DNA of 64,000 nt from Echinostoma caproni. Its lineage: Eukaryota; Platyhelminthes; Trematoda; Plagiorchiida; Echinostomatidae. Shown in pieces: positions 1 to 64,000 of the stretch. Position 1 is the stretch's first letter, and each line of letters starts with the position of its first letter. The position numbers and the translations under genes are program-made. The notes under the pieces were generated by a model. That model saw only the letters and a program-made list of their open reading frames with translations, searched no databases and was not told where the DNA came from. The stretch spans positions 1-64,000 of the forward strand of contig UZAN01039578.1 of the NCBI GenBank assembly GCA_900618425.1. The letters are read 5' to 3'.

Positions 1-2983
1 GTGTGAGATTCCGTATAGACAATTTGACGGTACTTAACTATTGTGATGGGCGCGTCAACCGACACAATAATGATTGGTTCATGGGGGCATAAACACTGTG
101 TGTTAGGTGACTAATCATGTATCGACATGACGCGTCGGACGGAACCGAATTTGATACCTCGACTATGATAAGACAGATCAGATTCAAGACTCCTTTGATT
201 TTGGACTGCAAATTGCTANAGTAGTAGCAATAGTCAGTGATTCGAAAGTCTGGATGAAAGAAAAATCGTCCGAATAATATATCTGGCTGCAAACTTTTGA
301 TACTTCTTAGAGATACCTCAGTAAATAACTAGCCAACAGAAGGCCAATGGAGAACCGAGGGAGGCGGCAGTGTGTGTATACGTGAAAAGCAGACAGTGAA
401 CGAATGACCGCGAGCGAGAGAGAGCAATATTTACTGATTTACTGTGAATAGGTGTGCGTGTTTATACCGGACAACGCAAATGAGCTGTCCCGTTCGTCAA
501 GTGGTTTGCAAATAAACAAAACTTGACAGTGAAATTCCGTTCTTCCTCTTGTTCAGTGATGCATTCAAACGCGGACGCTCACCCGGATGAGACGGAATGG
601 GTGAGGTATGTGTGTGTATTGGCGTGAGTGCTCGCGCGAGTTTCCTTGCAGACTAACACTCGGTCAGCCCTTTGCCCACTTGGATTGGAAGATTACACAG
701 GTTCTGTGCAAATGTTCGCTGATGAGCCTGGCGTGAATGTGACTGAGTACCGAGTATGCCAATAGTAACAACTTATCATCACTCTAACGTTCGAAAGAAG
801 TGATTGAACTTTGTTGTTCATTCTCTTCTCTGAAGAATTTGCTTTCCGATCAACCAGCTGATTCAGATCACCTCACAGTCTGTCAAGAGAGCAATTTCTC
901 ACGAGACTTATTTTCAGTCTCAGATTATGTTGTTATTTATTGTATCCGGATAAATTGTGCAGAATGAATTTCTTCATTTGTAAGTCGTTTACGTTTATGG
1001 CTCTGCTTCTTTTCACATCGGATAAATTTAAGAGGTTTTTGCACAGTTTAGGGGGTAAACTCGTGCAGGCAATGAAGAATGTACCGTGCAACAGCGAATC
1101 GGGAATTCACGTTTCGATGAAACTAAATGGTTTCAGGTTCGGTGTTCAAATCAGGTAGAAATGACTGAATAAATTAACCCCTTTGTATTGTTTGTTCATG
1201 GTATTTCCGTCTATTGTGATTTTGGTCTACTCCGCTTCACCATTTTATCACTCATCTCCAATGAAAGCTAAATTTCAATCATGTTCATTTTCATCAGAAT
1301 CAATAGTAAGATTCAAAAACAATGACCGCATTCCCTCCATAGGAGTGAAATTGATACTTCGAAATGAAACTTTCAACAAACTCAGTCACAATGTGTTAAC
1401 CAAATAGTGAATGTAGTCTCCGATTCAAACGATTTGGCTCACTAGCATTAAGAGAATTAACATGGGTAAACCAAAACACACAGCCCATCGGAGGCGCGTA
1501 AAAATCAGAGGACATCCGGGCAGTTGTTGTTGTAGAGGCGACCTTTTCCGGTCACACAATGTTCTCAGTAATGAATGGCCCAGTAGTTTGTTTGGGTCGT
1601 TGAAAGAAGAACAGAAGATGGCGACAAGACTATACTTTACGTCATGTTAAATGTCATTCTGTCGGAGGATGACGCCCCCAGTTCGGTCTGTGTGCACAGA
1701 TACATTGGTTCCCTCTGTCGAGATTCAACGTTGGTTTGACCTCAGTCATCTTGCATCATGATCGGACAAAGGTAATGGCAAAACTAGTGTGTAGGGGAGC
1801 GGTGAAGTAACTCTATCCAAGTGGAATCTAAGTTAGTGGAACTGAAGTCCCATTTCAGGTATCCATGTGTCGCTCTTATTTGAAACGCATATACTCCATC
1901 AGTGAGTGACAAGCCGACGGGTTTGCTCCATGAACTCGTGTCATACCGAGGTTAGGGAAAATACCTTTCTTGACAAATAACTTTATCTAACGTATGCTGA
2001 ATTCAGACTAGTAAATGTGCTGTTGCTGAAATTGTTTAGATATGCTATTACTTCATTTCGGCATCTCAAAACATAATGCGATTTAAAGCATGGGAATCTT
2101 AAGCAAAACATTTGGATTTTTCCCAGCGATCATGAAATGAAAGTCATAGTTTGACATTCTTTCTTCATCAACTACAACCCAAATTATCATCTTGTGGGCA
2201 TATAAATGTCTATGAATATTCTAAATAATTGAGCAAAGGCACAATATTTGACTAGGACATTTTGTCTGAGCGCAATGGTGGGGTGAAATCAAGCTTCGTC
2301 ATCTACGGTGTGAAGTTTTCCTTACCGAAAACAATTTTTCACTCAAGTTATTTCCCCAATTAGTTATATATATATATTGTGCACAATATTCGTATGATCG
2401 CGAATCACCGGAAAGGATTTTGTTTACAAATGCATTGGTCTACCTTGTTTGAGAATGGAAATTGTCCATCTGTTTACAAACGGCTGATCACCAAACAAGG
2501 GGATATCTTCAGTGCTCGTGAAGTTAAAAGGTGATAAACAATTTTTCAGCGATTCACAGAAACGTCAATTGTACCACACAATAGCCCTCGTGAAGCTGAA
2601 TAAGGGCTAACTTCAGGCAAATAAGACATCTCAGATCATTTTAATATCTCGAAAATGCACATCACGCTACTGTTTGGAGAGAACAATATTTTTCAATATT
2701 TCATTCACAAATATACATACATACATACATACATACATACATACATACATACATACATACATGCATGCATGCATACATACATACATACATACATGCATGC
2801 ATGCATACATACATACATACATACATACAAACATACATACATACATACATACATACATACATACATACATACATACATACATACATACATACTGACATAC
2901 ATACATACATACATACATACATACATACATACATACATACATACATACATACACTGACATACATACATACATACATACATACA

Positions 2984-3019
<36 letters not shown>

Positions 3020-5178
3020 TATATATTGCATGGAAGCACAGCGTTTATTGGATTGGGGGCAGCTTAGCTGGATTGCACAAATTGCATGGCTTCTTCGAGC
3101 CGCCGAACTGATATCCGTTCAGAATTGCAAAGGAACTCGAAAAAGGTATGCCTTAGTTCAACACAGAAAGAGCGTGGGAAGACAGGTGGTCACCTAAGGG
3201 GTGGGGTAGTGACTGTCTGTCAAATTGAACTTGAAATGGTAAATGAAACAGACCACACAGTGATATACAAGTGACACAAACAGTTTCGCAAGAGCGAGCT
3301 GTTTCTTTCATGTGAGTGATTTAACTGGTGTATCGCCCCCGGGATTTCGGAAGACAACTTCCATCAACTCTGATCACTCACTGTTCAGAGGAGTTAGGGT
3401 GACCGGATTCACTTGATTATTGTCATGAAGTGCACTGGGATTACGCCGATTATCACCTTCCGTCATGAACTGAAACCATCGTGGTCATTACTGTTATTAA
3501 GATAAATTTAGTTACATACAAAAATTGTGGACTGGTTATACGACCTTCGATTATTCAGGAGGTTTATCTATTTTCATAGAATAAATACGTTTGTTCATTG
3601 TTTGTCTATTTGGCAACTGACAGTAATGGGTAAATGAGGTGAACATTCAATGTTTTTAATCACGCAGATCGAAGAGGCACTTAGAGTTTTCCTTCTCAGA
3701 TGTCCACTGAAATAATCGCCGTGTCCATTGATGAACACAGTGCCTTGGAATGTCAAAACGTATATATATATATGTAATTTTAAATTCTGTACTCATACGG
3801 GACAGCTCAGCTACAGTCCACAGATAATTATTGTCACCATATTTTGATAAGATAGCAGTAATACCATTTAGCAATGCAGACAGTTGATCATAAATGTGGC
3901 CAAACTTAAAACTGAACAATACAGTATTATACTGCTCATTTTATAACTATGTCCTTCAAACGTAAACGTACTTCTGATATGAAGGACGGGGGAGGTTTAC
4001 AACTTAGAACAATTGTGCACTTCATGCATCCACCTTTTATTCCTATTCCTGAAAGCTAGATTAACTGTAGTTGGTTTGTTTCCATCATATATTTTGCTCG
4101 CAAAGTGCTTCAGAAGCTATTGTTAGGAGCCATATTATCATGCTGAGAACGCTTTTAGATCTCTAGCGTTCAACTGCTATCATACTTGAAAAATAATTAC
4201 TGAAACACTCATTACCTCGTTCATTCATTGTATGCTTCGGTATCGCTCTCCGTTCGGATCGTAGCTCCACACAGCGTTTCCGTTACCCCTGGCAACCAGA
4301 CCCAAGGGTTTTCGAAACGGAAAAAGTTATAATACCGAAAAATAACAGCCCGATTTCTGGCGCCTGAATTTGGGAGTCTGATTCTGTCATTGTTTCAACG
4401 TCTACGTGCATATGTGTTCTTCTATATCAGTTGACCAATACTGTGAAATATATCATCTCATTAGTATAAACAACTTTTATTGGAAGCAGGTGCACTTTGG
4501 AACCATTATAATTTTTATCGGTCCAGTCTGGTGTAGGGACATTTTCGAATTCCTGGGGATATAAATTTTCTATAAAAAGTGCTGTTGAAGATGGATTCAT
4601 TACTCATGCTCATTGATGGTTTTATTCTCTGTTACAAGTACAATTGTAATCACCTGTTGACTGCACTGTGATTGTGTCGCTAATTAGACTGCCCTATTCA
4701 TTAAATGTCATACAGTTCGACAAGAAATAAAACAAACACATTGCTAGCACCGACACCGGGATTGCTTTTGTGCTTTCAATTGGCCGTGGGGAATCAGGTC
4801 TCGTGATTTCACCAAGAACTGGTCTTTTATCTCACTTTATGAGCGCATACTGGAACCGTATCACATCAAATTCATTTCTTTTTATCAGTACCATCAGCAA
4901 ACGATTGATATGTTTGATTGTATTTAGGTGATTTTTAGATAGAAAGACCATGTGTGGAGAGAAGAAGAACTAACTTCTCTACTGTAAAGAATATTTATCA
5001 GTATTTTTTTTGTCATTTGCCATGTATATATACATATATTTAAAGGCTTTTAGAATTTACACTGACAAATGGTCTTTCTACGGCATTTTTTTCAACGTTT
5101 TGTCTGAATGATATTTTTAAACACTGCATACATAAAATGATTCGCACTTATATTTATTTATTTATAATTGTCTTCCAG
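1..5178. other. Upstream non-coding region (intron or 5' flank)
   Basis: No convincing exon was found here. The first recognised exon starts at 5179 after a pyrimidine-containing stretch and CAG, and it needs one base from an earlier exon. This region is therefore either the intron before it or contains an unrecognised first exon. It holds one very large CATA microsatellite (2711-3027) and otherwise ordinary AT-rich sequence. The short open frames around 940-1650 and 3086-3274 have no recognisable domains, and I treat them as chance. Confidence 0.6.
2711..3027. repeat. (CATA)n microsatellite with ATGC variants and a TA tail
   Basis: About 300 bp of almost pure CATA tetranucleotide, with two ATGC-variant blocks near 2761-2772 and 2793-2804. 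Single-step interruptions occur near 2893 and 2953, and a short TA run ends the array near 3011-3026. It creates open frames on both strands (YIHT or MYVC repeats) that are artefacts of the period-4 repeat. The interruptions suggest an old, expanded array. Confidence 0.95.
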
Positions 5179-6784
5179 GTCACGTGACAGGAACACCCGC
5201 ATTCATCAACTTGAACGTTAAACGTCGTACGGATGATCTACTTCTGGCTCATCACGATTTTGTGATTTTCCCGGCGCATGCATCCGAGCTCACTCTTCGT
5301 ACCAGTGAGAAATATGAGAAATTTGAGCTTAATTACACGTTTATCGACGTTGTAACCCAACTGGAGGAAGATCAAATTACATCCGGAGAGCCGTTTCTGC
5401 ACGTGACTATCACCGACTGTGGATTCAGTCGATCGTTTGGGCTTCAATTGAGCTCCAAAGATAACAAACGCGGTCGTGGAAAGCGGTTGCAACTTCATTC
5501 TCAGATGGCCGACGATATGTCTCTTGTTCGCGGCTCCACCATGGACAATCAACGTTGGGCCACTTATGCTCCATTGTTTATCATCTCTTCTTGTGTTGGA
5601 ACTACATATTTGTTAGTTTGTCTTGTGTATACCTTGATAAGACACTTCAGTTTCACAGACAGTAAATATACCGTGCATGCACGGGTTGTCAGCAGAGGGG
5701 AGCAGGGTGATTCAGTAACAGTTCACAAGATTCCTCTGGCCCCGCAATCATTTCGGTTCAACCGGGGGGGCGAACAACTGTATTCTTCCCGATCAGCCGC
5801 GGACGACGGTTTGTACTACGGTGAGGGTCAGTACGAGACAAATCAGTATAATCCTGCTGTGATTCGACTGAATTCCACGAACTGGCATCGACTACAGACA
5901 ACAGAGTCCAGGCCATGGGCTATTTACTCGACCAGATCCCGTTCAAATGCAATTCCAGTGCGCCGTGTTCTACTGTTCGCCCACTTAGCATTTCGTGTAT
6001 TTTATACTTTCCTATTTACTTTTAGTGTGGCTGTATCCCTTATCTTTAGTTTACAACCCGCAACACGTCCTAATGCTTCCGAATTGGTATTCCAGCGGAG
6101 ACGAATGCTTGGTCCGCTTCTTCGATTGCAAGCCGAATCTCGCTGGCTAGAATCGTTCGCGGAACAAGAGCTCAGACGTCAGCTTGACTATGTGGATCGA
6201 ATGAAAGTCGCTTGTCAGCATGCGGTCGGTGTGGAAATCACGGATGCTGTACGCGAAATGCGTCAACTGGTTCAAGATACGTTAGACAAATGGCACTATG
6301 ATGCCAAAGCAAATGACTATGATGAGGGTGGTAAACAACGACAAACGGAAGAATTAGGGAATGGAATCAGTGAATCACATATGTTGATCAATAAATATTT
6401 CGCTCAACAAAGACAATCGCTGGACAAGTATCGTGTCCAAACTGAGCAAGCATTTGACTATCGTGTAACCAATTTTTATCGAGCATACGCACAACTGTTG
6501 GATAACACATACAATTCGGGTTGGTTGAGGTATGTTCAGCGAATGCTCAATACCAGCCTGAAATCCGACTCGACGGTGCTGGAGCGTGACTCATTAGGGA
6601 TGAGCAGAGATTCGGCCTTGTTCGATGCATACGATCACACACGTTGGAGAGGCACGTTGCATTCTCACTACCTTATGGCTCAGCAAAACTCGGGGTTGGA
6701 CACAAAACACGTGACAATGATGACCTACATGGGTTTTCAGCAGGCGGAATTCGTGCACTTTTTGCCCCTACAGTTAAAGCAAGA
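5179..6784 (+). CDS. Exon 1 (of those visible) of a large five-pass membrane protein
   Basis: The open frame runs from an acceptor (CAG before 5179) to a GTGAGT donor at 6785. It starts in phase 1, so one base comes from a missing upstream exon, and it ends after two bases of a codon that exon 2 completes as Glu. It encodes residues 1-536. Residues 1-128 look extracellular, with an N-glycosylation site (NYT, about residue 52). Membrane segment 1 is at about 129-155 (APLFIISSCVGTTYLLVCLV), followed by a polar cytoplasmic loop of about 108 residues. Membrane segment 2 is at about 264-291. The first part of a large outside loop follows, dominated by charged, probably helical sequence, with NAS (299) and NTS (458) sites and an HFLP motif (527). 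No signal peptide is visible because the N-terminus is missing. The family is not recognised. The topology resembles prominin, but I see no cysteine-rich cytoplasmic junction, so that is only an analogy. The long open frame, correct phases and higher GC than the flanks make it very likely to be coding. Confidence 0.88.
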
Positions 6785-7714
6785 GTGAGTCACGTATCGA
6801 TTGTCTTTTATTATCGTGAAAATTTTTTTTGAATGAAACTTTTCAAGTTACCGTGTCCCGCTTGTACTGTCTGGGGCTGAGAAAAACTCCATCTTAAGTC
6901 TTCTACCTTAAATACACATATTTAAGTAGAATTTGTGTACATTTCATGTAGTGAGCTGTTATCACTAAATAGAGGTGACATTCTTTGCACAATGCTGTTT
7001 GTTGTTCGTATTGCTGAGGTAATATACCTGGTGTTTCGTTGGAAATTAGAATTGAAACGTTTCATCATCATTTGATGTACTTTTCTCATTATAATAATTT
7101 GTCACTGAGTAGTGTGGAGGGACGTGATTTTCACCGTTTGACGGCGTTTAATTCACTTTCTGTCTATAAAAGAGAAAATTAATATAATTGGTTTAAAGAT
7201 TTATCGTTTATCCATCAGTCTGGAGTCACTGCTGTCCTGTTTTAATGTGACAATATCCGTAGGGCAAACTTTTGATTGGTCGCTTCCCTCTTCCTGAAAA
7301 TCGTATCAATGTTTATTCAATAAAAGGAAAAGACAAGGAAAATAAATAAGAATATCCATTTTGTGTTCATTGGCCGATCCGTCTAACAGCAGATTTGAGT
7401 TACTCAGTGCGACAGCTGACCGAGTTGCCAGATGAATGCCAAACTCGGAGATATTCTCGTGCATATTTTGTGGGTATCTGAGATATATGACTTTATTATT
7501 ATAAATATTTGTGAATTAGGAGGAATGAGAGCGCATCGTATCTTTCGGTAGCCCATTTGCTTTCATCGAAATGAGCTGCAACTGTTCTCTTCATTTGGAA
7601 TGATGTAATGTTTTTTTCAGGCAATACATTCAATAATGTGAATAACTTGAGTTTCAATTGTATATTCCATTTACCCTTTGATTTCCGTTAAGGCTAATAA
7701 CCGAGTTGTGAGAA

Positions 7715-7895
7715 ACTAAAACAATCCACCAGCCACCAAATTCCGGAACAAAGAGTGGTTGATCACATTAAATCCCTACTGGGTTAGGCGACGTGGGATT
7801 GAACCGGACGACATGGCAGCTGCCTACCATCAAACTTTGGTAGTTGTAGTTGTGAAATTCAAACTTCAAATCCTAGGGTCCGAAGCGCTCCAGTG
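7715..7895 (-). repeat. Dispersed repeat, copy 1 (related to 50695-50940)
   Basis: Read on the minus strand, this contains a block beginning TTTGATGGTAGGCAGCT, followed by TGTCCGGTTCAAT and an ACGTCG/TCTAACC segment. The same order is found on the + strand near 50740-50800. It looks like an old interspersed repeat with a tRNA-like B-box (GGTTCAATCC). No coding capacity is seen. Ends are approximate. Confidence 0.6.
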
Positions 7896-9944
7896 AGAGT
7901 GACGTGAAACACTTGGCCAGCAACAACTTAGTTGTCATTTCGTAAATAATCACAAATCAATGCAAACGAATTGATCATTTTGTTCTATTTTCATGGTAAA
8001 TACGACATTCAAAATGTTTTGATGCCTTTATAGGTCTTACCGATTTCAATCATTTAGCAATCACAAACGTGTCACCCACATATCAGAGCCAAACTTTTGA
8101 GTAAAATCATGGTATATTTGTCTTTTTGAGTATCGGCATCATAGCTTCAGTACATACTTCAGAAATTAACAATTGGTCCCATGATTTCCCTGTTTACCGT
8201 GAAATTCAGAGCACCTTTGTAGGTATACGTTCCTCAGCTTCCAAATAGGTTTCGATTTTTGAATCTTCTGATATTAATTCCAGAATATATATATGAGTAG
8301 AGCTGAAATTGTAATTATCACTTTCAAAATGATGGGAACTCTGCAATATTCGTTTATGTTTGCCGTCAATCATTGTATCTAAATATAAATTTCTTTGAGA
8401 TTCAACAAAGTGAAAAATGTTGAACGTGTTCTTTGTTATCCCAATGGTGAATTTTGTGTCAATGAATGTTTGAAAAACAGTATAGAGCAGATTTTTCGTG
8501 TGTCTGTCGAGACCGGTTAACAGTGAATATTAGGACTTCACAACTTCAATATATTGCACAACAGCAAAACTGGAGGCTGAAATGATGAAATGGAGTACTT
8601 AAATTACATCTCGTTGGTGAGGTCGATTTAATCCAAACAGGTTCGCAGACGACAAACTCGGTGGTAAAGCGATGAGACCCACGCAAAAGATTAGCGTTTC
8701 TGATGTCTCATAGTCTGAAGTGGACAATCACACTGATTCTACTGTTCATTCGTGTGTTTTGTTTACCTTCTTTTTTATTTCCTCCTAGTTCAAGCATTGT
8801 GAAAGAAAATTCCCAAGATGTGCTCCAAAGTGTAAACATAGATTTTTGGAAAACTTGAGATTACATTCGAGAATTCTTCATTGGAAGAAACATATGTACA
8901 CTACTAGAATTCAATGTCTGTGTTAGTGACGTTAAAGATATATTAACTTGCGTATCTAGAAATTTGACTGATCCTGAATAAAATCACTTACATTTAATGG
9001 TATTCTAATTATGATTATTATTATCGATCGTGGAAATCACCTATTATATAACACATTGATTATCATTTAATGTTGATAATAATCTTATTGTATCCCCTTT
9101 GAAATCTAGAAGATTATATTTGAGTATGCATGAGATATATACTAAGATATGCTGAAAATTAACGTCGGATATACCCGACGCTTGAACATAAAAAGTTCAT
9201 AAAATCAAGTGCATGTGAAATTGAATGCGAAATCCTATTATTTTATCTAGTTTTATCGCCATTCACTGTAAGTAATGACATTGAATAAAACAGGTCAGTC
9301 GCATCTGTCTTGATACTTTATCAAACGGAATCAGGCAACGTGCTTTTTGGTATTCGAAGTGTATTGATTAGAACGGAGACAAACGAATTTTCTCATTGGA
9401 ATTCAACCAGACCAGAAGATTATCATATAGAAACGCATGGGAACAAAAGGCGAAATTTTCGATGAAATATCAACTTTGAAATTACTTTCCCACATTAGTT
9501 TAATACATATATAGGAGAACAAACGAGGCACATACAATCGTGATTAGTTCCAGCGTAGAATTTGAAAGGCTTTTCATTCTTCAAACCATGGGTCACCGTT
9601 CTCTATTTTTAAGTTTTCTCCACAACCAGTCGACTGTCAACCGGTGTACACCATGCAAACAATCATTGCAATTGAGGTACGGTGTTTTCTGAACACAGCA
9701 TGTGAAGCCACGGATGCACCGATTGTCCCCAAATTAAAGAGATGAAATAAATTCTCTTTTTTCATTACTAGTTGCAACCATTGTTTTGCTGCTAAATTTG
9801 TCGAAAGTGTACAATAAATCTTCACTTGTTTCATCCTGCGCGGTTCATGTTTTTGTTGTTGTTCATTCAGCCGGAAATTAAATTCAATCGATTCAGTTAA
9901 ACATATGGCATCTGTTGTTGTATTTTCAATCCACCCGTAAGTGC

Positions 9945-10002
9945 AGCACGCACGCACACACACACGCATACAAACGCACACACACGCACTCACACACATA
10001 CA
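9945..10002. repeat. (CA)n imperfect microsatellite
   Basis: A run of CACA with GC and CATA interruptions. It accounts for the VCVCMRVCV-like stretch in a minus-strand open frame at 9637-10092, which is probably not a gene. Confidence 0.85.
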
Positions 10003-10212
10003 GTCCATTATTTGCGCACCGCGTATTTTTTGTCCTTGCATTCTCCGCCGATCTAATTTAGACAACTCGCTTGAACATTTCCTCCGGCGCAAGTGACTTG
10101 CCTCTATTTCGTTTTACCTTTTTGTTCACTAACTGTCAAAAATGTTTGTGCGCATGAAATTAAATTTAAAATTTGTGGATGTTGTTTGTTCTTGGTCAGT
10201 ATATTGATGGTG

Positions 10213-10241
10213 ATCATCATCATCATCATCATCATCATCAC
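10213..10241. repeat. (CAT)n microsatellite
   Basis: About nine CAT units in a row. On the minus strand these read as a methionine run in a spurious frame. Confidence 0.9.
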
Positions 10242-13189
10242 TATTTGGAACTGCATGAGATAAAAATGTTCATGGTATTGTCTATTGCAAAGAATAGTAG
10301 CTATCATTTCTGAATTCATTTATATTACGCATAATAACAAACTCTAAGTTCCGTCACACTATTTCTTTTGTGGTCACAGATGATGCGATAGATTGCCAAT
10401 CATTTATCTTAATTTTCCGCTCCGTTCAGCTTAAAAACGTACCTTACTTGAAAAGAAAAACGATTGCGTGAACCGAGTTTGACCTTATTTCATCAAATAT
10501 TACAATACAATCAAGAAATTGGTCAAACTGAACCAGTATGTACCTACTAGTTTCTTTAGGCGATCAATAACAAGCAACAAAGAAACATTCTGGTCATCCG
10601 GAGAAGTATTGCAGGAATTGGAGAGCTACGCTTTATGAAGAAATCATTTTGTACACCTTTTTTCTTTCTCTTCTGCTTTAACAACCTAGCTCTGAGTGAA
10701 TGCATGGCGGAACTCTCCATACTAGCCATACTAAGCGAATATTATCTGACTCTAATGACCAATGTGCAAGAACCCCAAACAAGGATGTCACAGTATATTG
10801 TTTCGGTATTGTTAATTTCCTTCCTAATCGTTCGTATATAGATATATATATACATATATATATATGAATGCGGCATAACAGTCGCTTATTTCTCGGGTTA
10901 CCAGCATGGTAAAAACCTGCAATGCAAAGTTTGGATTTTGTAATTATTAAATCAGCCCAAGTGTACGTTTTACAGGTTGAAAAGGCCATGCAACGAAACT
11001 GTTAATTGTGACAGTCTTGTAGGACTTCTGTGACAAGCGAAGAACTGTGAATATCTTGATATTCGCGGTGAAATCACTTTGTTTAGGCATCATAAGTAAA
11101 TGTACTTTGCCTTTTCCCGTTCAGTAGTACGCTAAGATGAGTGAAGAATAGTTTGGTGCGACGGCAGGTGAAACTTTGCGAATGGCCGACTACCATTAAC
11201 ATATGCACTACCAGTGGGAGATGCATTGCTAACACTGGCGTGTAACTCAAAAGAATTACTATCAGTGGGTGGTGGGCAATGCAAATGTTTGGATAGGAAC
11301 GATAAATAAGAGGATGGGAAGCTGAAGGTTGAAGGGACAAAGAATAAACACCAATGATTACCCTGTCCCTTGGACAAGGCTCTGTTACAGGATGTGTGGA
11401 TCTATCCGGTCTGTTGAGCTGGATGTTTTCCATGTGTAGGAATTTTGATTGGTGGGCAGTAGCTAACAATATTGAATGAGTAATGGAGACTAATAGTGCA
11501 ACAAACACCAACGTTTATCCTCGGGGATGACAAGGTTTCATCCCTCCACACTGTTTTTACTCAGTTGTTCCACCCCACTGACTCGTTGGTTTGCGGCAGT
11601 CGACCGTCACAGAAATCGTGGGTAAACGACCTGTATTCCGATCAGATTTGTTCAACGCATTTGTTTTGATGTTCGTTCTCCAAACCCGTAAGGCCAGCTT
11701 TTTGTATAAATCATGATGAGGTCATGAAACGCTTCCCCGGCAGTCATGGAAATGGCAATCCCCCACAATTTACAGAAGACCAACTTTTGTCACATTCACG
11801 GTGACATAAGTTACGAATGAATGAAAGTCAGCTGAGTGCTAGTCACGAAAATCAGATTGTGTAATGATGTTTCATTATGGCTTAACAAGCGTGAGAAAAA
11901 ATCCTATCACTTAGGTAGAATTGTACTGGATTTTTCCGGTGAATTAGGGTTCTAATTCACCAATCCACTTTGTATGGTCAATTGAATCAGCCAAATCGCA
12001 ACATGACAAACGAGTGCCGCTGCTAGGTACTATTGGAATCTATTACCTCCTTTTCCCCCGTACTAATTCGCATATTTTCCTGAACTTCTTTCATAGTTAA
12101 GCATGCACAACTCTATGAGAGTAGCTTCGATTGCACAACATTGAAAAAACCTCGTTAAACTTTCTTCCAAAAGCCTGTACCTCTGTTGTTTTGAAGGTAT
12201 GCAAAAAGGCTGCTGTGTAAGACTTTACTCACCCAATTCAGTATTCAGGACCAGTATCAGTTTGTTTATATCCATTCCCTAGATACCCTATAGTCCCTGC
12301 TTTCCTTTTTCATTTCACAATCTCTTCTGCTAATGACAACATCAAGACTATACCATCAAGTGCCTTGGACTGAACTGATGCTGTTTACAGGGAAATATCG
12401 CTAATCACTACATACGCTGTCCGTATCCAACCTATTCGCTGCCCACCTCAACACAAGTCGCTGTCTAGAATTATGCTTACACTACTCCATCTGAACATTT
12501 GCGAATGCGTAGCAGGCTAGTATGACGAAAATCATGGATTTTTCTCAACACGGGGAACTAAAAGTGAACCCGAAAAGGTTTCAACTTCATCTCATCCACC
12601 CATATCAGAAACATGTTCCATAAGGTTCCAAAAGGGATATCTTTTATGGTGTAAGTCTTTGATTCCATCGTTCACGACAATCCCACATCGTGTTTGGTTC
12701 TGGTCACTGTTTTTCCCTGTTTTATTTTCACAGGTCGCTTCAATTCGAAACTTGATCACACCTCTTGCACTCCGTATTTTCTTACAAAGTTTCACCCTAT
12801 CTTCCGTGAACCGCTTGTAAAAAGTTCTTCTGGGAGATTTAATCTTGTACCCCAACTTAGTGAATATAGAGAGTGAGATTTTTTCCATCGATCCGTTCTC
12901 ACTTTACACATATACGTTTGATTTACGGACAATATTTTTTTGGACTCCTTAAAAACTTAACAACTGCCACCTCTCATCTGAAACTAACGTTAAGTTACTC
13001 ACATTCCGACGGTGGTATTGTTGTTATATGTTTCCTTTTATAAAGCAACTTTTCCCTACCATACTAGTCCTTGTTTATTTGTATGACGTTTTCCGAAAGC
13101 TGACTTGCACGAAGTGATTGTCTGAATTCGTTTACCTTGGTACATTTAAAAGTCATTAAATACCCCCAATCAGCAGATAGAAATTCAGT

Positions 13190-13285
13190 TTGGAGCTGCC
13201 AGGATACGAACACCGGACATGACCTGTGCAAACAGAGAGCCATAAACCGATATCCTACTGTCGCCTGTTAAGCCGCCAGTGACTG
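13190..13285 (-). repeat. tRNA-like repeat fragment
   Basis: On the minus strand this has a B-box-like GTGTTCGTATCCTGG preceded by an A-box-like stretch (TCGGTTTATGGCTC) at roughly tRNA spacing. This fits a decayed tRNA-derived SINE rather than a functional tRNA, since I cannot fold a clean cloverleaf. Confidence 0.4.
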
Positions 13286-13699
13286 TCACTCCTGCTATTG
13301 CATCAAAAATTTGACACAAATGATTTGCTAAACTACCACTGCACAAGCAGAAGCTTTATCTGATTCCGCCGCTATTTTGTGCAAACTACAGGTCTAATCG
13401 AAACTGAAGCAACGGGTCCCTGTGAAACACTTGTCGGTTCGTATAGGCAACAGTATTTATACTGAAGTAAATTTTTTTCCAAATAATGACAAACAGGTCC
13501 TGGTGAGTCTTTATATACGTGACTTTTCTGATTCGTTTATACTCAGCAGATGAATTGGTTCAGAATGTAACGGATACTCCCATTTCGTCAGTAGCGGTTG
13601 ACCTAGACCATGATGAGTTAAGCGGTAACTGATGAAAATGGAACAGTTTTTGTTAACAAAAAATTACCATTGATAATAAGTAAGATGTACAGTTTGTGT

Positions 13700-13880
13700 A
13701 CACTAATGGTAGATTGGTCAGCCTTTGTTCTTTAGAACTTTTTCGAGTCTCTTCGGCATCTTTTGTGAATTTTAAAAGCGAATAATAAATGAACCAGATT
13801 GCTTAAATTAATAAATTTACTAACCTCTTATGAAACATGACACGGAGCGTTATCCTGGAGAACGATAACTTTTTCAAACG
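13700..13880 (-). pseudogene. Decayed Tc1/mariner-like transposase fragment (C-terminal part)
   Basis: On the minus strand, 13831-13866 reads VLQDNAPCHVS, matching the conserved second catalytic Asp region (QDNAPCH) of Tc1/mariner DDE transposases. Further along the same strand, 13706-13768 reads MPKRLEKVLKNKG followed by a stop, like the usual C-terminus of these enzymes (xMPKRLxxVIxxKG). Between them there are only about 20 codons, in shifted frames. The SPDLNPIE region with the third catalytic acidic residue is absent, which suggests a deletion. Upstream on the minus strand, frames are broken (stops near 13867-14000), though pieces such as YTVLADWDASVITKMLPEFHPK may be remnants. No terminal inverted repeats were recognised. 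It is a dead copy; the exact subfamily is not determined. Confidence 0.6.
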
Positions 13881-14424
13881 ATTTTTGGATGAAATTCTGG
13901 AAGCATTTTCGTAATTACTGATGCATCCCAATCAGCAAGTACTGTATAACTGCGTTTATCAGGGAAATTAAAAACTGATGGGTGTTATTTATATTTGTAT
14001 TGTTTCACAAAAGAAGTAAACTTGATAGCATTTCCCTGGTAACATGTTTTCATTCTTCCTAGCATATGGTTCACGATCAGACAATGAAAATATTATTCTA
14101 AAGCTAATGAGAAAAAAGGTCAGCTCACTTTTTCAGATGATAGATTGTGAATCATTTAACAAAACAATGATTAAGTTCTTTTCTTCTCTATCTTATCATT
14201 CCTTGACCCCAGGGTTATGAGTCCGTCAATTGCAGGATAAATTTTGTTGGGTTGTCCATAATATTAAATGTCTTGCACATTTATTACACACTGGATTTGA
14301 TGCAAAAATTAGCCTTAGGTGATCTCAGTGAATCAACCTTCGATCTCTACTAACACGACCTGCAAACTGAACTTTGGGTGAAACTCACTCGTGGTTCCTT
14401 TTCTTCTTTTCATTTTACTTCCTT

Positions 14425-14590
14425 TTTATTCATCATACAAAGATATAATTTTCAGGAAGAGGAAGCGGCCAATCAAAGGCTGCCATTCAACACACAATGG
14501 AAAAAGTTAGGCGGTGGTGGTGGGATTCGAACACACATCCCCGAGGTCATAATTTGGTGACGTAACCCCCGGGCCACTGTAGAGTGCTTG
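14425..14590 (-). mobile_element. tRNA-derived SINE-like element, copy 1
   Basis: On the minus strand, the tRNA-like head has a TGGCCCGGGGGTTACG A-box region and a TGTTCGAATCCCACC B-box. These are followed by a unique body and a tail containing CTTCCTGAAAATT and an A/T-rich end. It shares almost the whole body with 52026-52200 and the head and tail with 25470-25635. The RNA polymerase III boxes and dispersal fit a SINE mobilised in trans by another retroelement. Confidence 0.7.
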
Positions 14591-17500
14591 CACGCAAGTT
14601 ATTCACTTTCTGTGTGTGTTGATTTTGGGCGTTCCGATTTCGGGGCCGTAAACTTTTTGCTTCGTAACGTCTAAACATGTTCCCAAAGAAAGCATAAAGC
14701 AAATCGTGATATGCTAAATTCCTAGGACTTGGAATCCAATCGTGGTGGAGTTTGCAATCGTGAAATTAGGTGAAATAAGGTCTAGCTGAGCACTATGACG
14801 CGACCACAATTAAAGTAACGTGGATATACCATTCATGGTGTGAGGTACTTCACTATGAAGATCGTCCTTATTTCTTCCTCAAAACGTCACTCTCTTCGTC
14901 GTTGTCGTCGTCGTTGTAGTGTTGGTGGTGGTGTTGATGATGGTGGTAGCAGTAGTAATAGTTGTATTAGCGCTAATATTTATAGTTCATCTAGAGTTGT
15001 TCATACGGTCGGTCGGTCTGTCAGGAGTTTGATAATCTGACGCTTCAGATTTGCTTTTATTTGTTCGCAAAACATACCCTATCCCACCACTCACTTTCCT
15101 TTTACCAAGCCCCAGCTCCTCCTCATGGTAGTGTTATCAGTCGCGGGAGATCGCCAAACTGTCAACATTGAAATTGCTTTATGTCACCTCCCGAACAGAA
15201 TCTAACTGAAACGGTCTCTACATTCACCGTTAAGGAGTGCTGTATGTGTGCTGGTGTTTTTTCATTCCCTACGTACGTGCACGTGTGCATACTGTAGGGC
15301 TCACAACCGGATTGTCAAAATTGTCCGACTAACAATTTCAACTCACCTCTCATCCCTTGTCTGTTGTTCACCAACTCGACTGCTCGCTTGCCACTATACA
15401 TCCAGATTGTGTTTCCATATGGAGGACAGATTTTGAACGTCCATAGGTGAATAGAACAAAGTCTAAAATTGTGGATAGTTGTCGACAAACAATACACACT
15501 ACTTCACATCAAAATGACCACCCGAATGAAAAGCATGGTCCACTTTATCGAAGAAAAATTTATCACTCGAATTTTCAGTTAGTCAGAATATTGATTACCT
15601 TTATTTATTTTGTAAAACTACGAGTAAATATATCTATCTTTACTTCTGATTGTCGCAAAGGCCGGCACACCAACGACGCGTGGAACGTTTCTATCTATGA
15701 AGTTATGTTATTGCGTTGTAATGAATAGATCAGCAAAATGTGCACATAATGGAAGAACTTCTGGAAAATGTCACCTAATGTGTCCCGATTTGCAAATCGC
15801 TGGTTTATCCTTAGGTCGTGATACCGGGGTACTTTTATCACACGCATTCAACGGAAAAAACCCGTCCTATTTCTCCCGGTTCTGTTCCCCACCATTTTCG
15901 TGCATCCGAAAAGTTTCGGTTATTCACATTTTGCTATTCCCACATCGCTGGTTATATTTTCTATTGTGTAATCCTCTTTTTATGAACAAGAAGGACATTT
16001 TGTTCGGACATGTTCTAATCACATAACTACTTCAAGCCTCATAATGTTATCTTGTCTAATGGCCTAAAACAACTGACCAGAAATAATCCTAATCGTCAAA
16101 CTCAGCTGTGGCTTTCCGTTGGGTCAACAAGTATATACGTCGATCTCGGTGGTTTCAATTATTTCTTCATGGACTCCGTGTTTTTTGAGCCTACCTTCTG
16201 ATTAGGGTGCATTACTTGATATCGCCCCTGAATATTTTATTGTTTAAGTCATGTCCAAAGGCTCAGTGAATACTGAATTTCCAAATTTGATGATGATGAG
16301 CATGGTGATGTCGGTGTTGATGATATCACTACTCAGGATGGTTTTAGTTATAAGGATCCATTTGAACAAATAGTTTGATATTGGACTTTCGTGAGATTTT
16401 CATACCACTTAATCCGACCAGCTTCACAATACATCCATTGATTGGTTGGTCGTATTGAATCTGCTGTGTCATTCTTACTCCCGCTCTCGCTCTGTCTTTA
16501 GGGCATAATCTTATTGTTTTCTCTCTGAGATGTTTTGATATTTGAACTCGGTAATACATCCTTATCTAATTATTCATCGATCATTTCACTGTTACAATGC
16601 AATCTGAGGCTAATTTGGCTATCCTTCAGTAGTTACTCCATAACATCCATCAATTTTCTTCTGTTCCTTGCATTAATGAGAATGGTAATCAGTAGTTAAG
16701 ATTTAGAGGAAAGCGCGATGCCCACTCTCTTGACTAGCGGTCTATCCTGCTTCATTCTGTATCCAGTTTACACCGGTGTCATCGTCGTCGTGACCCATAA
16801 AGCATTCGATTTAGAGACCTCGTTCCCTTCTGCCGGATAGAACCTATCCGTTTGGTTTTGACCAGTTAGTTTCCGGCAATTCGACCCGCACTTCTCCTGT
16901 TGACCATCGCGAACTACGTATAGTTTAACGATCCACAAAACCCTGGGGTAACAGGACATAGTGAATTCCAATCTTGCTCTTTCACTTCAAGACCAGTTGT
17001 TCCGTTGTGCTCGACCATAGTCAGATTGAACAAATCAAGAATAGTCAGCGCAAAAGCACAATAAGAATAGAGTAAATAAGAGTTAATCACTGTGAGGTTA
17101 TTGTGAATGGAGAGAGCAGTGTACTTCAAGCCGAAATATGACATAAACTTATACTGGGATTGTGAAACGTTCAATAGCTTCTATACTGTTCAAACCTAAA
17201 TGTGGTAGCAACGTGCACCCTTGTATAAAGCATGCTCTAGCATTTAAGCTACAGTGTGTGCCTAAAAGATGAAATCAAGGATAGATTTCTAGTAGGGTTT
17301 GTTCGTCCCATACCTTACAATCTGTCGCGTTGATTGGTCGTTAGAATTGTTGCACACTTCAGTAACTGAGACCAAGGTATATACCAAATTGTTTCAAGAT
17401 AAACTGACTCAAACTATTTTTCTGATCAATATTTTCCAGAAAATCATCGAAACAGGACAGTAACGAATAGTGCGAGTTGATACACATTATATCTCCTTGT

Positions 17501-19312
17501 CATCGCAAAAGTAGACAATACTTATGTTTCAAAATAAACCAGCTGTAATTAGTGTTCACTGTGCCAGTGTAAAGAGTACCATTTCGACCAACAACGAAAA
17601 CCTAAGCAAAGCGCACAGTCTCACTGATGCAAATCTGCTTACTGATTTACTGCACTGTGTGCTGATACAGCAATCCGATAACTCGGTTTAACCAATATTT
17701 ATTAATACATCTTTGTCTATCTAGGCAACGGAATCGCTTACGTCTGATTTCATTCATGCCCCAAGTGCGTTTGATATGAGGGTGTTTTTCGCCCATTTAT
17801 CCACTAATACAGGTTCATTGCAAAGAATTGTTTTCCTTATTCATATTGTTATTATCGTCAGTCGTAGCTGAACGATGAGATGGGAACATACTGTCTCGGT
17901 CAGATGATCCATTAGTTTATTCTCTGGCTTTCTTCTGTCCGGTCATCTTATCCTGAAGTCAAACCTGAAAAAACGTATGATCCAGTTTAACGTGATTGTT
18001 CACTGATTGATTCGAAGGATGATAAGTCTCTGCCAATTTTCTTGGACAATAACCGGGCTTGGTATGTGATTGTTGCAGATGCGAAGTCCAATTTTCTTTT
18101 CCCTTCAGCGTTATAGGGTGAAAATGTTTCTCATATCTCGATGGCCAAGGGGTCTGCGCGAAACCCTATTGCGATCGGGCTGTTTCAGTCTATCTGACGT
18201 AATGTGGTGTAGTGTCTGCGGTGTATTTGCAACACAGCGGTACTACTGTCATTCTCATTGGTTTTCTACCACGGTAACCAGAAACATTTGGTCGTTGTCC
18301 GGGCTACTGCTGCTCCGTATATGTTTTCTCTGATATTCATAATACCTCACAATGCGTGTTATAAACAGATGTTTCTTCTTCTGAACCAGTTCATCAGGTT
18401 TCGTACTGTCACACTTTGCAGTTACGAACTTCAAATTCACCTTTAACGTGAATCACGTGAAAGACGGAAGAGATTTAAATCTTTTCTTTTTGTGGTATAG
18501 NGGTATAGCGGAATTCGATCAATGAGTGTGTTTGAGTGTGACATCTTATTCATATTCCTTCGATCGAAGAGGAATCCGGAAATAGGAAGTAGCAACATAA
18601 AACGAAGCCTGTATTACCGATTTGTTCATTGATTACCGTTCAGTCAGCAGCAGGCTTTGAGGATGTGTTGATTGTACGAAACAAGATGTTGGTGATGCGG
18701 AGGAAACGTAAAACGTATCCACGAGTGTTTGGAGGAACGAAGTTGAAACAAGAACCGCTGATCATNTTGGAGAAATTCAGTCACCCACACTGGGTCATTT
18801 ACCACCGGGTGGACGAAAGACCTGTCCCATACTGTCCCTGTTGTTCAACAGTCGAGAAATATGCTGCAAATTTCGCCCGATAGGATCATTTTGCCTTTTG
18901 CGTTGGCAGCATAGTTTGTGGCAAGAAAAATGCAAATAATTCAAACAAACCTATATAAACTTACATTTAAAATCAACTCACTTTATGTGTGTACATTTGT
19001 CAGTTTTCTAACACTTGAGGAGACGTGTGGTTTAATGATGCCTATTCCGTTGTGAAACCAGTTTGCGGTAAATTATATTTTGTTGTAGTTTTGTTTGATT
19101 TCCTGTTTTCTGCGTTTTCGGATAGTCTCAAAACACAGCCTCCTTTTCTACAAACCTCCATCCTATCGGGGGTTGGAGAGGAAAGATAACGTACGATCTC
19201 ATTGTTTATTTCTAACAGATGGTAATACAAAAATAACATTGCATCACACCGAAAACAATCGATGAATCTCATCCCAAAATGATCACACTTTGTTTTCTTA
19301 TATATTTTACAG

Positions 19313-20009
19313 ACTAAAACGGGTGTTTCTGTCGAATCAATATCGACCGCAAGTTTTACCTCCGGATTTGGTGAAAGCAACAGAACCTGTTGGTCTAACC
19401 GACCGCCAGGTGTACAGCACCGATGTTGGGGGTGCCCAAAAACCACCTGTCGGATCCACGGTGGAGCGCACATTTCTCAGCACGAATGACATGCATCACG
19501 TGGAAGTGTCGAGAGATTCCAGCCTGTTGGAAGCTGAATATACGTCCACCACCGAAAGCACAGAGTTGACATTTCGCCGTGGACGTTGGACGAATGAGAC
19601 CCTTTCCCCACGTATTCTCGGTCAAGTGCACGCGCTGTCCCTGACCGAATTGCGACTAGTCTTACTTGTGGTTGACTTTTTTATTATTATCTGTCGATTC
19701 TATCACACGTTTCTTAGTCTAAGAAATTTGTGGTTCGGACAGAAAATACATGTGGACGCGGCCAGTTTGTTGACAGTTCGATCCGGTGCAGAATCGGCCA
19801 CGGGGACATTGCTACATGCAAGCCCGAGCCTGGGAACGAACAATCGCAGAGGTCGACTTAGCCATACGACTGACAATGGGGATGGTGTGATACGATCTAG
19901 CAAGTCCACCGGTCTAGGCAGACATTCATCGTCCAAATTGGCTTTGTTACAAGAATTGTCCAAACAGAATAATCGCTATGAATGTACACATGTGGACCAG
20001 GAACAACAG
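19313..20009 (+). CDS. Exon 2 of the five-pass membrane protein
   Basis: The exon follows a T-rich tract and ACAG (19309-19312) and ends at CAACAG before GTGAGT (20010). Its first base completes the Glu codon split at the end of exon 1, and its end is phase 0. It encodes residues 537-768. The first ~110 residues finish the first large outside loop, with an NET glycosylation site (about 630). Membrane segment 3 is at about 649-667 (LVLLVVDFFIIICRFYHTFL). The rest is a Ser-, Arg- and Gly-rich cytoplasmic stretch (SSKSTGLGRHSSSK). No domain is recognised beyond the membrane segment. Splice signals and phase agreement on both sides strongly support it. Confidence 0.87.
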
Positions 20010-20172
20010 GTGAGTTACATGAACCGACCAATAATTGCATCATGTGCTGCATGATCATACAAAATATTGCTCTGATTGTATTAATCTCCATCGGATTTCA
20101 AGTCGTGCAAATGGATATTTGGCAGAATTGATTCCATATCGTGATTGTGAAAACTTCAGTAGTCTCGGTGGG

Positions 20173-20261
20173 ATTTGAATCCACGCATGGACGCCGCCTA
20201 CGCCTTGTACGCGTGCACGTACAAAGCTTAGGCGGTGTTCATGCGTGTTTGAATTTCAAAT
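20173..20261. repeat. Long imperfect inverted repeat (hairpin) with 8-base loop
   Basis: The left arm (20173-20210) begins ATTTGAAT and ends GCCTTGTAC. The right arm (20219-20261) is its near reverse complement, beginning GTACAAAGC and ending TTCAAAT. The loop is GCGTGCAC. Near the loop about 24 of 28 positions pair. Two of the four mismatches would be G-U wobbles in a + strand transcript. The size is that of a microRNA precursor, but it could equally be two head-to-head copies of a repeat. It lies 164 bp inside the intron after exon 2. Confidence 0.7.
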
Positions 20262-20414
20262 CGATAAGGGTATTGGAGATGCAGTATACTCACAATAATG
20301 ATACCGTCCATTGCGGCCTGCCTTTGAATTCTGTATCTGTGCTCTGGATGTACCGCTGTGTGTGTGACGCTTCCATGCGATCCCGGTCTCAGAAGCAAAA
20401 AAGATGGAGAAAGG

Positions 20415-20429
20415 TTAATAGATAGATAA

Positions 20430-20491
<62 letters not shown>

Positions 20492-20733
20492 GGATGGATA
20501 TATCACTAGAAAGATAGATAGACAGATAGATAGATAGATAGATAGATAGACATATAGATAAATAGACAGATAGTTAGATAGATATTCAGATACATAGATA
20601 GATAGATAGATTTATAGCATAGATAGACAGAAATATGCATAGATATATAGATAGATAAACAATCGATGGACCATAGATAAATAGACAGATAGGTAGATCG
20701 ACAGATAGATAGGTAGATATATAGATAGACACG

Positions 20734-20789
<56 letters not shown>

Positions 20790-20790
20790 C
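20415..20790. repeat. (GATA)n microsatellite cluster
   Basis: About 80 bp of near-perfect GATA is followed by some 200 bp of degenerate GATA with A, C and G variants, then another perfect stretch ending near 20788. On the minus strand it produces the YLSIYLSI frames, which are not genes. Confidence 0.95.
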
Positions 20791-22757
20791 GTTTGGACAT
20801 ATACATTCATAAATATATATGTATATGCCTATTGCATGAAACGTTGTTGACCACTCAAAGAAAGAATGGCAGAACCCGACAAATCGCTGACAGTTGGAAC
20901 CATGAACAAAAGGCAATGAAATTTTAGGTTCCTATTGTTTTCACTCAACAGATTTTGCACTACCAAGTGACAAATCGGGGCACAGTTGTCCCTTACGTGT
21001 TCACTAAACGGCCGTTGATTGAAAGATACAATACCCAAATATTTTTAAATTGACCGGTGTAAATATTGTGCGAAATCTTATCTCATGTATTTCGTGTGTC
21101 CAAAAGGCTTTGAGTAGAAAATCGTTGAGCAATAGCTATTTCGAATATGTTTCACGACGGTTATTTTGTTATAATTCCATATCCGACCTGTTTTATGAAT
21201 ACCAAATGCTTTCCCGTTAAACAATAAATGATTTCGTGAAAAAGATGAGCAGTCAAAAAGGAAAATTAGGAAATATTTCTCGTAGACCTAAGGTATTATA
21301 TCAAACTATGTAGTCATCCTTGGTAAAATCGATTGCCTTCAATTTTACCAGTGGTACAATTTACAAGAAATCAAAACACACTCGGATAAGCGGTAGCAAA
21401 ATTTAACATATCGGCACGTTTATTTCTCATGAACTTCCTAACGTTTTTTTTACGGAAGCTTCACCAGAATGGGACGAAAAGCGGAAAAGCGGACTAGACT
21501 GAGAAAGAAGCCTAAAGAAGCATACAAATCGGCTGATGGAAACAACGGGACATATTTTGGGTAAAGAAAAATATTTGCAGTGTTTTGAGCAATAATCATA
21601 TAGCGAATTTCAAGGATGGTAAAATAGGCGTATATAGAGTCCGAAATGTTTTGCTTTTTTGCTGTTCTTATTCTGAGCCTCTGCTTGTATCGATCGATTT
21701 GCGTGAGTAAAACTGTACGCGCGGGCTTGTATGCGTGCTGAACATTGTCAAAAGAAGTACTCCTAATCGATTCTCCGTAGATATTCAAGTGTGATCGTTC
21801 TAAGCTTTTCACTGCTAAACAGGTTTGACAGGACAATCAATTTTTAAACAACCTATTTTATGGGCTCGTTTCATATTTTCACTTAATAGCAGAGAAATAT
21901 CTAGTTCAAAAATGATCAAAGTTGGTGGACATATGTATCTCTTGGGCAAAGCAACTTTCGAGAACGTAACGTAAACAAACCTGTAATTGCATGAGGATAA
22001 AATACACATGCAGTTTGTCAGAGACAACATCGTTAGCACATCGGTTTGTGACAATATTTATCAAAGTTTGGAAGCAACTATTTCGCCCATTGAATCAACT
22101 GAACCAATTCACCGAAAATACATGATATCGCACGAAGAAATGTTTCAAAGTTGCGAAACGCTCATAGAACTTCTCTGTTGTAAAATACTACTATTTGTTT
22201 TATTATTATGGATTTTGTTAGAGTATCACCAACGATGATATCAATCAGTCTCCAAGTTTGTCAGCAACCTGTGTGCCCCGTTTGCCTTACGGGAACGAGG
22301 TCATGTGACTTCTTAGGGGAGTGAAGTAGCACGGTGGAGTTGTCATGGCCTGATTACAAGAAAGCAGCACATAATAGGAGCACAAATTTTAATTTCTATT
22401 AACCAGAAACTGAAAGAATACAGGAACGAATAATAAACACTCAAAATGATATAACTTTAAGTGTACGATAACTAGGTTCAAAGTGCACCAGCCAGGTGCA
22501 CATTTTGAAGCAACGTTCATGGAGCAAAACCCCGAAAAAATCTTAAGAAATGACTAGGATTTTTCAATAACTTATATTTGAATTACATTCGCAACTCGAG
22601 TCAAATTTGAGACTAGAAACATCCACATGGTTACGGGACAAGATAGACAAAAAGAAAACCGTATTTGATTATAATTGCATAAACGAAAGTAAGAAACCTT
22701 CATTTCGGAAACTTTTCTCTCATTTATTTGAGGCCCTCACATGTGCAATATCTAAAG

Positions 22758-22852
22758 GTCTAATTACTACTAAAGAAACTTACGGACAGCATTGCACCAA
22801 TTGCATCATTTCCAATCTTACTGGTGAATCAGCGATTTCTGTTCGGTTGATT
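22758..22852 (+). repeat. Locally duplicated block, copy 1
   Basis: This contains AAACTTACGGACA, CATTGCAC and CATCATTTCCAATC followed by TATTGGTGAATCAGCGATTT-like sequence. The same elements recur in the same order at 24033-24139. It forms part of an open frame of 91 codons (22607-22882) that has no recognisable domain. It may be two copies of an unclassified dispersed repeat. Confidence 0.7.
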
Positions 22853-23948
22853 CCCTTTGCCTTTGTCAAAAATCTTGCATGAAACGGGTCGTTCATTTAC
22901 ACTCGTCCCCTGTTTTGTCTTCTCCGTTACTGTCGGTTTGTATACGCTTGATTCATTGATATGTCTGAAGTGTTTTTCTCAGTAAGCTGTCTGATGTATA
23001 ATTTTTAGTCGCGAATTTTCAGTGAACGAAAATTAGAAGTTTTCTTTAACGCCCACCCCACCCCTCAGCCCAGCCCACATACACGCACTTCAGTGGCGAA
23101 TGAAATCGCATGGCTAAATGTACATCACGTTCTGTTCCTGAGTTAAAATGAAGAAGGTTAGAATATAACTGTTATTTTACCAGAAATTATACCTGCCAGG
23201 TGTGCTGTTTTGTGCAGTCCATCTAAGCATTTCATTCGGTTTCAGTACACTTTCTGAAGACAAACTAAATATATACATATCAGAAATATGGTTGTTTGCC
23301 TGATCGAATAGCCTTCCTGTTGTCCTGTGGTTCATAGCTATATTATCAAAATTAAGCCCATCAAAAAATAGTGTCGAAAACCACGTGTTCTAATCATCAT
23401 AGATTTAACTGATACATTTACTCCTAAAGACTATTGAACTAAAAAGACCCAGACCATTCTAAAGCATATGATGTAGGTATTTGCCTTTGAAATATGGTAA
23501 ATGCCATTGAATGCCAGGGAGGGTCTCTTTCAGATAGTCGAAAAATACATTTTCTTTGCTTAGTTTGATTACTGGATTGTGCTGTTCTTCCATGGTGCGC
23601 TTCAAAATGACTCCCGTGGGCGTTTTTATACTAGATCTCATTACTGTTCTCCTAGTAATCAAATACGTTGTCCTTGTTAGAATTGCAAAGTCAAACAATA
23701 TGGCGAACAAGCTTGTTTTCAGTCATGTGAGCGTGTTTATATCTAATGTAGAGATAAATGTTCAAATTAAACTTAATCAGTACGATTTGGAAGATATGTA
23801 AACATCACTCGAAATAGCTGTCAAACGCGGACTGTGTTTTTGTACCAGCAAACCTTAAAAGCACCCATGCAAATAAAGTCAGGGCCGCAGCCTGTCTGCG
23901 GCTGATGGGTTGTTAAAAATCCCTTGCTGCATACTGTTATATTTAGCG

Positions 23949-23952
<4 letters not shown>

Positions 23953-23983
<31 letters not shown>
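23953..23983. repeat. (AT)n microsatellite
   Basis: About 15 AT dinucleotides in a row, preceded by TACAT. Confidence 0.9.
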
Positions 23984-23987
<4 letters not shown>

Positions 23988-24032
23988 GAGAGCCAGATCT
24001 ATAGTCCACAAAGGGTATTATATCTACAATAT

Positions 24033-24139
24033 TCACAGGCATAATTAGTCCTAAACAAACTTACGGACATTGCATTGCACAAATAAAAAATTATGATCAT
24101 TTCCAATCCTATTGGTGAATCAGCGATTTTTGTTCGGGG
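24033..24139 (+). repeat. Locally duplicated block, copy 2
   Basis: This is the direct-orientation partner of 22758-22852. It has an extra AAATAAAAAATTATGAT insertion in the middle. The open frame found in copy 1 is not kept, which argues against coding function. Confidence 0.7.
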
Positions 24140-24919
24140 AAATCATGTTGCACTCATCCTATTATGGATCAGTGAACGGTGTACAGTATCATCAATCATG
24201 TCTGGATAGTCTTGTCACGAATAATGAATGTATAGCATTTTATCAGAAACAGACAGACTAATGGAAACTAGGTAATACTGATGTGGGAACCTGCTAATGA
24301 GGGCTGTCTGTCATTATCTCAATGGTGTGCCGTAAAAGCGGATTAACTAGGTCGATTAAGAACCGACTTAGTATCCGATAAACATTCACTAATATATCCG
24401 TCGTTCTCACTAGACGAAAACTTATTTCGAGAATATTTTCGGCACACAATGATATCGATCTATATAAATATGGTAATTAAACAATTTGGTACATGTAATC
24501 AGAATGTCCCATTTTGTTTCACACTTTGAAATGCATTGATTTCGTTTGGGCGGGCGGCATTTCACACACACTCGGTGATGATACAAATTTACGATAAGTA
24601 ACCGTTATCACTTAGACCAGGCGACGCTCCTAGATACCATCAACCGAATGCGGGCGCATACACGGAGAGACACAAACGATAGCTTGTCGACTTGCCCAAC
24701 CCTAACAAATTTAAATCACACATTTTCGTTGCCTACGCACATTTATGTTTGCTATAGTTAGCAAAATTTCTCACCCGGACAGTATACATTACACCCCACT
24801 ACTACCACCACCACCCAGTCCCCAAGCGTCGCATGAGAAAATTCCACTGGTTTTATGATTTGCCCCGAACCGATCGATAAAACTGGTTATTCTGCGATTC
24901 AACTCATTCAGAAAGACGA

Positions 24920-25015
24920 GTGTGTGTAGGTGTATCTGTGTGTGCTTGTGTTTGTGTATGCATATTTGTATGTATGTGGGTGTGCGTATGTATGTGTGTA
25001 TGTCAGTTTGTGTGC
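24920..25015. repeat. GT/TATG-rich simple sequence
   Basis: Degenerate GTGTGT and GTATGT stretches. They give rise to a spurious HTHTYI-like minus-strand frame. Confidence 0.8.
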
Positions 25016-25469
25016 AGTTTGATGTGAACAGTTTAATGGATTGAGTCACCGGTCGGAGGGAAGCGCAAACACTTTAAGGTCAGTCAATCAGCCACCAGTG
25101 CATCGCGTGAATCACGACCGAGGCTATTCGGCTCATGCTGGATGAGCTGTTTGCTCTGTCCATCCAGACAGTGCACGAACAGTTCACACGTGATCCACTT
25201 TTAAAATTAATGGCACCCATGTCTGTGTATAGCATTGCCAATGAGAAGGTGAACGGGAAGAATTGTTTGACTGTTAAGTGAAGCTTTCGGTGTCTGGGTC
25301 TGGAGGACAGAATGGCAGAGTGAACATCAAATTCGATCCTCAAAGTTTCAATACTACGCTCACTCCCTCCTTCGCCCTACTTACCAAACTACGTCGGTCA
25401 TAACAAAAATTTATTTGTATTTGCACGAAATGACCCAGTTAAAGGCTGCAATTGATTGCTTGATGTCAA

Positions 25470-25635
25470 TGGCCGCGGTGATCGAGTGTTAGAGTCATTG
25501 AACTAACCACCTTGGGATCCTGAGTTCGAACCCTATCACCACCGCTAATCTTCCCGTTATTTGTATTTCCCTAGAAAGCCTTTGCGGCGGCCTTGTTCCT
25601 GAAAATTGTGTATACATTTATTTAATCAATAAACA
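25470..25635 (+). mobile_element. tRNA-derived SINE-like element, copy 2
   Basis: The tRNA-like head starts at GGCCGCGGTGATCGAG (A-box region) with the B-box GAGTTCGAACCC at 25521-25532. It then has CACCACCGCT, a body, GCGGCC..TTCCTGAAAATTGT and an A/T-rich tail. The tail and head match the minus-strand copies at 14.5 and 52.1 kb, while the central body differs. This suggests a subfamily or a divergent copy. Confidence 0.7.
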
Positions 25636-26663
25636 CAAAGGAGAGAAAAACATTAAAAAATGAGTCAATATGATGATGCAGCATATTGTTCTGTTTACTA
25701 GACACAACACATTTTGTTATGTATGACAAGGAAGCGTTCGGGATTGAAAGGTATTTCCTAATACCAGCTGTGATCTACAATCACAATTACCGACGTAATA
25801 AATTCAAGGGACATTGAAATTAAGATAAAATCCGATCCGTTGGAGGATTCATCGGTAAATCATTTCAACTTTTCACTCAATGAGATTGGAGAAGTGTTCG
25901 TCCGATCCCAATAACTACCGCATAATTGTAACAGGCAATTCTTTTCTCCAGTATGAGCCATGCTTTATTGGTCGTACACAGGGTCTCGAATTCTCCCCTG
26001 AGTAAAATTGTTTTGTAAAATCAATTAATCCCGCAAGTCCGTCTAACGACGGAGATCATTGCAATCAGAACGGAAATAAATTGTCAGAAATAAATGTGAC
26101 TATCACAAAGTTCCGGAAAGCCGATATTGATATACACGTATTTTTTTCTTTTAACGGCACTGACATAAAGCTGAATTGGGCTTTGAACTCAAATCATATT
26201 TGTAACAAAACAAAGCATGTTTCTTGAATACCACAAAATCAAATAATTGGACAAACGGTCTTCATAAAAAGGAACAGTTTTGTTGGACAAAATATGGTCA
26301 GAGTTTCGCGCTAACCGTCAATATCCTTCAGCAACCAATAGCCGAATAACCGCATTAAATATTGGAAAACTTAATGTGTAACAATCACCTTAGAGGTTTT
26401 CATCAAATTTGCAGTTAGTTTTTTTCATTGCGACCGGAAACAGAAATCAGGAACTCAACGGACAACTCAATGTTGCCAGTAAGGAACGTCTGGACCAGGT
26501 TCTCCTATTGTGTACAAATATAGTATTAATAACCTTTTATGATCTATTCATGCATGAAATCGAGATATAAGTTTTAAGTTTACAGCGAACCAAAGTGTGC
26601 TCATAGGAATTTTGACAGTAATTGTATCCAAATTCTCGAACAAAACTTCGCACAAGATAGTGG

Positions 26664-26940
26664 AGTGAGTAAGACTATCAACAGCTCGATCGTTTCACAC
26701 CTATTGGATTCAAACCACGTGGTTTATGTGGTGGAGGCGTTTCGACCGCTCTACGTGGTTCGTATCCGTCGACCTAAGAGAATTAGGAGTCGCATTCTGT
26801 CCACAGTGGAAGCGATCGGAATCCGCTACGTACTCTCCCCCCCCCCCCTCCGATTGCTCGCAAAAACAGTTCGTAAGAGCACTCGGTCTGCCATGGAAAA
26901 CACCACACACGACGCAACCATCCAATAACTCATCCCTAAA
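26664..26940 (+). mobile_element. Penelope-like element, 3' terminal fragment
   Basis: The reading KTINSSIVSHLLDSNHVV..EAFRPLYVVR aligns well with the terminal coding region of the larger copy near 38031-38130 (IKSLTSAVISHLVEPNHTV..EAFRPFYLVR). A following LSTVEAIGIR and a frame-shifted QKQFVRALGLPW segment match the larger copy's LATGER and RPFVQAFKLP segments. This is the tail just after the GIY-YIG endonuclease domain, so the copy is strongly 5'-truncated. It contains a 14-base C run (near 26838-26851) and is not functional. Confidence 0.7.
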
Positions 26941-29900
26941 GCCCCGAACCAGTGTGGATTTGTGAGGACCAAATTCTGAGTAAAATTCGATCATGGTGTT
27001 ACGAAAAGGCGAGTCGGCTGTCAAAATTTTTATTGTTCCAATTCAAAAACAATCGGTGTACGCGTTCGATCATAGACAATCAATTCTCGACCTCGCAGCA
27101 GGATGATTCATGCCTCATTCTGTTGGTCCATTCCTGTTGGTTTTGGTCCATACTTGGCACGTACGTTTCCTCTTCCTCCGCATGCCGTTCCAACTGGTTT
27201 GACCCGGTCATAGTGTGGGATTGGTCGATCGACAGCTCCGACATTGAGGTATTCGGTGGATATCTTTCTGGTTAGATGTGAATTATCCGTTGGGCTGTAA
27301 TTGACTATTCGTTCGTTTCGAGTGGTAGTCGACATTGTTTCGCGAAATACTTCCAGCCGCTACGTCTGCGCACCTGGTTGGATTCGTTCGCTATCCGGAA
27401 CTCCCTTGGTACCACCTTCCATCACAATGGGACTGGAATGTTGATTACGTCTTTTCCAACTTGTCCTGAGTTCTCCCTCTGCCATACAGTTTGTTATAAA
27501 TTGTTATGTCAGATTGTAGAAAAATCACCGCAAACCAACTTGTTCGCTCTGTGTAAGGAGGGCATATTCGGACAAGGTAATATTACCAACTTTTTCCTCC
27601 GTTTAGTGGTCACGAGAATACGGATTATTAAACGAGCTGGATTGTTGTGTTTTATCGACTGATCGAATAAGGTATAGTTTATATTAGACCAAACATTTGT
27701 TGGGCAGAGACATATAATTTAGAACGACTGAAGATGAACACGATTTATTTGAAAAATATTCAATTGCGATCATTGGTATGGATGTCTTGATTGTCTTCCT
27801 TTCGCCGGTGAAGTTTGCTTATTCGCCATCATTAGTGTGCTAATCTGGATAGTTTGAATCCACTCTTACATCACATGTCGCAACTTGTGTTAAAAGATCA
27901 AACAACTTCTGTTGCTAATTGGCGTTTAATTACCACTTGACTTTTATTATTTTTGGCTCCTCAAATTATCTTGCCATTCAATTTTATCTTTAATCCCCAT
28001 TTTAATGGTAGTCTGTGAATTTTCAATCGCATTTAAACACACCACAATGTGTGTTGATCTGAAATTCCTTTGGTCAACTACCGCATTTTTTAAATCAACA
28101 AAATGGGAAATATCCGAGGTGCGGTTGGGGCCGAAATCATCCACTCACCAAAATAAGGTGCCGAATTTCCATCAAAGGACCAGATGCCCCGAAGTTAGGA
28201 CAACGACAGCTGACATGATTAGGTTCTGTAAAGAGACCGAAAAGATTTATTCAAAACCCGAAAAGTAATTTTAATTTTGTTGATAAAAATGATCAACAAA
28301 CTGATGAGTTTTTTTTAAACAAGTCTAAAAATCAATGTTCGTCTATCCATCTACCAATATGAAAGCTGTACGTTGTGCAAGTCGAGCGAAGTTTCATTCG
28401 ATTGCAAACTTTTCCCTTCAATAAATATACCAATCAGCAATGCCTATTCAGTCATGGAAGAAGACCACTACTGAAATAAGCAAAGACAATTTGTAATTAC
28501 GGTCATCAACCGTCATTCGCATTGCCGGATGTAGGTGAGACCAACGGTCGTGAACAACCCAGGTGGCCTAATGGTCGCACAGCAAACACAGAAACCTGCA
28601 AATCTTACATAAATAGAACACCAGCACAGGTCTCATAACGCGTTTTTGAGGATACTTCGAGAACGCACACCCAATTGCTTACCATTAGTTCAACAACATT
28701 TTTTGTGATTGAGATCTTTTATCATACACAAATCGCCAAAAGGACTTCTCTGAGCGGGGAATCATAACGCAAATAGAAGCACAAACAAGATGTAAATTTA
28801 AAACTTGGTCAAAATCGAGGGCAATACATTCACTCTCCTGCTATGTCACACCCATGAAAAATTGCATTCTCCGGTAGGTTCGTAACAGTGTACCAATATA
28901 GGTCCTCCTATGCAATGTCACCCCCTCAGTATGTCGTATTTCCTGAGAATTAGTCATCTGGTTTCTGACCGATGCACAACGGGTTAACCCTTTACCAACC
29001 AACATGCGGTCACCCACTTATCCAGTGACATCTCACCTAGTGTGACACAAACATGACACTGTTCACTGATTGGATAACGTCTGTGAAGAAGGTGCACAAA
29101 TGCCAGCAGTCCAGCAGGTGATAATGTGCCAGCGCTTGTCCAGCAGAGGGAAGTTGAATGTGTTGGAAATGTTGAGTGGTCCAGAGCTATTTAGCAAAAC
29201 CACTTGGAATATCAAGGAAAACTGTTTGCAACGGTTATATTCAGTCGAACGGTTATTGGACAGTTTGTCAACTCTATATAGTGCATCTCAGGAACTATGC
29301 CAACTGAAAGTCTAGGAGGCGTTCAAGGCAGTTAATACTGTAGCCTTGACGTGGTTTACCTTCATAAGGGGAATGCATGGTGAGTTCCGCATGCTGGAGG
29401 GCATCGTTTGCCAGAAAGCGAGTGAACTAGCAGAGAACGTGCATCAAGGTTACCTCAACGCTTTCAAAGGTTGATTTCCCTCTTGACCACTACGCATACT
29501 ACGCAACAATAACCAATTACATTGACGGTTCTTGCTTACCTATATGACGAACGTGGTCATTTTGGGAAAGCTAACGAAGCACACATTGTTCCTTGAAAGA
29601 TCAAAAAGAAAGGCCGACCAAAGCATTTATGATCTCATCATAAAATGAGATGAACTGTAAGAATTCAAGATGGTAGATGACGAAATACCCAGTGTGAAAA
29701 TATTCCTCACTGTAACAGGGAAGAAACAGAAAGCATAGTAAACTTTAGGGATAAAGTCAAATTTACGAATTGGGAACAATAGGCATATCGTTGCAATCCC
29801 GAATAATATCAGACAAAACCACGGGGCCTAACATTGTACTAAGTAGTTCTGTGACTGAAAGTAAAAGTTTATGTAAGATAGGCTCATTCCGAATTGATAA

Positions 29901-30864
29901 TGTTCATCCATAAGAATAATATCTTTCATAAATAGAGTGAATCAAACCTAAACCAAACAACAGAACGCACTGTACAGCTATGTTGATCTGGTTTTGGGTC
30001 GTCATCAGCAGTTGCAGCATCAAATAAGGCTCTATTTCATTGACAGGTCAACCCTAGTCCACGCAGGCAGAACTCAAGTGTACTATTCAATGAAAACCCC
30101 GGCTGTTGATTACAATGTTTCACTTTATCCGTGTCAGGTAGTAATCAAACTGACTTCATCTTAGAGAAGTTAATGAAATGATCCCACGAAACATGATGCT
30201 GTCTAACGAACAGATTGAAAGACCCGTGAAATGTTTTTCAAATTGTTTATGATCTTTAGTCTAAACCTATCAAATTGTGCATGAAGTGTTTCTATTGTTC
30301 GACTACGTGTGACCTTTTGTGACCCAAAGTTTCCGCATGAAGTTAGACTATGACAACAGTTTAGAAGACGCTAAAAGGGTGCATCTTATAATTGAAAATT
30401 GAAATTCGTCATCAGAAACCCCTCAAAAGTGGTCACAATAATGAAACGTAAATAACTTTGGTGGGTTTTAAACGTAAAAATTCAGTCGTTAGCACGTGGT
30501 CTGATATAATCTGCAAGAAAGGCTAGCACTTCCCATTGCTGAACAGAAAGATATAAACCGGAGCCGGGGAAACGCCTTTGACCATGGTGGTTGATCGGTT
30601 GGTCGCGGCAGTTGCGGCAGTCGACCCAAGAATATTCACGGACCAATGCACTTTGGACAGTGGGTTTTCATCAGCAGAGTGCTGCCGTCAAACGATTCTC
30701 CACGGCCGGCGTCAAAACGGAACCGGAAACGAAAGCGAATCGGAAAACGTATACAAACCCATTGTTCGAAGAACAGCAACACTATGAGGCCAGTGCCTCA
30801 TGACACGTATCGATTTTCAGGTTGTCATTTTGCTTCGGTTAAATTTAAGAAGAAAAAACCTCCG

Positions 30865-30913
30865 TGCGTGTGTGTGTGTGTGCGTGTGTGCGTGTGTGTG
30901 CGTGTGTGCGTGT
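30865..30913. repeat. (GT)n microsatellite
   Basis: GTGTGT with CG interruptions inside overlapping short frames. No gene is supported there. Confidence 0.85.
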
Positions 30914-33437
30914 CGAGCGGAAATATTATTTGTGATCTGGATACAGCTGTTTTATCACAGAACCGGCCACAAATTGATAGCGGAAGATGAAAAGAGGCAG
31001 TGGTAATTTTTGGACGATAATCAAAAACAAAATGATGATGATACCTTCAGTATTGATTCAAAAGAAGTTGAAATTAACAGTTGGATCCACTTTTGTATAA
31101 ATTCAAGGAATTCAGCTGTCATATAACTCTGTAAATTGTGCTTTTCTTCTGAGTTCATTTTGTCTGCCATGATTATTCCAAAGGCTTTCAATGGTATGTG
31201 ATTTATCATGGTGATACATTTGTGTCCACACTTTATTTGAGGAGTTTTGCATGTAACTATGCCATAAATACTTTTCACTGTGATAAACGCGTATATCTGT
31301 TCTAACGAAAAAAAACATTACTGCCCATTATTTGTTGCAAACCTGTTACCCAAAATGATTAGGTTCGTAAAGAGTTATCAGTGGTTTCATTGAACCGGCA
31401 ACAAACTAAAAATTCTCTCTGTAATATCATCGTATAATCCAAATGGGTTTCAATTGTTCTTCTTTCCGTAATGGGAATTCCTGCAATCAGTTAGGAGCAC
31501 CTCTCTGGGTCAGTTTATATACTCTTTGTGAGCGACAGTCACTAAGTAAGAATGACTCTATTGAATGACTGAATTTACAGATACATGAGTCCCATACGTG
31601 AATATAAATCCAACTTTCATGCGAACACTTTGTCTCTGACCGAAGGAGACCGATAAACATACTCCCAACAGGAAGTTTTTAAACAGACGTGTCTCGGTAC
31701 AATTTAAACAACGAACATTTTTAACAATGGGTTAAATCAATGAGAATTGTTTGGATGATGGAAAACGATTTGTTCTGTATTTCAATCTGCTGCGTGTTAT
31801 TCGTCAGAAATAGTAATAATCCTAGGGAGTTTTCTAGGGCATTGAACACAGTGTAATCGAAATCCCTGGGAATAGAAGTGGACAGTTAACCGATGCCGCA
31901 AAGCGATGGGGACAATCATGGTTTGAATTAAATAATGTTTGGATGAAACATCAAGTGGTTCGATGACGATGTTATATGGAGGGGGCGTGTTGGGGTGGGG
32001 CGCATTGAGGTACCTGGTCTGGTTTGACATTCCATTGGCCGGCAATAATCGTCAGTGACAGATTTGACCACTGTCAGTTCTATTGTGGGATGAAGGCAAG
32101 AGATCGTAGTTCTACTAAGTTGAATAATTGTGGAAGCAAAAGCAAACTTCAAGGGAACGTAAAGGGCGCGCTTATGGTAGAACCAAAGTCAGCATTCTAT
32201 CACGTGCACTGCCAGGAAGACCATCTTAATTGGATGAGAAACAGATGGACCCCAGAGTATCTATGATTAACAAAAACCGACCCCGGTCGGCAGATGGCGT
32301 GTCATGCACAAGTCTTGATCGACTGAACGTTCCGGATGCAAAAACCAAACAGTCGTGGTTAGAACAAGACAATGACAATCGGTTGAACGCTTTGAATTCT
32401 TTCCGAATTCGGAATATTGGATACGTTAAAAAACTCACAAAAAGGTCAGACCGAGCGCTGACCTCCCATTCGGCCAGTGGTCTGAGATGAAACAGAGCGA
32501 TACAAACTTCCAAGACTTTCTTTTTCGGCCTGTAGTGATGTGCTCTCACTTTGGTTGGCAAACCATTAAGCCAAACAGTAAACGGGATATTGAATGAACA
32601 AACAGACAAAAAAGGCAGCAAAGGAACAAATCAGATTTATCATAAAGTGTGGAGAATCTGTGGTAACCTAGATTTGATGTGAAAACCAACTCGAATAACG
32701 CAAAGTTAGATAGAACCAAGGTGATTAGTGAATACTGGTAGCGTGAAAAGGTTTCATGCAAGTGCCCGATACGGACGTGCAAATTGATCCCCAGAAGGCG
32801 AGGAAGGACGGTTTGGAATCCCAGTGAACTGAACTTTCCTTACAATGATTGTAGTCAGTTGAATAACTGAAAGTAGTCTTCACCGGGCTACTGACGAATC
32901 AGCTCAGTGCAATCACCAGGATCGAACAGTCTCCAACCGGTGTGGTGTAAGTGATGCAGGTCTCTCTTTCGTGAATCACGTGATGAACCAAATCAGCCAT
33001 TAAGGTCATGACTCATAACAGTAGCTTAACCAAAGTTGATCATATCAAATGTATCGGTCAGTCAGAGTTAGTAACGGCAAAGGAACCTGTCGAGTTTGAA
33101 GATGGAAAGACGGATAGTGCGGCCGAAATTTGAAGGCCCTGCTAAGCGGTCTCTCGAACACTCATTGCTCACACCTAAGACCACCTACGTCTTCTATCAG
33201 TCAATGTCTAATGTTGGCGAAATGCTTTCCATAGCCCCAGAACCCCATCTACATTATGACGACTATTCACATTGATTGACCGATCGATAGCTCTAATGTT
33301 ATCTATCTCATGAATGGATGGTTCCGCACTACTGAACCATACCCATATCAACGCTGGATAAAGCAACCCGAACAAGTTTAAGAGAGGAAAGACATTACTT
33401 CCAGTTTTGGTTTGTTTTCAATTAGTTCTACGGAATG

Positions 33438-33605
33438 CGCAATGATAAGAAATTTTGAGGAAGTGGCAGGGGGCAGATCCGAATGCTGTCTTACAGTAAA
33501 TGGATAATCGGGAAAGTTAGGCGGGGGTGGGGGAATTATAACACGTCCTCCAGGGCGATAAGTTTGTGACCTCAACCACTTCACCACCACCAATAACACC
33601 TACAC
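33438..33605 (-). mobile_element. tRNA-derived SINE-like element, divergent copy 3
   Basis: Read on the minus strand it follows the order of the family: GGTGGTGG head, a GTCAC-AA-TTAT-CC stretch, a decayed B-box (GTTATAATTCCC), CCCCCGCCTAACTTT, then CACTTCCTCAAAATTTCT matching the CTTCCTGAAAATT tail. It is more decayed than the 14.5 and 52.1 kb copies. Confidence 0.6.
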
Positions 33606-36092
33606 CACCACCGCCATCATATGTTGGTCTTTCAGCATTTTGCACGACCTTCCCGGAAACGCCAGATTTTATTTTTGTGGCTTTCGGTACACGTGACATA
33701 TAAGGTATTATGCGTCTCTGACTGACGGAAAACGTTTTGTTTATTCTGAACGATAGAAAAACTGAGGCGTGGGGAAAACCAAAAATCAAATTCACACCCC
33801 GAAGTGTACATGATTTGTGGTTATGAAATTAAGTAACAACTAAGGATAATCGTGAAACTCGTCTAACGCAATGAATTTGGTGGGCATCAATCAACTGCGG
33901 CTTTTCAAGGATCACTTTCAAGCAATGGAAGATGTCGGCTCGAAAGTGGCAACATGTTATGCCTGGCTAATTATCAGATGTGCTGCAATTCATGGGAGGT
34001 CTTAAAACATGTTTTACACATGCAACAGGATCGTGGCATCATTCGCATAATTACTTTTGAGGTTGGAAGAATGACGAATTAGAACTGTTTTTAGTCCCTG
34101 AATGTCAAGTAATAGCTGCTTATGCGAAAATCTGCTACACAGGGTCGAATAAATGTGGAAACATTTTAATTACATTTCCCATTGATCAAATAACCACAGA
34201 TACTTACATGATCACCAATCTATCACTTGGATTAACGTAGTACTAATTAAAATCTGCTTCAGAGCCTCAAAACAGTATCGGTTCAGCCTAAAAAGCCAAT
34301 TTGAAAGAGGAGAGGAATAAAATGAAAAATTTACTAAACCAGTCGTATTCGTGTAGAAACGTAGCTACATTTATCCTTAAACAGACACTGTTGGCCTTGA
34401 TAATCACGGACTCCGTGTGGAAGAACAACCCGTTCAATCGATTCGACATTGCTGGGAAAATTCAAAAATAGTTGTGTCGTTTCATGAACTCGCGCGCATA
34501 TACGCACACACTTGTGCGAGCTTAGTTACACACACACGTATAAACTTTCGATTCCTTCGAGGCCGATTGAAGTGCGTATCGTTTTCGCTCAGTCTGCAGA
34601 AAATTATTGGGTTCAGCTGAATAAACAACCAAGATCCAGTCAATAGAGGAAAAATATAACCCGCATTGATAGACGGCTAGAGGTAGGAAGAGAAAAAAAG
34701 GAAACGCATCTGGGTGCCCATTGTGATTCCCAAATATGGATCGTATTGATGACACTGGCGTTATCCACATCTTTTCCAGCCTGTCAAACATGTCGGAATT
34801 GACAGATGCGATTGGTGATGAAGTTCAATGAAACACAATCGGAAATAGTGTGCCATTTGTAAAATGAGATCAGGATCAATCGATCGAAAATACGGTTTGT
34901 GAGCTTCAGGTAAATATGAAAATTGTAGGTCCCGGATGTGGGTGAACAAAACAGAGAACATCGAAGAATAAAATACGTAACTGAATAAGGCGTAATTGAG
35001 AATATGTATAAGCAGCATTTCGATAATTTACGGTAAAAACAAGCAGCATTTCGTCATTAGGAATATTTTATTACCAATAAAAACACAAAACAGTTCGGTT
35101 TTCGGGAAGCATGTGCTTTAAGCAGCTGATTCACACTTTTGTTCGCATTCATCTCAAATTTCAGCGAAATCCCAAATCATTTGATTTCCTAATGTTACAC
35201 TGTCACACATTACCCTCTATCTATTGACTCGATCCCTTGGTTTCCAATGGAATTGTATTTTATTCGTGACTATTTATTGCTATAAAAATAAAATCCTGCG
35301 ATAAGTGTTCAAGCTCATGAGATGGACGTTTGCTAATAAGTTCAATGTGACAGGTCTTTCAAAATCAATTACGATTCTCTAATTTCATTTCGAACTTTTT
35401 ATCTTATTTCTGCTTCAATGTCTCCTGATTCATTCGAGTAACTTATGGATTTTCAGCATGTCGGTTTGTATCCGAAAATTTGTATTCCCCGATGGGTTTA
35501 ATTTGTGTCGCCATCTTGAACAGATGAATATTCCAGAGGATCGTAAAGTCCTTTCGTTTGTATGTATGCAGGTAAAAATTACAATCACAACAGCAGACCG
35601 CTTTGTTTCGGTGCATTTTGAATCGCTCTATTTTATCGTTATTTGCTTGTACAACGTGAACTAGATGACCGAAACAGTAGGCCGAATGCAATCGGCAATA
35701 GGTGATTCATCAGTCTCCAACTTCGCGATCACTACCCAAAATGTGTCTGGCACAGGGGAAATCGGCTGTTAGAGTGAGGTAACAGATGATGCGCATATAC
35801 GAATGACATTGTCCGCTCTCTGCTTTGTGACCAGGGCACGAGACCCTAACACATATGCACACATTTTCCAAAAATGTTCGCAGTGTGTATTATTTTCTCA
35901 AATCATTTTCCTCTCTCTCTCCACAAATATGACTAATTTGTAATTAAATCCAGCTTAGCAAATGTGTTTGGTTCCCTGCCTTTTCCATTTTTAATGCAAA
36001 TCGGTTGCACGTCATAGACCCAGTGCATTTATCAGCAACATCATTCTTGGCCAGACGAAACGTTTTAGGAGACCTTGCTGGATCACTTTACC

Positions 36093-36130
36093 CTAATAAT
36101 AATAACAACAATAACAATAATAATAATATT
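36093..36130. repeat. (AAT)n microsatellite
   Basis: An imperfect run of AATAATAACAAT units. Confidence 0.8.
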
Positions 36131-36814
36131 AAAGAAGAAATCAAACGGACTTGCTATTTCGTAAGATAAAACACGATTGGCGCAAAACATGTTAACTAAT
36201 CATTTTCTTCTGCTTCCATAAGCCGCGCAGAACTTGATCAGTCCAAAATACTGCCTCTTTAGTGATCTTTTTGCAACAGCTGATGTTATCTGGATCATCA
36301 TCAATGTTGGACTGTTTGTGTTGATCCGCGGTAAACTGAATCCATTTAAGAGATGCAGACGTAATGACCATTTTGTCTTTCTTTTTAAAATTAAACTACC
36401 AAGTCGTAGAACTAACTAATCTCATGTTCACCACTTCTTCCTTTGTGTGCCAACAGTGATTTTAATTAGGCATTTCAATGTAAAAAATGCATGCTGACTA
36501 CTCATATTAAATTGCAGCAATGCTTAGACAGAAAACCACACATAAAGACAGACAGATCGGTAGAAAATGAGAAAAGTCAATCAGGACGGAGGCGGAAATG
36601 TCAAGATGCAAATATCCGGTGTAAAACCAAATAACTTGTCTCGTGTCCTCTAGTTAACACTGGCTGCTGAAGTGTTTTAACTAGTAGTACCGTGGGTGTG
36701 ATTAGTTCTGAGGTGAACTTTCTGTCTCTCTCTCATCCCATCCCATTGATATTTTATTATTAGAACTCAAACAATGTTCCGTTTTCTTTTCCGGAAAGAG
36801 AAGAACAAACACAG

Positions 36815-37860
36815 ACCATGAGCAACCAGCGTGTCCACAAGTTCATTGGATACTGTACGGGTTGCCGATGGTGCACACGGAAGGGGTACCCTTGCGACCG
36901 ATTCTGGATATGTGCAATTCACCGTACTATGCACTTGCAAAGTGGTTGGCTAAATTACTAGATTCCGTTAGAATTGCACTACCGAAACACAGCGTACGAG
37001 ACGCATTCATCTTTGTGAACAGCATTTGTGACTTAAACTTGATGGGTCGGATGATGCTTTCACTGGACGTTAGTTTGTTCCAATCAACGAAACCATGGAA
37101 TACCTGTGTAGTTATGTACAAAGTAAGGTCTTCCTTTGGAAGACCTAAAACAACTCCTTCATTTTTTCACATGCAACGTCCAATTCAAGTTCAACGACCA
37201 GATTTACCGGCATAAAGATGATGTGGTCATGGGATCACCTCTAGGACCATTTTTGTCGATGGCAAAACAAGAAAATAACCAACTCAAATCTTTCATTCAG
37301 CAATGTGTGTTGTATGCACGATATGTGGATGATATTCTGTGCGTGATTAATACAAAATCAGGAACAAAGGAGCTTTTGAGCAAGTTCAGTGCTGCTCATC
37401 AGAACATAAGATTCTCTTTAGAAATGGAAAACAATAACAAACTGGCATTTCTAGACGTCTGTCTGAGTCGTAGATCCGATGGCTCCGAGCAACTATTTGT
37501 GCAAAGGAATGCGGCTTGGAAGGACCAGTATATTCATTTTGCAGCTTTGTTCCGCTCAAAGTGAAGACAAGTTCGGGGCGCCTAGCAGACAGAGCAAGGA
37601 AAATTTGTAGTGAGGATACAATAGAAGAGCTCCGGTTCTTACGAATTATCTTCACACACAATGGTTATCCAGAACGACTGGTTAGCAAGATGATTCAGTG
37701 CAGTGAAAATACTGTGAAGAGGACCGAGGTCAGAAAGAAGGCGGTATACGCTGTCTTGCATTTCAAGGGGGATACATCAGCAGAGATGATACGAAGAAGA
37801 CTATTCGATGCTGTTTGTAAAACCTTCTACGTAGCAAAACTTAATGTTTTGTTCAGGTCC
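36815..37860 (+). pseudogene. Penelope-like reverse transcriptase, broken
   Basis: Three blocks in different frames make up the RT. Block 1 (about 36815-37120) has VPLRPILDMCNSPYYALAKW and a motif A remnant (LSLDVSLF). Block 2 (37136-37564) has motif B, GSPLGP (37232-37249), motif C, YVDD (37322-37333), and FLDVCLSR. Block 3 (about 37516-37860) has LRFLRIIFTHNGYP and the basic thumb-like region that follows. The order and spacing match Penelope-family RT. Frame changes near 37130 and 37540 rule out activity from this copy. YVDD and the FLD motif separate it from LINE RTs (usually YADD). Confidence 0.85.
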
Positions 37861-37904
37861 TAGCCAATTGTGTGTTCACGACTAAAAGACAAAATGCCGG
37901 ATTC

Positions 37905-38160
37905 TGCCGTCTCATTTTATATGTACTCATATACATTTTTTTGTGGAACAACGTACATAGATCACACGGTCAGGCATTTGTTCGAATGAATCCGTGACCA
38001 CCACCCCGCATGGCTAAATACGGGAACGATTAAGTCACTCACTAGTGCAGTGATTTCACACCTAGTTGAACCAAATCAGACTGTGAATATGACTGAAGCA
38101 TTCCGTCCCTTCTACCTGGTTCGTGGTGGACTATCAACACTGGTTCAATGTCCTATGCTG
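37905..38160 (+). pseudogene. GIY-YIG endonuclease domain of the Penelope-like element, broken
   Basis: The reading includes CGTTYIDHTVRHLFE, a stop, then IRDHHPAWLNTG and EAFRPFYLVRGG. This corresponds to the Penelope GIY-YIG endonuclease signature, where a Cys-rich start is followed by YIG-T-RHL--RI-EH. The Gly of YIG is replaced by Asp, and there is an in-frame stop (37987-37989). Both point to an inactive copy. The domain would nick target DNA in an active element. Confidence 0.75.
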
Positions 38161-41100
38161 GCCACAGGGGAGCGGTAGGAATTCGGCTGCACAACCCCCC
38201 TTTGTGGGCCCAAAGACCATTTGTGCAGGCGTTTAAGCTCCCCTGTCCCACTCCGCACACCCCATAACACGAGTGGTTCCAACGATAGGATAACCTAACA
38301 ATTATGTGATCATTGAGGATCCCATGTCTGGTCCTAAGACAAAATTAGCCCCAGTTAAACTATGATATTATTTTTCATTTCCCCAAACAACTGATTGATT
38401 TTTTTTTCAAATAAACAACGTGATATTTATTGTGATGTATTTGGCATGACTAGGAATTACTGAAAACGAGCTTGTTCGCCACACCTTGTTCTACTTGAAA
38501 TGTGTTCTAGGGGACTGTTTAGACAAAATCATGGTTGTTGCTGCTATATTCCGTAACCTTAAATTTGCAGATCTTCGATTTATGTGCATTTGTGTTCGAA
38601 AAAAGACTGTTATCCCCTGGGGAAGTTTGAGCTAATAATAGGTTGGCGAGTGTCATCTCTACGGGCTGTTATTTTTTATCTGGAACTGCGTTCCTTGGCA
38701 CTCCGATAGCGCAATTGGAGGCGGACAACCGTGTTTCATTATGTTTCTCGCTGTGTGACAGTATTACCTGTACTGTGTCCTTCCTATTTTTGTTACTGTT
38801 ACAATTTGTTTCGTGTTTGCAGTAGAAGTAGTTGCGCCTGTTGTTATCACAGTGGCAGCAGTAATCATTGTGACAGCTGGGCCTGCCGTATGCATCACGT
38901 GAATTGTCTTCCACCACCTTGTTTTTGTCATTATTTGTTCCGATGATTTGTTTGATGGTGATGGCTGTCATTGTTGACGTTTGTGCCACATTTTACTTCA
39001 TTTTATTTTTTTCAAATTAGAACCTCTCTATTCATCCATGGAAATTACCAGGCGAATTTGGCACCAAAGATCTTCCCTGTTTTGTCCCAATCACATGTTT
39101 TGGAATCGCAACATTTGGCACACATGATCACGTGTGTGTGAATTAGTGCGCTGGAAGACAAATGGTTCATCCACAGTAGTATGTCAAACTAATGGAGTTT
39201 CAGAACTTGAATGTTATTCTCGAATTAGCCACAGAATACACTGGTATTATTCCAGCTACCGGGCAGAGAAGGAAAGAAAGACATTGACCTGGTAACTGGC
39301 GCTCAAACGCGTTTTTAAATAATTGCTAAAAAACTAAGTGTGGATTTGCTTACTGTAATGGTGACGCTAGGTCACGCAGTTTCGAATAACTCCAAAGTCT
39401 CGATTAAAGTGAAAACACCGGCACTTACAACTGGGACTGAATTTGATAAATCTGCAGCTTTTAAAAGTTTAAAGCAAAAATCTGTATGGAGAATGTGTTA
39501 CTATGTCACGTTTAGTCTCAGAGGATTTAAGGAATACCAAACGTATATACTAACACTATCGAATGACTCATGCAACGGTGAAATGGAGTAAGAGTATTTT
39601 TAATTATCCCACTCGCAGACTCCAATTCTCTGTTAAAAGTTCAACTCAATCGGTTTGTCCTTTTCCGCAAATACTGTATTGCAGCATTAATCACATTCAT
39701 TCATTTAGTGGTCGATTGAATGCAACCTTAGGCCTGTCGTTAATCCCTTAGTAAATTGTACGTTAGTTGAATTTGAATTGGACGTAAGGCCAAAGGTTAG
39801 ATGCAATATATTTTGTTATTATTACCTAGCTGGTTGATTACGTTGAAACACTAGACTGGCACATGGATAAGAATATGCGGAGGGGAATGAATGTATGACC
39901 GTAGACACCCTCCCCAGCGGTAGAGTGGGAACATGAGTAATATCATAATTTCAAATTCACATAGAGAGTTTCGTAATATTTTCACAGCCATGCCGATGAG
40001 AGACATCCAATGTATACACGATAGGCAGGATTAACGATAACCAAACCCTCGCATTAGATTATTCAATTATGTGTTAATGACCTATCACCAGTTCGAGAAG
40101 AACTGGAAAATGAGATCGAAATCGGATACCGGTTTTAAGCATGTTATTGGTTCAATCTAAGGGAATTATACAGACACACGATTGTGAAATGTTTTCCCTC
40201 TCGGAAGAGGTTCATTCGATTATTCATTTGCACGTGCTGAGATTGTCAATTAGTGTGAAACAATAGTCAGCTGGTAGGTCCCCAAAATCCGAATCAGCAG
40301 GAGATTTGAAAAATCGGTAACATATATGATCCAGATAGTCATGTACGCAGTTGTTAGCCACTGACCCTGTAGACCAGTGGCAACGTTTTCTTCTCCCAGA
40401 CCGTAGCTCTGTGATTTGAGTCATACCAGGAACACAAACATTGTACACACTTCTGTAAAGTCTCAACAACTACGAAACAACGGTCCAGTGCTTAGTGTTG
40501 ACCTCCATCCACAATACCATACAGACATCGGCTTTTCTCAACGCTAACCTTTGGTTGCTATTATCTTTCTGGAGTGATCCCATAATAATTCTCTCTCCAT
40601 CGTTATTTTTAACAGGAATTCGCTAGATTTTGAGTAAACAGTTGGGGAATGAGGATCGGTGTGTTTTTAAAGACATTTCTCAAACAAAAGAACCCGACGA
40701 GCGTGCCTAAAAATCAATCAACCTGTTGTATCCAAACAAATTTTGGCCCCGTAGATCCATATTTCCCAATCAATCGGAGCATCCTCTGGATCAGAGAGTG
40801 AATCATTCTCTGATAAGATCCACCGCTTCGAACGACAGAGACAGATGAGCGCTGTATCAGGCAGGTAGGGTTGACACCTGATAAGAAGCTGACTGTCTAT
40901 AGGACTAGTCAGATTAGCAGCCTCTTCTGCCCGGGGTTGAATCCCGATGGATTCAGTGCATATAGTCTGCTGATGATTTCCAACATGGATGAAACCTCTA
41001 ACTAGTGCTTCAAGACTTTTAACTAGTGAGCAGCACTAGTTAGGTAGATATATTTTACAAAATGCACACAAAAGTGATTTGTATGAACCAAACGTTCTCC

Positions 41101-41616
41101 GTTGTTAAGGAGGAAAAGAATAGGCCTCGGAAAGAGTAATTCGCACCTTCCGAGTAAGCAACTGAAAATCGAAATACATGAAGATAATTTTCGTTTCATT
41201 TTGAAAGAATAAACAAACACATGAATGTTTCTTGTCGAAACAACTGAGTCAGCTTCTGTGAGATTTATGTGGCAGACAGGAGAAACGTTTACGAAGGCTA
41301 TAGTTTTCTGATCTATAGTACTGTTTGATCTTTCGATAAAAAAAATTGGTTAGTTGATTCATTCATTTATTTTAGTTAAATGGACCTCTGTTTTCGGTCG
41401 AATGAAGCAAACTTAAAAGTGTGAATGAGAACAACACTACATCATTCATAACCAGTTTATATTCAACAGTTATTGTGTGGTATGACAAACAGCTATCATT
41501 CGTCGTGTCACTGTTTCCTGGGTAAAATAGGAGTCCCCGAGATTTTTTTCCTAAGCCAAGATGTCCTTTGCCATCATACATTTACAGCTCTTTCTCATAT
41601 CCTGTTGCACTTTTAG

Positions 41617-42231
41617 GCTGACCTGATGGCCGATCAAGAAGTCAGCGAGTTGGATCCGACTTCGGAAAAGACCACACGAGATAAACCCTCAGATATGAGT
41701 GTCCAAGCCCAACCACTACACAGCAATATGCGATCTCTGTTTGCAGCCTACCAATGCTTTCCTACCAATCCGCATATTGTATTTCGAACAGAGCCGCTTC
41801 CCCTGGAAGCCGCATTGGCCCTTCCACCACCTCCATCACTCGGACCGGAACAGAATGTGGGCTGCCTATTGGGTATTCGTGTCACATGCTGTCGTCAATC
41901 CCACTACCTGTGTGCAGTAGTTGGTATTACCGTAGTCTTGGCTCTGTTCGGCCTGTTAATATTACAGGAACAAAGGGTTCTTGTGCAACCGACCAATGTC
42001 GATCACCGTGTGTGGCGTGAGCGAACTACAAATCAGGTCTCCAAAACCGTCGGTCAGACTGCTACGCTCAGATTGTCTTTGCAGTTGTCCGCCGCACAAT
42101 TTCACTATGAGAATATTATTGAAGAACAAGCCAAACGACTCAATGGGGAGTGGTTAATGTGGACAAAAAGCAAAGAATTGTCCATGCGGCGTCGTTTGCT
42201 GAGTTACACCTCCAGGTTCAAGCATGATTTT
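41617..42231 (+). CDS. Exon 3 of the five-pass membrane protein
   Basis: The exon follows TTTTAG and ends at GATTTT before GTAAGT (42232). Both ends are phase 0 and it encodes residues 769-973. Residues 769-864 finish the second cytoplasmic loop, with a Pro-rich segment (ALPPPPSLGPEQ) and a Cys pair (VTCCRQSHYLC) just before the membrane. Membrane segment 4 is at about 865-885 (YLCAVVGITVVLALFGLLIL). The second large outside loop starts there, with helical charged sequence (ENIIEEQAKRLNGEWLMW). An ATG at 41626 is not the start, because the frame is open back to the acceptor. No family domain is recognised. Confidence 0.87.
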
Positions 42232-42300
42232 GTAAGTCTTTCTTTAATACGAAACCCTCAAACATATAACGCACACGCACTGTACTAATGTTTGTTTTAG

Positions 42301-42360
42301 GCGCATAGTCAACAGCTAACGTTTCAACGTTCTTGGTAGACCTTCATCAAGTTACTCGAA
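42301..42360 (-). other. Possible Penelope-type hammerhead ribozyme remnant
   Basis: On the minus strand the sequence runs CTTGATGAAGGTCT, ACCA, AGAACGTTGAAACGTTAGC. This has the order expected of a hammerhead core: CUGAUGA, a short stem II (GGTCT pairing with AGAAC, one mismatch), then GAAAC. Such motifs are known in the terminal repeats of Penelope-like elements. There is an extra T in the first box and extra bases before GAAAC, so if real it is degenerate. It lies about 70 bp after exon 3. I rate this as a lead only. Confidence 0.3.
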
Positions 42361-44098
42361 TCGGTTTCTCAAAGTCAGAAGCTTTAGGATGACAAATTGT
42401 GAAGCAAAAAGTTAACACAACAAAATAACATATGCAACCATGAGCTTGGTTTCGATAAGGACCAACATAACGTTTTGGGGATATGCGCCTGTCATGGGAC
42501 GGTTAAAGGGAGGGGGCAAACCCGAATTTGACAATACTGTGCTGCGTCGAGACCAGAAAGATAGCATTACACCATGTCATCCAAAATTCAGTTCACTCTG
42601 TCTGAAAACCGATGGATTTTCGAAGTATCCTCCGCACACAGCAGAAACTACCATTACAGGATCATGTTTTAGTTTTTGAATGATCCTTGGTTTACTTTGC
42701 CTTTTGTAGTATTCCAGCACGTGCTTTGATCCGCTGCTCTAACTAGTGGGATGTTGTAGAAACCTCGTAACGGCCTAGTTGCCATACTTTGTTTCACTGA
42801 TCAGTCAACATAACTTAGTCATTTATTTGCTGTGATTCACATGGTTGCCCGTACTAAATCGAGTCTTTGAGACATGTGAATAACTCGCTTCCCGGTGGTG
42901 GTGACGTGTAAACGAAAAAGCTCTAAAATTGAAACATCCTTCTTTGTCTGTTTAAACTTAGGAGAATTATCCACTGCCAAACATTGTTCATAACGGCTTT
43001 ATTAACTGATTGCTAAAAAACCTGTATTCGCTCGAGTGATATCGGTGAATACAGTACTGTGCCCACGCTATAGTCAACTACAACGAGAGCGAACTACCAA
43101 CTTTATAGCGTTTATGCCCAACTTAAAGGTGTTGTTCAGTTAGGCTATATAGGAATGACTTTCACGTCAGGAAAATCGCTGCCTTATTCTCCGAATCGAA
43201 TAGACATTGTCTCTCTTCTTTCATCTCTCGGCATCGTAAGATCCGTGGGTGGCTGGGTGTGGAGTATCGTTACTGATCAGTGCAAGAATTGCATCGGTAA
43301 TTGCGAGAGAGGAATCAATGAGGATGATTTTCAATGATCAAACCAAACTCCTGACAAAGTGCTTTGTCGAAAACACATGCATTTGTACCTTCCGGATGCA
43401 TTACTGATGACGGAATCATTTGAACAGTTTTGCCTGAGGGCCACAGAGCAATTATATGGCATAATCAAGATCGAAAGCCCAATTGTCCAGGGATAGATTG
43501 AATAAATGTGGTTGCTGTGTTGTATGAGATTGGTCGATTAGGCTAATCTGAAAGCCCTACGTGCTTCTGTGTGTGTGTGTGATAGAATCCCATTTTTGTG
43601 CTCTATTTCCGCTGATCACAAGTTCATCGTGCCAGAAAATCGCCCAACTTTTCACACCAAACTCGTTTCTCGGTCGAGCTAGGGGGGGAGGGGTTGTGAA
43701 TCGTCAACCCCAGTGAGGACACGAACGCGCGAGCGCGCAACCAAGTAGGCAGGCGTGTAAATCCGACACACACACACACATTCGCCTCGTGAGGATCATC
43801 ACATCAGACTAATGATTCTCATCCCATGGGAGGCGAGAGGGAAAATAAGCGTGGCCCAAATAAACTTGTCATCAATGGCCTGAAGCAACTAAGGCTTAGT
43901 AAATTTGCAACCACCTCACACACAAACACATCGGTCCACGGAATGACCGTATTGTACCTATAGTGAATAAACCGAACTGAATGTGAACGAGCCACTATAA
44001 GCACATACACACACGAATAGATGTATATGTGAGCGAGTCACGCCCCACAGTTCTTAAAATCCGACCTACTGCAGCGGATGGGCAAATGCTCGAATATT

Positions 44099-44100
<2 letters not shown>

Positions 44101-44136
<36 letters not shown>
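44101..44136. repeat. (TG)n microsatellite
   Basis: Eighteen uninterrupted TG units. They encode a CVCV stretch in a spurious frame. Confidence 0.95.
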
Positions 44137-44138
<2 letters not shown>

Positions 44139-47100
44139 CACAAAGGCCACTCCATCCCTAACAGCTCTGTTGAATATGGTTCGTACACGTAGTTTCTGTG
44201 GCCACGTTTAAACTGTTTTCCTCGTCTCGGGCACAAATGATAAACGAATCGTTGTGAACCGTAAACAGAACAGAAAGATCTCTGAAATAATAACCAGGAT
44301 GATGAGTTCGTTCAAACCCTCGTGGTACATCTCCTATTATTTTATTGAGTAAATAATCTAACTACGTAAACCCACACAATTTGAGCCATTCGAATTTTTC
44401 GTCCGTTAGAAGAAGTGGAAAAGCGGGCGGGTCTGGGGATAACGGAATTTACACTAGATGTTTCTGGAGACTGTTTAGCAACGATACTCTATGTGATGTG
44501 TAAGTTTCAACAAAGCCGTCTGTTATTTCATCTTTTTCTATGTAACTACCTCATGTTATCATCGCTGATGGTGACTACGAAACCGCTAATGTTTTTCGGA
44601 TCAAACAAGCAAACAAAATCTCTGTCACATGTCTGACGGCAAATCTGTTTACCCATTTCGAAAGTGTCCGTGTTCTGGTTTCATTAAAGTAGCCGTGTTC
44701 AGCCATGTGAAAAAGCAAATACTACTCTTGTTTTACACGTAATCCCACTCTGTCCCTCTAGGCTTCTTCACCACTCATATCCTTTTGTGCAAACACTGCT
44801 GGAGTTTGAGGAGCATGCCTGCCCTAGTATCCTGATCTCTAACTGTACAAACCCTTAAAATCGTCCCTTTCATTTTGTCGTACAACTGACTGATATTCGT
44901 TTTGATTTAGGCTGACCCCTGTCAGTCTGTCGGTAGTTCTTTGTTCTCGACAGCCATGGGCTGTCTGTCCTACTGCTATATGGTATCTAACTACCCATCC
45001 ATCTATCTGCGCATCTACATTCATCTGTCAGACGATCTCCGTTCATATCTCTGCAATCACCAGCACGACAGAAGGCGATCGTTACTCGATCAGTCTGTCA
45101 GTCAACCAATCTTCTAACCAGTCCGTAGGCGAAGCAGCCAATGGCGTACTGTATGAACATAGAGTATTGTGAAGGCGTGGTTGTGTTTACAGGCAGTCAT
45201 TACGGGTATACAGCCAGTGAGTGAGAGAGAAAGATAAGGGATGTAAATTTACCCGTCAGTTGCATCATTTATTCTTCGACGCACATGAGCGCAGATGACA
45301 TTTTCAACTAAATATTACGACATTTCAGGACTGCCTTAGAAATACCCAGGGGATAAGATTCATTGGTGTTTAGATTACTCTAAAGAAACAGCTAATCTGG
45401 TTTGCCCTGTACTTATCCCAATAAAGGGTTTTTCGTCTTACACATATGGATTTAGGAGAGTTCGTATAACGGTCCGCAAGCAGTTGCCTGATTTCACGTA
45501 CGCGTAAAACCTTGGTGCTTATGAGGGCACAAATGTTGTTTATATGCAGCTGAGAGGGTCGATATGGATGTAGCGGTATATATGTGGATGGATGAATGGG
45601 TGAACTTAGGGATGAAAGGATGCCTGTCTCGATTGACCGATAAATAGAAGGTTTAATGAATGCTAGTTTTTATAATCCCCGTATAACACGGATTGAAGCA
45701 TTCTCCAAAAAGTTCACGACTTCAAGGAAAATTTGCTAACAGTTAGATCGTCACTACGATCTTCGGTCCCAAGACATACGGACTTTGATATCCCTAGTTT
45801 TTTCTACAGAACTCAATGAACTAAAACTGTCGTTTGTGCATTAATTTGAATTGTCAACACCGGTTTCTGTGGAATTCAATTTCATCCATGGACAATGCAC
45901 ATGCCTTTATACTCTGCTTTGTCAACTTAGAGAACAGCCAAATAGCTCCGATATTTTCACATATTATCAACTAATCAACTTAAAGAGAAAATTTGGACTC
46001 TGCCGTTTCTCATATAATCTATCTGTTCGGCAGATGAATTGATGCATTTCACCGCACAAATAATTTAATTTGTATTCCGCTCGAATTGGCTGGAACTGCT
46101 GCTTTGGTTTGTGTTGATCTCATTGACTCATATGGATAACTGTCCTTGCGATATGGTTGCATTGTTTCCCTATGAACTGGAAAAAATATCTTAACGGCCT
46201 TTCGATTTCAGTTGGATTGTGATTTCACATACTGACGCTTAACTTGTAATAAAATACAGAGTCATATTCATGTTTAACTTACAACTATCTTGTGAATTGT
46301 CTCACATCTGTTGTGTGATCTCCGATCGGGTTCAGTTCATTAGATTGGTGCAACATTTTGTCTGATTTACATGGCAGATAAAAGCGAAATTGCATTCAGT
46401 GTTATTCAGAATAGCACTCAGTTTTCGCAGAGGCTCGTTTACTTGTAACCATCATAAAAACTGCAAGGTTTTGCGCTGAGTTCTCCGGAATCAGTTAATA
46501 AACTTGTCATGCATAGGCACATGCACACACAACTCGTACGAACACACGCAGATACCCGTGGGGAGACTTTGATCGATCGCCCAAAATGAAAGTTCGAACA
46601 GACTGGTGGGCATGGATCACTCGGGGTGGGGACGGTAAAGTACACACGAACAACAAACAAAAATGAAACTCCGGGAAAGGGCAATCAGCTAGGCTAGACA
46701 GTTTTATGCCTGAAGGCGTAACACTGTGAAAACGTAAACAGCACACTGGATCTGTGTGTTCTGTTCATATATGAGCGAAACCTATAAATGCCAGGTTCCC
46801 CTATGAAAAGTCGGTTGGTATGTTTGCATGTGTGTGGAACGAAATACTCACTGATGCGAGAGGGCAGTCAGAAATATCCTTTCACATGATATGCGTTCTC
46901 TACAGTGTACATCAGCAAACCACCGAAACTCGTGGAGATTGGCGTTCGCTCGAAATCCACTCTGCTCTCCAACCGGGACGGTAAAACCCGGATATGAGTT
47001 GAGAGGCAACGAATGTGGATTGCTTTCCCTATCATTAATCATACCACGTCGAGATGCCGACTGACGGACAGGGAGGTTTGGAGTTGTGTGTGGGGGGGGG

Positions 47101-48882
47101 GAAGGCCGGTGAGTAAACTGCATAACGGTAACATCCCGAAATAAATATTCCCTGACGAATGCAAAGTAACAGTTTACTACCACGTGTCTGTGTCGGAGAG
47201 ATGCGACGTAAAATGATGCACATCACGATCAACGCAGTTTTTTCTGTTACCGCGTTACCCTGTCGTTAAGCTCAAAGTCTAACAAAAGTTTTGGTAGAAT
47301 GACAGAAATTTGTGCTGACGTATCAGTTCGGAAACATCTAATCAGGAGACACATTGTCTCATGCCCCGACCTCACAAACAATTCCTAAGGACAACAAGCT
47401 ATATCACTCTGTATTTAACATACCCTGGAGTCCTGTCCTGTCTGGCACTTTAGAGTAATGACGATTTAATGTTGGCTATCCGATAAAAAGGTGTGTTTAT
47501 GTTTTATGCACGTTATTTTTGATGATACCATCTGGTATGGCGCTGGAATTGATCGGTATGACGTTTGTTTGTTTTTCCATATCTTGAAATATGTGTCAAT
47601 CGATGGAGGTTGAGTGAACGATGAACAGAAGGATGAAGGGAGAGGTGTTCAGTTTCTGGTAGATGTTTGTCATAAAAAAATCAAAGTACTAGTATACACC
47701 TTTCTTGAGTTTAGGGCTAAAAACGATGATTCTTAAAATAATTGGAATCTCCAAAGAAACCCCGAAATCGTTGCATTATTCTTTCAGCAGTATTCTATGT
47801 GAGAAAGCATCTGTTAGTTGATTTACTAAGTTATCTTGCTCCTAGTATACTAACGCTCAACGTCATTCAAAATGATACTGGCAAAACAGTGAGCCAACCT
47901 TCAGTGGTTGCAGTGTTGATATAGTGTCGCGTTGCAGCTTTGTACTGTATAGCACTTACTGTGCTGCAGGGTGAATGATGAGTGCCACTGAAGAAGATGG
48001 ATTTATGAGGCTTCCCATATATGTACTCAGTTCTGCTAAATATTGATAAGATCAACATATTTCGAAACTACGAGCTCCACACTTGAGAGAACGAGCGCGC
48101 TGAACACTTTGAAAGTAGAATGGTGCATTTCTTGGATTTTCCATGCAGCCTCGTTTTGTTCCCCTAAGGGTTGCCGCCAAAAAAACGTATGGATTGACTT
48201 TAGGAGCATGATTGTCAATTCAAAGTAACAGATGAATTTAAATTGACCTGCGCCGTGAAAAAATTGGGTATGCATAGAAATGCAGTGACAAATTCTCCAT
48301 ATCACATTAGATACAGTGATGATTGAATCTCCATTTTAGTGAAGCCTATTTGCATGAGACTCACACCAATGTTTATTAAATACGACCAAGAAAGAGGGGG
48401 ATTCTCTCAGTTTTATTCCCGTTTTTTAATTTTTACGATGGCTCTTGTTTTGCTATAAAAAGCTTTGTAGAAATGACAGCAGAAAGGTTTTCTTCGACAG
48501 TCTAAGTTGAACTGCTCTCTTTTGATGTCTTTTATCAGGATCGTATCACTGAANAATATTAAAGTCTTCTCGTTTTTCCGTTCCCGTATATTGTAAGCAA
48601 ATATCGATGAAATACGGGAAACCTCCAATTATTTTATTCGGGCTAAGAACTTTTCTTCCGTGAATCTTCTGCACATTCCTGTGTGTATGACAATCCAGGG
48701 TTCCTTCTGAGCCGACATTTTCAAAATTTGCATTACAAGTATTTCAAAAGCAGGACAATGACATTTTCAGGTGTCCCGTTGTTAATGTCAACGGATTACG
48801 GTGCGCTATTTGATAGACAAAACAGTATGAAAGTTTTGTTCTTGCTATGCTGCTTTCAATAAACATTTCCACAAACAAACGC

Positions 48883-48910
48883 ATATATATATATATATAT
48901 ATATATATAA
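48883..48910. repeat. (AT)n microsatellite
   Basis: About 14 AT units following GC. Confidence 0.9.
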
Positions 48911-50694
48911 TTCCTGCTCATAGTCTGTCTACATAGCCTACAGCGCCCCTGGTTCATTCTGCGGCATTGACCTGCGAAACAAATGATGACTGAAGGTCAT
49001 TGTGTCAAAGAGGTCAGGACGTTTCCAAAGCATGGTGTAAATTTTATCCCCCAACAGACAGAAAATAAACAATATACTTGGCGCTCGTCGTGTTTGTTGT
49101 TTGTTTGTGGGTTCACTTGTGTTTTGTTGCGGATGGCGCAAAAGCAAATCATTGAAATAGTTCACCACACAAATGCAAGTACTCGAACATCACACACTTA
49201 GTCAGCCGTCGTCACATTGAAACGATTGATCGCCTCCGACTTGGTGATTGGCGGACCAAACCAATTGCAGGAATCGTCGCACGACTTTGGTCACACAAAA
49301 TGTGTGTATGTTCTTGTGTATGCGTCTGTATGCATGTCAATGAATGAAATTCTGTTAGTTTTTGTTTGAGGATACGAAAATAACGATAAGCTTCTACCTT
49401 ATCCGGTGCGGATAATCTTCGGATTAAGCAGCATCAACAAGAAGAAAATACAGATTCTTTAGAATAGGTTTTGGCAACAGCACACAAAGCTCACACCGGT
49501 GAATGAGCGAGAGATTTGGGGACAGAGCAGAGAAGAGAAAGATTGTGTGACTGCCCCGGGGACTGAGGTTGGAGTGATGAGAATGAGGCGGTAGGTGAAA
49601 TGGGAACATGTATGTGTTTCGTCCTCGTTATCTCCTACACTTCAAGTGTGAAACTGTGCACGTCAAGTTGCAATTAATAAAAAGATTCCCGCTAAATTTT
49701 CATAACTCATTAGGGCATAAATTTACAATATCAAAAGGTCAACAAATTGATTGTATGTTTAATGTATGTAAGAGGTAAACTAGTCAACCAGAGAGTAAAT
49801 GTCTTGTACAGTTAGTCATAAGGAATAATCCGCATGACAGATTGATTGAGTTAACTGAAATTCAAATCGAAGGTCGCTGATAAATTCGATTTAAAGCGCT
49901 AACCACATGTGCTATCGAAATTAACCCGAAACCAATTACCCTGATTTAATCATTTGATAAGCTTTCATTACCCGCAAAGCGTAGATTTAATTCTCTGATC
50001 AAATGTCCTATTACAACGGCCGCATACAGGTTCAGTTTTCCTCAACACGTTGCGTGTATTACGATCGATTGATTTCTTAAGTGATCACGTCATGATGACA
50101 AAGTGTACGATAACCATGAACGACGATATACGCAAGTACAGTTTATTTACAGTTCATTTACACTGATATGTGCCACGCGGTGCTGCCCATGAACCGCTGA
50201 AGGAATTTAAAACGTGATTCAAACCGACCACATTTTGACTGCATTAAACTTCTTAGTGAACAGAACCAAAGTCAAATAAATTACGTTGTTAGGTTGGTAC
50301 GAAATATTTAGTTATGGAAACAAATAAGACAGGATTGTAGAAGATTTCAGAGAGAAAGAGTGAACTAAAGCTGCGCGCAATACTCTATTTTGTTTCGTTT
50401 AGGTGCGATTCTTAACGTTTAGGCAACCATTTATTCAACAGGAAAGATTCCATCCCTCAACCACTGTAAAACTTGGAATGACAGTCAGTAAGTCAGTGAG
50501 AAAACTGACATGAAAATTGCACTAATTGGAGCTCTGCCCTGTTTTATTTGTGCAAACATTGTGTCCCACGATAACAAATTCAATTATATTTTGATTTTGA
50601 AGTGTTTAGAGAGTCTCTTGCTAATTACAGCAGTAAATATTTCTTCTATGGCATTTTTCCTGATCTACTATTTTTTTCCATCGGCGAGAACAAA

Positions 50695-50940
50695 GATGGA
50701 TAGCATNGTGGTTCGATGTTCGAGCCCCGCCACTGCCACCCGACTTTGATGGTAGGCAGCTTTGCTGTTGTCCGGTTCAATGCAACGTCTAACCTATCGG
50801 GACGTTATGGGGTTCGCAACTCCAAGTCCCAGGGTTTAGGTTGTCGGTTTCCATGACTGAACAGCAGGTCCTCTTAACTATGGGGTTCGCGGCGAAGTAG
50901 TAGTAGTACTAAATACTAAATAGTATACAAAATAAAAAGA
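50695..50940 (+). repeat. Dispersed repeat, copy 2 (tRNA-like head)
   Basis: A B-box-like TGTTCGAGCCCC (50718-50729) is followed by TTTGATGGTAGGCAGCTT, TGTCCGGTTCAATG and further sequence. The central block matches the minus-strand copy at 7.7-7.9 kb. It ends in a TAGTAGTAGTACTAAATACTAAATAG tail (given here only to show the simple-repeat end). A single N at 50707 lies inside the head, which suggests an assembly join in a repeat. Confidence 0.6.
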
Positions 50941-52025
50941 TATGGCGCATATCTCAGTCGGCACGGAATTCACAATTTGCGTGTCGTGACTTGCTTTGCC
51001 AGCATTCAGTAAACTAAGTGCTAAAACAGACAACAAGCAAGAACTAATTTAACATCACACAAAATGAATGCACATGATCCTCATCGAAGGCAGCATGAAC
51101 GAGTGCTCAACCATTCAAAACTCTGCCGGTGTTCTGCTTTACTTGTGCACACAAGCCGCAAATCGACCAGTTCTATTCAGATTTTATGAGCAGTAATTGG
51201 CGTTTTGATTAATATGGCATATGACAAAATAACTTCAAACGAGTATGCAATAGAAACTCCCCTTAGTCCTTCAGTAGACTCGATGGAATGGATGTGTGTA
51301 GAGATACTAGAGATTTTAGTACGAGGGACTGCTAGTTCATCCTGGTAAGATCGATTGCCGAATGCGGATGATATGTAACACTTCTCCAAATCATAACAAG
51401 CCGAATTGAGAGATACGTAACCAACGGAACATTTTCACAACTATAGGTGCGTAGGGGTTACCTCAAGGATCAACTCTACTCGTCGAGTTTCGTCAACTGG
51501 TAGCTAATTTTTCATTACCAGCCAAGACGAAATTTTCAAAGCGGAAACCAAACAACCGCGCTGAAAATGTCACGTCAGTCGATAAGAATATATTTTAAAT
51601 TTCGTGATAACTTGTGAAACCAAACAACTGTATGCACTCTGACAAAGATGGCGAAAGAGTTTTCGCGTGATAAAATGAGGAACGTTGAAAGGAAACAAAA
51701 TATAATATGAATGTGTGAGGAGCGGGTGTGCTTTGACAAATACTGGTGTAGGAAATACTATTAATCATCACAACCAAATATCTGGCTCACAGAATTCAAT
51801 CAGCAAAGATGACTCCATTCAATGAAAGCAGGAGTTTTTAAACGGTGCGCCTTTCAGCAGATATTGCGTGAAACACTTTTTCATGATACTTTCCTTATGG
51901 TGGAAATAAAAGTTTAGCTTTTTTCATATCATCGGATTCCATTTGCCACGTTGAATAATTTGTCCGCAAACTGTTCATTTCCAACCCAGGTGACGTCTTC
52001 ATGACTCTTTTTTTCTTTGTCTTTT

Positions 52026-52200
52026 TTATTTAATTTCCTTTTATTGAATATGCAACGGTACAATTTTCAGGAAGGGGGAAGCGGCCAATCGAAGGACTGC
52101 CATTCAACACACAATGGAAAAAATCAGGCGGTGGTGGTGGGATTTGAATACATCCCCGAGGTGATAATTTGGTGACGTTACCACCGGGCCACCACCGCCT
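52026..52200 (-). mobile_element. tRNA-derived SINE-like element, copy 4
   Basis: On the minus strand the tRNA-like head starts AGGCGGTGGTGGCCCGGTGG and ends with CCACCACCACCGCCTGA, so its ends could pair like an acceptor stem. The B-box has decayed to ATTCAAATCCC. The body (CCATTGTGTGTTGAATGGCAG) and tail (CCTTCCTGAAAATTGT) match the 14.5 kb copy closely. It is the best copy for building a family consensus. Confidence 0.7.
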
Positions 52201-53387
52201 TGTATTGCAAGCACCGTGTATATCATCTCCGCTGGGACAGGATATGAACTTAATAAATATCGAGCTCAACAAACAGGCTCAAATGAATCCAGTCAATCCA
52301 AACGACTCAAATTGATTCACTATACTGTGCCATATGGTTTCAAAGAGTATAGTTTGTTTATTTTACAAGTTAGTTACCGATCGTAGATCAATTTCTATCA
52401 AGGAGACCTAACGGAAGTTTGTAGTAGCGTACATTACTCGATGCAAACTACTTGGCTGCCAGATGCGCGTTCGATTTCATCCAGGGCAGTGAATGTTATT
52501 TTCAATACAAAGACATTACTTCTTACGGTAGTAAATGAAGGTTTTCAATAAAATATGATTCTCATTTGTTGGCTAATCCATTACGGTCTACTATTTTTGG
52601 CTCAAAATGTCTTGATATATGAACCTCAAGTAAAGTGATTTGATTCTCGCTGTTGCCACATGCGATGCATGTTAAAATCTAAACCACAGACACAATGGAT
52701 TGGATGCTTTAACTAAAATCCGGGAATTTCTAAATCCTGGTCTAAATGTGTTGGCATCCCGGCTGAATGCATCTTGTTCATTATATCTAAATCGGACACC
52801 AATAAAACTACCCAAAGTTATCCAGTAAGATTTTAATAGAGCTTCCATCTAAACAGATACAGCTGTCTCTGAATTTGTGGTTCCACCGACAAAACATATC
52901 AGCACCCAAACCGGGATTGCAAGCGTTACTTCTTACGTTCTGTTCTCTGTTTGATTCGATTCCCAGTCGAGATCGCTTTTAGTGTCCTGCTTTCTTCGAC
53001 AGAAATCATCCTAATTCTTTTCTCGGTATACCTCTCAATTGGCATTTAATTCTCTTTAGAACCGAAAAATAACCTTCTTCAATGCAGCATAACTGAGTTA
53101 TTGGTGATACTAAAACAGCCCGCTTTTCCTCTCGTGCACGCCTTAACGTCATCATCAATATATCAACTATCGACAGCTGGCAAGTATGCGATATGGTTTT
53201 TGCTGTGCATTTTGCCATGGAACTCAAACGTTTGTTTGCAACTGATAAAAGTTCAGATGTCCGATTGATCACTTTATTCATAGTTTCCTATACTACTCAA
53301 AAATCCTTAGCTTTTGTTGTCTTTTGCCTAAAATAATCTAATATAACGTTCTTTTACCCATTTTTTATTCCACCCCGTATCGTCAAC

Positions 53388-53440
53388 CACCCGGACATCC
53401 ATCCTGCAGATATCCATCCATCCGTCCATCCATCTGTGCG
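53388..53440. repeat. (CCAT)n degenerate simple repeat
   Basis: Repeated CATCCATC and CGTCCATC units. No coding signal. Confidence 0.8.
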
Positions 53441-56400
53441 TACATTCCGACGTTCTTTCGTCTGTTTCGTTTTCAGCTTTCTCAATCCTCTTCCCCTCGT
53501 CCTCGTCGTAACTCGGCTCCCTCCTCAGACACAGTTACTGCAATCCAGTCTGCGTGAATTGCTAGGGGCATATTTGTGAGACATTCTTTTCGTTTTTTAT
53601 TAGAAGAGAAAACAAATTTGTTTGAGCTTGGGCAAAAGTTTACAGCATCTTTAATATGTTTCTTTTGCAATCAAAACAAGCTAGACATATCTTTACCAAT
53701 TGCGCATCCACTGGAATGCAACCCATCCGAGAAGCAGGTCAGATGTAAAGTACTGATAGCCTCATTTGGTTGTAAACACGCACGCAGGACAGAGCGACGG
53801 ATACAGCCAGAGGATCCCGTTCAAAAGATAAAGGAAGCGGGAAAGGGGGATAGTATGCTATGTCCGTCTTCCTCTAATATCATTTTGGTACTGACCCGTT
53901 CGTGCACACAGACGTACAGCAGACTGATGGATACTTCGTGAAATGATATCTACTGGACAGTACTGCTCTATCCGTCACTCATATTTCTCTCATGCCGATA
54001 AGAGATAGCAAACATGATAAGCATATTTCGGAAAAGGTTTTCTGTCCTTGTATCTCTCCAACGTAGGTCTGCTACTTGCAGTGAAATTGCCAGATTTTTA
54101 TTGCTTGGGAAATGTGAGGATGGCTATGCAATCCTCCTATGTAAAACTAACTTTTTGACGCCTAATTGTGTCCTGCGCACTACGTCAAGAGTGATTCTTT
54201 CTACTTGAGTTCATATTAGGTTTAGGGGTTTAATGCAGAAAATTGTAGAAATACGTGAAGCTAAGAAATCGGAAAAACCTGGGGAAGTGTAAATCAATGT
54301 GAAAATAACCTGTGATTAAAATGAAACACTCTGAATGTGACGTCCTATCTTTAGACCATCCGGGAATAGGATGAAAACAAATGTACCTGTTTGTTCGGTC
54401 CTCATTTGTTATTGTAGTTGAACAGCAGCAGCTCATACCAAACTTTCCTTTTGCGGCACTAGAAAGGACAGAATATTATTTATGACTGATCTAATCTCCT
54501 GTTTGAAATTTCAATGACAGAAACACAACTTTAAAATAACTGAACTCTGAAAATTTCAGTCATCTCAATCACTTATTATTTTTCAAAGTATAGTAGCATT
54601 TCCTCACAAACGAATAAGATTGATGTCTTTCGGTATGATTACTTTGATAGACAGTCAACGTATGTTATCCATCCGTTAGGTGAACAACTGGGTATTGTTT
54701 ACTCAGCGACTTTTTGAGTACAATGTGGTCTCATCAATAAATCAAAACTAGCAGGATTGATTCTTACCTGTGCTTCCATTTTAACTAAGAAAAGGTGTAC
54801 ACAAAAGATCAGTGTCGTTTTCGGAAATATAAATGAATAAGAATTCACAGTTTTCCTACAAAATATTCTCACTCCCCAAATCACTTTTACCTTAAAAGTT
54901 GCTCGCAATAAATCTCGTGTCCCAATTGGATGGTTTGACGAATGCACTACACAATCCTCCTGAATATCTGTCGTAAATGAAATTCGTGCACTATTTCAGC
55001 TTCATAATATAAGATGTCCAGGGAATCTGGAACCTGAACTCTGCCTGTGCAGAGAAGCTGAGAAGCACTATATAACTGCATTATCCCCATTCAATATAAT
55101 CAATTGAAGGAATCTGGCCCCAAATGAGAATCGAACCAATGCTCTCACAGAAATGGAATAAGCGTATTGGTCACAAAATTGCCAGTCTCCAGTTCGAACT
55201 GTTTCATTTTGTCCCAAAGCCACTTATCTTAACCTACGCCAGTAGCTTTGAATTACTTTCCTCCTGAACTGGCGTGTGACGAATCATTGACACGGTGTTA
55301 TTCAATTGTAGCGGTCACTGGGCGCCAGACCTTGTCTGATAATCATCACAAAAAAGAGGGGGTGAAATTTCAAAAAGCGAGGTGTTTCAGGAGCAAAAGT
55401 ATACAACGTACTAAACTCCTTAGCATAAACTAGTATGGGGGTATGGATTTTCTTACCTGTAAATCTCTATAGAGTAAACTTTGCTAGTTGTGGGTCACCT
55501 TAATATTTAGAATAATTGAAGAAACTAGTTAAACCAAAAAATCTAAAATATATTTACCCCATCAAGATGATTACAACTCAACCGTGCCTCAATTTTGATC
55601 CAACTCATATAACCTATATCACTTATGTATTAAAAACAGATAACAGCGCGTTGCTTCTTTGGATAGCAGTGGCCGAACTCGAACTGTGAACCTTCGATTT
55701 TGAACATAAATTTTCTTGAGGTCAACATAGCACTGCTCAGTGCGTTGGAAACAACGACGGTGTAAATAGGGCACTCAAAACTTTGAATTTAGAAATCCCA
55801 TCAATTCCATCCGATCTTTGATTGCTGACCTACGAGAAGAACGGCACGAGTTCATTTGCACGCCAATTAGCGCAAAACTGGTGGAAGATTACCAATATCA
55901 CGTACAGTTCTCACACATTTTGGATCAAAGATCGGTGGTACAATTGCCCATTTCTCAACTGTGTTTTATTGCACCCGTGTACACAACTGTCTTATTGAAG
56001 GCATTTTTGTTGGCAAATATTCGTATTCTAAGTGCTTGTGTGTGCATATGTAACTGATTTGGCAGTATCACGTTAAGAGCATGATGTGCATAGTTAAAGC
56101 CAAGAGTGTTCAACCGATCTCGTATAAGGATACATCTATTCTCTATAACGTTGACTGAATCACTGTGATCCGATAAGCCGTAATAGTGTAAGGGCCACGA
56201 TACTCAGAATCCTCTCACATAATCGCTTGGCATGAGGCCTAAGGGGTTACCACCGTGTGAGTAGCACATGTCTGGGCTAATTCTATATGAATCCAAAGTA
56301 GTGCCCCATATTCTTAGGTTTCTCACTCTGTCCGTATCTTGACTGGCTGCGAAAAAACAGTTGTTCTCTGTATTAGGTTACACAAAAACGGGTGAGAACA

Positions 56401-57743
56401 TCGTATATCGGAAACTCGTCACTGGCTGACAAAATAAACAAACTCAAAATGTTATTTAAATTTAATGTAACCCAGATGATTCTATGGTTTTGCTTTAATA
56501 TTAAGAAAAAAACCTATCTGCTTGGCAGATTGTTTCACAATATATCACTCCACAAAGCTAAAGGAAACAATTAACCAAAGTATTTCAAAGAAAAACAGAG
56601 CAACTATGGAATGCAATCTGCGATATGTTAGTGGAACATGGTGAGTACAAGTTTGACTAATTCTCTCTCTCTTCGACGATGGTATCCACAAAAACAGTGT
56701 ACGTGTTCTTTGTCCACGTTGTCCTCGAGGTCGCTTGAGAGTGTCCGATATTTCAGCGAGGATCGACATAAAATGAACACGCTTACTACAAATTCCATTC
56801 CAAGGTCATGTTTTCGTCGACCACTTACCTACTTGCTTGCTTGCCACCGAACTATAATAAGTATGATTTGATACAGCCTATAAATCCGCTATAGCTCCTC
56901 ACACACGCATGCACAAACTTTGGTCAATGTATCTCTACCATACGTTTAGACCCTAGAGATTCAAAATCTTCGGACGTTGGAAGAATCAGGAAAAGTAAAA
57001 AAACATGGTTATTTAAAGTTAACTGTTAGTCAAGTACAATTTTTATGAACACGTTTTATGTGATACATGGGCTAGAGAGAAACACCGTCGACCAAATAAT
57101 GAATTGTTATATATAAGTACAAAAAAGTAAACTGATCGCGTAATAGCTACTGACCAGATGATTGAGAACGGTCTCGTTCATAATAATTTTATGAAATTAC
57201 GCTATGTTGTTCTTTCCATGAAACCAGCTGCGGTAAACAGAATTGTGTTTATTGCATTGCGACTGATTTGTGGGGCTGTTTGTGACCTGTTTTATGCCCA
57301 TGTAATCGATACTTACTAAAGACACTTTAGTCAAACAGGAGGCAGGCGAAAAATCCCTTATCAGGAAAACATCTCCCGAACTTTTAGGCTACTGGGTGAA
57401 TGTGGATGGCATGGGCTTGGGTTAGAAGACCGGTGGTGCGTTGTCTCAGATTAGATCAGCCAGACATGGAGTGATATTTATGTTGTAAATATCAGCAATT
57501 GGATGCGAACTAGTGAAATCGTGGCTCGGCCTACCAAGATGCTGTTTCTCGAAACACTCGATGCGATAACACAGATGTGGAGTTAAAACTATGTTGAGCG
57601 ACTATTTCCAACCCGAGTTGGTACGAGTATAAAAATGCCAGCTACTAATGGTCGGATCCACAAAATTCATGTTAATAATGAATCCCGGAATTCTGGATCG
57701 TTTTACTCAACAGGCACACTATCTTCTCTTTTGATCGATTTAG

Positions 57744-57978
57744 TCGTTCTTCGATCGGCAAATCAAGGCTGAGAGTGAATTGATCGCCGCGGCTACAGCA
57801 CGTTTAACGAAGGATGCCACCGGCAAACCCGATCGTTCCTTGCCCAGAACAAACAGCTCTGCGGAACTGACATCGACGACCAGGTTGAATTCTGAATTGC
57901 TGTTTCGGCAACAAATTTGTCATTTTCTTCCCGTTGTCCCAGTACGTATGCCCAACACTGCTCAACAAGAAATCAAAA
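57744..57978 (+). CDS. Exon 4 of the five-pass membrane protein
   Basis: The exon starts TCGTTCTTCGATCGG after TTTAG (57743) in phase 0. It ends after AAA A before GTAAGT (57979), leaving one base of a Ser codon that exon 5 completes. It encodes residues 974-1051, all in the second large outside loop. It shows a charged helix (DRQIKAESELIAAATARL), an NSS glycosylation site (about 1010) and an FRQQICHFLP segment (about 1027-1036) resembling FQQAEFVHFLP in the first outside loop. The frame stays open for 25 codons past the donor, but the GTAAGT and the phase match with exon 5 decide the end. Confidence 0.8.
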
Positions 57979-60900
57979 GTAAGTGGGGTATTCCTTCTCC
58001 GCGAATCGTGAATGATTTTCATGAACCATATTCTGCCCGTTTACTGATGTCCTAATAGAGCTGTGTCAGGATGTACAGCTGACAGGTCGTTCATTTAACA
58101 AGCGGAGAAAGGCAGAGTTCGGATCAACGGATCGCCATTAGCTAGTTATTAACATGGATTGCAGAATGGACCAATGTACTGATCTGTTTTTTCTGTCGAC
58201 AGTAAAGTTGAGGTTTAAAATCTGCAAGCTATTGTGAATACCACTTGTTTGTTTAGGAATACTATTTTGAAGCTTTATTAGGCCAATAGTTCAATTTACA
58301 GCACATTCCGTTTTCGTACGGTGGCCGTTGCTATCCGTACGTCACCAGTTCCAGTCCCACCACCAACAAATCTGCCCGTTTCTTTTTTTCTAGTCATCTC
58401 CTGATCGGCCACAACTTTCTCTTTTCTTAAACAGTTGATTACGCAATTCTGTTTGAGGAGAAGAAATAATAAATGTAAAACAAATAATAAACATATATAT
58501 ATTTAATTAATAAATAAATTTCAATTTATGAATAATAAATTACATAAATAAATATTGAACATTAAATGTCAAGTGATTCCAACCAATTAGTTCATGTCGA
58601 TCTCTAAACTGATAAGCACCTATGGCATTATGACAGCTTAACTTGTCTATCTTTAAAAGTATGGGAATGCTTCATATTAATTTTGCAAATTATAAAGTTG
58701 GGATTCGGGCCCCGTAGCGGCCATGTTATTCAAACTAGACTTGTTACCTAATTCGCGGTCATCAGAAACCAATCGAGAAGAAAGAAGTAAAGGAAGCAAA
58801 TTCTGTCGGAAACATCTTTTCACTCGTTTTAAGCGATAGACTTACTGAGTTACCCGATAAGGAGCAACTGTCACATGTTTATTCTTGTTTGGGATTCGTC
58901 AGCTCTGCGTAAATTTGATGTTCCTTTTTGGACTCTCGTTGCAAGTCTTCCGGGTTGGGGGTCAATTTCTTAACCCCTGAGTAACACGATCAACAGCAAA
59001 TACCTCAAGCGAACAGTCAGTTTAATCCAAGTCAAGTCACAAATCGCTTTATTCATCCCAATGGATGGAATTTTTGCGCGGAGCAGAATAAAACAATTCT
59101 AATTCCATTTGCGTTAAAGTACATTTAATGTATGGTAAATAAAAAAACTCGCAAGGAGTTAAACCCCCAAGCACATCACGTCCAAGCTCGGCACAATGAC
59201 CAGTTTCTCTGAATTAATTCCACGTGGACCAGTAAACATAAGTCTAACTTAGCCTGTTCATTCACTCAACGTTTTGCCTGCTAACCAGTTAGCTCAGGAG
59301 TAAGGGTTTTGAGCCCCAACCTGAAATTTTACGTTTAAAACCCCAATAGGAACACAGAAAATTGGATCAAGCACACAGACGAGGAAAAGGGAATATACCT
59401 GTCTCAGCATCCGGATTGGACAAGATGGACATCACAAGTGTTAACACTAATCTGCCTGTGAACTAATTAATCAACAGAGATTGTTATTCTCCACTTGGTA
59501 CGTCCAGGGTACAGGGACTGAGATGACTTTCTGTCACAGGACAGATAGTAACAGAATGTGTATACAAAAAGCGTGAAAAACTCAATGTGAAATTCTTTCA
59601 GCTACGTTCAATTAGTTCAAACTTAGGAGTATGAGACAGCATTGTTCGTGAACAAAATAAGTAACAATTGCAGACTTCAAAATTTATACGGAATACTGGA
59701 CTCCGAGCTCAGAGTGGGATGTAAAATATTCATAAATGCCTGAGGTATTTCAAATATTGTTCACTGGTGATTCGCATGGAAGTAAAGTATGTTTCATATA
59801 CCACAATACTGTCCGTAAAATGAAAAATTGCCATATAATTGTTGTTACTCTTGGTTGAAGATGATCGTTTACGTGCCATCGTCGATTTCCAAAGTTTCCA
59901 CATTGGGACGGCACCAGTAAATGAAAACTGGATTATTCGCTGGATACAAAATTTGTTTATCTGATTAATCTACTTTACTCATTTACTCGGCAGTGTTTTA
60001 TGTTGACAGTTATCTCGGGTTTTCAAGTTTGTTTACCATCACATCAGCCTTATCAAGTTAATTCTTCACCGAACCAATTTCACCATTGATTTTCGCAGAT
60101 CAAAATAATCAGTACGTTTATCCGAATCGGTACTTTCTGTCTACATCAGACGTATAACAAAGCCCTCCCTCAGAAATCCAAAACTTTCGGTTAATGTGTC
60201 TGAAAACATCAAGTTTTATCCTCATGATGCAAAGTTTATTTAGATGAATTAGGGAACAAGGGTCTGTATTTGATAATCTTGTTAATCAACTCTCGATATC
60301 TGTTAAATTTGAGCACTCAGCTGAAAACAAACAGAGAACCCGCTTAGACTACCTACGCGATAGTCCGAATCAAGGGAACAAGTTTGCTGCAGTTCAAATA
60401 AAACACATAGTGAATTGTTCGATGAATTACCGAATCATCTGTCAACTGATTCGAGTGACGCTCAAACACAGGTGTTCATCAGGTTCTGCATCTTATGCGG
60501 ACCAAGTAAGACTCGGTCCAAATTACTGCATCTAGGAGACAAGTTGTGTGGGTAACATAGACATTACCATTTATCTCAACCTCGTTTTTAGCGATACTCA
60601 GCGATAGGGGGAATCTCACTTTTGGAAATATATTGCTCCTTAATATGTGCCCAGCGGAACAACATTTATACTAAGGGTTCATCGTACAATAACCAAAGAA
60701 ACTTGGAGAAATCAGTGGCCTCGATTAGAGAAAAAAACAGTACTAATTACGCCTAGAAAGACTGTTTTCAATCTCCATTGCCACATGATGCATAAAGTAA
60801 TAGTCCAAATAGTAAGATAGTATATCAATTACGAATTAGAACAGCAAAATTTCGTATCTTTTAACACAATATGTCAAGGTTATCGACGGAATTGGCTGTG

Positions 60901-61715
60901 TTGTAATCACACTCGTGCTGCGCTGGACAAAGAAACCAGTAGTGGAACATAACGAGATATTGTGTGAGTTTCCGGGGACATAAACCACGCCAGTGGTGTT
61001 TGTTGAAAGTCTCAGTTGGAATATCGTTGACTCTTGGTCTCCGTCCTCAGTCAAGGAAAAATGATGATGATCAATCTATGTGCACTCAGGGCAACAGTGG
61101 ATATTCCTCGTGAATTGATCCGGTTAACTCCCAACAAGACGGGGACGTGATGCAGTTTTACTCGCTGACTTCCTATAATTTCATTGATTTCTTGATAGAT
61201 GAATCAAATGAATAGCTTCTCAAAAACGGCTCTCCACACATTTAATAATTCATTCCGGCCATAGACTATTCAAGTATTTGCAATTTATGGTATATATCAT
61301 TATTATTATGGGATATATTTCCATTCCCATTTCAAATTAAATGGATAGACCTAAGAAATGAAAAATACAAAAGGGAGGAAACTAAACCTACTTACACTTC
61401 TTCATCGACAGAAATAAAATAAACGAGCTCTGCTTATTAATAAAACCCCTGAATGGGTATTCGATATGTGGGATTATTTCATCCGTAGACACCTGGTGTT
61501 CAACAACACTGTTTCGGCACTTCCATTCAGATTCAGCGAGATTGGCTTTTGCAAAAATAGAAACCGTCTGTTTGTTTATGCAGTAAGGTTGTCGTAAATT
61601 CATTTGACTATTCCAATTGTTTTGTTCAAGTAATGCTGAGCATTGGTCTCTTATGATCCAGCAGATTCCACTTCGACAAACGGTAACAATGTTCACCCTC
61701 GTTGTTCTACTATAA

Positions 61716-61747
61716 ACGCCACCACCCCACCCCACCCCACCCCACCC
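61716..61747. repeat. (CCCCA)n tandem repeat
   Basis: About five CCCCA units. The minus strand is correspondingly G-rich (GGGGT repeats), a composition that can form G-quadruplexes. Confidence 0.85.
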
Positions 61748-62040
61748 CTAAATACCTGATATGCAATGCATTCCCACACTCACCGGGTTCACGCACAAAC
61801 ACTTTACCGCACAGATCAGTGGAATTTATCTCGGCTAAATGGAAGGGTAGTAGCATGCAGAAGACTTATAAGGCCGATCCGGTTATTCTCAATCTACTGT
61901 TTTTAGAGTGCACTGATTCCATCCACGAACTGAGTATACAACAGTGATAATGACTACTGTGTTCTGTTAAGTCCAACGTTTACGGCTTCCTGGTAACATG
62001 AACAGGGAATGGAATTATGTCTCGTCACTGGCAGCATGAG

Positions 62041-62135
62041 CCTCGTTAGCCTAACGACTAGGATAGTTGTCCTTTACGACAATGGCAAATCATTCACCAA
62101 ACATCCCATTGGGACAATCTAGGGTTCAAAATCGA
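62041..62135 (+). repeat. tRNA-like repeat fragment
   Basis: TAGCCTAACGACTAGGATAG resembles an A-box region, and AGGGTTCAAAATCG (about 62120-62133) a B-box with an extra base. The spacing is longer than in a true tRNA, so this is more likely a decayed SINE or tRNA relic than a gene. Confidence 0.35.
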
Positions 62136-62400
62136 GTGTTTCTTTGAATTATTAAACATCATTTATCACTCCATCGTTTGCCTTCTATACCATTAATCCG
62201 TTCCACTTAAAATCACATTGCCCCGGAAACTGTTCTGCTTAAGTTAGGAGGGTAATCTCACGATGTCTAACTAGCGTGAAAGTCATTACTTAAGTAGTAA
62301 ACTATTCAGTGATTTTATCTGGAATTATTCGACTAGTGTCATACTAAACTTGTAGTATCCTTATTTGGAAAATTCATTCCTTTCCTTTTGGTTTCTGTAG

Positions 62401-63149
62401 GTCCTACACGATTTAGTAACGAGGTTGACTACAAGAAAATGAGCGTGCAAAATCTCCTATGGACTGCTCTGATCAGCCGTGCTGTGGACTTTGACTGGAG
62501 TAGTCTTGAACAAGCCCGACAGCTCAGTGTGACTGCTCTGTTGGTGGCAATCGGAATGCTCGGTTGCGTTGGTATTGTGGACATTTGTGGTTGGATGGTG
62601 CAACTGCGTTACCTCAACCCACTGTACAAAACCGCCCGATCCGGTGAGGCTAGTCATACATCTAGGAGTGAGTTGCAGTCCGGTTGTTCGAATCTAATCC
62701 CTGTGGATCCGGACCACATAGTTCTAGTGTCACCCCAACCGCCACCAATTATTCCTTATCCTGAAGAAGAAGAACAAAACGGTGACCAACAACGTCTCCC
62801 AGTAAGACCGCCTGCATCACCCACGGCACAAACACATTCATCATTGTTAGGACTTGATTCCCCACTAGCCGGTCCAAAACGGACCAGTCTGAAGACTAGC
62901 TGGACGCAGCAGCAGCAGCAGCAGCATCACCACAACCAACAGCAGCAACAACAACCGCAGTTACCCCTGACCGCTTTCTACGTGGATCCCAATTTGGTCC
63001 TAACATCGAATACCATCCATGGTCTTCCACTTGCCGTTTCCTCTCAGTCCGTCCCAATCTACATTGCCCACACACCAGGGTCTCCTATCGTGATTGCCCC
63101 AACATCTGGAATGAGCCCAACCCAAACCCGTACGACACAATCCACATGA
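62401..63149 (+). CDS. Last coding exon of the five-pass membrane protein
   Basis: The exon starts GTCCTACACG after CTGTAG. Its first two bases complete the Ser codon begun in exon 4. It ends at the stop codon TGA (63147-63149) and encodes residues 1053-1300. After a short outside stretch, membrane segment 5 is at about 1094-1118 (TALLVAIGMLGCVGIVDICG). A long cytoplasmic tail follows with acidic (PEEEEQNG), Pro/Ser-rich and poly-Gln/His segments (about 1222-1239). The tail looks disordered and could carry protein-binding or sorting signals. The TTG upstream at 62388 is not a start because it lies in the intron. Confidence 0.87.
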
Positions 63150-64000
63150 CGAGAATCACAAAACAACACCGGATCCTTCCAATCTCAAACCTCAGTTTGC
63201 TTTACATTGTTTTGCCTCAATTGAAGAAATATCCCCCTCCCGCCGTCCAGAACATTCCAATTAGGGCACAGAGAGAGAGAGCAAACAAGGAATTCTACCA
63301 AGAAAAACTCGTGCACACAATCGAGTGCGAAATTAAGTGATAGGCTTGTTACATAATGGAAATGAATTTTTTCACCAGGCATCAGTCGCACACACACACA
63401 CACATTCAGTACTCGAATTACAAAACGATTTAAGCTCGTATCCGAGGGATGTAAGATTTTCGCTACAAATTCGGACCAGCGATTTAGTTCATTCTGTGTT
63501 TGTTTATATGAGTGAACATGTGTCTGTCTCTTTGTCCGTCTGCATACATGTGCACGTGTGTGGAAATAAAACAGTTGGTCAAGCGGCCGATTTGTCCTTG
63601 TGCCTAATAAACAATTACTGTCCGGATAAAAGGCCCCTTGTCCGATCTATTGAAACCCCCGAGAAAGAAAGAAAAACTCATCTTCAACTGTGATCGGAAA
63701 TTAATGGTTATGCTGCTTTCGTTTGCAGCGTTTCGATGCGTCCACCAATCCCTCGCTATCTCCTCTTCTCGCGTACACACTCTCCCGGATCGCCCTATTC
63801 AGCAACCCCACCGCCCACCGCCGTTCCGCTTCAGCGCCAGAATTGTACAGTCATGTAACAAGTGCACAGGAGAACAATTAGGCACACAATGGTTTTGTTT
63901 CACATTTTTTTTTAGTTCTCCCCAAAAAACTTTTGTGCACAGACTAGGATTGTGCATGCCGTCTCTCTCTTTCGCACACGCGCACACACACACACAAACA
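63150..64000 (+). other. 3' untranslated region and downstream flank
   Basis: After the stop codon there is AC-rich simple sequence (63390-63405) and possible polyadenylation signals, the first at 63565-63570. The short frames here (63146-63340, 63337-63693) look like UTR noise. Nothing further is recognised to the end of the window. Confidence 0.6.
63565..63570 (+). promoter_or_regulatory. Candidate polyadenylation signal (AATAAA)
   Basis: The first AATAAA after the stop codon, 416 bases downstream. A second near-match (TAATAAA) lies at 63606-63612. Either would give a 3' UTR of roughly 0.4-0.5 kb. The match is short and could be chance. Confidence 0.4.

What the first reader, a model, noticed from the sequence alone, without database searches (positions are those of the whole stretch)
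5179..63149. Five phase-matched exons encode an unrecognised 1300-residue, five-pass membrane protein
The exon ends agree in phase at all four junctions (split Glu, phase 0, phase 0, split Ser) and give one open frame to a stop codon. Five hydrophobic segments occur at about 129-155, 264-291, 649-667, 865-885 and 1094-1118. Five N-glycosylation motifs (52, 299, 458, 630, 1010) all fall on the side predicted to be outside; one more, near 232, falls in the first cytoplasmic loop. The layout (outside N-terminus, two big outside loops, inside tail) is like prominin, but I recognise no family signature. It may be a lineage-specific or strongly diverged membrane-organising protein.
Basis: partly seen in the sequence, partly recalled or inferred. 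Interest (0 to 1): 0.75.

Follow-up and report, generated by a model that had tools for sequence, protein, structure and literature searches.

The report
Fluke-only five-pass membrane protein gene
The five exons are real and encode most of a large surface-type membrane protein that our searches found only in flukes; it is laid out like prominin but matched no known protein family, and its function is unknown.

Summary
Observation confirmed. The five exons (5179-6784, 19313-20009, 41617-42231, 57744-57978, 62401-63149, + strand) have AG/GT ends, join in phase and encode 1299 residues plus stop. A deposited Echinostoma caproni 'unnamed protein product' is 100% identical over this length; relatives occur in Fasciola, Paragonimus, Clonorchis and schistosomatids at 28-64% identity. 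The five hydrophobic segments recur in 10 of 10 aligned proteins that reach the C-end (E. caproni plus nine).
Corrections: this is probably the C-terminal part of a longer protein. Five relatives have 312-716 more N-terminal residues. The deposited first exon (3949-3994) has no counterpart in relatives, and no other upstream exon was found in the window.
No family recognised by Pfam or PDB sequence search. It fails two working criteria for prominins, and flukes have separately annotated prominins. Most striking, TM2 is invariant in 23 of 24 columns over 11 aligned proteins, while the whole protein is about 31% identical to schistosomes.
Best reading: a trematode-restricted, N-out/C-in five-pass surface glycoprotein, perhaps a membrane organiser or receptor. 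Function is inferred, not shown.

The parts
5179..6784 (+). Exon 1 of the finding (an internal exon of the gene): end of the N-terminal ectodomain (predicted beta-sandwich), TM1, first cytoplasmic loop, near-invariant TM2, helical part of extracellular loop 1; residues 1-534
19313..20009 (+). Exon 2: rest of extracellular loop 1, TM3, most of cytoplasmic loop 2; residues 535-767
41617..42231 (+). Exon 3: end of cytoplasmic loop 2 with conserved C850/C858/C859, TM4, first part of extracellular loop 2; residues 768-972
57744..57978 (+). Exon 4: extracellular loop 2 with conserved Cys1031 inside a 12-residue invariant run (1025-1036); residues 973-1050
62401..63149 (+). Exon 5: end of extracellular loop 2, TM5, cytoplasmic tail with conserved [SA]PQPxP[ILV]IPxP and PLT[AT][FL]Y motifs, stop TGA at 63147-63149
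5958..6059 (+). TM2 (about residues 260-293): 23 of 24 columns (269-292) invariant in 11 aligned proteins, the most conserved stretch
   Evidence: coordinates computed from residue numbers with codon 1 at 5181
3949..3994 (+). First exon of the deposited E. caproni model (MSFKRKRTSDMKDGG); probably mis-predicted, no counterpart in the aligned relatives

Best explanation
SHOWN: the exons belong to a real gene of Echinostoma caproni conserved in other trematodes, spanning at least about 58 kb (5179-63149); its true 5' exons were not found in the window. It looks single-copy (one match per species apart from two Paragonimus westermani assemblies), which is an inference. INFERRED WITH GOOD SUPPORT: the product is a five-pass N-out/C-in surface-type glycoprotein with an N-terminal ectodomain, a juxtamembrane beta-sandwich, two largely helical extracellular loops and cysteine-bearing and proline-rich cytoplasmic parts. 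INFERRED, WEAKER: it works as a surface membrane organiser or receptor. The N-terminal head makes outside contacts; the two helical loops form one extracellular bundle, perhaps locked by a disulphide between the lone invariant cysteines 345 and 1031; the near-invariant TM2 makes a sequence-specific contact inside the membrane (self-association, a partner subunit, or a lipid or sterol); the conserved cytoplasmic cysteines may be acylated; the conserved proline-rich tail recruits cytoplasmic adaptors. The comparison with prominin and tweety is one of layout, not of shown descent.
For: Join and frame. Deposited identical protein and relatives in trematodes only, within the searches made. Five hydrophobic segments in 10 of 10 aligned proteins that reach the C-end, E. 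caproni included. Sequon N457 in 11 of 11, N457 and S459 invariant in the 15 rows of A4, placing loop 1 outside. Cys345 in 11 of 11 and Cys1031 in 10 of 10; Cys759, 850, 858 and 859 in 11 of 11. TM2 invariant in 23 of 24 columns; longest invariant run 19 (269-287), next 12 (1025-1036, around Cys1031), then 6. Helical loop 1 and N-terminal strands in both models; beta-sandwich matches. Tail motif [SA]PQPxP[ILV]IPxP and PLT[AT][FL]Y in 10 of 10 aligned proteins that have a tail.
Against: No transcript, localisation or function data. Both structure models are of low confidence (mean pLDDT 37.0 and 44.7). Lys/Arg at the membrane flanks sum to 11 inside against 8 outside (my sum): inconclusive. Partly conserved sequons also occur in assigned cytoplasmic loops (position 195 in 5 of 11, 802 in 5 of 11), all or nearly all in schistosomatids. 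The disulphide, acylation and adaptor steps rest on conservation alone. Restriction to flukes rests on word-based searches in which only about 8000 candidates were scored.
Confidence: 0.55

Rival explanations
1. A strongly diverged prominin or tweety orthologue that acts by bending or organising the plasma membrane.
For: Same 2+2+1 layout and helical extracellular loops; conserved cytoplasmic cysteines beside a TM, as in prominin-1 but at another TM.
Against: No Prominin or Tweety family among the Pfam matches of 15 members at E<=5 or of the family consensus at E<=10. Intracellular loops about 102 and 183 residues and second extracellular loop about 195, against <25 and >300 in the selection used by PMC11405016 (the same paper elsewhere gives about 280 for prominin extracellular domains). 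Five relatives carry 312-716 extra N-terminal residues. Fluke prominins are annotated separately: FGIG_00004, CSKR_100671, Smp_179660 (PMC9904461), whereas the relatives here are FGIG_01666 and CSKR_200527.
Confidence: 0.12
2. A surface receptor or adhesion protein in which the N-terminal head binds a ligand and the five-pass part with its proline-rich tail transmits the signal; membrane shaping plays no role. (Overlaps with the receptor half of the best explanation.)
For: Long N-terminal ectodomain with cysteines and up to 11 sequons in relatives; conserved tail motifs; predicted beta-sandwich before TM1.
Against: No recognised ligand-binding or signalling domain; the strongest conservation is in TM2 and the helical loops, not in the head.
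Confidence: 0.25
3. A channel, transporter or auxiliary subunit, with TM2 lining a path or docking on a partner.
For: One TM far more conserved than the rest, with several Ser/Thr/Tyr residues in it.
Against: Only five TMs; no charged residue in TM2 outward of R272; no Pfam channel or transporter match. The UniRef label 'PHM7_cyt' on the deposited entry (OSCA/TMEM63 type, recalled) was not reproduced by Pfam scans.
Confidence: 0.15
4. Gene-prediction artefact or pseudogene: unrelated frames joined by chance.
For: No transcript data were available here; the deposited model's first exon is doubtful; two of the four junctions lie in poorly conserved sequence.
Against: Open frames longer than in random sequence; Fasciola aligns to each of the five exons at 54-71% identity; two junctions conserved across nearly all aligned proteins.
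Confidence: 0.02

Closest known systems
Prominin (CD133) family
   Same: Five membrane passes in a 2+2+1 pattern, N-out/C-in, glycosylated helical extracellular loops, cytoplasmic cysteines beside a TM, cytoplasmic C-terminal tail
   Different: No sequence match; intracellular loops about 102 and 183 residues instead of under 25; second extracellular loop about 195; long extra N-terminal ectodomain in five relatives; cysteine cluster before TM4, not at TM1; flukes have their own annotated prominins
Tweety homologues (TTYH)
   Same: Five passes, N-out/C-in, extracellular domain with conserved disulphides and glycans (PMC8361169 passages)
   Different: No sequence match; TTYH extracellular domains are about 120 residues (PMC11405016); no long intracellular loops or large N-terminal head known to me for TTYH (recalled)
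OSCA/TMEM63 (the PHM7_cyt label on the deposited E. caproni entry)
   Same: Only the database label
   Different: No PHM7_cyt match in the scans here; five hydrophobic segments instead of the eleven recalled for OSCA

Membership tests
Prominin (PF05478, accession recalled) | Sequence homology to the family profile | tested here: not met
   Not among the Pfam matches of 15 scanned members (E<=5) nor of the family consensus (E<=10); HMMER filters drop most matches above about 0.1
Prominin (PF05478, accession recalled) | Five TMs in a 2+2+1 pattern | tested here: met
   Hydropathy in 10 of 10 aligned proteins that reach the C-end; the 11th, P0011, is truncated and shows the first four; four further relatives (P0009, P0017-P0019) were not scanned
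Prominin (PF05478, accession recalled) | Two intracellular loops under 25 residues (PMC11405016 passages) | tested here: not met
   About 102 and 183 residues in E. caproni
Prominin (PF05478, accession recalled) | Extracellular loops over 300 residues (PMC11405016 passages; the same paper also gives about 280) | tested here: not met
   Loop 1 about 340, loop 2 about 195 in E. caproni
Prominin (PF05478, accession recalled) | Cysteine cluster at the TM1/first intracellular loop boundary (prominin-1; PMC10967083 passage) | tested here: not met
   The conserved cluster lies before TM4 (C850, C858, C859); near TM1 one column has Cys in 5 of 11
Prominin (PF05478, accession recalled) | Fold of the TM and extracellular bundle | tested here: inconclusive
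   Models of low confidence; fold searches tested mainly the N-terminal domain
Tweety (PF04906, accession recalled) | Sequence homology to the family profile | tested here: not met
   Not among the matches
Tweety (PF04906, accession recalled) | TTYH fold with hydrophobic extracellular cavity | tested here: inconclusive
   Low-confidence models
OSCA/TMEM63 | PHM7_cyt domain | tested here: not met
   Not among the matches for the E. caproni protein or the 15 members
Immunoglobulin-like beta-sandwich superfold (N-terminal juxtamembrane domain only) | Two-sheet beta-sandwich fold | tested here: inconclusive

The most novel reading that the evidence does not exclude
This is a gene of a fluke-only class of five-pass surface proteins that arose independently of prominin and tweety, in which a nearly frozen second membrane helix is the working part (a specific lipid, sterol or partner contact) while much of the outside loops and head diverges, as expected of a parasite surface organiser.
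Probability: 0.3. Interest if true: 0.6.

Novelty: new variant of a known kind. Interest (0 to 1): 0.42.

Why it matters
A conserved family found in our searches only in flukes, with one nearly unchanging membrane helix, is a clean object for asking how fluke surfaces are organised, and it could be tested by gene silencing in schistosomes. It would also show whether a prominin-like five-pass layout evolved more than once. It is not a new mechanism as it stands: nothing about its function is shown.

Tried and rejected
Prominin/tweety membership: rejected on loop lengths, absence of profile match and separate annotated fluke prominins. The OSCA label of the deposited entry: not reproduced. Internal duplication of the two TM-plus-loop halves: no support (hhalign E 0.41; the N-terminal part against the second half E 0.12). 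Upstream exons inside the window: none convincing by tblastn (the output of four of 15 query proteins was printed; the best stray N-terminal match was 28 residues at 33118-33198, E 1.6) or by profiles of three N-terminal stretches (best E 0.15, at 44906, downstream of exon 3); the positive control, the next stretch, was found at E 7e-24. Non-coding RNA: no Rfam match at gathering scores and no tRNA. PDB sequence search with the profile: no match at E<=5; the exon 1 search gave one weak match, a chemosensory protein at E 0.03, taken as chance. Weak Pfam matches at E 0.14-0.43 for single exons, 0.019-0.77 for one or two of 15 members and 0.19-0.21 for the consensus were taken as chance; those shown with a cut-off are below it. 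Fold searches did not list prominin or tweety among the rows shown; the models are poor, so this says nothing either way. A first count of invariant runs treated truncated proteins as changed and gave 6 as the second-longest run; recounted with truncated ends set aside it is 12. Literature: searches of the held library for trematode+prominin, PHM7_cyt+Schistosoma, five transmembrane+flatworm, prominin+tweety, E. caproni genome, trematode-specific membrane protein, six locus tags, prominin+S. mansoni, tweety+Schistosoma and pentaspan plus fluke terms listed no paper whose title or abstract start describes this protein; the library lacks most subscription journals, the S. mansoni identifier of the gene was not known to me and not searched, and held 4,225 papers of which 10 were listed. 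Papers: passages read of PMC11405016, PMC8361169, PMC10967083, PMC9904461, PMC6344059 and PMC5818524; others were seen only as search listings.

Full report
What was checked. The window was read in all frames and the exon ends inspected base by base. The introns are about 12.5, 21.6, 15.5 and 4.4 kb.

Chance. The four longest stop-to-stop frames of the whole window (550, 270, 262, 223 aa) hold four of these exons; in 20 Markov-1 random windows the longest was 204 aa. The fourth exon (235 bases) is supported by alignment of relatives (60% identity to Fasciola).

Identity and relatives. A protein search found a deposited Echinostoma caproni 'unnamed protein product' (P0005, 1315 aa), 100% identical over the whole query, so the window is from E. 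caproni. The other 12 of 13 matches are from Fasciola gigantica (64%), Paragonimus (39-40%), Clonorchis sinensis (39%) and Schistosoma, Heterobilharzia and Trichobilharzia (28-32%). A profile search returned 15 proteins: the same 13, Paragonimus kellicotti (41%), and one from an unnamed source (65%). Echinostoma, Trichobilharzia and Paragonimus were looked up and are class Trematoda; for the other genera this is recalled. Both searches scored only about 8000 candidates sharing exact words, so absence elsewhere is suggestive, not proven.

The protein is longer than the finding. The exon at 5179 begins inside a glycine codon, and that glycine is nearly invariant in relatives. Five of the ten aligned relatives continue upstream for 312-716 residues (Fasciola, Heterobilharzia, three Schistosoma); the other five have 0-92, and two of those (Clonorchis, S. 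japonicum) are labelled partial. The deposited E. caproni model starts instead with a 46-base exon at 3949-3994 with no counterpart in the alignment. No upstream exon was found in the window by tblastn or by profiles with a working positive control, so the real 5' exons probably lie outside it. The upstream schistosome part (P0014, residues 1-715) matched only itself and three schistosomatid relatives at E<=1; Fasciola was not returned there.

Topology. Five hydrophobic segments occur in 10 of 10 aligned proteins that reach the C-end (E. caproni and nine relatives); Clonorchis, truncated, has the first four. Segment lengths between them in E. caproni are about 127 (N-terminal part seen), 102, 340, 183, 195 and 177 (tail). 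The best evidence for orientation is one sequon, N457, present in 11 of 11 aligned proteins, its N and S invariant in the 15 rows of a second alignment. Evidence that does not help: Lys/Arg at the flanks sum to 11 on the assigned inside and 8 outside (my sum), and schistosomatid relatives carry several sequons in loops assigned to the cytoplasm. No topology predictor was available.

Conservation pattern. Over the 11 aligned proteins, 23 of 24 columns of TM2 (269-292) are invariant, with a run of 19; with truncated ends set aside the next runs are 12 (1025-1036, around Cys1031, 10 proteins) and 6 (333-338); the best 24-column stretch outside TM2 has 18 (from 329). E. caproni and S. rodhaini are 81% identical in TM2 and 12-52% in the other segments. 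One cysteine in each extracellular loop is invariant (C345 in 11 of 11, C1031 in 10 of 10), as are C759, C850, C858 and C859 in cytoplasmic loop 2 (11 of 11), C80 in the N-terminal domain (10 of 10) and C1106 in TM5 (10 of 10). Motifs [SA]PQPxP[ILV]IPxP and PLT[AT][FL]Y recur in the tail of 10 of 10 aligned proteins that have one. These features suggest, but do not show, a loop-to-loop disulphide, acylation and an adaptor-binding tail.

Family. No Pfam family reached significance for single exons, the joined protein, five relatives, the 15 members or the family consensus; NCBIfam gave nothing for the exons; no PDB sequence matched the profile at E<=5. The label 'PHM7_cyt domain-containing' attached to the E. 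caproni entry was not reproduced.

Comparison with prominin. PMC11405016 (passages) selected prominins as five-TM proteins in a 2+2+1 pattern with extracellular loops over 300 and intracellular loops under 25 residues (elsewhere it gives about 280 for prominin extracellular domains). This protein has the pattern but fails both loop limits. In prominin-1 a cysteine cluster lies at the boundary of TM1 and the first intracellular loop (PMC10967083, passage); here it lies before TM4. A table in PMC9904461 (passage) lists fluke prominins under other locus tags (FGIG_00004, CSKR_100671, Smp_179660), while the relatives here are FGIG_01666 and CSKR_200527; other studies name prominins in S. mansoni and Echinococcus vesicles (passages). 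So it is laid out like prominin and might work like it, but is not shown to be one.

Judgement. The gene and its splicing pattern are well supported; restriction to flukes holds within the data searched; the N-out five-pass layout is probable; the membrane-organiser and receptor readings are inferences. The finding is a sound annotation of a conserved gene of unknown function, not a new mechanism.

Noticed in passing
37127-37561 (+), with neighbouring frames 36712-37863: Reverse transcriptase-like frame in the intron between exons 2 and 3 (Pfam RVT_1, E 2.4e-5, below the curated cut-off); overlapping frames suggest a decayed retroelement, Penelope-like by recall.
   Followed up: partly
2713-3025 and 20418-20789: Long tetranucleotide arrays, (ATAC)n and (ATAG)n, giving spurious long open frames such as YIHTYIHT.
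   Followed up: no
14475-14535, 33485-33545, 52092-52152; inverted pair 7263-7330 / 52034-52101: Dispersed repeat copies within the introns (66% and 90% identity to the reference copy; inverted arms 82% complementary).
   Followed up: no
3949-3994: First exon of the deposited E. caproni gene model appears mis-predicted; it has no counterpart in the aligned relatives.
   Followed up: yes
5985-6056 (residues 269-292): Extreme conservation of one membrane helix; without relatives' DNA it could not be tested whether the nucleotides are constrained beyond the protein.
   Followed up: partly
residues 1025-1036, exon 4 (57744-57978): Second-longest invariant run (12 residues, LFRQQICHFLPV) around the conserved cysteine of extracellular loop 2; extracellular loop 1 ends with a similar-looking VHFLPLQL. 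The resemblance was seen by eye only; hhalign found no duplication.
   Followed up: partly
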